From positions 1-47,374 of the forward strand of contig JAAFJB010000021.1 of the NCBI GenBank assembly GCA_013297995.1: 47,374 nucleotides of DNA, given 5' to 3'. This DNA comes from Chitinophagales bacterium. GTDB lineage: Bacteria > Bacteroidota > Bacteroidia > Chitinophagales > Chitinophagaceae. This document shows, in pieces, positions 1 through 47,374 of the stretch; positions within the stretch are counted from its first letter, which is position 1, and each line of letters starts with the position of its first letter. Both the position numbers and the translations under genes were made by a program. The notes below the pieces were generated by a model. The model saw only the letters and a list, made by a program, of their open reading frames with translations. It was not told where the DNA came from and searched no databases.

Positions 1-1
1 A

Positions 2-268
2 CTATTGGTATGGCGTGTTGCCGTTCTTATGAATCAAGGTAAAGCAACTCCACAACAAGTAAGTATGGCCAAACGCAATAGTTGCGAAATAGCCGCAGAT
101 ATTGCCCGCAATGCTCGCCAAATGCTCGGTGGTATGGGCATTACAGGCGAATACAGTATCATGCGCCATATGATGAATATAGAAAGCGTAATTACCTACG
201 AAGGAACACATGATATTCATTTACTCATCACTGGAATGGATATAACGGGCTTGAATGCGTTTAAGTAG
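2..268 (+). CDS. Glutaryl-CoA dehydrogenase, C-terminal fragment (5' end outside window)
   Basis: This is the last 88 codons of an acyl-CoA dehydrogenase family gene that enters from the left edge. The visible part is the C-terminal helical domain, with the stretches [19 protein letters not shown] and [18 protein letters not shown]. The YEGTHDIH block followed by an ITG-AF tail is typical of glutaryl-CoA dehydrogenase, an FAD enzyme that oxidatively decarboxylates glutaryl-CoA to crotonyl-CoA in lysine and tryptophan breakdown. The FAD and substrate residues further upstream cannot be checked. The exact acyl-CoA substrate is therefore inferred from the tail alone; another acyl-CoA dehydrogenase is possible. 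Confidence 0.8.
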
Positions 269-274
269 ACGGTA

Positions 275-297
275 CACGGTAAGCCGTGAATATTTTT
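275..297 (+). terminator. Weak terminator-like hairpin after the dehydrogenase gene
   Basis: CACGG (275-279) and CCGTG (284-288) form a perfect 5-bp stem with a TAAG loop, followed by AATATTTTT. The stem is short and the T run is interrupted, so termination here is plausible but weakly supported. Confidence 0.35.
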
Positions 298-299
298 AA

Positions 300-307
300 T
301 AAATTTG
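300..307 (+). promoter_or_regulatory. Bacteroidota-type -7 box upstream of aroK
   Basis: TAAATTTG matches the TAnnTTTG -7 consensus of Bacteroidota housekeeping promoters. It ends only 3 bases before the aroK ATG, so a transcript from here would have almost no 5' leader. No convincing TTTG -33 element lies 17-20 bases upstream, which keeps confidence modest. Confidence 0.4.
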
Positions 308-310
308 CGA

Positions 311-817
311 ATGAAAGTATTTCTCTTAGGTATGATGGGAACTGGTAAAAGCCATTGGATGCAACTATTGGCCGCAAAATTTAAAATTGATGGGTATGAT
401 CTGGACTCCCTAATTGAAGCACATCAAGAAAAAACCATTGGCGAAATATTTGAATCGGAAGGGGAAGCCTATTTTAGACAATTAGAAGCCGACTCACTTC
501 GCCAGGTTGATCAAAAAAATAAGTATATACTAGCTACTGGTGGAGGCACTCCCTGCTTTCACAATAATATGCATTGGATGAATAAAGAAGGACTCACCAT
601 TTGGATTGATGAATCTATTGGGATATTGGCGAGCAGACTATCGGCTGAAAAAAGCCACCGCCCCCTCTTAAAAAATTTAACCGATGAAGCACTTGTTGAA
701 TGGCTCCAAACAAAACTATCTGAAAGAACGGCATTTTATTCCCTAGCCAAAATAAGATTGCAAGGCGAGAATATTTCATTAAATAACCTTACTAAACTTA
801 TTCACCAATATGCATAA
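311..817 (+). CDS. aroK: Shikimate kinase
   Basis: This cytoplasmic enzyme phosphorylates shikimate at the 3-OH with ATP, the fifth step of the chorismate pathway that feeds aromatic amino acids, including the tryptophan branch encoded at the far end of this window. The 168-residue length is normal. Visible motifs are the P-loop GMMGTGKS (residues 7-14), the shikimate/Mg-binding D-x-D followed by IE (residues 30-36), an arginine in the YFRQLE segment, the GGG substrate loop (about residue 77) and a lid region with arginines (KSHRPLL). The reading frame is open from 305 through a TTG, but the ATG at 311 puts the P-loop at the usual distance from the N-terminus. The 3' end overlaps the next gene by 8 bases. 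Confidence 0.93.
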   Translation: MKVFLLGMMGTGKSHWMQLLAAKFKIDGYDLDSLIEAHQEKTIGEIFESEGEAYFRQLEADSLRQVDQKNKYILATGGGTPCFHNNMHWMNKEGLTIWIDESIGILASRLSAEKSHRPLLKNLTDEALVEWLQTKLSERTAFYSLAKIRLQGENISLNNLTKLIHQYA

Positions 818-1202
818 AGGGTTTTTAATTATTGCCGCAATGCTCGGCGCTCTGGCTGTTATATTAGGCGCTTTTGGTGCACATGGATTAAAAGCACTGG
901 CTTCCGAGCAACAACTTTTAAGCTATGATACCGCTGTTAAATACCAGTTTTACCATGTTTTTGCACTGGCTTTAACAGGGATGCTTTACCAATCCTTTCC
1001 CTCTAAATGGTTGCTCATAGCTGGAAGACTATTCATTGCTGGCATAGTTGTTTTCTCTGGTTCGCTTTACCTGCTTACTTTATTGGGTATTAATGGTTAT
1101 CATCAATTCAATTGGCTGGGTGCCATCACGCCCATTGGCGGAGTTTTATTTGTATTAGCTTGGATTATGATTGGCTTTTCCCTATTTCGCCACAAGCCAT
1201 AA
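810..1202 (+). CDS. DUF423 family small integral membrane protein
   Basis: This 130-residue hydrophobic protein has about four predicted membrane helices. The N-terminal signature LGALAVILGAFGAHGLK, the Y-x-T-A-x-x-Y-x-x-x-H segment (YDTAVKYQFYHVFAL) and the central FSGSLYLL are hallmarks of the DUF423 (YgdD-like) family. The biochemical function of the family is unknown to me. The gene starts within the last codons of aroK, so the two are probably co-transcribed and translationally coupled. The shared operon says little about function. Confidence 0.88.
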   Translation: MHKGFLIIAAMLGALAVILGAFGAHGLKALASEQQLLSYDTAVKYQFYHVFALALTGMLYQSFPSKWLLIAGRLFIAGIVVFSGSLYLLTLLGINGYHQFNWLGAITPIGGVLFVLAWIMIGFSLFRHKP

Positions 1203-1276
1203 GTGGAAAACTGTTGAATCAATTAAGCTTTTTTGCACATTGGTGAATCGGTGCTATTTTGGCATTAGGCAAAGTG

Positions 1277-1284
1277 TATATTTG
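1277..1284 (+). promoter_or_regulatory. -7 box of the ftsK promoter
   Basis: TATATTTG fits TAnnTTTG and lies 5 bases before the ftsK ATG. A TTTG at 1258-1261 could serve as the -33 element with a rather short 15-base spacer. Transcription from here would give a nearly leaderless ftsK mRNA. Confidence 0.45.
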
Positions 1285-1289
1285 TTTTC

Positions 1290-3881
1290 ATGGCAAATAG
1301 CTTAAAAAAGAAAACGCCTCCTCCGCCGGATCCTGAAGCACTCGCTCCCGATAAGGAAGCCGAAGTAACCGTTGCCGAAGTAGTTAAAGACGAACGTACC
1401 GCTAAAATAGCGGGTGCTACCAGCTTATTATTTACACTATTCTTATTCATCTCTTTTACTTCTTACTTATTTACTTGGCAAGAAGACCAAGATAAGGTAC
1501 AAGAGTTTGGAGTTAGAATTTTTGCCACCGATGATATAAAAGTTAATAACCTTCTCGGCGTTCTGGGTGCTTATTCAGCCCATACGCTTTGGTACAACGG
1601 GTTTGGCCTGGCTTCTTATTTTTTCTGTACCTTCTTTTTTGTACTTGGTATTAACCTATTATTCGCTAAAAAAATATTTCGACTCCTACGCAACCTCAAA
1701 TATGTACTCATTGGTCTCGTAGTTTTTAGCATGACTTTTGCCTTTATTGCATATGGGGCTGACTTCTCTTGGGGGGGTGCTGTGGGCGAATACCTCAGCA
1801 GTTGGTTTATAAAGTGGATTGGCAAAGTAGGCACTGGTGCGGTTTTATTACTCACTGTTTTCAGCTACTTTATCTGGCGTTTTAACCCCAGCTTTCACTT
1901 GCCAGACTGGAAGTTTAACCTCTTAGATAAATCCCCTGAGCCTTTATCTAAGAATCTTGCGGTTGACGAACCCGCTTTATTTATTGATGAACAGCTTGAA
2001 ACAGCTTTTACCGTTAACCCCATCGTTGAAGAAGAAACCGAAGCGTTTCCCATCAGCAACAACAAATTAAAGAATACAGGTAATAATATATCGGTGATCT
2101 TACCCGATCAAACTGTTGAAGTGAATCCCATGAACGAATTTGGGATGGTTGAAAAAGAAGAACCATTGGAAGATGAAATTCCAATTGAAGCCGAAGAAGA
2201 TGAAATTGCAGAAGTTGATACACCTATTTTACAGCCAGTAATTCCTCCTACCATTCATATAGCTAGGCCAGCACCTATGCCTACCAATAATTTAGAATTA
2301 GAGATTAAGGAAACCCCAGAAGAATTGGAAGAGGAAGAAATGGCTGCTATTACAGCTACTGTTGGAAGTCTCGCCTCTAAATACGATGTAACGCTAGATC
2401 TAAAAGATTACAAGTATCCTAAGCTCGATTTATTGGAAACCCATGGCAGTGAAAAAATAGTACACGACCCTACTGAGCTAGAAACCAATAAAAATCAAAT
2501 CATTGCCACACTTAAAAACTACGATATTGCCATTCAGCGTATTGCAGCCACAGTAGGTCCTACGGTTACCCTTTATGAAATTGTTCCTGCACCAGGTGTG
2601 CGCATCAGCCGTATTAAAAATTTAGAAGACGATATTGCCCTCAGCCTCGCTGCGCTCGGCATTCGGATCATTGCACCCATACCCGGTAAAGGTACCATCG
2701 GTATTGAAGTACCCAATGTTCGAAAGACCATTGTAAGTATGAAAACCCTACTCGCCAGCGAAAAATTTCAATCCAATACCTTTTCCCTTCCCATTGCAGT
2801 GGGTAAAAAAATTGACAATGATAATTTTATAGTAGACCTGGCTGCCATGCCCCACCTGCTTATGGCCGGTGCAACGGGACAAGGTAAGTCCGTCGGCCTC
2901 AATGCCATCCTCGTTTCTCTCCTCTATAAAAAACATCCCTCACAACTTAAATTCGTACTCGTTGATCCTAAAAAAGTAGAACTCAGCTTGTACCGAGTAA
3001 TAGAGAAACATTTTTTGGCCAAATTGCCTGGCGAAGAAGAATCCATCATCACCGATACCAAAAAAGTGGTTCATACCCTCAATGCACTATGTATTGAAAT
3101 GGACAATCGCTACGACCTTCTCAAAGAAGCGGGTTGCAGAAATATTAAAGAATACAACGAAAAATTTACCGCCCGTAAACTCAATCCCGAAAAAGGCCAT
3201 CAATACCTTCCCTTTATTGTATTGGTAGTAGATGAGTTTGCAGACCTGATTATGACGGCTGGTAAAGAAGTTGAAATGCCCATTGCACGCCTCGCACAAT
3301 TGGCTCGCGCCATCGGTATTCACCTCATTATTGCTACTCAAAGACCCTCTGTTAATATTATCACCGGTACCATCAAAGCCAATTTCCCCGCTCGTATTGC
3401 ATTTAAGGTTTCTAGTAAAATTGACAGTCGCACCATCCTCGACGCAGGCGGTGCTGAACAGCTCATAGGTAAAGGAGATATGCTGGTAAGTTATAATGGA
3501 GAAATTACTCGCTTACAATGTGCTTTTGTAGATACACCCGAAGTAGAAGCTGTATGCGAATTCATTGGCGACCAGCGTGGCTACCCGCAAGCTTTTCTAC
3601 TGCCCGAATACGTAGATGAAAAAGAAATGGAAGGGAAGGATTTTGACTCCAACGACCGCGATCCACTTTTTGAAGACGCGGCCCGACTCATCGTTCAAAG
3701 TCAAATGGGCTCTACCTCCCTGATCCAACGTAGAATGAAATTGGGATACAATAGGGCTGGTAGATTAATGGATCAACTGGAAGCCGCAGGCATTGTTGGC
3801 CCTAATCAAGGCAGTAAAGTAAGAGATGTTCACTTTAAAACCGATATGGAACTGCAGGATTTCCTAGATACCCTAGCATAA
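1290..3881 (+). CDS. ftsK: DNA translocase FtsK/SpoIIIE
   Basis: This septal DNA pump moves chromosome termini through the closing division septum and helps dimer resolution. The 863-residue protein has the full family layout. A short charged, proline-rich N-terminus is followed by four membrane helices (about residues 45-65, 100-125, 130-155 and 175-197). An acidic linker (about 210-355) follows, then the alpha/beta motor with Walker A GATGQGKS near residue 527 and Walker B FIVLVVDEFADL near 645. It ends in the winged-helix gamma domain (about 795-860, with the GSTSLIQRRMKLGYNRAGR block) that reads polar DNA motifs. The linker is shorter than in E. coli FtsK, as usual outside enterobacteria. 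It appears to be a single-gene transcription unit. Confidence 0.95.
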   Translation: MANSLKKKTPPPPDPEALAPDKEAEVTVAEVVKDERTAKIAGATSLLFTLFLFISFTSYLFTWQEDQDKVQEFGVRIFATDDIKVNNLLGVLGAYSAHTLWYNGFGLASYFFCTFFFVLGINLLFAKKIFRLLRNLKYVLIGLVVFSMTFAFIAYGADFSWGGAVGEYLSSWFIKWIGKVGTGAVLLLTVFSYFIWRFNPSFHLPDWKFNLLDKSPEPLSKNLAVDEPALFIDEQLETAFTVNPIVEEETEAFPISNNKLKNTGNNISVILPDQTVEVNPMNEFGMVEKEEPLEDEIPIEAEEDEIAEVDTPILQPVIPPTIHIARPAPMPTNNLELEIKETPEELEEEEMAAITATVGSLASKYDVTLDLKDYKYPKLDLLETHGSEKIVHDPTELETNKNQIIATLKNYDIAIQRIAATVGPTVTLYEIVPAPGVRISRIKNLEDDIALSLAALGIRIIAPIPGKGTIGIEVPNVRKTIVSMKTLLASEKFQSNTFSLPIAVGKKIDNDNFIVDLAAMPHLLMAGATGQGKSVGLNAILVSLLYKKHPSQLKFVLVDPKKVELSLYRVIEKHFLAKLPGEEESIITDTKKVVHTLNALCIEMDNRYDLLKEAGCRNIKEYNEKFTARKLNPEKGHQYLPFIVLVVDEFADLIMTAGKEVEMPIARLAQLARAIGIHLIIATQRPSVNIITGTIKANFPARIAFKVSSKIDSRTILDAGGAEQLIGKGDMLVSYNGEITRLQCAFVDTPEVEAVCEFIGDQRGYPQAFLLPEYVDEKEMEGKDFDSNDRDPLFEDAARLIVQSQMGSTSLIQRRMKLGYNRAGRLMDQLEAAGIVGPNQGSKVRDVHFKTDMELQDFLDTLA

Positions 3882-3948
3882 AACTTATTGAATCAGTTGA
3901 TCTCGTTAAACTTATTAGCCCATCCACAGTCTACATAAACGATATACA

Positions 3949-3956
3949 TATATTTG
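3949..3956 (+). promoter_or_regulatory. -7 box upstream of the lolA-like gene
   Basis: TATATTTG matches TAnnTTTG and ends 17 bases before the start codon at 3974. No clear -33 TTTG is visible, so the call rests on the -7 box and its position. Confidence 0.45.
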
Positions 3957-3973
3957 CATCCTAATTCAATCTA

Positions 3974-4603
3974 ATGCTTAAATTTTACTTTGCCTTCTTG
4001 CTCATCACTAGTAGTTCATTCAGTTCATTCGCTCAGAACGACCCCGATGCCAAAAAAGTAATGGATGCTTTTGGTATTCAAGTAAAAAATTCAAAAGGAA
4101 TTATGGCCAATTTTACCTTGAAATCTATTACCAGCAAGGGTAAGTCTAACGGTTCTAAATCGCTTACTCTTGCCATGCGTGGAGAGAAATACAACCTCAA
4201 ACAAGGCGCAACAGAAATTATTTGCGATGGTAAAAATGTGTATAATTTTGATGGTAATAAAACCATTACCAAATCTGCAGTTGAAGAGTCTTCCCAAACT
4301 TTGAGCCCCCAAAAATTACTGGCCGGCACTTACGATAAAGATTTTACGTATAAATTGGTTTCTTCTAAAGGACGTTACGATGAAATTGAGATGACCCCCC
4401 TAGATAAACGCAAAAATTTTCAAAAAGTTAACCTCTTCTTTAGCAAAGGCAAACGCACACTCGCCAAAGCCAGCATACTCGATAAAAGCAATAATATTAC
4501 GGAGTTGATCGTAAACAAAATCAACCTAAAAGCCACTGTTGCAGATGCATTATTTGTGTTCAACAAAGCCAACTACCCCAAAGACGTAGAAATACTCGAC
4601 TAA
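3974..4603 (+). CDS. lolA: LolA-like periplasmic lipoprotein carrier
   Basis: LolA shuttles lipoproteins across the periplasm from the LolCDE transporter to the outer membrane. The 209-residue protein has a cleavable signal peptide (residues 1-20, ending FAQ) and then the typical beta-rich unclosed-barrel pattern. Family features are the helix MDAFGIQVKNSKGIMANFTL, the ICDGKNVYNFDGNKTITK strand pair and a C-terminal VADALFVFNKANYPKDVEILD that matches the usual D-x-x-F-x-F-x-x-P-x-x-V-E end. Bacteroidota LolA proteins diverge strongly, so the symbol is a family-level call. The next gene starts one base after the stop, so the two are probably one operon. Confidence 0.8.
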   Translation: MLKFYFAFLLITSSSFSSFAQNDPDAKKVMDAFGIQVKNSKGIMANFTLKSITSKGKSNGSKSLTLAMRGEKYNLKQGATEIICDGKNVYNFDGNKTITKSAVEESSQTLSPQKLLAGTYDKDFTYKLVSSKGRYDEIEMTPLDKRKNFQKVNLFFSKGKRTLAKASILDKSNNITELIVNKINLKATVADALFVFNKANYPKDVEILD

Positions 4604-4604
4604 T

Positions 4605-5735
4605 ATGCAAAAAATCGTATGCATTTTCCTACTCGGAATGGCATCATTTGCCAACGCACAATACAGTGCTAGATTTGTAGTAACTGATATAGCGACTAGA
4701 AAAAATGAAGACATCTACCTCTCTGGCAATTTTAATAACTGGAATCCCAAAGATGAAAACTATAAACTAAAACCCTTTGGCGGCACTCGCAAAAGCATTG
4801 TATTGAAAAACCTTGCTGCGGGTACTTATGTTTTCAAATTCTCTCGTGGTGAAAATAAACTGGAATGCAGTTCCGATGGTAGAGAAATTGCTGATAGACA
4901 ATTAGACGTAAACAGCGATATCTCTAACGATTATACCATTGCTGGTTGGAAAGATGACTATCCCGATCGCCCCAAAACCTATACTGCCAGCCCCCAAGTG
5001 CGCATCATAGACACTGCTTTCTTTATTCCCCAACTCAATCGAAAAAGACGTATCTGGATTTATCTTCCCAAGGGTTATGCCAATGTTGGCAAAGCATACC
5101 CGGTTTTATATATGCACGATGGTCAAAATCTATTCAATGATAAAACCTCTTTTACAGGGGAATGGGGAGTAGATGAATGCCTCGATACCCTACAGTCTAA
5201 AATCGGTAAGGAATGTATTGTAGTAGGCATTGACAATGCTGGTGATAAAAGGATGACCGAATACAATCCTTACGACCATTTTCAGTATGGCAAAGGCGAT
5301 GGCAAAGCTTATGCTGCTTTTGTTGCTACCACCCTCAAACCCTTTATAGATGCTAAGTACAGAACCCGCAAGGGGCGCGACTATACCTTTATTGCCGGCA
5401 GCAGCATGGGGGCTTTAATCAGTTGGTACACTGTGCAGCAATATCCCGATATTTTTGCCGGTGCTGGGGTACTATCGCCCTCTTTTTGGATCTCTCCGCA
5501 GATTGCCGTTGATGCTACTTTGTTTAATCCTGATCTAATACCTAAATTCTATTTTTATGTAGGAGAAAAAGAATCGGGTAATATGGTTGGGGATATGCAG
5601 AAGATAGCTGGCATCCTACAAAAGAAATCTAAGATCCAAATAAGAACAGTGGTAAACCCATTAGGTCAACACAATGAAACATATTGGCGAAAAGAGTTCC
5701 CCGACTTTTACAGGTGGATGGCAAGCGGTTGGTAA
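4605..5735 (+). CDS. Secreted esterase with N-terminal glycogen-binding-like domain (EsteraseD/enterochelin-esterase family)
   Basis: The 376-residue protein starts with a signal peptide (residues 1-18, ending ANA). Residues 20-112 resemble an AMPK/CBM48 carbohydrate-binding sandwich (YLSGNFNNWNPKDENYKL, then AAGTYVFKFSRG). Residues 130-376 form an alpha/beta-hydrolase of the Esterase D/Fes type with the oxyanion-side motif YPVLYMHDGQNLF, nucleophile elbow GSSMG near residue 267 and a candidate catalytic His in GQHNETYW near 356. The family includes enterochelin, acetyl-xylan and feruloyl esterases and also proteins of unknown substrate. The carbohydrate-binding-like domain favours a sugar ester, but that is inference. 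It sits directly behind the lolA-like gene. Confidence 0.8.
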   Translation: MQKIVCIFLLGMASFANAQYSARFVVTDIATRKNEDIYLSGNFNNWNPKDENYKLKPFGGTRKSIVLKNLAAGTYVFKFSRGENKLECSSDGREIADRQLDVNSDISNDYTIAGWKDDYPDRPKTYTASPQVRIIDTAFFIPQLNRKRRIWIYLPKGYANVGKAYPVLYMHDGQNLFNDKTSFTGEWGVDECLDTLQSKIGKECIVVGIDNAGDKRMTEYNPYDHFQYGKGDGKAYAAFVATTLKPFIDAKYRTRKGRDYTFIAGSSMGALISWYTVQQYPDIFAGAGVLSPSFWISPQIAVDATLFNPDLIPKFYFYVGEKESGNMVGDMQKIAGILQKKSKIQIRTVVNPLGQHNETYWRKEFPDFYRWMASGW

Positions 5736-5767
5736 ATCATTAGCAATATAAATTGACACTATAATGT

Positions 5768-5803
5768 AAAAGGCCCTACTAGAAAGCAAGGCCTTTTTCT
5801 TTT
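5768..5803. terminator. Bidirectional rho-independent terminator between convergent genes
   Basis: AAAAGGCC (5768-5775) and GGCCTTTT (5790-5797) form a perfect 8-bp stem closing a 14-base loop, followed by TCTTTT on the plus strand. It sits between the convergent esterase and response-regulator genes and can serve both. Confidence 0.8.
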
Positions 5804-5903
5804 ATACCCCCCGATATAAAAGTGCGATTTGTTCTGAGTAGAACAAGTGCAAAATAAAGGGGTATTCTTATGCTTTATATACCCTTAGTACGGTATATTT
5901 TAT

Positions 5904-6539
5904 TTATTTTCTCAGTATCTGGTGCTCATAAGCCCATTTAACAAGACTTAGCAAATTGTTGGTACCCGTTTTTCTGAATATATTCTTCCGATGTGTTTCT
6001 ACGGTTCTAACGGCAATATTCAACTCGTCTGCTATTTGCTTATTGGAATAATCCTGCTCCATCCAATTAATCACTTCTTTCTCACGCTGGGTTAAATGAA
6101 TGGTTTCAACCTCTTTTTTTAGGTTAGAATGATTGGCTAGTGCGGAGAGAATTATTTCTTGAAAATAAATACCACCCTCAAATACTTTCTTAATGGCGTA
6201 TACCAACTCACCCACATCGGTTTGTTTTAATAAGTAGCCTGCAATATCTGCTTGGTCAATCATCTGATCTACCAATGCTCCTTCACCATTCATGCTAAGG
6301 GCAATGATTCTTACTTGCGGGTGTTGAATTTTTACTTCAACGGCCAGTTGTAGTCCGCTCATTTCAGGCATCATCAGATCAGTAAGTAGAATGTCAATTG
6401 GGTGTTGATCTAATAGTCGCAACATTTGCTTGCCGTTGTTGGCAGTACATACAATTTGTATTTCAGCCCTATCTTTCAACAAAGCGGTGAGCCCATCAAT
6501 TACAATTTGGTGGTCATCTACCATTGCGATTTTTATCAT
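5904..6539 (-). CDS. NarL/FixJ-family response regulator
   Basis: The protein has 211 residues. An N-terminal receiver domain carries the acidic pair D8-D9, phosphoacceptor D54 (in ILLTDLMMPEMSG) and the T/S and K positions in ALSMNGEG and LLKQTD. A C-terminal LuxR-type helix-turn-helix follows (about 145-208, LTQREKEVINWMEQDYSNKQIADELN then RTVETHRKNIFRKTG). It should bind DNA after phosphorylation by the histidine kinase encoded immediately upstream on the same strand; the two genes overlap by 4 bases (ATGA), so co-translation is likely. The target genes are not apparent from the sequence. Confidence 0.93.
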   Translation of the reverse strand: MIKIAMVDDHQIVIDGLTALLKDRAEIQIVCTANNGKQMLRLLDQHPIDILLTDLMMPEMSGLQLAVEVKIQHPQVRIIALSMNGEGALVDQMIDQADIAGYLLKQTDVGELVYAIKKVFEGGIYFQEIILSALANHSNLKKEVETIHLTQREKEVINWMEQDYSNKQIADELNIAVRTVETHRKNIFRKTGTNNLLSLVKWAYEHQILRK

Positions 6540-8848
6540 ACAGCCGACTGATTTTTCTCATTTAATGGAATATAAATAGCTACCAATGTTCCCTTTCCTT
6601 CCCCTGAATTCCACTCAACGGTTCCTTGAAGGTACTGAATTCTCAGCTTGATATTTTGTAAACCTATGCCTGCCGATAAACCCAATTGTTTTGGATTAAA
6701 CCCTTTTCCATTGTCTTCAATCATCACATCTATTCCATCTGAAGAGCGAATAATAGATATATCTAGTTCCGCAGCTTTGGCGTGTTTAATTACATTGTTT
6801 ACACTTTCCTGAATTACCCGGTATAGCACAGTCTCAATATGCGAAGGTATGGGGGTGGTTAACCCTTCTGCTGTTAAATTAATATTAAGGGAACGATGGT
6901 CTATCTGCCCAATAAATTCCTGTACCGCACTTACCAACCCCTTCATTAACAAAGCATTGGGCATCATATTGTGACTCACCTGTCGTACTTCTTTACAGCT
7001 TTCATCTACCATAGCAATACATTTTTGCAGCAGCAAACCTTCTTCACTGTCTTTATCCTTAACTTGGTTGTTTAAGGCTTGCAAGTTCATCCAAGTGGCA
7101 GACATTAACTGACCAACCCCATCGTGTAAATCACTGGCTATTCTTTTGCGCTCTTTCTCTTCTGCCGTAATAATATCAATGGTGGACTGTTCCTGCTGCA
7201 ACATCAACTTTTCTTGATACGCTTTCTGCTGCTTTATTTTATTCCGCCTATATAATCCGTAAGCAATCAAGGCCAATAGTGCAGCACCAATGATGCCAAT
7301 GGTTATTTGGTTCTTCTTGCGTGAAACTTCTAGTTGATCTATTTTACGCTGCCTACTCAAGAGCTTAATCTTATCTTCTTTAATATTGGAGTCGAGGCTA
7401 CTTTGCAATAGTTTTTTATTCTGTTCTAATAAAAGCAAACTGTCTGATTTTAATAGGAGAGATGCATCAGCCAATTCAAGGTCTTGCTTTGCTAGTAAGA
7501 ATTGGTTTTGCTGAATAGCCAATTGTTGGTTGGAAATGGCCAAGGTTTTAATAGAATCTGATTTATTCAACAAGTTAATGCGCAACTGTTTTTTCTCCGT
7601 CTCATATTGGGTTTGTAATTCATTTACTTGTCGTATTACTTTTTCACTGGTGGCTTTTTCGGTTATTCTTACATATTTGGTTCTATATACCAATGCACTT
7701 CCAAAATTTCCCATTAAAGAATCTAAGGAAGAACGGTGGTTGTAAATTTCACCAAGGGTATTATCGTCAGCGCCAAATTTTGCAGCGGTTTGTTCTGCTG
7801 ATTCAAACCATTTTAAGGCCTCGGGATATTCTTTTAAATGAGTATAGCTATAGCCAATATTTTGCTCAATTAATGCAACCCCCAATTTTGTCTGGTTCTC
7901 TTTGGCCAGATCCAGCCCCTTTTTTAAAAAACCAATTGCTGGTTCATAATTTGCTTGGCGAAGATTGAGTGCACCTAAATTATTATAACATACTTGCATG
8001 CCCCTTTTAAAGCCAACCTGTTTAAACAATTCTAGGCTTTTATCTAGTTCAATCAATGCTTTTTCATAATGGGTCTCTTCAATGTACACATTGGCAAGAT
8101 TTACATGGGTAATGCCTAAATTCAGCCAGTCTTTCACAAGGGTATTGGCTTCTAAACTTTTAGTATAATATGCAATTGCTTTGGAGTAGTTTTTAGTCTG
8201 GAAGAAAAGGCGACCTAAATTATTTTGAGTTGAACCAATCGTTTTGGTATCATGGGTGGCTTCCTGTATTTGCAATGATTTAATTAAGTACCCAATGGCA
8301 TTTTCGGGTTCACTCTTATCGGAATATAAAGTGCCAAGACCATGATATACTGCGCCTAGGGCTTTGGAATTGTTGAGTTTTAAGGAAATATTCTCTGCTT
8401 TTTTATAATAACTTATAGCCGTATCAAATTTATTTTGCATGCTATAAACCTGGCCGAAACGTATATAACTGGCAATAAGCTCATCCGTATTCTTTAATTG
8501 CTCCCAAATAGTAGCTTCCTGCTGAATAAATGAAATGGCTTTTTGCGGAATACGTTTGGTAATATAATAGTTGGCTTTGCTTCGGTACGCACCTGCAAAT
8601 CCGGGTTTAAATTGTAAGAATTTAGACAGTTGGATGGCCTCGTTGGCATAATTAAAACTATTGATAGAATCTTTAAAAGAATATAAGTAGGCAAGATGGG
8701 CGAGCAAATTCACCCGATTGGTGTCTTTGCTTACGAGGGGTAATTTTTTAAGGAGACTATCAATTTCTCTTTGGTGTTGGGCCTGACTCCACAAGGTTGT
8801 AGAGCCTATAAGAAAAAACATAATTAAGAGCCAGTATATTTTTTTCAT
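6536..8848 (-). CDS. TPR-containing sensor histidine kinase (HisKA_3 type)
   Basis: The 770-residue protein has an N-terminal signal or anchor (residues 1-22), then about eight tetratricopeptide repeats (roughly 60-390) predicted to lie in the periplasm. A coiled coil (about 400-505) and one membrane helix (about 513-533, ITIGIIGAALLALIAYGLY) follow. The cytoplasmic part has a HisKA_3 dimerisation helix with phosphoacceptor His in RIASDLHDGVGQLM near residue 575. Its HATPase domain has an N box with VIQESVNNVIKHAK, a G1 box with DNGKGF and a G2 box with GIGLQNIKLR. This NarX-like design, with TPRs as sensor, is common in Bacteroidota. The partner is the overlapping response regulator. The ligand is unknown. 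Confidence 0.92.
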   Translation of the reverse strand: MKKIYWLLIMFFLIGSTTLWSQAQHQREIDSLLKKLPLVSKDTNRVNLLAHLAYLYSFKDSINSFNYANEAIQLSKFLQFKPGFAGAYRSKANYYITKRIPQKAISFIQQEATIWEQLKNTDELIASYIRFGQVYSMQNKFDTAISYYKKAENISLKLNNSKALGAVYHGLGTLYSDKSEPENAIGYLIKSLQIQEATHDTKTIGSTQNNLGRLFFQTKNYSKAIAYYTKSLEANTLVKDWLNLGITHVNLANVYIEETHYEKALIELDKSLELFKQVGFKRGMQVCYNNLGALNLRQANYEPAIGFLKKGLDLAKENQTKLGVALIEQNIGYSYTHLKEYPEALKWFESAEQTAAKFGADDNTLGEIYNHRSSLDSLMGNFGSALVYRTKYVRITEKATSEKVIRQVNELQTQYETEKKQLRINLLNKSDSIKTLAISNQQLAIQQNQFLLAKQDLELADASLLLKSDSLLLLEQNKKLLQSSLDSNIKEDKIKLLSRQRKIDQLEVSRKKNQITIGIIGAALLALIAYGLYRRNKIKQQKAYQEKLMLQQEQSTIDIITAEEKERKRIASDLHDGVGQLMSATWMNLQALNNQVKDKDSEEGLLLQKCIAMVDESCKEVRQVSHNMMPNALLMKGLVSAVQEFIGQIDHRSLNINLTAEGLTTPIPSHIETVLYRVIQESVNNVIKHAKAAELDISIIRSSDGIDVMIEDNGKGFNPKQLGLSAGIGLQNIKLRIQYLQGTVEWNSGEGKGTLVAIYIPLNEKNQSAV

Positions 8849-8894
8849 CTTTTTAGTTTAATCACCCTCATTCAAAAAACAGCGTTAAAATTAA

Positions 8895-9809
8895 TCACGT
8901 TGCATTCAGTATTCTAAAAGTAACCCCCTCAATGGCCAATTGTGTATTTGGGAATATGGTTATTGCTTCAGATAAATAGTCGTTTAACTGTTCATATTTA
9001 CTGCTAAAATGCCCCAGCAAAAGCCTTCTAGCATTTGCTTTTAGTGCAATGGTTGCAGCTTGTACCGTAGTAGAATGAAATCTTTCCGCAGCACGATCCT
9101 CCATTTCTTTTAAATAAGTAGACTCATGATAAAGCAGATCCACTTCTCTGGTTACTTCTGCCAATCTTTCATCGTAAATGGTATCTGCACAATAAGCATA
9201 ACTTCTTGGGGCAGCATTGGTAACGGTAACTTGATGATTGTAAATGATTGAACCATCAGGATGGGTATAATCTTCTCCTGCTTTTAAAGCTGGATAAAAA
9301 CCAGTCGGAATTTCAAATGATTTCAACTTGTGTGTATCAATTTTACGAGGCGATTTTTTTTCCCTCACTAAAAAGCCCCAGCAAGGAATACGGTGTTGGG
9401 TGGCAAAACAAGACACGGAAAATTTAGAAGTATCTACTAATACAGTTTCTTTTTCAAGGGGATGAAAAACCAGTTCAAAAGGAAGGGTAGTAGCCGCAAC
9501 TTTTAGCTGAAGTTCAATTATAGCATCCAATCCCGAAGGGGCGTAAAGGTAAAGCGGCTGCTCTCTACCCAATAATCCCATACTGGTGATGAGACCAATC
9601 AATCCAAAATAATGATCGCCATGCAAATGCGAAATGAAAATATGGTTCAACTTGCCCCTGCGTACCTTGTATCGCGACAATTGCATTTGGGTGCCTTCCC
9701 CACAATCAATCAAAAGCAACTGATCCCCAATGGTTACAATTTGAGCGGTCGGATGCCGATCATAAGCAGGTAAAGCTGAATTATTGCCCAAAATGGTAAC
9801 GGCGAACAT
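8895..9809 (-). CDS. rnz: Ribonuclease Z (tRNA 3'-processing endonuclease)
   Basis: This metallo-beta-lactamase-fold nuclease removes the 3' trailer of tRNA precursors. The 304-residue length matches the short bacterial form. The zinc-binding signature SHLHGDHYFGL is near residues 58-68. Further metal ligands lie in YCADT, in HESTY and in the C-terminal GHFSSKY. The N-terminal TILGNNSALPAYDRHPTAQ and IDCGEGTQMQL blocks are characteristic of RNase Z as opposed to other members of the fold. The gene is divergent from rpsO and lies 46 bases upstream of the histidine kinase gene on the same strand. It has its own -7 box. Confidence 0.94.
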   Translation of the reverse strand: MFAVTILGNNSALPAYDRHPTAQIVTIGDQLLLIDCGEGTQMQLSRYKVRRGKLNHIFISHLHGDHYFGLIGLITSMGLLGREQPLYLYAPSGLDAIIELQLKVAATTLPFELVFHPLEKETVLVDTSKFSVSCFATQHRIPCWGFLVREKKSPRKIDTHKLKSFEIPTGFYPALKAGEDYTHPDGSIIYNHQVTVTNAAPRSYAYCADTIYDERLAEVTREVDLLYHESTYLKEMEDRAAERFHSTTVQAATIALKANARRLLLGHFSSKYEQLNDYLSEAITIFPNTQLAIEGVTFRILNAT

Positions 9810-9846
9810 AGCAAATGAGTAGAAAATGAAGAAGGATTGATTGTTT

Positions 9847-9854
9847 CAAAAATA
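9847..9854 (-). promoter_or_regulatory. -7 box of the rnz promoter
   Basis: On the minus strand the bases read TATTTTTG, a match to TAnnTTTG, ending 37 bases before the rnz start codon at 9809. No clear -33 element was found. Confidence 0.4.
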
Positions 9855-9991
9855 AGACAAATTATTATTTTTTATGCTGCATAATTGCCTTTTTATCTGC
9901 TTCTTTTAATATTTTTACCCAAATCACCACTTCTCAAAGTAAAGAAGGCCAAAAAAATGGAGTCAAATTACTATTTTTTCATAAAAAATAA

Positions 9992-9999
9992 TACCTTTG
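9992..9999 (+). promoter_or_regulatory. -7 box of the rpsO promoter
   Basis: TACCTTTG fits TAnnTTTG and is followed by GCG. It would give rpsO a leader of roughly 45-50 bases. The -33 region is only a T tract. The position in a divergent intergenic region supports the call. Confidence 0.55.
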
Positions 10000-10051
10000 C
10001 GCCGATAAAAAAGAAAGAGTCTAATTCTGGAGTCTATTAAAAAATTTTGAG

Positions 10052-10324
10052 ATGCCTTATTTAACAACAGAAAGAAAAGCCAGCATTTTTGCTGAATTTG
10101 GTGGAAGCGTTAGCAATACGGGTTCAATTGAAGCACAAGTTGCTATATTAACTGAACGTATTTCACATATTTCCAAGCACTTGCAAGCCAACAAGCATGA
10201 TCATTCTACCCAGCGCGGTTTGATGCAAATGGTTGGTCAACGCAAGCGATTATTAACGTATATGCAAAAGCACAACCTTACTGGTTACCGTGCTTTAATT
10301 GAGAAACTAGGATTAAGGAAGTAA
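10052..10324 (+). CDS. rpsO: 30S ribosomal protein S15
   Basis: This primary 16S rRNA-binding protein helps nucleate the 30S platform. It has 90 residues, the normal size. The diagnostic blocks are FGGSVSNTGSIEAQVAILTERI near residues 16-37, then LQANKHDHSTQRGLMQMVGQR (the RNA-contacting H-x-x-D-x-x-x-x-R-G-L motif) and RLLTYMQKHNLTGYRALIEKLGLRK. The start is unambiguous. It is followed by pnp, the widespread rpsO-pnp order. Confidence 0.97.
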   Translation: MPYLTTERKASIFAEFGGSVSNTGSIEAQVAILTERISHISKHLQANKHDHSTQRGLMQMVGQRKRLLTYMQKHNLTGYRALIEKLGLRK

Positions 10325-10345
10325 AGTATCCCTTAGCGTATAAAT

Positions 10346-10380
10346 CATTCCCAACTGGCCATTTATGGTGGTTGGGAATG
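10346..10380 (+). promoter_or_regulatory. First hairpin of the rpsO-pnp intergenic leader
   Basis: CATTCCCAAC (10346-10355) and GTTGGGAATG (10371-10380) form a perfect 10-bp stem. The loop can extend with CCA/TGG around TTTA. It is not followed by a T tract, so it looks more like a processing site than a terminator. In E. coli the pnp leader hairpin is cut by RNase III and then degraded with PNPase help, which lets pnp regulate itself. The same role here is an inference. Confidence 0.6.
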
Positions 10381-10427
10381 GTTGTTTATCACCAATTCAT
10401 TCTGCAGCAATACTGCTGTAGAACAAC
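10381..10427 (+). promoter_or_regulatory. Second hairpin of the pnp leader
   Basis: TTCTGCAGCA (10400-10409) pairs with TGCTGTAGAA (10414-10423) through ten pairs, one of them G-U, around a 4-base loop. GTTG (10381-10384) and CAAC (10424-10427) can close an outer stem. The structure ends 15 bases before the pnp start codon, a position suited to control of translation or mRNA decay. Confidence 0.55.
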
Positions 10428-10442
10428 CCTACCACAATTTAT

Positions 10443-12593
10443 ATGTTAATACAACCAATAAGTGTAAGTTTTGATCTTGGCGGTGGCCGCGAAGTCACCC
10501 TTGGAACAGGCAAATTAGCTCGTCAAGCTGATGGTGCAGTTACCGTACAACAGGGCAATTGTATCATCATGGCCACTGTTGTGGCCAATAAAGACCCAAG
10601 AGATGGGCAAGATTTTTTTCCGCTTAGTGTAGACTATCAGGAGAAATTTGCCGCTGCTGGTCGCGTTCCTGGATCTTTCTTCAAAAGGGAAGCTCGGTTA
10701 AACGATTATGAAATATTAACCAGTCGCTTAATAGATCGTGCATTGCGTCCTTTGTTCCCAGAAGATTATCTCTGTGATGTTCAAGTATTAATCAGTCTCG
10801 TTTCTAGTGATACAGAAATTATGCCCGATTCATTGGCTTGTCTCGCCGCTTCTGCTGCATTGGCGGTATCTGATATTCCAATTAAAGAAATTATTTCTGA
10901 AGTAAGAATAGCAAGGGTAAACGGTGAATTCATTGTAAATCCTACCCGTAGCCAATTGGCTGCTTCTGATTTAGAATTTCTCATTGCGGCTACCGAGAAA
11001 AACCTGATGATGGTAGAAGGAGAGGCAAAAGAATGTGCGGAAGCTGACTTAGTAAAGGCGCTTGAAATTGCACACGATGCCATCCGTTTACAAATTAAAG
11101 CACAGGCTGATCTTAGAGATAAGAAAGGAGTAAGCACTAAGCGTGATTACAAAAAGCCAGAGCAAGATGAAACCATCAAGCAAAAAGTGTACGAATTTGC
11201 CCAAGCAAAAGTGTATGAAATCTCTCGAAAGGGCTCTGCTAAACATGAAAGAAGCGATGCATACAGTGCATTGAGAGAAGAAATTATGGCCAGCCTCGGT
11301 ACAGAAATCACCGATTTACAAAAGAAATTAGCCAAGAAATATTACGAAGATCTGAAATGGGAAGTCGTTAGAAATATGATTATAGACGATAGGATTCGCC
11401 TCGATGGTCGTAAGCTAGATGAGGTTCGTCCCCTGGCTATGGAAGTATCTCCATTGCCAACTCCACACGGGTCAGCTTTGTTCACAAGAGGTGAAACTCA
11501 ATCACTTACAACGGTTACTTTCGGAACTAAATTAGATGAGTTATTGGCAGAAACTGCAGCTAAATCAGAATATACCAAATTTTTCCTGCACTATAATTTC
11601 CCACCATTCTCAACGGGCGAAGTAAAGATGATGCGTGGAGTAGGTAGAAGAGAAGTAGGGCACGGAAACTTGGCCATGCGTTCTTTGAAGCAGATGATGC
11701 CAGGAAGTGAATATGCATACACGGTGAGGGTGGTAAGTGATATTTTAGAAAGCAATGGATCTTCTTCCATGGCAACCGTATGTGCTGGTTCGCTGGCATT
11801 GATGGATGCAGGGGTTCCTGTAAAAAAGCATGTTAGTGGAGTAGCAATGGGCTTGATTACCAGAGAAGATGGAAAATATGCTATTCTCACCGATATCTTA
11901 GGTGATGAAGATCATTTGGGCGATATGGATTTTAAAGTAACCGGTACCAAAGATGGTATTTGTGGCGTACAGATGGATATTAAAGTAGATGGATTGAGTA
12001 TGGCAGTAATGATGGAAGCCCTTGCACAAGCAAGAGCTGGCCGCTTATCTATTCTTGATGCAATGTACGAGTGTATGCCTTCAGCTCGCTCTGAAGTGAA
12101 GCCTCATGCTCCACGGATGGTTAAATTAATTATTGACAAAGAATTCATTGGTGCGGTAATCGGGCCAGGCGGTAAAGTAATTCAAGAAATTCAGCGCGAG
12201 ACGGGTGCTACTGTAAATATTGAAGAAGTAGGAAATACGGGAGAAGTAAGCATCTTCTCTGCTTCAAAAGAGAGCCTAGATAAAGCGGTTAACTGGGTGA
12301 AAGGAATTACTGCTATGCCCGAAGTAGGGGATGAATACGAAGGTCCAGTAAAAGGCATTAAAGAATTCGGAGCTTTTGTTGAATTCATGCCTGGCAAACA
12401 AGGATTATTACATATCAGTGAAATTAGTTGGAGCCGTTTAGAAACAATGGATGGTATTTTTAAGGAAGGTGATATGGTAAAAGTTAAATTGGTAGGGGTA
12501 GATCCTAAAACAGGCAAATTTAAGCTCAGTCGCAAAGCGCTGATGCCTAGGCCTGATGCCAGAACCAGTCAACAAAACAATGATCAAGCATAA
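10443..12593 (+). CDS. pnp: Polyribonucleotide nucleotidyltransferase (PNPase)
   Basis: This phosphorolytic 3'-5' exoribonuclease takes part in mRNA turnover and forms a trimer. The 716 residues follow the standard order: first RNase PH core (about 10-145), all-helical linker, second RNase PH core (about 310-540, with the phosphate- and metal-binding blocks FPPFSTGEVKMMRG, RREVGHGNLAMR and DILGDEDHLGDMDFKV), KH domain (about 557-615, IGPGGKVIQEIQRETGA) and S1 domain (about 623-695, GPVKGIKEFGAFVEF). All catalytic segments look intact. It follows rpsO with a structured 118-base gap and ends at a strong terminator. Confidence 0.97.
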   Translation: MLIQPISVSFDLGGGREVTLGTGKLARQADGAVTVQQGNCIIMATVVANKDPRDGQDFFPLSVDYQEKFAAAGRVPGSFFKREARLNDYEILTSRLIDRALRPLFPEDYLCDVQVLISLVSSDTEIMPDSLACLAASAALAVSDIPIKEIISEVRIARVNGEFIVNPTRSQLAASDLEFLIAATEKNLMMVEGEAKECAEADLVKALEIAHDAIRLQIKAQADLRDKKGVSTKRDYKKPEQDETIKQKVYEFAQAKVYEISRKGSAKHERSDAYSALREEIMASLGTEITDLQKKLAKKYYEDLKWEVVRNMIIDDRIRLDGRKLDEVRPLAMEVSPLPTPHGSALFTRGETQSLTTVTFGTKLDELLAETAAKSEYTKFFLHYNFPPFSTGEVKMMRGVGRREVGHGNLAMRSLKQMMPGSEYAYTVRVVSDILESNGSSSMATVCAGSLALMDAGVPVKKHVSGVAMGLITREDGKYAILTDILGDEDHLGDMDFKVTGTKDGICGVQMDIKVDGLSMAVMMEALAQARAGRLSILDAMYECMPSARSEVKPHAPRMVKLIIDKEFIGAVIGPGGKVIQEIQRETGATVNIEEVGNTGEVSIFSASKESLDKAVNWVKGITAMPEVGDEYEGPVKGIKEFGAFVEFMPGKQGLLHISEISWSRLETMDGIFKEGDMVKVKLVGVDPKTGKFKLSRKALMPRPDARTSQQNNDQA

Positions 12594-12613
12594 TTCTTCA
12601 GCTCATCATATAT

Positions 12614-12640
12614 TGGCTCGCTACTTGGCGGGCCATTTTT
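12614..12640 (+). terminator. Rho-independent terminator after pnp
   Basis: TGGCTCGC (12614-12621) pairs with GCGGGCCA (12628-12635), eight pairs with one G-U, around a 6-base loop. TTTTT follows directly. It ends 14 bases before prmA, so prmA probably has its own promoter or relies on readthrough. Confidence 0.75.
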
Positions 12641-12654
12641 AATTCCAGTAAATC

Positions 12655-13494
12655 ATGGATGCATACATACAAATTGACATTGCAATTGAAAATGAGCAGC
12701 AGCGTGAGTTGCTAATTGCAGAACTGAGTGGAATTGGCTTTGATGGATTTTTAGAAGAAGAACAATTGTTGAAAGCATTTATTCCAGAAGAGCTATACCA
12801 ATCAGAAGACCTTCTTTTTTTATTGAACAAATACAAGATAACTCATTTATTATCAGTTGTTAATAGTCAAAATTGGAACGCCCTTTGGGAATCCAATTTT
12901 GATCCAGTATTGGTAGATGATTTTGTAGGTATCCGAGCTGATTTTCATGCGCCCTTAGTAGGCTTTTCGTATGAATTGGTGATTACACCAAAGATGAGTT
13001 TCGGTACGGGACACCATGGTACTACATACTCAGTAATGCGGCTAATGCGAAATATTGATTGTACAGGGAAGCGGGTTTTTGACTTTGGAACAGGCACTGG
13101 TATATTAGCTATATTGGCTGAAAAATTAGGAGCAGCGAAAGTGCTTGCAGTTGACAATGACAATTGGTGTATAGAGAATGCTTCAGAAAATATTTTAGTA
13201 AACAAATGCAATTGTATTGATATACAATTACTTAGTGAAGTTCCAGTTGATCAAGAATATGATATTGTAATCGCCAATATCAACCGTAATATTATTGAAG
13301 CCAACCTTTCGGCCTTGTCAACCATAGTAGCAAGAAATGGTATATTGGTATTGAGTGGATTGTTGCAGAGCGACGAAACTGATATGATTGATGCTAGTCT
13401 TGCTTTGGGCTTTGAGCACCAGAAAACCTTAGAAAAGGATGGGTGGGTGGCGATTCAGCTTTTTGGATCTAAGATACCCCGAGCCGAATATTAA
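12655..13494 (+). CDS. prmA: Ribosomal protein L11 methyltransferase
   Basis: PrmA transfers methyl groups from S-adenosylmethionine to amino groups of ribosomal protein L11. The 279-residue protein has the short N-terminal L11-recognition domain (about 1-60) and then a Rossmann methyltransferase core. That core shows MSFGTGHHGTTYSVMRLM before motif I, motif I VFDFGTGTGILAI near residues 141-153, an acidic end of beta 2 (LAVDNDNWC) and the family motif IVIANINRN near residue 203. The MSFGTGHH segment is specific to PrmA-like enzymes. The gene stands alone behind the pnp terminator. Confidence 0.92.
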   Translation: MDAYIQIDIAIENEQQRELLIAELSGIGFDGFLEEEQLLKAFIPEELYQSEDLLFLLNKYKITHLLSVVNSQNWNALWESNFDPVLVDDFVGIRADFHAPLVGFSYELVITPKMSFGTGHHGTTYSVMRLMRNIDCTGKRVFDFGTGTGILAILAEKLGAAKVLAVDNDNWCIENASENILVNKCNCIDIQLLSEVPVDQEYDIVIANINRNIIEANLSALSTIVARNGILVLSGLLQSDETDMIDASLALGFEHQKTLEKDGWVAIQLFGSKIPRAEY

Positions 13495-13523
13495 ATAATT
13501 ATTACCTTAGCCAATCAACCGCT

Positions 13524-13531
13524 TATCTTTG
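13524..13531 (+). promoter_or_regulatory. -7 box upstream of plsY
   Basis: TATCTTTG fits TAnnTTTG and ends 20 bases before the plsY ATG. No good TTTG -33 element is visible. Confidence 0.45.
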
Positions 13532-13551
13532 CAACACCAACTTACAACCAC

Positions 13552-14196
13552 ATGAATGAAGTATTATTGATACTACTTGCCTACTGTATTGGTTCAGTAC
13601 CTACGGCAGTATGGGTGAGCAAGCATTTTTTTAATATTGATATTCGCGATTACGGAAGTGGCAATGCTGGTGCTACCAATACTTTTCGAGTACTTGGCCC
13701 TAAGTGGGGAAGCTTTGTGATGCTGGTTGACGTAATTAAGGGGGTTGTAGCTACTTCATTGTATATTTTATTGCCATATTACCTTACTGATGAGTGGGAT
13801 AGAACCAATTTTATGATTGGTCTTGGTCTTGCAGCCGTATTGGGTCATATTTTCCCCATTTGGGCAGGCTTTAGGGGTGGAAAAGGGGTAGCAACCTTAT
13901 TGGGAATGGCTGTAGCTATTCAGCCTTTAGTAGCGGTATGTTGTATTGGGGTGTTTTTATTAGTACTGTATTTAACACGTTTTGTTTCCCTTAGTTCCAT
14001 TTTAGCAGGTATCTCATTTATGGTATTTATTCTTTTTATATTCAATGAAAAAGAAACACTGTATCGTATTTTTGCGGTGTTAGTTGCTTTGATGATCGTA
14101 CTCACCCACCAGAAAAATATATCCCGCATTTTTAAAGGAACAGAAAGTAAAATCCCCATTTTGAAATTCCGAGATAAGCGAAGGGATCGTAAGTAG
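13552..14196 (+). CDS. plsY: Acyl-phosphate:glycerol-3-phosphate acyltransferase
   Basis: PlsY is an inner-membrane enzyme that acylates sn-glycerol-3-phosphate with acyl-phosphate, the first committed step of phospholipid synthesis. The 214-residue length and multiple hydrophobic helices fit. The three conserved cytoplasmic motifs are visible: GSGNAGATNTFRVLG (about 37-51), GHIFPIWAGFRGGKGVATLLG (the phosphate-binding loop plus motif 2) and the C-terminal THQKNISRIFKGTESK. Nothing in the neighbourhood adds to the assignment. It is probably monocistronic or cotranscribed with the peptidase gene 37 bases downstream. Confidence 0.95.
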   Translation: MNEVLLILLAYCIGSVPTAVWVSKHFFNIDIRDYGSGNAGATNTFRVLGPKWGSFVMLVDVIKGVVATSLYILLPYYLTDEWDRTNFMIGLGLAAVLGHIFPIWAGFRGGKGVATLLGMAVAIQPLVAVCCIGVFLLVLYLTRFVSLSSILAGISFMVFILFIFNEKETLYRIFAVLVALMIVLTHQKNISRIFKGTESKIPILKFRDKRRDRK

Positions 14197-14233
14197 CTTT
14201 ATCCTTTGGCATAGTTTTTATATATTTATCCGT

Positions 14234-15055
14234 ATGAAAAAAGTTGTGAATAATAGCCGCTTTATAATAAGCACTTTTGCAGTATTGATGCTTTTAACCG
14301 CTTGTAAGCAAAATGCAATAACAGGTCGTAAGCAATTGTCATTGGTATCTGAGTCAGAAGCTCAATCCTTAGCTGCCGGTCAGTACGCTTCGTTTATTAA
14401 TACCAATAAAGTGGTGGCTGCCAATCAAGCTGAAGCTACAATGGTAAAAAGAGTAGGGGGTAAAATTGTAGAAGCCATTAAAAGTTATTATACCCAAAAA
14501 GGATTGTCTGCTGAATTAGAGGGCTATACTTGGGATATCAACCTAGTAAACGACCCTCAAATGAATGCTTGGTGTATGCCTGGTGGGAGGATTGTAGTGT
14601 ACACTGGAATACTCCCTGTTACAAAAAATGAAGCGGGTTTGGCCGTTGTTATGGGGCATGAAATTGCACATGCTTTAGCGAGGCATGGCAGTGAACGAAT
14701 GAGTCAAGGTTTAATGCAACAGGGTTTAGGAGCAGGCCTATCCATTGCACTGTCTAGCAAACCTGCTTTAACGCAGGATTTATTTGCCCTCTCATATGGA
14801 ATTGCTTCTGGCACTATTATGCCAGCTTTTAGTAGAACTAATGAGTTGGAAGCCGACCGATTTGGCCTTATGTTTTCAGCATTGGCTGGGTATGATCCAA
14901 GAGAAGCTATTGCTTTCTGGACAAGGATGTCAGCTGCATCGGGTAAATCTAATATGCCATCACTTTTGAGTACACATCCAAGCGATGAAGTGCGAATTGC
15001 AGAGCTGAATAAAATAATGGAGTCTACGGTTAGAAACTACTATAAAAAACGGTAG
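14234..15055 (+). CDS. M48-family metallopeptidase lipoprotein (Oma1/LoiP-like)
   Basis: The 273-residue protein starts with a lipoprotein signal whose lipobox LLTAC puts the lipidated Cys at residue 24, followed by NAITGRKQLSLVSE, a sequence typical of periplasmic M48C peptidases. The zinc site HEIAH is in VVMGHEIAHALARHGSERM near residue 142. The third ligand lies in NELEADRFGLMF near 205. The C-terminal STHPSDEVRIAEL is also a family mark. Such enzymes act in envelope quality control. The substrate here is unknown. Confidence 0.9.
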   Translation: MKKVVNNSRFIISTFAVLMLLTACKQNAITGRKQLSLVSESEAQSLAAGQYASFINTNKVVAANQAEATMVKRVGGKIVEAIKSYYTQKGLSAELEGYTWDINLVNDPQMNAWCMPGGRIVVYTGILPVTKNEAGLAVVMGHEIAHALARHGSERMSQGLMQQGLGAGLSIALSSKPALTQDLFALSYGIASGTIMPAFSRTNELEADRFGLMFSALAGYDPREAIAFWTRMSAASGKSNMPSLLSTHPSDEVRIAELNKIMESTVRNYYKKR

Positions 15056-15156
15056 TATTTTATTGATAATCAATTAGATAGCTCATTTAATGAACAAATA
15101 GAAGCTGGTTTTTGTAAAAAAAGGTAAATAGTTTACTTACTACGGCAACATTTTTT

Positions 15157-15164
15157 TAACTTTG
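15157..15164 (+). promoter_or_regulatory. -7 box upstream of the YdeI-like gene
   Basis: TAACTTTG matches TAnnTTTG. A TTTA at 15132-15135 is an imperfect -33 candidate at a 21-base spacing. The predicted leader is about 33 bases. Confidence 0.45.
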
Positions 15165-15200
15165 CACTCTTTTTACTAGTATTTAAACCTTCTTTAGGGC

Positions 15201-15863
15201 ATGTCTAATCAAACTTTGCTTGAAAAATTACAATTAAAAGAAGAAAAGAATCTGCTGATTCAGGGACTACCTTCTTCTATAGAAAAACAATTTGCTAAGT
15301 TAACTTATGCCAAGAATATTACTCCATTGTTGAGAAGTAGGAAAGTAGATTTTGCTATAGTTTTTGCAATTAGTCAGCACCAGCTCAAAACAGTACTTAA
15401 AGATGTGTTTCCCGCCTTGCACGATGAAACTAAGCTTTGGATTGCCTATCCAAAAACGGCTAGTAAAATAGCCAGTGACCTGAATAGAGATTGCAGTTGG
15501 GATTGCTTAACCCACCAGTCATACGAATCTGTTCGACAAGTTACGCTAGACCATGTTTGGAGTGCCATGCGGTTTAAGAAATCTGACCAAATACCCAATC
15601 GTTCAAGGGCATTTGCCGACACCAAAATCACTCCAAATGGAATTGATTTTGAAAAGCGGTTGGTAAAAGCCCCAGTAGAATTAGATCGGCTTTTTACTAC
15701 CCACACCGAAGCCAAAGAATTTTTTGCTTCACTTTCCTTTACCAATCAAAAAGAGTATATTTCTTGGATTGAATCAGCCAAAAAAGAAGAAACCCGCCAG
15801 CGACGCCTTGAGACTGCTCTAGAAAAATTGCTTGCCGGAAAAAAGAATCCTTCTGAGAAGTAA
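15201..15863 (+). CDS. YdeI/OmpD-associated-family protein with an extra N-terminal domain
   Basis: The protein has 220 residues. The C-terminal segment (about 150-215), with PVELDRLFTTHTEAKEFFASL, SFTNQKEYISWIESAKKEET and RQRRLETALEKLLAGKKNP, matches the YdeI/OmdA family, whose molecular role is poorly defined although some members affect peptide-antibiotic tolerance. The N-terminal part (about 1-115), with LLIQGLPSSIEKQF and ending in VTLDHVWSAMRFK, resembles DUF3052-like domains, giving a two-domain protein. It has no signal peptide and no membrane helix, so it is probably cytoplasmic. The function is not known. Confidence 0.7.
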   Translation: MSNQTLLEKLQLKEEKNLLIQGLPSSIEKQFAKLTYAKNITPLLRSRKVDFAIVFAISQHQLKTVLKDVFPALHDETKLWIAYPKTASKIASDLNRDCSWDCLTHQSYESVRQVTLDHVWSAMRFKKSDQIPNRSRAFADTKITPNGIDFEKRLVKAPVELDRLFTTHTEAKEFFASLSFTNQKEYISWIESAKKEETRQRRLETALEKLLAGKKNPSEK

Positions 15864-15996
15864 TTATTTTGGTGAAATAGAGGTCAAGAATATAAGTGCA
15901 AATGATGTTCTTGTTAGGTATCCACACACAACAGAGGTACCCGAACCTGAGGAAGCAAGATGGTATTACCAATTGGCAAACAAAATTAAAGCGTAG
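15862..15996 (+). pseudogene. Possible remnant of a HEPN-domain gene (C-terminal end only)
   Basis: One frame reads ANDVLVRYPHTTEVPEPEEA and then RWYYQLANKIKA before a TAG. The pattern R-Y-P, a dozen residues, E-E-A and then an amphipathic helix ending K-I resembles the C-terminal helix of HEPN proteins (often partners of MNT nucleotidyltransferases). No start codon or upstream HEPN sequence is present; the frame runs back into the end of the YdeI-like gene. It ends 4 bases before the fucosidase start. It may be a relic left by a deletion or insertion, or chance similarity. Confidence 0.35.
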
Positions 15997-16000
15997 GTGT

Positions 16001-17395
16001 ATGAAAAGATTGTCTTATAAAAGAAACTATTTATTTTACCTATTGCTCTGCTGCTTGGGTTTTCTATTGAACACGATCAATGCCCAAGAAGTACCATCAA
16101 AAGCCTATAGTGACGAGTATAAAAAAATAATGGAACGAACTGCCTGGTGGCGTGAAGCTCGCTTTGGAATGTTTATTCATTTTGGTGCTTACGCAGTGCC
16201 AGCCCGTGGGGAATGGGTGAAGTCTATTGAACGCCTCAGTACCGATACTTACCAAAAATATATTGATGAATTTAATCCCGTTGATTTCAACGCTAAAGCA
16301 TGGGCAAAGACTGCCAAAGCTGCTGGAATGAAATATGCAGTGCTCACCGCAAAACATCACGATGGTTTTTGTTTGTTTAATAGTAAACTTACCAATTATA
16401 AACTCAGTAATAATTTTAATGGGCGCGATTTAGTGAGAGAATTTTTAGATGCATTTCGTGCAGAAGGGCTAAAAGTAGGACTCTATTATTCATTAATTGA
16501 CTGGCACCACAATGATTATCCAAATGTGGGGAATCACCCACAACGAGACGACAAAGAATATGGCAAACAGAATTTTAAATGGGATAACTATCTAAAATAT
16601 ATGCATGGTCAGGTTGAAGAACTCATTACCAATTATGGGAAACTTGATATCATGTGGTTCGACTATTCTTTTGATGAGTATAGTGGTGAAAAGTGGAAAG
16701 CATCCGAACTGGTTGCTATGATTCGGAAGCATCAACCCAATATTATTTTAGATAATCGGTTATCTGTACATGAGGGATCATCTGCAAAACAAAGAACTAT
16801 TAGCAAAACGGGTGATTTTGAAAGTCCAGAACAGGGGATTCCAGACGCTCCTCTTTTAGATAAATACCAAAACTTGCTTCCTTGGGAAACCTGTCTCACC
16901 CTAAATGGTGGATGGGGATATACAGAACAAGATCATAATTGGAAATCACCAGAACTCATTGTACAATCTCTTGTAAATTGCGTAAGTAAAAATGGAAATT
17001 TATTGTTGAATGTAGGGCCGAATGCTAGGGGACTAATACCAAAAGAATCAGAAGATATTTTAGCAGAAGTTGGTAAATGGATGGCTTTGAATGGCGAGAG
17101 TATTTATGGATGCGGCGCTGTTAATTTAGCTAAGCCCGATTGGGGGCGTTATACACAAAAAGGGAATATTGTTTATGCACACTGGCTTCATCCAACTATA
17201 GGCGATTTAAATGCCAAAGGAATTGAGGGAGATAAAGTAAAGAATATTTATTTATTACAATCTGGTGCTGAACTAGCTCATAAAAAAACTTGGTGGGGAA
17301 ATACAGATATAGGCAACCTCTTTATCACTGTTGGTAGCTCACCCCAGAAACCCGTTGATTTTGATACTGTGGTAAAAATTGAGATGAAGAAATAA
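16001..17395 (+). CDS. Secreted alpha-L-fucosidase (GH29)
   Basis: This glycoside hydrolase family 29 enzyme releases L-fucose from glycans. The start at 16001 gives a signal peptide (residues 1-28, ending INAQ). The frame is open further up to 15896, but that extension overlaps the HEPN-like remnant and would bury the signal peptide. Visible family blocks are WWREARFGMFIHFGAYAVPA, YAVLTAKHHDGFCLFNSK, GLYYSLIDWHHNDYP and KLDIMWFDYSFDE, with the nucleophile Asp of the W-x-D motif near residue 221, plus SKNGNLLLNVGPNARG. At 464 residues it has the catalytic domain and a short C-terminal beta domain. The natural glycan is unknown, and no SusC/D genes are adjacent. Confidence 0.93.
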   Translation: MKRLSYKRNYLFYLLLCCLGFLLNTINAQEVPSKAYSDEYKKIMERTAWWREARFGMFIHFGAYAVPARGEWVKSIERLSTDTYQKYIDEFNPVDFNAKAWAKTAKAAGMKYAVLTAKHHDGFCLFNSKLTNYKLSNNFNGRDLVREFLDAFRAEGLKVGLYYSLIDWHHNDYPNVGNHPQRDDKEYGKQNFKWDNYLKYMHGQVEELITNYGKLDIMWFDYSFDEYSGEKWKASELVAMIRKHQPNIILDNRLSVHEGSSAKQRTISKTGDFESPEQGIPDAPLLDKYQNLLPWETCLTLNGGWGYTEQDHNWKSPELIVQSLVNCVSKNGNLLLNVGPNARGLIPKESEDILAEVGKWMALNGESIYGCGAVNLAKPDWGRYTQKGNIVYAHWLHPTIGDLNAKGIEGDKVKNIYLLQSGAELAHKKTWWGNTDIGNLFITVGSSPQKPVDFDTVVKIEMKK

Positions 17396-17453
17396 AATAG
17401 AGGAGATTACTAACCCATATCTAATTTATTTAAAAAGTAGGTAGAAAACCTGA

Positions 17454-17624
17454 TTAGAGGGTTCTTGCTAAACTAATATTGGAGTTTTTCTTATTCATTC
17501 TACATTTATCACTGCAATACTTTACTTCATTCCAATTTTTTTCCCATTTCTTTCGCCAAGTAAAAGCTCGTTCACAAGTAATGCAGATTTTTGAGGGTAG
17601 GTTTGATTTTTTTACACCTTGCAT
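17454..17624 (-). CDS. DUF2256 family small zinc-finger-like protein
   Basis: This is a 56-residue gene read on the minus strand. The protein contains GVKKSNLPSKICITCERAF, TWRKKWEKNWNEVKYCSDKC and R. The four cysteines in a C-x2-C ... C-x3-C arrangement and the blocks FTWRKKWE and EVKYCS are diagnostic of DUF2256, a short family presumed to bind zinc. It lies 29 bases behind the DUF2805/TIGR03643 gene on the same strand. These two families are often neighbours, frequently near photolyase/cryptochrome genes, though none is seen here. The function is unknown. It is easily missed because of its length. Confidence 0.8.
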   Translation of the reverse strand: MQGVKKSNLPSKICITCERAFTWRKKWEKNWNEVKYCSDKCRMNKKNSNISLARTL

Positions 17625-17653
17625 ATTAGGTTGTATTAAATGGGTGATATTAT

Positions 17654-17923
17654 TTATCGTTTACTGATTTTATTCATCGAAATATTTTTTTGGAGACTAC
17701 ATTTAAAGCGATTGATTTTAGTATTTCTAATTGCTGCATGTTTTTGACTAGTTCCAGAATTCACCCTAGCTCTCCACAAATTAAAACTACTGCGCTTTAA
17801 ATTATTTCTCATCAACCCAATTGTATCGGCCTCAGAAAATCCAAACTGAAATTTAATGGCTTCAAATGGAGTACGGTCTTCCCAAGCCATTTCAATGATT
17901 CTGTCAATATCTTTTTGCTCCAT
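17654..17923 (-). CDS. DUF2805 / TIGR03643 family protein
   Basis: The protein has 89 residues. Residues 5-60 (IDRIIEMAWEDRTPFEAIKF, FGFSEADTIGLMRNNLKRSS, FNLWRARVNSG) match the TIGR03643/DUF2805 family closely. The fold looks like a small helix-turn-helix, because the F-x-x-I-x-x-x-F-G-x-S-E-x-D segment resembles winged or sigma-region recognition helices, but DNA binding has not been shown to my knowledge. The C-terminal 25 residues are basic and unconserved in appearance. It is followed by the DUF2256 gene, probably one transcript, and is divergent from the thiolase gene. Confidence 0.82.
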   Translation of the reverse strand: MEQKDIDRIIEMAWEDRTPFEAIKFQFGFSEADTIGLMRNNLKRSSFNLWRARVNSGTSQKHAAIRNTKINRFKCSLQKNISMNKISKR

Positions 17924-18022
17924 TAATATTCATTTTGAAATTCCACAACAAATATTTATAACATCAAAAGCTAACTTTTGTTGTTATAAAGCATCACCCC
18001 TAACACTTGTTAGTTTTATTTG

Positions 18023-18030
18023 TAAGTTTG
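18023..18030 (+). promoter_or_regulatory. -7 box upstream of the thiolase gene
   Basis: TAAGTTTG fits TAnnTTTG and ends 17 bases before the start codon at 18048. The nearest TTG lies at a 13-base spacing, shorter than usual, so the -33 element is uncertain. Confidence 0.4.
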
Positions 18031-18047
18031 TGCTTTAAATAAAATCA

Positions 18048-19235
18048 ATGCCCAACAAACTCGTTTATATTGTAGCTGCCGTCAGAACGCCAATTGGTAG
18101 TTTTGGGGGTTCTTTAAAAAATTTTACAGCCCCACAATTAGGTGCTATTGCCATCAAGGGTGCTATTGCCAAAGCTGGTATTGACCCAGCTTTAATTGAT
18201 GAAGTATTAATGGGTTGTGTATTGCAGGCCAATACGGGACAAGCCCCTGCGCGCCAAGCAGCTATTTTTGCTGGCCTACCCAATTCTGTTATTGCTACTA
18301 CCATTAATAAAGTATGCGCCAGTGGTATGAAAGCCATTGCACAAGGTGCTCAAGCTATATTATTGGGTGATGCCAATATTGTGGTGGCTGGTGGCATGGA
18401 AAGTATGAGCAATGTGCCTTTCTACAATGCTAATATGCGCTGGGGTAATAAATATGGCCACGTGAATTTATTGGATGGACTTGCCAAAGATGGGTTGACA
18501 GATGTTTACCACAATTATGCGATGGGTAATGCAGCTGAACTTTGTGCCAAAGAGTATAATATTAGTCGCCAAGATCAGGACGAATTTGCCATTGAAAGCT
18601 ACAGAAGGAGTCAAGCTGCTTCCAACAATGGCTTATTTGACGCTGAAATTATTCCCATCTCTATTCCGCAACGAAAAGGAGAGCCACTGCTTTTTGCTAA
18701 AGATGAAGAGCCTTTTAATGTTCAATTTGATAAAATTCCTTCGCTTAAATCTGCATTTTTAAAAGATGGTTCTGTTACTGCCGCCAATGCAAGTACTATG
18801 AATGATGGTGCTGCCGCACTAGTTTTAATGAGTAAGGAGAAAGCCGATGAGTTATCACTGAAACCGCTAGCCATTATTCGCAGCTATGCAGATGCGGAAC
18901 AAGCACCTGAATGGTTTACTACCACACCTTCATTGGCAGTTCCAAAAGCGGTTGCTAAAGCGGGACTAACCATGAATGATATTGATTTTTTTGAATTGAA
19001 CGAAGCTTTTGCGGTAGTAGGAATTGCCAATACGCAAAAAATGAAACTCAATCCCGCTAAAGTAAATGTAAATGGGGGTGCTGTTTCATTAGGTCACCCT
19101 CTGGGTTGCAGTGGTGCTAGAATTGTGGTTGCCCTTATTAATGTGCTGAAGCAACAGGGTGGCAAAATTGGAGCGGCTGGAATTTGTAATGGTGGTGGTG
19201 GGGCCAGTGCCATGGTAATAGAAAATATAACTTAA
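18048..19235 (+). CDS. Acetyl-CoA acetyltransferase (thiolase)
   Basis: This thiolase condenses two acetyl-CoA to acetoacetyl-CoA or runs in the reverse, degradative direction. The 395-residue protein has the acylated Cys in INKVCASGMKAIAQGAQ near residue 90, the GGMESMSN loop, the His in NGGAVSLGHPLGCSGAR near 350 and the second active-site Cys in GICNGGGGASAMV near 381. All are intact. Overall spacing is closer to the AtoB/ThlA biosynthetic group than to the long FadA form, but the direction cannot be settled from sequence. Its stop codon overlaps the stop of the convergent gene within the four bases TTAA (19232-19235). Confidence 0.93.
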   Translation: MPNKLVYIVAAVRTPIGSFGGSLKNFTAPQLGAIAIKGAIAKAGIDPALIDEVLMGCVLQANTGQAPARQAAIFAGLPNSVIATTINKVCASGMKAIAQGAQAILLGDANIVVAGGMESMSNVPFYNANMRWGNKYGHVNLLDGLAKDGLTDVYHNYAMGNAAELCAKEYNISRQDQDEFAIESYRRSQAASNNGLFDAEIIPISIPQRKGEPLLFAKDEEPFNVQFDKIPSLKSAFLKDGSVTAANASTMNDGAAALVLMSKEKADELSLKPLAIIRSYADAEQAPEWFTTTPSLAVPKAVAKAGLTMNDIDFFELNEAFAVVGIANTQKMKLNPAKVNVNGGAVSLGHPLGCSGARIVVALINVLKQQGGKIGAAGICNGGGGASAMVIENIT

Positions 19236-19870
19236 ATATTACTGATGCCTACTCGCTCATGAATAAACTTACCACTGCTTGCTGCTTGAAGCATTTCTAG
19301 GGCAAGATCTCCTGCATTAATTTTATAATTATTGGGCTCAGTAGGGTAGTTGGTACTGGTAATATATAAGCCAGTTTCATCTGCATCTATAATGTCGGGG
19401 GCACAAAAAAAACTCCACTCCAATGAAGAAACTTGTAGCAATTCAAATGCTTTCTGGTGTTCCTTACCCACTGCTATATATTGTTCGGGATAGTCTTCGT
19501 CTTCAATTAATAATCCCCCATCTGGGGCATTTAATATTCCTATACCGCCGAGTGCTACCAGCCGTTTCAATCCCTTTTTTTGCATCTGCTCAATAATATT
19601 TTTCATGCCGAGGCTTCTGGTTTGGTCACTGCCATCAAAAGATCCGCCCAAAACAGAAATAACAGCATCGGCTTTTTCTATTGATTTGTAAACGGCTTTA
19701 GCGTCAAAAATATATCCCTTAATGGCAGTTAGTTTTTCATTGCGGTTATCGGCATCAATCAAGTCCACCACATTTCTGCCAAAGGCAGTCACTTCAAAAC
19801 CCTTATTCAGTGCTTGTTGAACCATTCTTTTGCCAACTAAACCAGTGGCACCGAAAAGGGTAATATTCAT
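19232..19870 (-). CDS. NAD(P)-binding atypical short-chain dehydrogenase/reductase (SDR_a5-like)
   Basis: The 212-residue protein has the nucleotide-binding loop GATGLVGKRM at residues 8-17. An SDR_a-type core follows (KADAVISVLGGS, then GLKRLVALGGIGILNAPDG) and a segment matching the NAD(P)H-binding family around SSLEWSFFCAPDIIDADETG. No Y-x3-K catalytic pair is apparent, so it may be a flavin-reductase-like or regulatory Rossmann protein. It lies 18 bases downstream of the ytxJ-like gene on the same strand, so the two may form an operon with a redox theme. The substrate is unknown. Confidence 0.78.
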   Translation of the reverse strand: MNITLFGATGLVGKRMVQQALNKGFEVTAFGRNVVDLIDADNRNEKLTAIKGYIFDAKAVYKSIEKADAVISVLGGSFDGSDQTRSLGMKNIIEQMQKKGLKRLVALGGIGILNAPDGGLLIEDEDYPEQYIAVGKEHQKAFELLQVSSLEWSFFCAPDIIDADETGLYITSTNYPTEPNNYKINAGDLALEMLQAASSGKFIHERVGISNI

Positions 19871-19888
19871 AGCGTAAGTATTAAAATA

Positions 19889-20218
19889 TTAGGCTACTTG
19901 TTCTTCAATTTCAGCCATGGTAATTCCTTGGTGACTTTCATCGTATACACATTCGCCTTTTTTTATTACCAGTACTTGTGGCGATTCGTGGTGCACGCCA
20001 AATCGATCTGCTACTTCATTAGAAAGGGCTCGATACTGAATAAGATCCAATAAATAAAAGTCAGTTGAATTGGGGGTATTTTCTCGCTCCAAACGATTCA
20101 ATGCCATAGAGCTGATGCTGCAACGGGTACTATGCTTAAAAATCACTTGCGCTTTTTGATGAGAGAGGGAATTGATTTTATCCAGTTGATCTAAGTGGGT
20201 TAATGGAATCCAATGCAT
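19889..20218 (-). CDS. ytxJ: Bacillithiol-system redox-active protein YtxJ-like (monothiol bacilliredoxin)
   Basis: This 109-residue thioredoxin-fold protein has one conserved Cys in VIFKHSTRCSISSMALNR (Cys33). The F-K-H-S-x-R-C-x-I-S signature is diagnostic of the YtxJ/DUF2847 family, which reduces bacillithiolated proteins. A cis-Pro equivalent is in HHESPQVLVIKKG. Presence of this family suggests that the organism makes bacillithiol, as many Bacteroidota do, although the synthesis genes are not in the window. It is co-directional with the Rossmann-protein gene downstream. Confidence 0.88.
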   Translation of the reverse strand: MHWIPLTHLDQLDKINSLSHQKAQVIFKHSTRCSISSMALNRLERENTPNSTDFYLLDLIQYRALSNEVADRFGVHHESPQVLVIKKGECVYDESHQGITMAEIEEQVA

Positions 20219-20254
20219 AAAAATATTTCTGCAAAATTAGACCATTCCATCCAG

Positions 20255-20374
20255 TTAACCCCTGAAATAGCGCGGATTGGTAGTAGGGCATCCTTTACCT
20301 TTAACAGAGGCGCAGGAAGACAGAAGGATACTATAAAAACCAATCAATAAAAAAGCTAATAATACTTTTCTCAT
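20255..20374 (-). CDS. Very small lipoprotein (39 residues)
   Basis: A minus-strand frame starting at ATG 20372-20374 encodes a basic start, a hydrophobic core LLAFLLIGFYSILL and the lipobox LSSC, with the lipidated Cys at residue 21. ASVKGKGCPTTNPRYFRG and a stop follow. The mature peptide would be only 19 residues. The tail GCP-x-x-NPRYF is, from my recollection, recurrent in short Bacteroidota lipoproteins, which supports a real gene. A TATATTTA sequence upstream is a degenerate -7 box. The function is unknown. Confidence 0.6.
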   Translation of the reverse strand: MRKVLLAFLLIGFYSILLSSCASVKGKGCPTTNPRYFRG

Positions 20375-20609
20375 AACAATTAAGTTAAATATAACCGCAA
20401 TAGAGTGCTTTGTAAAGATAATTAATTATGCTAAAATGCTGCCTGATTCTGTTAAATTAACAAATTTGTATTATAGTAACGTTTGTGAAGGCTATTTATT
20501 TCAATGATTAGCTTGCTAAATAATCTATTAGGCAGTAAGGCATATATGGTAGATTAAACATATTTTCGTTGTAAAATTGATTTTTTCAAACTGAAAGTCC
20601 ACGGAATAT

Positions 20610-21377
20610 ATGAATTTACAACTTGAACGCCCCCTCGCTTTTATTGATTTGGAAACAACTGGGGTGAATGTGAGCACAGATCGTATTGTTGAGATTGCAA
20701 TGGTTAAAATCTCTCCAGATGGAACAAAACTGGTAAAGAGAAAACTTATTAATCCACTTATGCCTATTCCAGTAGGGGCTAGTGAAATACATGGTATTAC
20801 AGATGAAATGGTAAAAAACGCTCCAAGTTTTAAAATGGTGGCGAATGAGGTGAAGCAGTTTGTTGAAAACTGTGATTTGGCAGGATACAATAGCAATCGG
20901 TTTGATATTCCTATGTTGATTGAAGAATTTTTAAGAGCGGGGATTGAATTTTCTACGGATGGTATAAAGTTGGTGGACGTACAGAAAGTATTTCACATGA
21001 TGGAGCAACGCACTTTGGGTGCTGCTTATAAATTTTACTGCAATAAAGTATTGGAGGGAGCGCATGGTGCTGAAGTGGATGCCACCGCAACTTGGGAAAT
21101 TTTGGAAGCTCAAATAGAGCGATACCCTCAAATTGGTAATACGGTAGAGACAGTTGTTAAATTTACTGGGGAGGATGATATTGTTGATTTCGCTCGACGT
21201 TTTATTAAAGATAAAGGCATAGAGATTTTTAATTTTGGAAAGCATAAAGGAAAGCCTGTAGTGCAGGTGCTTAAAGAAGAGCCACAATATTATGATTGGA
21301 TGATGAAAGGCGATTTCGCCATGAATACCAAGCAAAAACTCACCGAGATTCTCAACAGAACCCTTATAAAGAAGTAG
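20610..21377 (+). CDS. DnaQ-like 3'-5' exonuclease with ExoX/DUF3820-type C-terminal domain
   Basis: The protein has 255 residues. Residues 8-175 form a DEDDh exonuclease core with FIDLETTG (D13, E15), the EIHGITDEMV helix, GYNSNRFDIPML carrying the third acidic residue near 97 and HGAEVDATAT with the catalytic His and last Asp near 150-154. The C-terminal part, NFGKHKGKPVVQVLKEEPQY followed by YDWMMKGDF, matches the small F-G-K-H-x-G-K domain found behind some exonucleases. It lacks polymerase III epsilon's beta-binding context, so a role in repair or RNA/DNA trimming is more likely than replication proofreading. The downstream glycosyltransferase gene follows after 3 bases. Confidence 0.88.
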   Translation: MNLQLERPLAFIDLETTGVNVSTDRIVEIAMVKISPDGTKLVKRKLINPLMPIPVGASEIHGITDEMVKNAPSFKMVANEVKQFVENCDLAGYNSNRFDIPMLIEEFLRAGIEFSTDGIKLVDVQKVFHMMEQRTLGAAYKFYCNKVLEGAHGAEVDATATWEILEAQIERYPQIGNTVETVVKFTGEDDIVDFARRFIKDKGIEIFNFGKHKGKPVVQVLKEEPQYYDWMMKGDFAMNTKQKLTEILNRTLIKK

Positions 21378-21380
21378 TAG

Positions 21381-22124
21381 TTGGAAAAAATTGTAATCAT
21401 ACCTACTTATAATGAAAAGGATACCATTACTTCCATTATTCAAGCTGTATTTAATTTACAGTTAAATTACCATGTGTTGGTGATAGATGATGGTTCTCCT
21501 GATGGCACTGCGAGTATTGTGAAAGAATTAATTATACAATACCCTAACCAACTTTTTATTGAAGAACGGGGATCTAAAAAAGGCTTAGGAACCGCTTATA
21601 TACACGGTTTTAAATGGTGTTTGTTAAAAGGGTATGAATATATTTTTGAGATGGATGCAGATTTTTCACACGATCCCAATGATTTGGAACGATTGTACCT
21701 TGCTTGCAAAAATGGGCCTGCTGATTTATCTATTGGCAGTCGTTATGTAAAAGGAGGGAAAACAGAAAACTGGCCACTTGATAGGCAATTGTATTCAAGG
21801 GGGGGAGCTTTGTATACAAAGCTGCTTACTTGGATGCCCATACAAGATCCTACAGCAGGATTTGTGTGTTATAAACGAGCTGTGCTTGCCGCTATTAATT
21901 TTGATATGATTTCTTTTGTTGGATATGCTTTTCAAATTGAAATGAAATTTGCCGCTTGGAAGTTGGGCTTTAAAATTAAGGAAGTGCCCATTACATTTCG
22001 CGATCGCCAAGCAGGAGTTAGTAAAATGAGCAAGGGCATTATTAAAGAAGGGGTAATAGGGGTAATTAGTATTCAATGGCAAAGTATGTTTAAGAACTAT
22101 CGAAGTCGACTTTCTAGCAAATGA
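21381..22124 (+). CDS. Polyprenol-phosphate mannosyltransferase-like GT2 glycosyltransferase
   Basis: The 247-residue protein starts at a TTG codon 3 bases behind the exonuclease stop; the family N-terminus EKIVIIPTYNEKDTI begins immediately, so TTG is the most likely start. GT2 motifs are LVIDDGSPDGTASIV, EMDADFSHDPNDL and SIGSRYVKGG, then GALYTKLLTWMPIQDPTAGF and ITFRDRQAGVSKMS, all characteristic of dolichyl/polyprenyl-phosphate mannose synthases. There is no C-terminal membrane domain, so it is the soluble or peripheral subtype. It probably makes a lipid-linked sugar donor for glycosylation. It overlaps the next gene by 4 bases. Confidence 0.9.
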   Translation: MEKIVIIPTYNEKDTITSIIQAVFNLQLNYHVLVIDDGSPDGTASIVKELIIQYPNQLFIEERGSKKGLGTAYIHGFKWCLLKGYEYIFEMDADFSHDPNDLERLYLACKNGPADLSIGSRYVKGGKTENWPLDRQLYSRGGALYTKLLTWMPIQDPTAGFVCYKRAVLAAINFDMISFVGYAFQIEMKFAAWKLGFKIKEVPITFRDRQAGVSKMSKGIIKEGVIGVISIQWQSMFKNYRSRLSSK

Positions 22125-22993
22125 AAAAAGCACTCATACAATTACATGTTGCAGTTTTTCTAGCTGGATTCACGGGTATTTTGGGCGTATTGATTTCTTT
22201 AGATGCAATGCCACTGGTTTGGTATAGAATTGTAATCACTGTTTTTAGTCTTTCTTTATTAAACAGGGTTTTTAAAAAAACAATCTTACTTCCTAAGAAA
22301 TCTGTTTTAAAACTATTTTTTATTGGAACTTTAATTGCGTTGCACTGGGTGGCATTTTATGCAAGTGTAAAACTAAGTAATGTATCTATTGCCTTGGTAT
22401 GTTTTTCTTCGGTAGGGTTGTTTACCGCATTGTTAGAACCTGTATTTATTACCAAAAAAATAAACTGGACAGACTTGCTACTTGGCGGTTTGAGTCTCGC
22501 AGGTATTTGTCTTATTTTTCAATTCGATCAACGATACCGATTGGGAATAATAGTGGGATTGGTTTCGGCTTTTTTGGCTGCTTTATTTTCAGTTTTTAAT
22601 AAACGAAATATGCATATTGCAGAACCCAGTGTAATGATGTTGTATGAACTTATGGGTGGATTGGTATTGCTAACCTTGCTTATGCCTGTATATATATTCT
22701 GGTACCCACATGCGGTTTTAATTCCAAGTGTAAGCGATTGGGGATGGTTAATAATATTGAGTTGGTTATGTACTATTGTGGGAATGCAATTGATGTTGGC
22801 TTCATTAAAAAAAGTATCTGCTTTTACACAAAATTTATCACTAAATCTGGAGCCAGTTTATGCCATTACTATGGCATTTATATTTTTTGGTGAGGGTAAA
22901 GGGGTAGGCTCAAGTTTTTATTATGGAGCTTCCTTAATTGTGTTATCGGTTGTATTGCAAATGATCGGGATGATTGCAAAAAGAAAGTCTTAA
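22121..22993 (+). CDS. EamA/DMT-family transporter
   Basis: The 290-residue polytopic protein has about ten hydrophobic helices in two tandem EamA repeats (about 5-130 and 145-285). Typical features are the repeated helix-end GxxxG and proline/tryptophan patterns (LIALHWVAFYASVKLSNVSI) and NLSLNLEPVYAITMAFIFFGE in the second repeat. Members export metabolites or amino acids; the substrate cannot be inferred from the sequence. The start overlaps the GT2 gene as ATGA, so they are probably cotranslated. It abuts the convergent PAS gene with no spacer. Confidence 0.88.
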   Translation: MKKALIQLHVAVFLAGFTGILGVLISLDAMPLVWYRIVITVFSLSLLNRVFKKTILLPKKSVLKLFFIGTLIALHWVAFYASVKLSNVSIALVCFSSVGLFTALLEPVFITKKINWTDLLLGGLSLAGICLIFQFDQRYRLGIIVGLVSAFLAALFSVFNKRNMHIAEPSVMMLYELMGGLVLLTLLMPVYIFWYPHAVLIPSVSDWGWLIILSWLCTIVGMQLMLASLKKVSAFTQNLSLNLEPVYAITMAFIFFGEGKGVGSSFYYGASLIVLSVVLQMIGMIAKRKS

Positions 22994-23953
22994 TTATTGG
23001 TGTGTTCTTTGAACAATTTGCTGAACAATGGAATCCATTTTTTTAGCGTTTTCAATCAGTCCATTTAACAACTCAATAGTATCGGATGATTCTATTTTAG
23101 GGAGTAGTAAATTCAATACATTCACTACTCCCATAATATTGGCTAAGGGAGCACGTAATTCGTGAGATTGGAGATAGGCAATTTTTTTAAATCTTTCTAA
23201 CTGATCTAGTATTTTTAGTTCTGCCTTTTTTCGAGAGTCAATATTTGTTGTGTTTAATGCAACACCAACTCGCTCATTTTTAACATTGTAAACAGGATAA
23301 TAGAGAAACTCAAACCAGATTTCAATGCCAGTACTTATTTGTATAGCTCTTTCTGATTTTACAATAGCGCCATTCAAAGCTTCCTCAAACTTTTCTGTAA
23401 ATAAATCCAAAACCGATGGGTGAATATATTGGCGGATATCTTGTTTTATTTCTAATGATTTGTTGGCAATTGAAACGGCTGCTTCATTTGCTGCTCTATT
23501 AAAATTAAGGATTGTGAAATCTGCTCCTATTAGGATATTAGAATCTACGGTACTATCTAAAATAGCTTTTAGTTTAAGTTCATTTTGATAATAATCTGAA
23601 ATGTCGTGACCAATACCAATGATTCCATTTGGAGCTCCTGTAGCATCTTCTGTGCAGGTTAGTTCCCATTTAGTAGTGCGAAGCCCTTTTAATGAAGGTT
23701 TACGCAAAGAAACTTGTTTGCTAATTCCTGGGTTTGCCATACATGAATGAACAGCTTCCATCATTAAAAAATGATCTTCTTCATAAACTGCATAGGTGGA
23801 AGGTTTGCCGATTACGGATTCTCCAGGTGCTATAAATACTTCATCAAAGTGGTTGTTTGAATAGGTATAAATTCCTTCCATATTCACAAATACCAAATAA
23901 TATCCGCTGGCATTAATTACTGCATTGGCAAAATCAAAAATTTGTTTTTCCAA
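22994..23953 (-). CDS. PAS-domain protein with histidine-kinase dimerisation helix but no ATPase domain
   Basis: The protein has 319 residues. Two PAS domains are visible (about 8-120, with GIIGIGHDISDYYQNE at its end, and about 125-245, with YPVYNVKNERVGVALNTTNI). A HisKA-type helix pair follows with the H box AYLQSHELRAPLANIMG near residues 255-271 and a second helix LNGLIENAKKMDSIVQQIV. The gene stops there: there is no N, G1 or G2 box, so it cannot autophosphorylate. The start is TTG (23951-23953); no ATG or GTG lies between it and the upstream in-frame stop. The protein could be a regulator of another kinase or a phosphotransfer partner. Confidence 0.78.
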   Translation of the reverse strand: MEKQIFDFANAVINASGYYLVFVNMEGIYTYSNNHFDEVFIAPGESVIGKPSTYAVYEEDHFLMMEAVHSCMANPGISKQVSLRKPSLKGLRTTKWELTCTEDATGAPNGIIGIGHDISDYYQNELKLKAILDSTVDSNILIGADFTILNFNRAANEAAVSIANKSLEIKQDIRQYIHPSVLDLFTEKFEEALNGAIVKSERAIQISTGIEIWFEFLYYPVYNVKNERVGVALNTTNIDSRKKAELKILDQLERFKKIAYLQSHELRAPLANIMGVVNVLNLLLPKIESSDTIELLNGLIENAKKMDSIVQQIVQRTHQ

Positions 23954-23956
23954 AAT

Positions 23957-23991
23957 CGAAATATTAGTTAATAAAGCTAACTAATATTTCG
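23957..23991. terminator. Perfect 14-bp inverted repeat between the TonB-receptor and PAS genes
   Basis: CGAAATATTAGTTA (23957-23970) and TAACTAATATTTCG (23978-23991) are exact inverted copies around a 7-base loop. On the minus strand it follows the receptor stop and is followed by ATTTTGG, a weak T tract. It ends 3 bases before the TTG start of the PAS gene, so it may be a terminator, an operator or a translation-blocking hairpin. Confidence 0.6.
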
Positions 23992-24003
23992 AGACGGGTA
24001 ATA

Positions 24004-26457
24004 TTAAAATTCTACTATAAACCCAATAGTAGGTGTAACACTTGCGTCGTTATTGTTCAACAAAAATGGAATAGCATTGCTGCCATTGGGTTTTATGGGT
24101 TGTGAATCAGTAGTAATAAATCCGCTATTATCTGCCGTTCGCTTAAATGTATAAGAAGGAGGGGCGGGACTTTTAGCGAGGTACCAATTGGTTATATCAA
24201 TGAATAAGTCTAGCGTTACTCTCTTATAATACCATTTTTTATCAATCCGAATATCACTGCTGTTGAACGCAGTTGTTCGCTGGCTGTTGATTTGATTATA
24301 ATCAAGACTACCTGTTCCCAACGCTAAAAAATTTTGTCTGCTTGCCGCCAAATCAAAAGGTGTAAATGGAACACCACCTTGGTAACGAAATTTCAAACCC
24401 ATTTCCCAATTTCTATTGAACTTATATCCAATTACAGTGCTAAGTAAGTGACGATTATCCCATGAACTTGCGGTATAGCCCGTATTGGCATTGGTATACT
24501 GGCTCACAAACCAAGTATAACTTACCACTCCAAAAAATCTTTTGGTGAGTTTTTGTTGCGCAAAAAATTCAAAACCATACGCACGCCCTTTTCCATTGGT
24601 GGTAATATCTTCATTGCCCAATACGCTAAAATCGCCGCCTTGGTTAGATAAACTAATGCCATTTCTATTGCTAATAGGCACCTGGTTGTATTGCTTGTAA
24701 AATGCTTCAAAAGTAAATCGGGTAGCCGTTGCTGGCATAAATTCTATTCCTGCAATATAGTGGGTGCTGCTGGTATAGTCGGCGTCTTTATTTACCAATA
24801 CATTGTTATTATTTCTAAAGCCCAATGCGGTGTAAGGTAGAATTTTATAGTATTTACCAACAGAAGCACTTAAGGTGAATTTATCGGTAAGAATATAACT
24901 TAAAGCAATGCGGGGTGATAGTGTTTTGAGGGGATTCATGCCCGTAGTGGTAAAACTGTTTTGGTCAACTCGTAAGCCACCACTTATTCCCAGCTTATTA
25001 TTCATGAATCTTTTTCCGATTTGTGTAAATGCCCCAAAACGCCCCATGCTGATATTTCCTAAGAAATTATTTATTACAGCAGGTTGAATAATATTGCCGT
25101 TGTTATCGGTTACTGCCGCGCTAATGAGTTGTTGGGTACGATTGCTTTGCTGCACAAATTGAGCCATAAGTCCGTAACTTATTTTAAATCCATTGGTGTT
25201 TTTATTTACATCAAAACGCAATTTATGTTCTGTTTCTTTGGAGCCATAACTTAAAGTATTTAATCCTTTTACGGGGCCAAGATTGTTCTCGTATTTATCC
25301 AGTTGATTGTTGAAGGTATTGCTGCTTAGAGCCAAATTCCAATAGCCATTTGCCAGTAAGTGTTTGATGGAAGCACCGATGGTATAATTCCATTGTTGCA
25401 CTGCCGGATTGCTGTTGAGCGCATATAATTTTTCGGGAGTAGATTTTTTTGGAGCTGCAAAACTAAATTCATCTATCGCGCCAACACCTAGTAGCGTAAG
25501 GGTTGTTTTTTTGTTGAATTGGTGTGTTACCTTATATTGAAAATCCCAATAATTGGGTCGTATGGGCAGGTCAATAGCCTTAAAAAGTAGTTGTAAATAG
25601 CTTCTTCTTGCAGAAGCCAGAAAACTTGTTTTACCTGATGATCCAATAGGGCCATCAAAAGTGGCAGCTAATTCAGTAGCACTCAGCCGAATATTCCCCT
25701 GTAACCTATTAAGATTTCCTCTTTTCTGTTTGAATTCAAATACAGAAGAAAGTGTATTGTCGAATCTTGCGTCAAAGGCAGAAGAGCTGAGCTTAACGTC
25801 TTCAATAAAACTCACATTCAAAATACCCGCAGGGCCACCCGCACTTCCTTGTGTGGCAAAATGGTTGATCACTGGTATTTCAATTCCATCTAAATAATAC
25901 ACATTTTCGTTGGGAGAGCCACCCCTAATAATAATATCATTTCTAAAACCAGCAGTGCTGGCAGTACCACCAACACCAGGTAGTGCTTGTATTACCCGAG
26001 ATATATCAAAATTCCCACCGGGGTTGCTTTTGATCTCTTCTGTTGTTAACCGCTGCACACTTAGTGGAGTTTCTAGTGTAGCTGCTTTGGCTGACTTGTT
26101 TCTGTTGGTACTATTTACCGTAATATTTTCTAACTGGGTTACGAGCAGTTCTAATTCAATCACCATATTGTTTTCATTACCACTGGTAATGCCCACATTG
26201 TATTTGGTAATGGGTGAATAACCAATGCTGCTGATGGTAATGGTGTATGCACCTGATTCAATACCCTTTATATTGAACCTACCCGAACTGTCACTTATTG
26301 CAGCCAGAGAGCTGCGTTCAATTTTTATAGTCGCCCCACCAACCGCAGTTTGAAATTGTTTGTCCACTACCTGTCCCGACAAAACGCCGTTCTTCTGAGC
26401 CATTGCCCCAAATGTGTAAGCGAGGGCCAAAGCCACCATCATTAATTTTTTCATCAA
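24004..26457 (-). CDS. TonB-dependent outer-membrane receptor with carboxypeptidase-like regulatory domain
   Basis: The protein has 817 residues. A signal peptide (1-20, ending AMAQ) is followed by a CarboxypepD_reg beta-sandwich (about 22-110, GVLSGQVVDKQFQTAVGGAT). A plug domain follows (about 125-235, with VIQALPGVGGTASTAGFRND and IIIRGGSPNENVYYLDGIEI), then a long beta-barrel ending in an aromatic residue (GFIVEF), as expected for outer-membrane insertion. No SusD partner is adjacent, so it is not a classical polysaccharide-utilisation locus. An S9 peptidase is divergently encoded 85 bases away, which might mean peptide-related uptake; that is only positional inference. The substrate is unknown. 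Confidence 0.92.
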   Translation of the reverse strand: MMKKLMMVALALAYTFGAMAQKNGVLSGQVVDKQFQTAVGGATIKIERSSLAAISDSSGRFNIKGIESGAYTITISSIGYSPITKYNVGITSGNENNMVIELELLVTQLENITVNSTNRNKSAKAATLETPLSVQRLTTEEIKSNPGGNFDISRVIQALPGVGGTASTAGFRNDIIIRGGSPNENVYYLDGIEIPVINHFATQGSAGGPAGILNVSFIEDVKLSSSAFDARFDNTLSSVFEFKQKRGNLNRLQGNIRLSATELAATFDGPIGSSGKTSFLASARRSYLQLLFKAIDLPIRPNYWDFQYKVTHQFNKKTTLTLLGVGAIDEFSFAAPKKSTPEKLYALNSNPAVQQWNYTIGASIKHLLANGYWNLALSSNTFNNQLDKYENNLGPVKGLNTLSYGSKETEHKLRFDVNKNTNGFKISYGLMAQFVQQSNRTQQLISAAVTDNNGNIIQPAVINNFLGNISMGRFGAFTQIGKRFMNNKLGISGGLRVDQNSFTTTGMNPLKTLSPRIALSYILTDKFTLSASVGKYYKILPYTALGFRNNNNVLVNKDADYTSSTHYIAGIEFMPATATRFTFEAFYKQYNQVPISNRNGISLSNQGGDFSVLGNEDITTNGKGRAYGFEFFAQQKLTKRFFGVVSYTWFVSQYTNANTGYTASSWDNRHLLSTVIGYKFNRNWEMGLKFRYQGGVPFTPFDLAASRQNFLALGTGSLDYNQINSQRTTAFNSSDIRIDKKWYYKRVTLDLFIDITNWYLAKSPAPPSYTFKRTADNSGFITTDSQPIKPNGSNAIPFLLNNNDASVTPTIGFIVEF

Positions 26458-26542
26458 ATCATCCGTTTATCAAATACATTAAGGCAACAACGCCAATTGA
26501 AGATTGTTTAATTATCTTCGGAAGCAACAAAATTAGACTAAT

Positions 26543-29407
26543 ATGAGAGTCCTTCCTTTTCTAGTATTGCTTTTTTTATCTATTAGCGTAATTGCACAGA
26601 AAAAACCATTGGATCATACGGTATATGATGGCTGGCAGAATATTACAGAGCGGATGCTTAGTAATGATGGTAAGCATATATCTTTTATAGTTGCCCAGCA
26701 GGAGGGTGATGGCAATTTGTTTATAAAAAAAACAGATGGTACAACGGTGGCTTCCATTGCTAGGGGATATGGTGCCAGTATAACCGATGATAGTCGCTTT
26801 TTAATCTGCCGCATTCGTCCGCTTTTTGCAGAAACGAGGGAGGCTCGTATTAAGAAGAAAAAGCCTGATGAAATGCCCAAAGATTCAATGGCAATCGTTG
26901 AATTAAATACGGGTAATATTACCAAAGTAGCTCGTATTAAAAGTTTTAAAGTTGCCGATGAGCAAGCAATGGTAGTGGCTTATCTTTTAGAGAAAAATTT
27001 ACCAATCACTGCCCCTAAATCAGATCCCGATACAACAGCTAAAGTAAAAACCAAGTTGAATGCGGCTGAACCCAAAACCATTGAAGATCCTTTTGAAGAA
27101 GGTACTGATTTGGTAGTTCGGAATTTAACAACGGGTGAGCTTAAAATATACCCATTGGTGAGCGAATATTATTTTAATAAAAAGGGCAATATACTATTGA
27201 TGGAGACCACCAAAAAAACGGGTGATACTAAGGTGAAACCATCGGTAGTAAAATTAGATATTACTTCGGGAAATGCGGCCACCATTTTTGTTGGTTTCAA
27301 TGATGCCAAAAGCTATCGGATGGATGAAACTGGCATACAGTTGGTATTTGTGGCAGAGCGGGACAGTAGTGCTAAATCGCTCCAGAAATTTTATAAGCTC
27401 TATCACCATAAAGCGCAAGAAGACAGTGCGGTATTGATTGTAGATAAAAATACAAAGGGCATACCCACCAACTGGATGGTGAGTGATAATGCTGCTGCTA
27501 TTGGTTTTAGCAAAACAGGCAATAGGCTCTTTTTGGGTACTACCCCCATCCTTCCGGTAAAAGATACCCTTACTCCTGAATTTGAAAGGGTAAGTGTAGA
27601 TATCTGGAATTATAAAGACGATTATTTGCAGACTGTACAATTGCGAAACCTACAACAGGAGCTGAATAGAGCCTATCTAGCTCGGTATGATTTTGAAACA
27701 AAATCAGTAGTGCAGTTGGCATCACCCGCTTTCAGGAATATCATACAGACCAATGAGGGCGATGGTAAAATATTTTATACTACCAGTGATGAAGGCAAAC
27801 GAATTGCCCAGCAGTGGCAGGGTGCTGGGTATAATGATATTTACGCAATCAATCCAGAAAATGGAGAATCTCAATTGATTGCAAAAGATATAAAAGGAAA
27901 TATATTGGCTTCATCCACAGGGAAGTACTTGTTGGTGTACAACGAAATAAAGCGACAGTATTTTGCATACAATGCATCCACACAAAAGACGGCTTTATTG
28001 GCAAAAGATATTAAAACACCTTTCTATGATATTAACAATGATATGCCCGATGATCCCGATGCTTATGGTGTGATGGGATGGATGGAAGGAGATAGCTCAG
28101 TAATGGTTTACGATCAATTTGATATCTGGCAACTAGATCCCAATGGAGTTAATGCTTCTATCAACCTAACAAAAGGGCTTGGAAGAAAGCAAAACTTGGT
28201 ATTGCGAAATATTAAATTAGATCGAGAAGAAAGAATGATTAAACCCAATCAGTTGTTGCTCATTTCTATATTTAATAAAACTGATAAAGGCAGTGGATTA
28301 AAATACCATACAATGGGGGAGTCCTTCAATTTACCTGTTGGGTTAAGGCAGACTTATCCTGTGCGTATAGCCAATGCCATTAAGGCCAAGAATGCGATGG
28401 TATTGAGTTATAGTACCGAAACATTTCAGCGTTCGGCCGATATTAAAATAGTGGCCAGTCTCGATACCGGATCTATTGCAGGAAGAAAAGAAATTGCAGG
28501 AGGAAAATCATTGTACCAGCCCAATCCACAGCAAGCAATGTATAATTGGGGGACTGCTGAATTGGTGAGTTGGAAATCTTATACGGGTAAAATGGCGCAG
28601 GGTATTTTATACAAACCAGAAAATTTTGATTCGAAAAAGCAGTATCCTATGATTGCTTATTTCTATGAAAGAAACAGCGATGAATTGTATGGATATAGGT
28701 CGCCCTCGCCAACACCCTCTAGTTTAAATATTCCTTTTTATGTAAGCAGGGGTTACTTGGTATTTGTGCCAGATATTTGGTACAAGATTGGATACCCTGG
28801 CGCGAGTGCGTATGATTATATTGTAAGTGGAACAAGGGCTATAGTAGCGAAAGGATTTGTAGACAGTACTAAGTTGGGACTGCAAGGGCAGAGCTGGGGT
28901 GGATACCAGATAGCGCATTTAATTACACGAACCTCATTGTTTGCTGCTGCTTGGGCGGGTGCGCCTGTGGCAAATATGACCAGTGCTTACGGAGGAATCA
29001 GATGGGGTACTGGCTTGAACAGACAGTTTCAGTATGAGAAAACACAGAGCCGCATAGGCGGCAGTTTGTGGGATAAAACCAATTTATACATTGAGAACTC
29101 ACCGTTGTTTCATTTCCCCAAAGTAAAAACGCCGGTGGTAATAATGGCCAATGACGCGGATGATGCAGTGCCTTGGTACCAAGGTATTGAAATGTTTACG
29201 GCACTTCGTCGCTTGGGAAAACCAGTGTGGATGTTGAATTACAACAATGAAGCCCATAACCTTTTAGAGCGAAAGAATAGAAAAGACATACAGATACGCC
29301 AACAGCAATTTTTTGATTATCTGCTAAAAGGAGACAAGCCCGCAAAGTGGATAGCCGAAGGAGTGCCTGCGGTAATGAAAGGAAGGGATTTAGGATTGGG
29401 GAATTAA
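26543..29407 (+). CDS. Secreted S9-family (prolyl oligopeptidase) peptidase
   Basis: The protein has 954 residues, with a signal peptide (1-18, ending VIAQ), an extended beta-propeller-like N-terminal region (about 40-650) and a C-terminal alpha/beta-hydrolase (about 680-940). The catalytic triad is visible: Ser in LGLQGQSWGGYQIAHL near residue 782, Asp in IMANDADDAVPW near 872 and His in YNNEAHNLLERK near 904. The G-x-S-W-G-G-Y motif is characteristic of Bacteroidota S9 enzymes that trim peptides in the periplasm. It is divergent from the TonB receptor. A TATCTTCG sequence at 26513-26520 is a near-match -7 box for it. Confidence 0.92.
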   Translation: MRVLPFLVLLFLSISVIAQKKPLDHTVYDGWQNITERMLSNDGKHISFIVAQQEGDGNLFIKKTDGTTVASIARGYGASITDDSRFLICRIRPLFAETREARIKKKKPDEMPKDSMAIVELNTGNITKVARIKSFKVADEQAMVVAYLLEKNLPITAPKSDPDTTAKVKTKLNAAEPKTIEDPFEEGTDLVVRNLTTGELKIYPLVSEYYFNKKGNILLMETTKKTGDTKVKPSVVKLDITSGNAATIFVGFNDAKSYRMDETGIQLVFVAERDSSAKSLQKFYKLYHHKAQEDSAVLIVDKNTKGIPTNWMVSDNAAAIGFSKTGNRLFLGTTPILPVKDTLTPEFERVSVDIWNYKDDYLQTVQLRNLQQELNRAYLARYDFETKSVVQLASPAFRNIIQTNEGDGKIFYTTSDEGKRIAQQWQGAGYNDIYAINPENGESQLIAKDIKGNILASSTGKYLLVYNEIKRQYFAYNASTQKTALLAKDIKTPFYDINNDMPDDPDAYGVMGWMEGDSSVMVYDQFDIWQLDPNGVNASINLTKGLGRKQNLVLRNIKLDREERMIKPNQLLLISIFNKTDKGSGLKYHTMGESFNLPVGLRQTYPVRIANAIKAKNAMVLSYSTETFQRSADIKIVASLDTGSIAGRKEIAGGKSLYQPNPQQAMYNWGTAELVSWKSYTGKMAQGILYKPENFDSKKQYPMIAYFYERNSDELYGYRSPSPTPSSLNIPFYVSRGYLVFVPDIWYKIGYPGASAYDYIVSGTRAIVAKGFVDSTKLGLQGQSWGGYQIAHLITRTSLFAAAWAGAPVANMTSAYGGIRWGTGLNRQFQYEKTQSRIGGSLWDKTNLYIENSPLFHFPKVKTPVVIMANDADDAVPWYQGIEMFTALRRLGKPVWMLNYNNEAHNLLERKNRKDIQIRQQQFFDYLLKGDKPAKWIAEGVPAVMKGRDLGLGN

Positions 29408-29479
29408 TACTCTATTTGGGTCAGTTAAAGAAAAAATCATAAATTAGCTAATTCAATAGCTTGTATCAACTGCTCGGGA

Positions 29480-29699
29480 TGACCATTAAAAAACTAAAAA
29501 AATTAATACATGAAATGAGCCATAACAAGAATTTGTTACCAACCGAAATGTTTATTAGCGAATTCCATGTGACCATTAAAAAAACAATAAATAGAAACAC
29601 ATGAAATGAGCTATAACAAGAATTTGTTACCAACCGAAATGTTTATTAGCGAATTCCATGTGACCATTAAAAAAACAATAAATAGAAACACATGAAACA
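29480..29699 (+). repeat. 90/91-bp tandem repeat, about 2.4 copies, upstream of the DoxX-like gene
   Basis: Copies start at TGACCATTAAA in 29480, 29570 and 29661. The segment ATAACAAGAATTTGTTACCA and the following 40 bases to TTAGCGAATTCCATGTGACC are identical in the first two copies except for one C/T before it. The spacer TGACCATT...ACATGAAA is diverged in copy 1 but identical in copies 2 and 3. Copy 3 stops at the start codon of the DoxX-like gene. Each full copy holds a 29-codon frame (29515-29604 and 29606-29695), MSHNKNLLPTEMFISEFHVT or MSYNKNLLPTEMFISEFHVT plus IKKTINRNT. The ends CATGAAATGAGC and GCGAATTCCATG can pair imperfectly. Confidence 0.85.
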
Positions 29700-30072
29700 G
29701 AAAATTTTATTCGTTGCTTGTCTACTTTTTGCACTGATGTATATCAATGCTGGATTAAATAAGTTTTTCAACTATATGCCCATGCCAGCTGACATGCCTG
29801 AGAGTATGAAAAAATTAATGGCTGCTTTTATGGAAATAAGTTGGCTTATGCCACTGGTTGGTGTGGTTGAAGTGATTGGCGGTATTCTGTTTATGATTCC
29901 CAAATACAGAGCATTAGGAGCCATCACAGTTTTTCCTGTCACTATCGGTATTTTGCTCACCAATATCTTCAATGCTCCATCGGGTTTGCCCATTGCGCTG
30001 GGTTTATTGGCCATCAACCTCTGGGCTATTCTTGAGAATAAAGAAAAGTACTATCCCATGTTGAAACGCTAA
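29692..30072 (+). CDS. DoxX-like membrane protein
   Basis: The 126-residue protein has four hydrophobic helices. The N-terminal FALMYINAGLNKFFNYMP, the second block LMPLVGVVEVIGGILFMIPKYR and the tail LGLLAINLWAILENKEKY fit the DoxX/DoxD-like family of small quinone-pathway or redox-associated membrane proteins. The start codon lies at the exact end of the third, partial copy of the 90/91-bp repeat. The specific role is unknown. A perfect 10-bp palindrome AACCTAGGTT follows the stop (30071-30080). Confidence 0.75.
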   Translation: MKQKILFVACLLFALMYINAGLNKFFNYMPMPADMPESMKKLMAAFMEISWLMPLVGVVEVIGGILFMIPKYRALGAITVFPVTIGILLTNIFNAPSGLPIALGLLAINLWAILENKEKYYPMLKR

Positions 30073-30117
30073 CCTAGGTTATACTAATATAAACTTTATG
30101 TTAGGGAGCAAAAAAAA

Positions 30118-30149
30118 TTTGTAGGTAATAGGGGACTGTCCTATTTTTG
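30118..30149 (+). promoter_or_regulatory. Promoter of the his operon
   Basis: TTTG (30118-30121), a 20-base spacer and TATTTTTG (30142-30149) give a full Bacteroidota -33/-7 promoter. Transcription would begin a few bases before the GTG start of the leader peptide, which therefore has almost no 5' leader. Confidence 0.7.
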
Positions 30150-30157
30150 CATTACAA

Positions 30158-30208
30158 GTGAAACAAAATACGCATATACATCATCATCATGAGCATCCCA
30201 TTGGGTAG
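30158..30208 (+). CDS. hisL: his operon leader peptide
   Basis: A short frame starts at GTG and encodes MKQNTHIHHHHEHPIG, 16 residues of which six are histidine, four in a row. It lies between a good promoter and a terminator directly upstream of hisG. In transcription attenuation, shortage of charged His-tRNA stalls the ribosome on these codons. The stop codon (30206-30208) lies inside the RNA strand that can form the antiterminator, so a ribosome that finishes the peptide would cover it. GTG is the only plausible start in frame downstream of the promoter. Confidence 0.82.
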   Translation: MKQNTHIHHHHEHPIG

Positions 30209-30273
30209 GCTATTGATGTGTATGATATAAATACAAATCATTTAAGCTTACCTGTTGGTAGGCTTTTTTATTT
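30204..30273 (+). promoter_or_regulatory. his attenuator (antiterminator/terminator switch)
   Basis: Terminator: AAGCTTACC (30244-30252) pairs with GGTAGGCTT (30257-30265), nine pairs with one G-U, around a TGTT loop, followed by TTTTTATTTT. Antiterminator: GGTAGGCT at 30204-30211 is an exact copy of the terminator 3' arm, so it can pair with AGCTTACC (30245-30252) and remove the terminator 5' arm. The 5' copy overlaps the hisL stop codon. No separate pause or protector hairpin is obvious, so this is a minimal two-state attenuator. The mechanism is inferred from the geometry. Confidence 0.8.
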
Positions 30274-30280
30274 TAATATC

Positions 30281-31165
30281 ATGAACAATCTAATGAGTAC
30301 AACACAAGAAATTAAGTTAAGACTGGCCATACAGAAAAGTGGTCGCCTCCACGATGATTCTATTAAACTATTAAAAGAATGTGGTATTGATATCAGCAAT
30401 GGCATGAATAAATTAAAGGCGGATGCTACTAATTTTCCACTTGAATTATTCTTTTTGCGCGATGATGATATTCCGCAATACGTAGAAGATGGTGTGGCTG
30501 ATATTGGTTTTGTGGGTGAGAATGTTGTTTTTGAAAAAAAGAAAAAAATCACCATTACCGAGAAATTGGGTTTTGGCAAATGCCGTCTCAGCATGGCCAT
30601 TCAACGCCATGAACAATACAACGGCACCCAGTTTTTAGCGGGTAAAAAAATTGCCACAAGCTATCCCGTTATTGTGGGTGATTTCTTAAAAGAGAAAGGC
30701 ATCAACGCCGAAATTCATGAAATCAGTGGTAGCGTAGAAATTGCCCCTGGCATTGGTCTCGCAGATGCCATTTGCGACCTTGTAAGCAGTGGTTCTACCT
30801 TGTTTATGAATGGACTAAAAGAAACGGAAGTGATTTTAGAATCCCAAGCCGTTCTGGTGAAAAACAATCAATTAGATGATGCTAGGCAACAATTGCTCAG
30901 TCGACTATTGTTCAGAATTCAATCCGTAAAAAAAGCAAAAAACAATAAATACATTCTATTAAATGCACCCAACCACAACCTCCAACAAATTATTGGCTTG
31001 TTGCCCGGTATGAGAAGTCCCACCGTGCTGCCACTGGCAGAGGAAGGATGGAGTAGTGTACATAGTGTATTAAATGAAAACGAGTTTTGGGATATCATTG
31101 AGCAACTAAAAGCTGCTGGTGCCCAAGGCATTCTGGTAGTGCCCATTGAAAAAATGATTATGTAG
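30281..31165 (+). CDS. hisG: ATP phosphoribosyltransferase, long form
   Basis: HisG makes phosphoribosyl-ATP from ATP and PRPP, the first and feedback-controlled step of histidine synthesis. The protein is about 294 residues (290 from the alternative ATG at 30293) and is the long, HisZ-independent type. It has a two-lobed catalytic part (KLRLAIQKSGRL, LRDDDIPQYVEDGVADIGFV, then the PRPP-binding loop EISGSVEIAPGIGLADAICD) and a C-terminal ACT-like domain that binds histidine (LPLAEEGWSSVHSVLNE, ending AQGILVVPIEKMI). The frame is open to 30218, but that start would lie upstream of the attenuator terminator, so it is rejected. hisD follows after 27 bases. Confidence 0.95.
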   Translation: MNNLMSTTQEIKLRLAIQKSGRLHDDSIKLLKECGIDISNGMNKLKADATNFPLELFFLRDDDIPQYVEDGVADIGFVGENVVFEKKKKITITEKLGFGKCRLSMAIQRHEQYNGTQFLAGKKIATSYPVIVGDFLKEKGINAEIHEISGSVEIAPGIGLADAICDLVSSGSTLFMNGLKETEVILESQAVLVKNNQLDDARQQLLSRLLFRIQSVKKAKNNKYILLNAPNHNLQQIIGLLPGMRSPTVLPLAEEGWSSVHSVLNENEFWDIIEQLKAAGAQGILVVPIEKMIM

Positions 31166-31192
31166 TCCATTGCCAAAAAACCAGCATATACT

Positions 31193-32473
31193 ATGGAGAA
31201 ATTTATAAACCCTACCAGAAATGAATGGTCGCAATTGTTACAAAGACCCGCCATTAATAATACTGAGTTAATTGAAAAAGTGAGCACCGTTTTGCAACAA
31301 GTGAAAGTGCAGGGTGATGCTGCGGTACAATATTTTACGCAGCAGTTTGATGGCGTTCTATTAACAGATTTTGTAGTGTCTGAAACCGAAATTGCAGAAG
31401 GGGTTGCGGCTGTGAGCAGTCCACTTAAAACAGCTATTGCCGCAGCTGCTGATAATATTCGGAAATTTCACCAGCCCCAATTGCAAGCACCTGAAATAAT
31501 AGAGACCATGCCCGGCATTCAATGCTGGCGCAAATCGGTGGGAATAGAAAAGGTGGGATTGTATATTCCTGGTGGTACGGCGCCCTTGTTTTCTACCATT
31601 CTTATGTTGGGCATTCCCGCGGTTATTGCAGGTTGTAAAGAGATCGTGCTTTGCTCACCTCCCGATAAAAATGGGAGGCTTCATCCCGCTATTTTATTCG
31701 CTGCTCAATTGGTGGGTATCACCAAAATATTCAAGATTGGTGGCGTGCAAGCTATTGCTGCTATGGCTTATGGCACGGCTTCTGTTCCTCAGGTGTATAA
31801 AATATTTGGCCCTGGCAACCAGTATGTAACCTGCGCCAAACAGCTGATTCAACAAGAAGGTATTGCCATTGATATGCCCGCTGGCCCTAGTGAAGTTTGT
31901 GTGTTGGCTGATGATTCTGCTAATCCTGAATTTGTGGCAGCGGATCTGCTGAGCCAAGCCGAACACGGCAGCGATAGTCAAGTTTTACTCGTAAGCACTT
32001 CTACATCACTTGTAGATGCAGTAAATCTTGCCTTAGAAAAGCAGTTGGCTGAACTTCCTCGAAAGGAAATGGCAGCAAGAGCACTGGAGAATAGTAAAGC
32101 CATTGTTTTAAATAATATAGATGATGCAATTGACTTGGTGAATGAATATGCGGCTGAACATTTAATTATTTCCTGCGAAAATGAGGAAGCCATTGGAGAT
32201 AGAATTGTGCAGGCAGGCTCTGTATTTCTCGGTAATTACTCTCCAGAAAGTGTGGGCGATTATGCCAGTGGAACCAACCATACTTTGCCTACAAATGGGT
32301 ATGCCAAAGCATATAGTGGGGTGAGTGTAGACAGTTTCTTAAAAAAAATCACGTACCAAAAACTTACTAGACTAGGATTACAAAATATTGCTCCTTCCGT
32401 AGAACTGATGGCGATGGCAGAGGGCTTGCAAGCGCACGCAGAAGCGGTGCGCATAAGATTGAAGAACGAATAA
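31193..32473 (+). CDS. hisD: Histidinol dehydrogenase
   Basis: HisD oxidises L-histidinol to histidine in two NAD-dependent steps using zinc. The 426-residue length is standard. Visible blocks are EKVGLYIPGGTAPLFSTILM, IFGPGNQYVTCAKQLIQ, the zinc-ligand segment ADLLSQAEHGSDSQVLLVS (Gln and His ligands), NEYAAEHLIISC and VGDYASGTNHTLPTNGYAKA. All active-site regions look intact. It is the second gene of the his operon, with hisC starting 19 bases later. Confidence 0.96.
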   Translation: MEKFINPTRNEWSQLLQRPAINNTELIEKVSTVLQQVKVQGDAAVQYFTQQFDGVLLTDFVVSETEIAEGVAAVSSPLKTAIAAAADNIRKFHQPQLQAPEIIETMPGIQCWRKSVGIEKVGLYIPGGTAPLFSTILMLGIPAVIAGCKEIVLCSPPDKNGRLHPAILFAAQLVGITKIFKIGGVQAIAAMAYGTASVPQVYKIFGPGNQYVTCAKQLIQQEGIAIDMPAGPSEVCVLADDSANPEFVAADLLSQAEHGSDSQVLLVSTSTSLVDAVNLALEKQLAELPRKEMAARALENSKAIVLNNIDDAIDLVNEYAAEHLIISCENEEAIGDRIVQAGSVFLGNYSPESVGDYASGTNHTLPTNGYAKAYSGVSVDSFLKKITYQKLTRLGLQNIAPSVELMAMAEGLQAHAEAVRIRLKNE

Positions 32474-32492
32474 AATCAATATAAATTAACCC

Positions 32493-33554
32493 ATGAACTT
32501 TGATTTGAATCTATTGGTGAGAAAAAATATTGCGCAGCTAGAGCCTTACTCTTCAGCGCGTGATGAATTCAGCGGTGCCGCTAAAGTATTTTTAGACGCC
32601 AACGAAAACAGTCTCGGATCCCCACTTACCAAATGGTATAACCGTTACCCAGATCCGCACCAACTGGCTATTAAACAAAAGCTTTCAGCCATTAAAGGCA
32701 TTGCAGCCGAACATATTTTTTTAGGCAATGGAAGCGATGAATGCATCGACCTTTTGTTCCGAAGTTTTTGCGAACCGGGTAGGGACAATGTGGTAATTTG
32801 TCCCCCCACTTATGGCATGTATGAAGTAAGTGCCAATATCAACGATGTGGAATTGAGAAGGGTGCCATTATTAGATGATTTTCAGCTGGATCTGGTTCAC
32901 CTTGAAAATCAAATTGATGCGCATACCAAAATCATTTGGCTTTGTTCTCCCAATAACCCAACGGGCAATTCACTCAATAGGGTTGATATGGAAACGGTAC
33001 TCAATAATTTCAACGGCATTGTAGTAATTGATGAAGCGTATATCAATTTTGCTCGTCAGAAATCTTTTGTACAAGAATTAGCCGACTATCCCAATCTGGT
33101 AGTGATGCAGACTTTTAGTAAGGCTTGGGGACTAGCAGGTTTGCGCCTTGGAATGGCTTTTGCCTCCACTACTATTATTCAAATACTCAATCGGGTTAAA
33201 CCCCCTTATAATATCAATCAAGCTACACAGGAATTAGCACTTAAAGCTTTGGATGAATTGGGTATGGTGAATGATATGATTAAAATATTGGTAGATATGC
33301 GTGATGCGCTCATACCCGTATTTGAATCCATGCCCTCTGTAGAGAAAGTATATCCCTCCGATGCTAATTTTATATTGGTGAAAATAAAAGACGCACGTAA
33401 AGTGTATGAATTCTTGCTGACCAAAGGCATTGTAATTCGGGATAGAACTAAGGTGAAATTGTGTGAGGATTGCTTGCGAATAACCATTGGAACAGAACAA
33501 GATAATACACAACTGATAGATGCCATGCAGGAATGGTATCAAATGAATGCTTAA
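32493..33554 (+). CDS. hisC: Histidinol-phosphate aminotransferase
   Basis: This PLP-dependent fold-type I aminotransferase converts imidazole-acetol phosphate to L-histidinol phosphate. The 353 residues include the N-terminal DANENSLGSP, the GNGSDECIDLLFRSF phosphate-cup region, LCSPNNPTGN, the Asp-x-Ala-Tyr motif VVIDEAYINFA, the PLP Lys in MQTFSKAWGLAGLRLGMAF near residue 210 and the C-terminal LRITIGTEQDNTQL with the substrate-binding Arg. Unrelated secreted redox genes follow 22 bases later instead of hisB. Confidence 0.95.
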   Translation: MNFDLNLLVRKNIAQLEPYSSARDEFSGAAKVFLDANENSLGSPLTKWYNRYPDPHQLAIKQKLSAIKGIAAEHIFLGNGSDECIDLLFRSFCEPGRDNVVICPPTYGMYEVSANINDVELRRVPLLDDFQLDLVHLENQIDAHTKIIWLCSPNNPTGNSLNRVDMETVLNNFNGIVVIDEAYINFARQKSFVQELADYPNLVVMQTFSKAWGLAGLRLGMAFASTTIIQILNRVKPPYNINQATQELALKALDELGMVNDMIKILVDMRDALIPVFESMPSVEKVYPSDANFILVKIKDARKVYEFLLTKGIVIRDRTKVKLCEDCLRITIGTEQDNTQLIDAMQEWYQMNA

Positions 33555-33576
33555 TTTCACTGCTTAATTTAGTTTT

Positions 33577-34821
33577 ATGCAAAAAATACTCTGTTCTTTC
33601 TTAGCCCTTAGTTGGCTGGTTTGTTGTTCAGCTCAATCCCCCGAATCCGTTGCTATTAAAACACCAGCGGGTTTCAGTACCGTTGTTGTAGGAAAAGATT
33701 TTGGACGCGTTCGCCATATTGCCATAAACAGTAATGGGGATATTTATATGAAACTGGAAAAACTTTTAAAAGGCAAAGGGATTATTCGGTTAAGGGATAA
33801 AAATAAGGATGGAGTGATGGATGATACCCTTGCTTTTGGTAATTATATCGGCAGTGGTATCGCGTTGAAGAATGGCTATTTATATGCATCATCCAACAGC
33901 GAGGTATTCCGGTATGCATTGGATGCGCAGCAAAATTTGGTGAGCCCCGATCAGCCTGAAAGAATCGTTACCAAGTTGATTGATAAGCGCCAGCATGCCA
34001 ACAAAACTTTTGCTTTGGATAATTCGGGTAATATTTATGTAAATATTGGGGCACCTTCTAATGTTTGCCAAGAATTAGATCGACAAAAAGGGTCTAAAGG
34101 AATGAGTCCTTGCTCCATTCTCGACTCCGCCGCAGGCATCTGGCAGTTTAAAGTAGATAAGCTAGACCAGACTTATGCAGATGGAATTCGCTATGCTACT
34201 GGTATTAGGAATAGTATGGGTCTCGATTGGAACCATGAAGTAAATGATCTCTATATAACCATACACGGAAGGGATATGCTTTTTCAAGACTTTCCAGCCA
34301 TGTATAACCAAAAACAGGGAGCAGAACTTCCCGCTGAAACATTTTATAGGGTGAAGAAAGGCGACGATTGCGGATGGCCTTATGCACATTGGGATCATTT
34401 TCAAAACAAAAAAATATTGAACCCCGAATATGGTGGTGATGGTAAAAAAGAAGGAGCCCCCAATGCTATTAGTCCCCTAGTTGGATTTCCCGGTCACTTA
34501 GCTCCCAATGCTTTGCTAATTTATACAGGAGATCAATTTCCCGCTCGATATAAAAACGGGGCTTTCATTGCTTTTCATGGCAGTTGGAATAGGTCGCCCG
34601 AGCCACAAGAAGGATTTTATATTGTATTTATACCCATGAAAAACGGAATACCTACGGGCAAATGGGAAGTATTTGCCGATGGTTTTTCTGGCTTAGAAAA
34701 AGTAAATAATTTGGGGGCTGTAAAACATCGCCCATGTGGACTAGCACAGGGTGCGGATGGTTCACTTTATGTGTCAGATGATAATAAAGGCTATATCTGG
34801 AAAATCAAATACAACCAATAA
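33577..34821 (+). CDS. Secreted PQQ-type sugar dehydrogenase-like beta-propeller (sorbosone dehydrogenase family)
   Basis: The protein has 414 residues with an N-terminal signal (1-19, LSWLVCCSAQ; it could be Sec or lipoprotein type). The rest looks like a six-bladed GSDH/sorbosone-dehydrogenase propeller: HIAINSNGDIYMKL, RDKNKDGVMDDTLAFG, YATGIRNSMGLDWNHEVNDL, GDDCGWPYAHWD and FIAFHGSWNRSPEPQEGF, then HRPCGLAQGADGSLYVSDDN. The H-G-S-W-N-R and R-P-x-G-L blocks are characteristic. Related enzymes use PQQ, but binding is inferred and PQQ synthesis genes are not seen. With the cytochrome c gene 5 bases downstream, it forms a probable dehydrogenase/electron-acceptor pair inside the his operon. 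Confidence 0.85.
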   Translation: MQKILCSFLALSWLVCCSAQSPESVAIKTPAGFSTVVVGKDFGRVRHIAINSNGDIYMKLEKLLKGKGIIRLRDKNKDGVMDDTLAFGNYIGSGIALKNGYLYASSNSEVFRYALDAQQNLVSPDQPERIVTKLIDKRQHANKTFALDNSGNIYVNIGAPSNVCQELDRQKGSKGMSPCSILDSAAGIWQFKVDKLDQTYADGIRYATGIRNSMGLDWNHEVNDLYITIHGRDMLFQDFPAMYNQKQGAELPAETFYRVKKGDDCGWPYAHWDHFQNKKILNPEYGGDGKKEGAPNAISPLVGFPGHLAPNALLIYTGDQFPARYKNGAFIAFHGSWNRSPEPQEGFYIVFIPMKNGIPTGKWEVFADGFSGLEKVNNLGAVKHRPCGLAQGADGSLYVSDDNKGYIWKIKYNQ

Positions 34822-34826
34822 ATACC

Positions 34827-35231
34827 ATGAAGCAATTGATGATTGTGATGGGTTGTATGGTGAGTATTGTATTAATGTCTCAGTCCACCCCATCATCCAA
34901 AGCCAGTGCAATGCGCGGTAAAAAAATATATACCACTTATTGCCTTGCATGCCACCAAGCAGATGGGGCAGGTGTTCCAAGAATGAATCCCCCATTAATT
35001 AAAACCGAATATGTAAATGGTGATAAAGTGAGGTTGATTAATATCATTCTAAAAGGTTTGAATGATCCCATAGAAATTAATGGGGAAGAATACAGTAATC
35101 CCATGGCATCACACGCATTTTTAAACGACCAGCAAGTGGCTGATGTACTCAGTTTTGTACGCAGTAATTTTGGAAATAAATCAGGGCCTATAACTCCCGC
35201 AGAAGTAAAAGCAGTAAGGGCAAAAAAATAA
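34827..35231 (+). CDS. Periplasmic class I cytochrome c
   Basis: The 134-residue protein has an N-terminal export signal (about 1-22) and one haem-binding motif CLACH (in KIYTTYCLACHQADGAGVPRM), near residues 43-47. NPPLIKTEYVNGD and the C-terminal NPMASHAFLNDQQVADVLSF supply the expected axial Met region and last helix. It is the probable electron acceptor for the propeller dehydrogenase upstream, a pairing common for PQQ enzymes. hisB starts 2 bases after its stop, so it is within the his transcript. Confidence 0.9.
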   Translation: MKQLMIVMGCMVSIVLMSQSTPSSKASAMRGKKIYTTYCLACHQADGAGVPRMNPPLIKTEYVNGDKVRLINIILKGLNDPIEINGEEYSNPMASHAFLNDQQVADVLSFVRSNFGNKSGPITPAEVKAVRAKK

Positions 35232-35233
35232 TT

Positions 35234-36364
35234 ATGCAAAGAATTTTATTCATTGACAGAGATGGGGTGGTATTGAAAGAGCCGCCCTCAGATTTTCAAG
35301 TGGACAGTGTTGATAAAACCAGTTTTGTGCCAGGTGCTATTACGCAACTAGCAAGTATAGCTGCTGACTTTGATTTTTATAAAGTAATGGTCACCAACCA
35401 AGATGGTTTGGGTACTGCCAGTTATCCCGAAACAAATTTCCAACCCTATCATAGTTTGATGCTGCGCACTTTAGCAGGAGAGGGATTTGTATTTGATGAA
35501 ATGATTGTTGATAAAACATTTGCAGCCGATAACCAGCCCACCCGTAAGCCTGGTACGGCTTTACTAAAACATTTTATAGATAATCCTGCATTTGATCTGG
35601 CTCATTCATTTGTAATTGGCGATAGGTGGAGTGATATTCAGTTGGCTATTAATTTGGGATGCAAAGCCATTTATTTAAAATCGGGCTTGCACCAATTAAC
35701 CGAAGCGCAGTCAGCCGCTTATAAAGATGCCATAGTACTGGAAACCGACAATTGGAAAGCTATTTATGCGTTTTTAAAGTTGGGATTAAGAAAAGTACAG
35801 CATGAAAGAAATACCAATGAAACCAAGATTTCTATCCACCTAAATATGGATGGAACGGGTAAGGCGGATATAGAAACGGGACTCGGATTTTTTAATCATA
35901 TGCTGGAACAAATAGCTCGTCATGGTAAAATGGATTTATCTATTCATACCCAAGGCGACTTGCATATAGATGAGCACCATACTATTGAAGATACGGGTAT
36001 TGCATTGGGAGAAGCTTTTGCGCTAGCGTTGGCAGACAAAAGAGGAATGGAACGGTATGGATTTGCTTTGCCAATGGATGAGGCCGAAGCCAAAGTATTA
36101 ATAGATTTTGGCGGAAGGAATTGGTTGGTATGGGATGCAGATTTTAAACGAGAGAAAGTAGGGGAGATGCCTACTGAAATGTTCTTTCATTTTTTTAAGA
36201 GTTTTAGTGATGGCGCAAAATGCAATTTGAATATATCTTGCAAAGGAGACAATGAACACCATAAAATAGAAGCCATCTTTAAAGCCTTCGCCAAAGCCAT
36301 ACGGATGGCAGTGAAGCGAGATCCATTTTCCAATCAATTGCCTTCTACCAAGGGGGTGTTATAG
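35234..36364 (+). CDS. hisB: Bifunctional histidinol-phosphatase / imidazoleglycerol-phosphate dehydratase
   Basis: This 376-residue fusion covers the seventh and ninth steps of the histidine pathway. Residues 1-175 are a HAD phosphatase with nucleophile and acid/base Asp in LFIDRDGVVLKE (D8, D10), MVTNQDGLGTASYP, TRKPGTALLKHF and FVIGDRWSDIQLA. Residues 193-376 are the IGP dehydratase with GLGFFNHMLEQIARHGKMDL, DEHHTIEDTGIALGEA and DNEHHKIEAIFKAFAKAI carrying the metal-binding His triplets. The zinc loop Cys/His set found in E. coli HisB-N is absent here (DKTFAADNQPTRKPG instead). It sits 2 bases behind the cytochrome gene. Confidence 0.95.
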   Translation: MQRILFIDRDGVVLKEPPSDFQVDSVDKTSFVPGAITQLASIAADFDFYKVMVTNQDGLGTASYPETNFQPYHSLMLRTLAGEGFVFDEMIVDKTFAADNQPTRKPGTALLKHFIDNPAFDLAHSFVIGDRWSDIQLAINLGCKAIYLKSGLHQLTEAQSAAYKDAIVLETDNWKAIYAFLKLGLRKVQHERNTNETKISIHLNMDGTGKADIETGLGFFNHMLEQIARHGKMDLSIHTQGDLHIDEHHTIEDTGIALGEAFALALADKRGMERYGFALPMDEAEAKVLIDFGGRNWLVWDADFKREKVGEMPTEMFFHFFKSFSDGAKCNLNISCKGDNEHHKIEAIFKAFAKAIRMAVKRDPFSNQLPSTKGVL

Positions 36365-36383
36365 TCATCGGTTCTAAGTGTTA

Positions 36384-36413
36384 TTTGAAAATTTTGTAAC
36401 TTTCTTATCATTG
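36384..36413 (+). promoter_or_regulatory. Possible promoter upstream of the outer-membrane protein gene
   Basis: TTTG (36384-36387), 18 bases and TATCATTG (36406-36413) resemble a -33/-7 promoter with one mismatch in the -7 box. It suggests that the next gene can be transcribed independently of the his operon. Confidence 0.4.
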
Positions 36414-36429
36414 CAAATAAATTATTGTT

Positions 36430-37440
36430 ATGCCTAGGATATTATTATTGGGATTCATTCTTTTTGCTGCTTCGGTTTTACATGCGCAAAGCGATACTAC
36501 GGCGCAAGCCATGCCAGCTATGTCTTTTGAAGATATGGACTCCAAACCAGTAAAAAGATTTGCCACCCAAAAAGTATTGAATCAAAGTCCCAACCGCTTT
36601 ATCAGCATTGGGTATGAATACCAAGGGGGATATGATTTTAAAGCAATCCCCTCACCGTTCAATGAAACCTTGCATTACAATAATACCCAAGCACTAAGAT
36701 TGGGTTTGTTTACGCCTATAGTTTCTAAAAATAACCTAATCATTAATTTAGGAGCCAACTACCATAGAACCCTGTTTAATGGCGCCGACTATAGTTTTCC
36801 TTATCCACTGTATCAGCCACTGAACAATTTAGGCTTGCACAGTGCTGGTTTATCACTCACTGTTTTTAAACCCTTGAATGAAAAAAACTTTATGATTTTG
36901 CAGTTGATGGGGGATGCCAACTGGCAGCAGTTTGAAAAGGGTAAAGTCACATTGTACCATGCTACCACCGTAAGTGGATCTATCATCTACGGTTGGAAAC
37001 CTTCCGAAAATTTAATGTGGGGATTGGGTGTATCAAGAACTTATCGCCTGGGAAGACCCTTGCTTATCCCCGTTTTATTGTACAACCAAACTTTTAATGA
37101 GCACTGGGGTATTGAATCTGTATTTCCTGCCAAAGCAGCCATTAGAAGAAATATCAATAAAAAATCTATGCTCTTTGCTGGCTATGAGTTAGAAGGCAAC
37201 CAATATGCCCTCAATGGATTTCAAACAACTTATTTGCAAAGAGGGGAGATTAGGCCGAGAATTAGTTATGAAAGAAAACTACTGGATTACTGGTGGATTT
37301 CTATTCAAGCGGGACTAAGAATTAATGGCAGGTTTAATACCGTAGATAGATACAATGGTAAGGAATCTAATGAAGTGGTTAAAACAACCATGGGTAATGC
37401 TTTATTTTTTAATATCAGCATCAATATGGTGAGTCTATAA
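36430..37440 (+). CDS. Predicted outer-membrane beta-barrel protein (DUF6268-like)
   Basis: The 336-residue protein has a signal peptide (1-19, ending LHAQ) and alternating hydrophobic strands throughout (LRLGLFTPIVSKNNLIINLG, TTVSGSIIYGWKPSENLMWG, WWISIQAGLRINGRF). It ends in alternating aromatic and hydrophobic residues (ALFFNISINMVSL), as expected for a barrel. The overall look fits DUF6268-type barrels, but I cannot confirm the family. It follows hisB by 65 bases with a possible promoter of its own and is convergent with the DUF2147 gene 5 bases away. The function is unknown. Confidence 0.65.
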   Translation: MPRILLLGFILFAASVLHAQSDTTAQAMPAMSFEDMDSKPVKRFATQKVLNQSPNRFISIGYEYQGGYDFKAIPSPFNETLHYNNTQALRLGLFTPIVSKNNLIINLGANYHRTLFNGADYSFPYPLYQPLNNLGLHSAGLSLTVFKPLNEKNFMILQLMGDANWQQFEKGKVTLYHATTVSGSIIYGWKPSENLMWGLGVSRTYRLGRPLLIPVLLYNQTFNEHWGIESVFPAKAAIRRNINKKSMLFAGYELEGNQYALNGFQTTYLQRGEIRPRISYERKLLDYWWISIQAGLRINGRFNTVDRYNGKESNEVVKTTMGNALFFNISINMVSL

Positions 37441-37445
37441 CCGAA

Positions 37446-37904
37446 TTATTTTACTTGCTGGCGCTTCCAAGTATCGGTTCTGCCAAATAAAGAAATGCCC
37501 ACATATCCACGTACTTCCAAAGTGTTATTGTCAACCATAGTTAATTTACAGCTGTAATCTTCGCCCGATTTTGGATCGTAAATTTTCCCGTCTTCCCAAT
37601 GATTGGTTTTGATAAACTTAAAGTCGCGCAGATTAACCATACTTAATAAAGGCCTTCCTTTTAGTGAAGGATCTTCATTTTTACTATCTATTTTGGGTTT
37701 GCCAGTAGTGGGGTCAATAGGTTCTTTAAGCCAGACTATTTTCCCAAAATAAGCATCACCTTGCTTGTAAATTTGTACCACTGCATTGCCTTCGCCAGTT
37801 TTCCAAAAGCCTACTAGGGCATCGGCGTTATTGGCTTTTGCAAAACCAATACCCATCAATAAGAAAGCCAAATAGGTTAACACAATGCGATGAAAATTCT
37901 TCAT
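37446..37904 (-). CDS. DUF2147 family exported protein
   Basis: The 152-residue protein has a signal peptide (1-24, ending FAKA). The mature part matches DUF2147: ALVGFWKTGEGNAVVQIYKQ, GDAYFGKIVWLKEP, the GRPLLSMVNLRDFKF core, GKIYDPKSGEDYSCKLTM and a closing EVRGYVGISLFGRTDTWKR. The family is small, periplasmic and without assigned chemistry; the sheet-rich pattern suggests a lipocalin-like barrel. It is the only minus-strand gene in the his/trp region and separates the two halves physically. Confidence 0.88.
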   Translation of the reverse strand: MKNFHRIVLTYLAFLLMGIGFAKANNADALVGFWKTGEGNAVVQIYKQGDAYFGKIVWLKEPIDPTTGKPKIDSKNEDPSLKGRPLLSMVNLRDFKFIKTNHWEDGKIYDPKSGEDYSCKLTMVDNNTLEVRGYVGISLFGRTDTWKRQQVK

Positions 37905-37996
37905 AGATTTTTTTTACAAATTTCGGGGTCAGTATTGGATTTCAACAATTTTAATTTGGGTTTTAACAGTAAATCTAAGCATTGATGTTAAATTTT

Positions 37997-38027
37997 TTTG
38001 CAATCTGCTCAACTTGCCCCATATTTG
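37997..38027 (+). promoter_or_regulatory. Promoter of the trp-his operon
   Basis: TTTG (37997-38000), 19 bases and CATATTTG (38020-38027) match the Bacteroidota -33/-7 promoter with one mismatch (C for T). Transcription would start within a few bases of the leader-peptide ATG at 38032. Confidence 0.65.
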
Positions 38028-38031
38028 TAAA

Positions 38032-38088
38032 ATGAATTTAACAAATAAGCATTGGTGGTGGCATACAAACTCTATACGGGGATTGTAG
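38032..38088 (+). CDS. trpL: trp operon leader peptide
   Basis: This 18-codon frame from ATG encodes MNLTNKHWWWHTNSIRGL with three consecutive Trp codons at positions 8-10. It starts 4 bases behind a good promoter and is followed by a strong terminator before trpE. Consecutive Trp codons in a peptide this short at this place are the hallmark of trp attenuation. The last codons (GGG GAT TG) and the TAG overlap the strand that can pair with the terminator 5' arm, the same design as hisL. Confidence 0.85.
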   Translation: MNLTNKHWWWHTNSIRGL

Positions 38089-38151
38089 TGGCATAGCCAA
38101 TACTTTATTGAATATATTTTCAAGGCCCCAGATAAAACTGGGGTTTTTTTT
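38078..38151 (+). promoter_or_regulatory. trp attenuator (antiterminator/terminator switch)
   Basis: Terminator: CCCCAG (38126-38131) and CTGGGG (38138-38143) form a perfect stem with an ATAAAA loop, followed by eight T. Antiterminator candidate: GGGG (38078-38081) with CCCC (38126-38129) and TTG (38083-38085) with CAA (38121-38123), separated by a small internal loop. This pairing would remove the terminator 5' arm when a ribosome stalls on the Trp codons upstream. The pairing is weaker than in the his attenuator, so the antiterminator is less certain than the terminator. Confidence 0.72.
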
Positions 38152-38177
38152 ATGAAATAATTGAACGGATTTACCAT

Positions 38178-39596
38178 ATGAAAAAAATTAAAATAGCAAC
38201 AACAGGTAAGAAAATATTAGGCGATGTATTTACGCCCGTAGGTATTTACTTGCGTTTAAGAGATCGTTTTCGCGACACCATTTTATTAGAAAGTACCGAT
38301 CACCATGTGGCTGATAATAGTTATTCTTTTATTTGCATCAATGCCATTGCGGGTATTGAAATAAGTGCTGCCAATAGCTTGGAATTTAAACTACCTGGAC
38401 AAGAACCCCAAAAACAAACCATCAGTAAGGAACAAGAAGTGCCTGCTATTGTCTGGAATTTTATGCAGCATTTTGAAATGGAAATTCCCGCAGAAAAAGA
38501 ATTTAAATTTGCACAAGGTCTCTATGGATACACTTGCTTTGATGCGGTTGCTTTTTTTGACTCCGCTACTGGTGCACCCGATCTTTCTCCTGCTATTCCA
38601 TTGATGCGATACCGTTTGTACCAGTATATTATTGCATTTAACCATTTCAAAGATGAATTAATTTTTATTGAAAATAAAATAGCGGGTGTGCTGAGTGAAA
38701 TGGCTGTGGTGGAGTCTCTTATTAAGCGAAAAGATATTCCGGTATTTCCCTTTCAGTTGGTAGGTTCAGAGACTTCGAATATGAGCCATGAAGCTTACAC
38801 AGAAATGGTTGCTAAAGGCATGGCGCGTTGTATGCGAGGGGATGTTTTTCAGATTGTATTAAGCAGACGATTTGAGCAATCATTCAAAGGTGATGAGTTC
38901 AACGTGTACCGCGCGCTGCGCAGCATCAATCCCTCCCCTTATTTATTTTTCTTTGATTATGGCGACTATAAGCTAATGGGTTCTTCTCCCGAAGCGCAGC
39001 TTATTATTAAAAATGGTAAAGCCACTGTACATCCCATTGCTGGCACTTTTAAAAGAACGGGTGATGATGCAGTGGATCATCTAGAGGCAGAGCGGTTATT
39101 ATTGGATGCTAAGGAAAATGCCGAACACGTGATGCTGGTAGATTTAGCCAGAAACGATTTAAGCCGAGTATGTGATGAAGTGGTAGTAGCGCAGTACAGA
39201 CAGGTGCAATATTACAGTCACGTTATACATTTAGTAAGTGAAGTTACCGGTAAGGTTCGCGCTGGTTATAATCCTTTTGAGTTATTGGCAAAGACCTTTC
39301 CAGCAGGCACGCTGAGCGGTGCGCCCAAAATTAAAGCACTAGAAATCATCAACCAGTATGAGCCTACCAAAAGAAGTTTTTATGGAGGTGGTATTGGTTT
39401 TATAGGTTTTGATGGCAGTTGTAATCACGCCATTATGATTCGTAGTTTTTTAAGTAAAAATAACACACTTATTTCTCAGGCTGGTGCTGGGGTGGTTGCG
39501 GCAAGTGTTCCTGCAAACGAATTACAAGAAGTAAATAATAAATTGAATGCACTGAAGCAAGCTGCAAAATTTGCGGAATCAGTACACTTACAATAA
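38178..39596 (+). CDS. trpE: Anthranilate synthase component I
   Basis: TrpE makes anthranilate from chorismate and ammonia delivered by TrpG. The 472-residue protein has the N-terminal tryptophan-feedback motif LLESTDHH (about residues 36-43) and the chorismate-binding core with GDVFQIVLSRRFEQSF, NPSPYLFFFDYGDY, GSSPEAQLI, HPIAGTFKRTGDD, LVDLARNDLSRVC, FPAGTLSGAPKIKALEII and FYGGGIGFIGFDGS. Catalytic segments are intact. It is the first structural gene behind the trp attenuator. The stop overlaps an upstream ATG of the trpG frame (TAATG). Confidence 0.96.
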   Translation: MKKIKIATTGKKILGDVFTPVGIYLRLRDRFRDTILLESTDHHVADNSYSFICINAIAGIEISAANSLEFKLPGQEPQKQTISKEQEVPAIVWNFMQHFEMEIPAEKEFKFAQGLYGYTCFDAVAFFDSATGAPDLSPAIPLMRYRLYQYIIAFNHFKDELIFIENKIAGVLSEMAVVESLIKRKDIPVFPFQLVGSETSNMSHEAYTEMVAKGMARCMRGDVFQIVLSRRFEQSFKGDEFNVYRALRSINPSPYLFFFDYGDYKLMGSSPEAQLIIKNGKATVHPIAGTFKRTGDDAVDHLEAERLLLDAKENAEHVMLVDLARNDLSRVCDEVVVAQYRQVQYYSHVIHLVSEVTGKVRAGYNPFELLAKTFPAGTLSGAPKIKALEIINQYEPTKRSFYGGGIGFIGFDGSCNHAIMIRSFLSKNNTLISQAGAGVVAASVPANELQEVNNKLNALKQAAKFAESVHLQ

Positions 39597-39637
39597 TGAA
39601 TATAAATTCATCAAAGCAAATTTTACAATCAATAAAA

Positions 39638-40219
39638 ATGAAAATATTAGTCTTCGATAATTACGATTCCTTTACTTATAATCTGGTGCATTTGGTAGTA
39701 AAAATTACCGGCGTTCAGGTAGATGTATTTCGAAATGATGAACTGCCTTTAGAACAAGTGGCCAAATACGATAAAATTATTTTATCGCCTGGTCCTGGTA
39801 TCCCCTCAGAAGCAGGGATTTTACTTGATCTGATAAAAGCGTATGCCCCCACTAAAAGTATATTGGGTGTATGCCTTGGCCACCAAGCAATTGGTGAGGC
39901 TTTTGGTGGAACTTTGATGAATTTGTCTACCGTATTTCATGGGGTAGCTACGCCTATTCAGATAAAATCGGAGGAGTCTGGTATTCGCAGCAAATTGTTT
40001 GAGGATTTGCCCAATGAAATGATGGTGGGGCGTTACCATAGTTGGGTGGTGAGTGATAAAAATTTTCCGACTGATCTTGAAATTACAGCGCGTGATGCCA
40101 ACGGTTTTATCATGGGCTTGCAACATAAAACCTATGACGTACAAGGGGTTCAGTTTCATCCGGAAAGCGTGCTTACGTCCGATGGGGAAAAAATGATTAG
40201 GAATTGGTTGGAGGGGTAG
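39638..40219 (+). CDS. trpG: Anthranilate synthase component II (glutamine amidotransferase)
   Basis: This class I glutamine amidotransferase supplies ammonia to TrpE. From the ATG at 39638 the protein has 193 residues and starts at the family N-terminus MKILVFDNYDSFTYNLVH. An ATG at 39596, overlapping the trpE stop, would add 14 unconserved residues and cannot be excluded as a coupled start. The catalytic triad is visible: Cys in GVCLGHQAIGEAF near residue 79, and His and Glu in GVQFHPESVLT near 170. The oxyanion region LSPGPGIPSEAG is present. A short 8-bp repeat array separates it from trpD. Confidence 0.94.
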   Translation: MKILVFDNYDSFTYNLVHLVVKITGVQVDVFRNDELPLEQVAKYDKIILSPGPGIPSEAGILLDLIKAYAPTKSILGVCLGHQAIGEAFGGTLMNLSTVFHGVATPIQIKSEESGIRSKLFEDLPNEMMVGRYHSWVVSDKNFPTDLEITARDANGFIMGLQHKTYDVQGVQFHPESVLTSDGEKMIRNWLEG

Positions 40220-40221
40220 AG

Positions 40222-40269
40222 GTCGGGTCGTCGGAAGGTCGGAATGTCGGAACGTCGGGTCGTAGGAAC
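40222..40269 (+). repeat. 8-bp period minisatellite between trpG and trpD
   Basis: Six head-to-tail units of eight bases: GTCGGGTC, GTCGGAAG, GTCGGAAT, GTCGGAAC, GTCGGGTC and GTAGGAAC. The stretch is far more GC-rich than its surroundings and is not coding in any obvious frame. It starts 2 bases after the trpG stop and ends 30 bases before the trpD start. Confidence 0.85.
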
Positions 40270-40299
40270 GATAGATTATTAAAGTGAAAAAATTAGGAA

Positions 40300-41292
40300 A
40301 TGAAAAAAATACTTCAATATTTATTTGAACATAAAACACTCTCTCGTGAGCAAGCCCAAGAAGTGCTGATTAATATTGCTTCGGGAATGTTTACGGAAGC
40401 TGAGATGTCCGCTTTTATTACCGTCTTTTTAATGCGCAGTATCACCATTGAGGAACTACAAGGTTTTAGAGATGCACTGCTGCATTTGTCCGTTAAAGTA
40501 GATTTAGACGGTTCGGAATTAATGGATATTGTGGGAACGGGCGGCGATGGTAAAAACACATTTAATATTTCTACCCTCGCATGTTTTATAGTGGCAGGGG
40601 CGGGACAAAAAGTGGCCAAACACGGCAACTACGGGGCTTCCAGCATCAGTGGTGCTTCTAACGTAATGGAACAACTCGGCTATCAATTTAAAAATGATAG
40701 TGCTGCCTTGCAGAGGGAGTTGACCAAAACCAATATTTGTTTTCTTCACGCTCCACTATTTCATCCCGCTTTAAAACTAGTAGGCCCTATCCGTAAAAAT
40801 TTGGGTGTTCGTACTTTCTTTAATATGCTTGGCCCCATGGTAAATCCAGCAAAACCAGCTTTTCAACTGGTAGGCGTGTATAATTTAGAAATGGCAAGAA
40901 TTTACAATTACCTCTTGCAACAGTCGGGTAAAGCTTTTACCATAATTCACAGCTTAGATGGCTACGATGAAATTTCACTTACCAACGATACCAAAATAAT
41001 TACACGCGAAGGAGAGCAAATTTTTACGCCGCAACAGTTGGGTAAAAGAATGGTTTCACCGCAAGATATTTATGGAGGTAATTCAGTAGAAGAGTCCGCC
41101 CAGCTCTTCACTAAAATTATTAAGGGAGAAGGTAGTTGGGCACAGAATGCAGTGGTGCTGGCCAATGCCGCTATGGCATTGAAGTGTACCGGTGCTTTTG
41201 GAGATTATGAAGCTGCTTATCTTGCAGCTATTGATAGCCTCGAAAGCGGTAAAGCCTATGCGGCTTTACAACAACTGATAGAAATGCAGTAG
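40300..41292 (+). CDS. trpD: Anthranilate phosphoribosyltransferase
   Basis: TrpD transfers phosphoribose from PRPP to anthranilate. The 330-residue protein has the N-terminal helical domain (SREQAQEVLINIASGMFTEA), the glycine-rich PRPP loop VGTGGDGKNTFNIST near residues 77-91, the substrate segment KHGNYGASSISGASNVMEQL, RKNLGVRTFFNMLGPMVNPA and HSLDGYDEISLTNDTKI. It is not fused to trpG. It follows trpG after an 80-base gap holding the minisatellite and precedes trpC by 68 bases. Confidence 0.96.
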   Translation: MKKILQYLFEHKTLSREQAQEVLINIASGMFTEAEMSAFITVFLMRSITIEELQGFRDALLHLSVKVDLDGSELMDIVGTGGDGKNTFNISTLACFIVAGAGQKVAKHGNYGASSISGASNVMEQLGYQFKNDSAALQRELTKTNICFLHAPLFHPALKLVGPIRKNLGVRTFFNMLGPMVNPAKPAFQLVGVYNLEMARIYNYLLQQSGKAFTIIHSLDGYDEISLTNDTKIITREGEQIFTPQQLGKRMVSPQDIYGGNSVEESAQLFTKIIKGEGSWAQNAVVLANAAMALKCTGAFGDYEAAYLAAIDSLESGKAYAALQQLIEMQ

Positions 41293-41360
41293 GGAGTTCA
41301 ATTTGTTTATGGTATAAATGATGATTGACAATTTATAGAAAGCCAAAATAAAAATCAACA

Positions 41361-42158
41361 ATGAATATATTAGATAAAATAATTGCTCAGAAAAAACTTG
41401 AAGTGGCTCAGCGAAAAGCAGTAGTAAGCACTGCCGAACTGGAAAAAGAATATTTCTTTTCCAAAGAAACCCTTTCCCTAAAACAGTTTATTCTGGATCC
41501 CAACAAAACGGGCATTATTGCAGAGTTTAAGCGAAAATCACCCAGTAAGGGTGTAATCAACCAGCAAGCTACTGTTGAAGAAGTCACTATGGCTTATTCC
41601 CAATATGGCGCATCGGGATTATCTGTGCTTACTGATGAATCTTTTTTCGGCGGTACATTAAACGATTTAACCCTTGCCACCATCAACGAAATACCCATAC
41701 TCAGAAAGGATTTTATGATTGATGACTACCAATTGGTTGAAGCAAAAGCTTTTGGCGCCGAAGTGATTTTGTTGATAGCTGCCTGTTTAAGTCCCCTCCA
41801 AGTGAAACAAATGGCTTCCACTGCTAAATCATTGGGATTAGAAGTACTATTAGAAATTCACAATCAAGCGGAATTAGAACATATCTGTCCCGAAATAGAT
41901 TTGGTGGGGGTAAATAACCGCAACCTCAAAAATTTTGAAGTGAGTATTGATATTTCCCTTCAATTAATTCAACAAATACCTCCTGATAAAATAGCGGTTG
42001 CAGAAAGTGGTATCAATAATGTAAATACCATCTTAACTTTACAGCAAGCAGGATTTAAGGGCTTTCTCATAGGAGAACATTTTATGAAAGAAGCCAACCC
42101 TTCGATTGCTTTTGCCGATTTTGTAAAGCAACTAAAACAAGCACAAAATGCGGGCTAA
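41361..42158 (+). CDS. trpC: Indole-3-glycerol-phosphate synthase
   Basis: TrpC closes the pyrrole ring of CdRP to indole-3-glycerol phosphate with loss of CO2. This (beta/alpha)8 barrel has 265 residues. Diagnostic blocks are the helix MNILDKIIAQKKLEVAQRK, IIAEFKRKSPSKG (catalytic Glu and Lys), SVLTDESFFGG, ILRKDFMIDDYQLVEAKAFG, DLVGVNNRNLKNFEVSI and VAESGI. It is monofunctional; the trpF gene overlaps its end by 11 bases in another frame, so translational coupling is likely. Confidence 0.96.
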   Translation: MNILDKIIAQKKLEVAQRKAVVSTAELEKEYFFSKETLSLKQFILDPNKTGIIAEFKRKSPSKGVINQQATVEEVTMAYSQYGASGLSVLTDESFFGGTLNDLTLATINEIPILRKDFMIDDYQLVEAKAFGAEVILLIAACLSPLQVKQMASTAKSLGLEVLLEIHNQAELEHICPEIDLVGVNNRNLKNFEVSIDISLQLIQQIPPDKIAVAESGINNVNTILTLQQAGFKGFLIGEHFMKEANPSIAFADFVKQLKQAQNAG

Positions 42159-42789
42159 AGTATGTGGTTTAAACAGTGTGGCGCAAATGATGGCATTGGA
42201 TGAAATGGGCGTTGAATTTGCTGGTTTTATCTTCTACCCCAAATCGCCTCGCTATATTTTGAAACAGGTTGCCAAAGAAGCCCTTAAAAAAGCAAAGGGG
42301 CAACAGATTAATAAAGTAGGGGTTTTTGTGAATGAACAACAAGATGAAGTGATTAGAATGGTGGATGAATGTGGTCTTTATCTGGTTCAGCTTCATGGGG
42401 ATGAAACACCCCGGTACTGTGAAAAAATTGCGGACTATGTAACGGTTATCAAAGCATTCAGATTGAGAAACGACGACGATGTTTTATGGAAAATTAAGGA
42501 CTATCAAAATGTAGTGGATATGTTTTTATTTGATACCGCTGCACTGGATTATGGGGGTACCGGTAAGCAGTTCGATTGGAATATTCTCAGTAAGCTCCAT
42601 ATCAATAAGCCCTTCTTTTTAAGTGGAGGAATTGGCCCTGATGATATTGAATCACTCACCGCATTTTCTAAAGACCCAGTGGCTAAAAACCTATTCTCGG
42701 TAGATATAAACAGTAGGTTTGAAAGCTCCCCAGGCGTAAAAAATATGGATCTGGTAAAACCTTTTATTCAACAATTGAAGCTTATTTAA
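42148..42789 (+). CDS. trpF: Phosphoribosylanthranilate isomerase
   Basis: TrpF performs the Amadori rearrangement of PRA to CdRP. The 213-residue barrel has the general-base Cys in AKVCGLNSVAQM (residue 5), GFIFYPKSPRYI, GLYLVQLHGDETPRYC, the catalytic Asp in FLFDTAALDYGGTGKQFDW and the phosphate site FFLSGGIGPDDI, with SVDINSRFESSPGVKN near the C-terminus. It overlaps trpC by 11 bases and the next gene by 1 base (TAATG), so all three are tightly coupled. Confidence 0.95.
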   Translation: MRAKVCGLNSVAQMMALDEMGVEFAGFIFYPKSPRYILKQVAKEALKKAKGQQINKVGVFVNEQQDEVIRMVDECGLYLVQLHGDETPRYCEKIADYVTVIKAFRLRNDDDVLWKIKDYQNVVDMFLFDTAALDYGGTGKQFDWNILSKLHINKPFFLSGGIGPDDIESLTAFSKDPVAKNLFSVDINSRFESSPGVKNMDLVKPFIQQLKLI

Positions 42790-43304
42790 TGAACCATAAA
42801 ATTCTTATTTTGTTTTTGGGATTCAGTTTCACTTCTGTTGTGCTAAATGCGCAACAACTGACCAACGTATTCATCAATCAAAATGGAAAAGCAGCTTATC
42901 GTTTTGCTATGAACGGTGTTTATCTCTTGCTGAATGATATGGGTAAAATAACCGAAATTAAAACAGATGCTTTTGGCACTATTGTGTATGATACCAATAA
43001 AAGAGTAGAACAAATAGGGGATATGAAAATAGGATTCAATTACCAAAACCAAGTAAACAGTATTGGCAATTATTCCTTACAATACGATCATGCTGGCAGG
43101 GTTGATCAAGTTGGGAATATTGTTTTTAAATACAATTACAATGGTATGCTGGTTAATATTTCTAATTACCTAATTATGTACAATCCCAATGGCTCGGTTG
43201 ATAAATTTGGCGACTATAAAATTTATTATAATTACAACGCACAGGTACAACGAATTGACGATAGCAAGGGACTTCTTTTACTCCAATTAAATTATACTAA
43301 GTAA
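42789..43304 (+). CDS. Exported protein with five perfect-length 16-residue repeats, inside the trp operon
   Basis: The protein has 171 residues, and I do not recognise the family. It has a signal peptide (1-21, ending LNAQ) and a short N-terminal region. Repeats of exactly 16 residues start at 73, 89, 105, 121 and 137, with a partial sixth at 153: VEQIGDMKIGFNYQNQ, VNSIGNYSLQYDHAGR, VDQVGNIVFKYNYNGM, LVNISNYLIMYNPNGS, VDKFGDYKIYYNYNAQ. The pattern V-x-x-I-G-N/D-Y-x-I-x-Y-N-Y-N-G-x suggests a beta-hairpin or YD/RHS-like solenoid in the periplasm or on the surface. It is coupled to trpF (TAATG), and trpB starts 3 bases after it. Any link to tryptophan is unknown. Confidence 0.8.
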   Translation: MNHKILILFLGFSFTSVVLNAQQLTNVFINQNGKAAYRFAMNGVYLLLNDMGKITEIKTDAFGTIVYDTNKRVEQIGDMKIGFNYQNQVNSIGNYSLQYDHAGRVDQVGNIVFKYNYNGMLVNISNYLIMYNPNGSVDKFGDYKIYYNYNAQVQRIDDSKGLLLLQLNYTK

Positions 43305-43307
43305 AAA

Positions 43308-44507
43308 ATGAATAATAATTTTCAACAACCAGATTTACAAGGATACTACGGTTCATTCGGAGGTGCATATATTCCTGAAATGCTTCACCAAAACGTAGCA
43401 GAACTGCGCACCCAGTATTTATCCATCATGGATGAACCCGATTTTAAGGCAGAAGTGAATGCTTTATTAAAAGATTATGTGGGTCGCCCCACCCCTTTGT
43501 TTTTAGCAGAACGGTTGAGTGAAGCCTACCAAACTAATATTTATTTAAAACGAGAAGATCTTTGCCACACCGGTGCCCACAAAATTAATAATACCATTGG
43601 TCAGATTTTACTGGCGCGTCGCTTGGGAAAGACCCGCATTATTGCAGAAACCGGTGCTGGTCAACACGGCGTTGCTACTGCAACCGTATGCGCGCTAAAA
43701 GGAATGGAATGTATTGTTTATATGGGGGAGAAAGATATAGCGCGACAAGCTCCAAATGTAGCTCGTATGAAAATGTTGGGGGCTACTGTAATTCCTGCTA
43801 CCAGTGGAAGCAAAACATTGAAAGACGCCACCAATGAAGCCATACGCGATTGGATCAATCATCCCCATAATACCCATTATATTATTGGGAGTGTGGTAGG
43901 GCCGCATCCTTATCCTGATATGGTGGCTCGTTTTCAAAGTATTATTAGTGAAGAAATTCGGCGACAGTTAAAAGAAAAAACAGGTCATGAATTGCCAACG
44001 CATGTGGTGGCTTGTGTAGGTGGGGGTAGTAATGCCGCAGGTGCTTTCTATCATTTTTTAAATGAACCTACGGTGCAATTGGTGGCAGTAGAAGCAGCGG
44101 GGCATGGGGTTCACACTGGTATGAGTGCCGCCACTACCCAATTGGGTAAGCCCGGTATTTTACACGGCAGCAAGAGTCTTGTAATGCAAACAGCAGATGG
44201 GCAGGTAGTAGAGCCGCATAGTATTTCTGCCGGCCTCGATTACCCAGGTGTAGGGCCACTTCACGCGCATTTGTACCAGAGTGGGAGGGGTGTTTTTTTA
44301 AGTGCTACTGATGCTGAAGCATTGGAAGCTGCTTTTTATATTAGCAAGACCGAAGGCATTATTCCTGCTCTCGAAACTGCTCACGCTTTTGCTGTATTGG
44401 GTAAAATGAAATTTGCAAAATCAGATCGGGTTGTGGTTTGTTTAAGCGGTAGGGGCGATAAGGATTTGGCCACTTATATGGAAGCGATGGGGGAAGATCT
44501 TAAATAA
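43308..44507 (+). CDS. trpB: Tryptophan synthase beta chain
   Basis: TrpB condenses indole with serine using PLP. The 399-residue protein starts with YYGSFGGAYIPEMLHQNV. It has the PLP Lys in KREDLCHTGAHKINNTIGQI near residue 89, AETGAGQHGVATATVCAL, the phosphate loop VACVGGGSNAAGAFYHF and GLDYPGVGPLHAHL. It is the standard TrpB1 type that pairs with TrpA. It lies 3 bases behind the repeat-protein gene and 6 bases before trpA. Confidence 0.97.
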   Translation: MNNNFQQPDLQGYYGSFGGAYIPEMLHQNVAELRTQYLSIMDEPDFKAEVNALLKDYVGRPTPLFLAERLSEAYQTNIYLKREDLCHTGAHKINNTIGQILLARRLGKTRIIAETGAGQHGVATATVCALKGMECIVYMGEKDIARQAPNVARMKMLGATVIPATSGSKTLKDATNEAIRDWINHPHNTHYIIGSVVGPHPYPDMVARFQSIISEEIRRQLKEKTGHELPTHVVACVGGGSNAAGAFYHFLNEPTVQLVAVEAAGHGVHTGMSAATTQLGKPGILHGSKSLVMQTADGQVVEPHSISAGLDYPGVGPLHAHLYQSGRGVFLSATDAEALEAAFYISKTEGIIPALETAHAFAVLGKMKFAKSDRVVVCLSGRGDKDLATYMEAMGEDLK

Positions 44508-44513
44508 AAAATT

Positions 44514-45296
44514 ATGAGTAGAATTCAACAAATATTTGAACAGAAAAAACAAAGGGTGCTGAATGTTTATTTTACGGCTGGCTTTCCAGCACTGAATGAC
44601 ACTTTGCCCATCATGCAATCCTTAGCTGCAGCAGGTGCAGACTTAATTGAAATAGGCATGCCATATAGTGATCCCTTGGCCGATGGTGTGGTGATCCAGG
44701 AGAGCAGCAGTAAGGCATTGGCAAATGGAATGAGTATTTCCATTTTGTTTGAACAACTAAAATTAGCTCGAAAAGATGCCGCACTGCAATCTACTGGTAT
44801 TATATTGATGGGATATATGAATCCTGTATTACAATATGGATTCGAAAAATTCTGTGCCGATGCAGCAGCCGTAGGCGTAGATGGGTTGATACTGCCCGAC
44901 TTGCCCGAATATGAATTTGAAAAAGAATATGGAGCCATCATTAAAAAATATGGACTCGACTTTATTTTTCTGGTCACCCCCGAAACAACGCCCGAGCGGG
45001 TGCGGCACTTAGATGCACTTAGCAGCGGTTTTATATATGCCGTTAGTTCTTCCGCAACTACGGGTGGTGCTACCGATTTTGCTGCGGTAGATATTTATCT
45101 GGAACGCTTGCATAAAATGAATTTAAAAAATCCAATACTGGTAGGTTTTGGTATCAAAGATAAATCCAGCTTTAATGCAGCCGTTAAGTTTACCAACGGG
45201 GCAATTATTGGGACTGCATTTATTAAAGCATTGGCCGATTCAAAAGATATTCAACAAACCACTTTCAGTTTTATAAAACCTATTATAAGCGTTTAA
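44514..45296 (+). CDS. trpA: Tryptophan synthase alpha chain
   Basis: TrpA cleaves indole-3-glycerol phosphate and channels indole to TrpB. The 260-residue barrel has LNVYFTAGFPALNDTL, the catalytic Glu in GADLIEIGMPYSDPLADGVV, MGYMNPVLQYGFEKF, the second catalytic Asp region DGLILPDLPEYEFE and the phosphate loop VGFGIKDKSSF with GAIIGTAFIK. All key residues are present. The stop lies only 11 bases before hisH, with no terminator or promoter-like sequence between, so hisH is expected to be cotranscribed. Confidence 0.96.
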   Translation: MSRIQQIFEQKKQRVLNVYFTAGFPALNDTLPIMQSLAAAGADLIEIGMPYSDPLADGVVIQESSSKALANGMSISILFEQLKLARKDAALQSTGIILMGYMNPVLQYGFEKFCADAAAVGVDGLILPDLPEYEFEKEYGAIIKKYGLDFIFLVTPETTPERVRHLDALSSGFIYAVSSSATTGGATDFAAVDIYLERLHKMNLKNPILVGFGIKDKSSFNAAVKFTNGAIIGTAFIKALADSKDIQQTTFSFIKPIISV

Positions 45297-45307
45297 TTAA
45301 TAGAGCA

Positions 45308-45898
45308 ATGAATACCGTAATTATCAAATACAATGCAGGCAATATACAGTCCGTTCTCTATGCCCTTGAGCGAATAGGCGCAAGCGCAGTGGTGAGTGAT
45401 GATCCTGCCACTATTGCTGCTGCTGATAAAGTGATTTTCCCAGGCGTGGGCGAAGCCAGTACGGCCATGAATTACTTGAAAGAAAGAAAATTAGATCAAC
45501 TGATTATTTCCTTACAACAACCCGTACTCGGCATCTGCCTCGGTATGCAGTTGATGTGTACATACAGTGAAGAAAATAATACTTCCTGTTTAGGAATTTT
45601 TAATGAGCAAGTAAAACGATTTGAGCCAGGGCCTGCATCACTTAAAATACCTCAGATCGGCTGGAATAATATTCAGCAATTAAAAACGCCATTATTTCAT
45701 TCAATAAAAGAAAACAGCTATTGTTATTTTGTACACGGGTATTATGCCGAATATGGCTTGTACACCATTGCTACTACCAACTATGGAATTGATTACAGTG
45801 CGGCATTGCATAAAAATAATTTTTATGGCACACAATTTCATCCAGAGAAAAGTGCCGATATTGGTGAACAGTTGCTCAAAAATTTTATTGCATTATAA
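45308..45898 (+). CDS. hisH: Imidazole glycerol phosphate synthase, glutaminase subunit
   Basis: HisH hydrolyses glutamine and passes ammonia to HisF. The 196-residue protein has KYNAGNIQSVLYALERIGA, FPGVGEASTAMNYL, the nucleophile Cys in VLGICLGMQLMCTYSEE near residue 77, IGWNNIQQLK, the FVHGYYAEY strand and the His/Glu pair in GTQFHPEKSADIG. It follows trpA directly and so lies in the trp transcript although it belongs to the histidine pathway. hisA starts 31 bases later. Confidence 0.96.
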   Translation: MNTVIIKYNAGNIQSVLYALERIGASAVVSDDPATIAAADKVIFPGVGEASTAMNYLKERKLDQLIISLQQPVLGICLGMQLMCTYSEENNTSCLGIFNEQVKRFEPGPASLKIPQIGWNNIQQLKTPLFHSIKENSYCYFVHGYYAEYGLYTIATTNYGIDYSAALHKNNFYGTQFHPEKSADIGEQLLKNFIAL

Positions 45899-45929
45899 TA
45901 TTGTTTCAACTAAAATATAAAATTAAATT

Positions 45930-46625
45930 ATGGTTCTTATTCCTGCAATAGATATCATCAACGGCAAATGTGTTCGCCTTACACAGGGAGATTATTCCCA
46001 GCAGAAAATTTACCGCGAACATCCATTAGAAGTAGCCAAAGAATTTGAAGCAGCGGGTATTGAAAGGCTTCACTTGGTAGATTTGGATGGTGCAAAAGCA
46101 GGAGCTGTACAGAACTGGAAGGTGTTGGAAGAAATAGCTACTCATACGAAATTGGTGATTGATTTTGGTGGGGGAATTAAAACCGAAAGCGACTTAAATA
46201 TTGTATTCAATTCAGGTGCTGCCTTGGCTACCATTGGAAGCCTTGCCGTAAAATCTCCACTCGTTTTTAGTGAATGGATTGCCAACTATGGTGCCGATAA
46301 ATTTCTATTGGGTGCAGATGTAAAAGGAGAAAAGATTGCAGTAAGTGGCTGGTTGGAAACAACAGAAATTTCTGTCTTCGATTTTATGCAACAATATATT
46401 GATAGAGGAATGACACAGATTTTTTGTACCGATATAAGCAAAGACGGAAAGCTGGAAGGGCCTTCCTTAGAACTCTATCAAAAAATTATAACACAGTTCC
46501 CCACGCTTCATTTTATTGCCAGCGGCGGCGTAAGTTGTATGGAAGATTTGGATGCACTAAAAGCAATTGGTTGCAGTGGTGTGATTGTAGGGAAAGCCAT
46601 CTACGAAGGAAAAATAAAAATATAA
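45930..46625 (+). CDS. hisA: ProFAR isomerase (phosphoribosylformimino-AICAR ribotide isomerase)
   Basis: HisA catalyses the Amadori rearrangement of ProFAR to PRFAR. The 231-residue barrel has [20 protein letters not shown] with the first catalytic Asp at residue 8, [17 protein letters not shown], the phosphate loop [15 protein letters not shown], the second catalytic Asp in [31 protein letters not shown] and [15 protein letters not shown]. It is a typical single-substrate HisA; a separate trpF is present, so PriA-like dual activity is not required. hisF follows after 25 bases. Confidence 0.96.
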
Positions 46626-46650
46626 TTATTCGCATCTCAAACTATTCAAC

Positions 46651-47374
46651 GTGCTTACTAAACGCATCATACCTTGTCTCGATATTAAAGATGGCCGCAC
46701 CGTTAAAGGGGTGAATTTTGAACAGATTCGTGATGCAGGTGATCCAGTAGAATTGGCTACCATCTATGCACAAGAGGGAGCGGACGAATTGGTGTTCTTA
46801 GACATCACCGCTACCGTTGAGCGTAGGAAAACATTAAGCGAATTGGTGAATAAAATTTCTAGGCATATTAATATTCCTTTTACCGTTGGGGGGGGCATTT
46901 CCTCTGTTGAAGACGTTCAGGTATTGTTGCAGCATGGTGCTGATAAAATTTCTATAAATAGTTCTGCTTTTAAAAACCCTTCTTTAATTGGTGAGCTGGC
47001 CAAAGAATTTGGAAGTCAGTGCGTAGTGCTTGCCATTGATACCAAGCAGGAAGCAGATGGTAATTGGTATGTTTACCTGAATGGTGGTCGCACTAAAACA
47101 GACTCTTTTTGTCTCGATTGGGCGCGACAAGGAGTGGATTTAGGCGCGGGTGAAATTCTCCTTACTTCTATGAATAACGACGGTACCAAGCAGGGTTTTG
47201 CCTTAGATATTACCCGCGAATTATCTACCCAACTATCTGTACCGGTGATTGCTTCTGGTGGGGCGGGCAATATGCCCCATTTTGCAGATGTATTTGAGCA
47301 ATCCAATGCAGACGCAGCCCTTGCCGCCAGTATTTTTCATTTTAAAGAAATAACGGTTCCCCATTTAAAACAAT
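46651..47374 (+). CDS. hisF: Imidazole glycerol phosphate synthase, cyclase subunit (3' end outside window)
   Basis: The frame starts at GTG (46651-46653) and runs off the right edge after 241 codons, about 10 short of the usual length. It reads [20 protein letters not shown] with catalytic Asp near residue 11. Further on come [16 protein letters not shown], the phosphate loop [17 protein letters not shown], the second catalytic Asp in [13 protein letters not shown] near 130, [19 protein letters not shown] and [17 protein letters not shown]. This is the HisF signature. GTG is the only start at the expected N-terminus. The gene continues the trp-his transcript, and hisI(E) would be expected next. 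Confidence 0.95.

Follow-up and report, generated by a model that had tools for sequence, protein, structure and literature searches.

A trp attenuator with flanking histidine codons may respond to both tryptophan and histidine in a trp operon nested within the his operon of Chitinophagaceae

Amino acid biosynthetic operons can be arranged so that one lies inside another. In a Chitinophagales bacterium of the family Chitinophagaceae, the trp operon sits within the his operon, and we propose, with somewhat better than even confidence, that its attenuator is bivalent, responding to Trp and His, with hisHAF as the tail of the trp transcript. Since His codons stand beside the Trp codons of the leader, the switch is probably sensitive to both amino acids and would thereby keep the stranded his genes under His control. 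This proposal builds on gene order, the leaders, the terminator, the lack of a promoter signal at the trpA-hisH junction, and an association between leader His codons and trpA-hisH linkage. It further supposes co-transcription of the trp and hisHAF genes, ribosome stalling at the His codons and read-through on His shortage. The window, i.e., the whole stretch of DNA analyzed (47,374 nucleotides), is an entire contig of a 3.2-Mb assembly; all coordinates below refer to features on its plus strand.

The last 17 kb of the window hold, in order, hisG-hisD-hisC, two unrelated genes, hisB, a DUF6268 gene, a minus-strand DUF2147 gene, trpE-G-D-C-F, a short ORF, and trpB-trpA-hisH-hisA-hisF. Genes were identified with NCBIfam and Pfam models. 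HisG, HisD, HisC, bifunctional HisB, TrpA, HisH, HisA, and HisF passed NCBIfam equivalog cutoffs, TrpG passed a subfamily model, and TrpD, TrpC, TrpF, and TrpB passed Pfam models; the best match of TrpE is trpE_most, yet it scores under the cutoff (405 versus 518 bits). Together with the ORFs, these models place hisD at 31193 to 32473, hisC at 32493 to 33554, hisB at 35234 to 36364, the block from trpE to trpA at 38178 to 45296, hisH at 45308 to 45898, hisA at 45930 to 46625, and hisF at 46651 to 47374, its frame running to the contig end. The longest ORF for hisG, with a GTG start at 30218, spans 30218 to 31165, and the family scan used the first ATG, at 30317. Two stretches of the initial annotation are corrected here: the genes between hisC and hisB encode a glucose/sorbosone-dehydrogenase-like protein and a cytochrome c, and the DUF6268 and DUF2147 genes lie between hisB and the trp leader. 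Because of this last pair, one member of which is on the minus strand, hisGDCB and trp-hisHAF are separate transcription units in this genome. The contig stops at hisF, and no match to hisI was found anywhere in the window's own assembly. Among eight relatives, the next ORF reads by eye as hisIE in seven, and the eighth has no ORF call there.

That the his pathway is split, as initially annotated, is borne out by the sequence and the family models, with hisGDCB following its own promoter and His-codon attenuator. The promoter (30118 to 30149) is of the Bacteroidetes type and matches the strict pattern, with a weight-matrix score of 17.5, the 95% background level being 11.0. The strict pattern alone is weak, since it occurs four times in the window against 2.8 expected; one match is that of the his leader and none is near trpA-hisH. 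The His leader peptide MKQNTHIHHHHEHPIG (30158 to 30208, GTG start at 30158) was found by reading the sequence and by script. A likely antiterminator arm, GGTAGGCT (30204 to 30211), could pair with AGCTTACC at 30245 to 30252, and a terminator stem-loop with a T-run follows at 30244 to 30270; both were recognized by eye, the former without folding. No Trp codons occur in the tandem-His leaders of 18 loci. A search of the window with the 4,227 families of Rfam 15 gave no match at gathering score.

The trp operon likewise has its own promoter and Trp-codon attenuator. The promoter (37997 to 38027), read as TTTG followed further on by CATATTTG, follows a pattern common to the relatives. The Trp leader peptide MNLTNKHWWWHTNSIRGL (38032 to 38088, ATG start at 38032) reads MNLTNKH-WWW-H-TNSIRGL, with CAT on both sides of TGGTGGTGG, so that the control codons are CAT TGG TGG TGG CAT (38050 to 38064). 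In the folded leader RNA, ACAAACTCT (38065 to 38073) is the 5' arm of a masking (1:2) hairpin and pairs with GGGGATTGT, and GGGG (38078 to 38081), the antiterminator arm, has an alternative partner in the terminator's CCCC arm. The terminator is clear, a stem-loop with a T-run located computationally at 38122 to 38147; terminator and T-run together are assigned to 38122 to 38152. The tandem-codon ORF, the intrinsic terminator and, in silico only, the stall-favored antiterminator of a leader-peptide attenuator are thus all found here. Among loci of the window's family (f1) with trpE, tandem-Trp leaders were recognized in 97 of 104 fused loci, in which hisH is linked to trpA, and in 29 of 29 separate ones, leaders with only WW being accepted if H, Q, L, S, or Y follows. 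The seven fused loci without an accepted leader have no tandem-Trp candidate, three of them owing to short or missing upstream DNA. None is found in L042, L060, and L069 despite upstream DNA, and likewise in L142, apparently the same genome as L069. A hairpin with a T-run lies between the leader and the first gene for 124 of 130 leaders of the family.

According to the proposed mechanism, stalling of the leader ribosome on one of the three Trp codons, or on the His codon at either side, would leave the ACAAACTCT arm covered or unpaired. GGGG, thus freed, would pair with the terminator's CCCC arm and let transcription continue across trpEGDCF-orf-BA-hisHAF. For the ribosome to proceed, block GGGG and allow the terminator to form, ample supplies of both charged tRNA-Trp and charged tRNA-His would be required. 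The front half of the pathway, hisGDCB, would be governed by its own His-codon attenuator.

The mechanism presupposes that hisHAF belongs to the trp transcript. As initially annotated, hisH-A-F begins 11 bases after trpA (45297 to 45307), at the end of the trp operon, and this junction is confirmed to be without a promoter or terminator signal. Across 90 deduplicated fused loci, the window included, the median trpA-hisH gap is 18 bases (range, -4 to 971), with gaps of at most 60 bases in 62 loci. Promoters were scored with a weight matrix trained on trp leaders, which replaced the strict TTTG-N-TAnnTTTG pattern; the latter was dropped for lack of sensitivity, as it matched 22 of 117 trp leaders, 0 of 90 junctions, and 1 of 270 background windows. 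A sigma-70 scan was also set aside, its 30 sites showing no excess over the 30.7 in shuffles. The matrix exceeds the 95% background level at 108 of 117 trp leaders, its training set, and at 12 of 18 his leaders. It scores 3.2 at the window's junction versus 17.5 at the window's his leader, and only 5 of the 90 junctions lie above the background level, which is the chance rate, the scores resembling those of trp gene interiors (Mann-Whitney U, P = 0.72). The 90 gaps contain a single terminator-like site, in the 971-base gap; neither promoter-like nor terminator-like sites are above chance.

A promoter of hisHAF itself, or some other control located inside trpA or hisH, would make the trp attenuator matter little. 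An atypical promoter could escape a matrix that misses 6 of 18 his leaders, and the gap runs to hundreds of bases in a few fused loci. Given the 11-base gap in the window, junction scores at background level over the 90 loci and a linkage retained across many genera, we regard such a promoter as very unlikely. We conclude that transcription of hisHAF very probably starts at the trp promoter and is governed by the trp attenuator. The Trp-responsive part of the initial proposal for hisHAF is hence very probable. Its other part, that these genes would not respond to His, is probably wrong, since CAT flanks the TGG triplet inside the predicted stall window.

The nested order is common among the loci of the window's family examined. 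For this comparison, the window's proteins served to annotate 100 stretches of genomes belonging to its family and 80 named contigs, many of which bear the title Chitinophagaceae or Sediminibacterium. A common order among these relatives is hisG-D-C-(dehydrogenase-cytochrome c)-hisB-trpEGDCFBA-hisH-A-F, and the gene-order comparison that had been suggested places the trp block between hisB and hisH wherever hisB is in view. In the window, the trp genes lie between hisB and hisH on the same strand, with the minus-strand gene also between hisB and trpE. Upstream hisB on the same strand is seen in 59 of the 90 deduplicated fused loci, window included (54 of 79 where at least 3.5 kb of sequence lies upstream), and in 1 of 27 separate loci; hisA is also seen in 83 and hisF in 80 of the 90. 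These figures give no measure of how prevalent fusion is, since the loci were picked partly for adjacency or nonadjacency of trp and his genes. On a 182-leaf tree, trpA-hisH linkage requires 18 parsimony changes; having changed so many times in the class, it provides a natural comparative experiment. The same changes would suit neutral nesting, i.e., an operon insertion of no regulatory meaning in which basal read-through suffices for hisHAF, because cells evidently do without the linkage. We find this unlikely in view of the wide retention of the linkage in the family and of its tie to the leader His codons.

This tie was evaluated with a trait defined after the data had been seen, namely, a His codon at either side of the Trp codons (flanking His). 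After deduplication, all 90 of the 90 fused f1 leaders carry flanking His, as do 15 of the 27 separate ones; the initial claim that His shortage would raise only HisGDCB is therefore probably wrong. Among the further families of the class, the values are 18 of 22 fused versus 21 of 33 separate leaders in f16 and 3 of 3 versus 0 of 1 in f36; the "other" families have no fused leaders and 3 of 30 separate ones with the trait, most carrying other residues there. The last figure becomes 3 of 29 without L238, which was counted as separate with only 25 bases behind its trpA. Over all families, 111 of 115 fused and 39 of 91 separate leaders have flanking His (206 deduplicated leaders). With duplicates included, His directly follows the Trp codons in 94 of 97 fused and 17 of 29 separate f1 leaders. 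The codon at this position in fused f1 leaders is CAT in 84, CAC in 10, and CAA in 3; these last three, from one genus (L157, L168, and L172), read WWWQ and have His directly before the Trp codons. A His codon in this preceding position was rejected as a sole trait (26 of 107 fused versus 0 of 75 separate; LR, 24.4; 182 leaders) and retained solely within the flanking trait. Elsewhere in the leader, His is not enriched in fused loci (20 of 1,767 residues versus 26 of 1,160 in separate ones).

Removal of near-identical TrpE copies reduced the sets from 196 to 182 and from 220 to 206 leaders. The tests excluded loci whose fusion state was unknown (short contig, no hisH, or hisH 19.8 kb off or at a contig start). 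From the outgroup, 49 of 60 loci entered, 10 having no candidate leader and L233 (WRWQ, fusion unknown) being left out. Where there were two candidates, the leader nearest trpE was taken, for L261, L279, L292, L308, L309, and L310 (which entered the tests or were copied in) and for L302 (dropped). Fusion in f16 was taken from trpE-hisH coordinates (6.3 to 10.7 kb, same strand) and, for L198, L200, L202, L215, and L226, from annotated stretches. Of 25 further f16 genomes, three of which have fused leaders lacking His, those of known fusion state were added after the 182-leader test.

Trees were built with FastTree from TrpE, TrpB, and TrpD jointly and from TrpE only, and two-trait Mk models compared His rates dependent on or independent of trpA-hisH linkage (2 degrees of freedom). 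With 206 leaders, the likelihood ratio (LR) is 25.6 for His+1 and 30.3 for flanking His on the joint tree and 26.3 and 31.9, respectively, on the TrpE tree; f1 alone gives 22.0 and 29.8. The LR of 29.1 obtained with 182 leaders was matched by none of 100 parametric bootstraps, the largest of which reached 11.0. The estimated rate of flanking-His loss is 2.25 in the separate state and 0.06 in the fused state. The f16 family was considered as an independent confirmation and fails as such: alone, it carries no signal (LR, 0.4), and all non-f1 families pooled are borderline (LR, 5.7; P = 0.057). Some controls are associated with fusion as well, namely, N+3 (LR, 19.0; 206 leaders), S+4 (LR, 9.5) and three Trp codons (LR, 11.2; both in the 182 set), so the whole leader may be better kept in fused lineages; T+2 shows no association (LR, 4.5; 206 leaders). 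The association of His with linkage is thus strong in f1, is present in a weaker version in other leader features, and is not confirmed by f16.

These controls, and an f16 family without signal in which 21 of 33 separate leaders keep His, would fit a switch that senses Trp only: hisHAF would be co-transcribed with trp, and the flanking His would be a by-product of an RNA stem and of better leader conservation in linked lineages. Indeed, the His codon lies in the leader stem, with a mean pairing of 0.75 over 89 fused leaders, and its third base tracks the stem partner (CAT:A, 65; CAC:G, 4; CAT:G, 4; CAA:U, 2), so the codon is under a real constraint at the RNA level and structure alone could hold His. 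However, the stem pairing is kept with TAT, CTT, and CAG in separate relatives, and 6 of the 89 fused leaders keep His with little pairing, which argues that stem structure does not demand His. Moreover, every fused f1 leader has a flanking His, even if on the other side of the Trp codons, and the loss-rate ratio is far greater for His than for neighboring codons. We therefore hold Trp-only sensing to be possible but rather doubtful.

Folding of the leaders is consistent with the bivalent reading. Equilibrium rather than kinetic folds were computed on partial transcripts with the ribosome footprint masked, its leading edge being placed, by our choice, 15 bases from where the P-site codon begins. 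With the Trp codons numbered 0, 1, and 2 in the A site, the His after them is +3 and the codon before them is -1. Over 80 fused leaders, the mean probability that the 5' arm of the terminator pairs upstream is 0.79 to 0.80 for A-site positions -1 to +3 and then 0.76 at +4, 0.39 at +5, and 0.28 at +6. In the window's own leader, it stays at 0.65 to 0.66 while the A site moves from the codon preceding WWW to the one following the second His, then drops to 0.31 and 0.21; it climbs back to about 0.5 on the two final sense codons, with 0.22 at the stop. The codons of both amino acids lie inside the predicted stall window, positions -1 and +3 scoring like the Trp codons, and a stall at His should therefore act like a stall at Trp. 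The stall window is alike in 16 separate leaders and so does not separate fused from separate ones.

The leaders of ilvGMEDA and thr carry codons for several amino acids. Likewise, the trp leader of the window is a single ORF with codons for each product of the controlled genes; unlike in those operons, its two amino acids are made by separate pathways that are connected through gene order alone. Both ilvGMEDA and thr are named among attenuated operons in an account of attenuation (PMC1183508). The E. coli trp attenuator described there shares with the window a leader ORF with tandem Trp codons, competing hairpins, and a terminator; in contrast, the window's operon carries his genes, has His codons flanking its Trp codons and is preceded by a Bacteroidetes-type promoter. 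According to the same source, numerous regulatory codons matter for attenuator sensitivity. One or two His codons are few, which counts against the bivalent reading. A 2010 survey presents leader-peptide systems as previously known only in Proteobacteria and Actinobacteria and adds Firmicutes (PMC2965389), and we found little on a Trp attenuator of the window's phylum in the open-license literature. In Thermoflavifilum thermophilum and Filimonas lacunae, trp genes have been described within the his operon, separated by short gaps, and a single operon was suggested (PMC8305728, 2021). The nested order is common to these species and the window; that description covers two species and comes without leader or attenuator analysis, whereas here hisB lies upstream of trpE in the 59 fused loci counted above and leaders were compared. 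What is known here is thus a pair of leader-peptide attenuators and an operon nesting of which the literature had already given a glimpse (PMC8305728); what is new is the probable bivalence of the trp attenuator.

For the family as a whole, we see it as an evenly balanced proposition that a bivalent Trp and His attenuator couples two separate pathways, one operon having been inserted in the other, and that it would act as an internal gate for transcripts from the his promoter where hisB lies within 310 bp of trpE (24 of the 90 fused loci). Such a gate, passed by his-promoter transcripts, would explain the need to open on His shortage too. Our analysis describes a common Trp attenuator of the phylum and offers a testable answer to how cells manage an operon that has landed within another one: codons for the second amino acid appear to be retained in the attenuator that ends up in between.

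A short ORF lies between trpF and trpB (42789-43304), for which a Pfam search returned no match. Relatives of this ORF occupy the equivalent position in several of the trp loci compared from related genomes, such as L015, L022, and L024; one is likewise present in L045, but past a gap of approximately 1 kb. Between hisC and hisB (33577-35231), the window carries two genes that do not belong to histidine synthesis, one glucose/sorbosone-dehydrogenase-like and the other for a cytochrome c, and many relatives likewise have such genes separating hisC from hisB.

The contig ends at window position 47374, at hisF, and a search for PRA-CH (hisI) in the window's own assembly (98.8% complete) gave no match. 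Since the contig stops at hisF, hisI is probably located in an assembly gap past this gene.

Among the loci with hisH behind trpA (fused loci), L157, L168, and L172 belong to one genus and showed no hisA or hisF match within the locus stretches searched. In their leaders, the short peptide ORFs before trpE, His precedes the Trp codons rather than following them. In five loci from two other families of the class (L194, L198, L200, L248, and L251), trpA is followed by 1.0 to 2.2 kb and then by hisHAF. The leader of L264 is the sole fused one lacking a flanking His codon among the 182 deduplicated leaders of the tree-aware test, and the hisH match in its genome (G498) contains one in-frame TGA, which may be either an error or a sign of decay. 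The leader search in the fused trp-his operons L042, L060, and L069 found none with tandem Trp codons.

A DUF2147 gene is located on the minus strand between hisB and trpE (37446-37904), an arrangement found in 15 of the 90 deduplicated fused loci of the window's family, the window counted. The nested operon, with its trp genes between hisB and hisH, is divided by this minus-strand gene into two transcription units.
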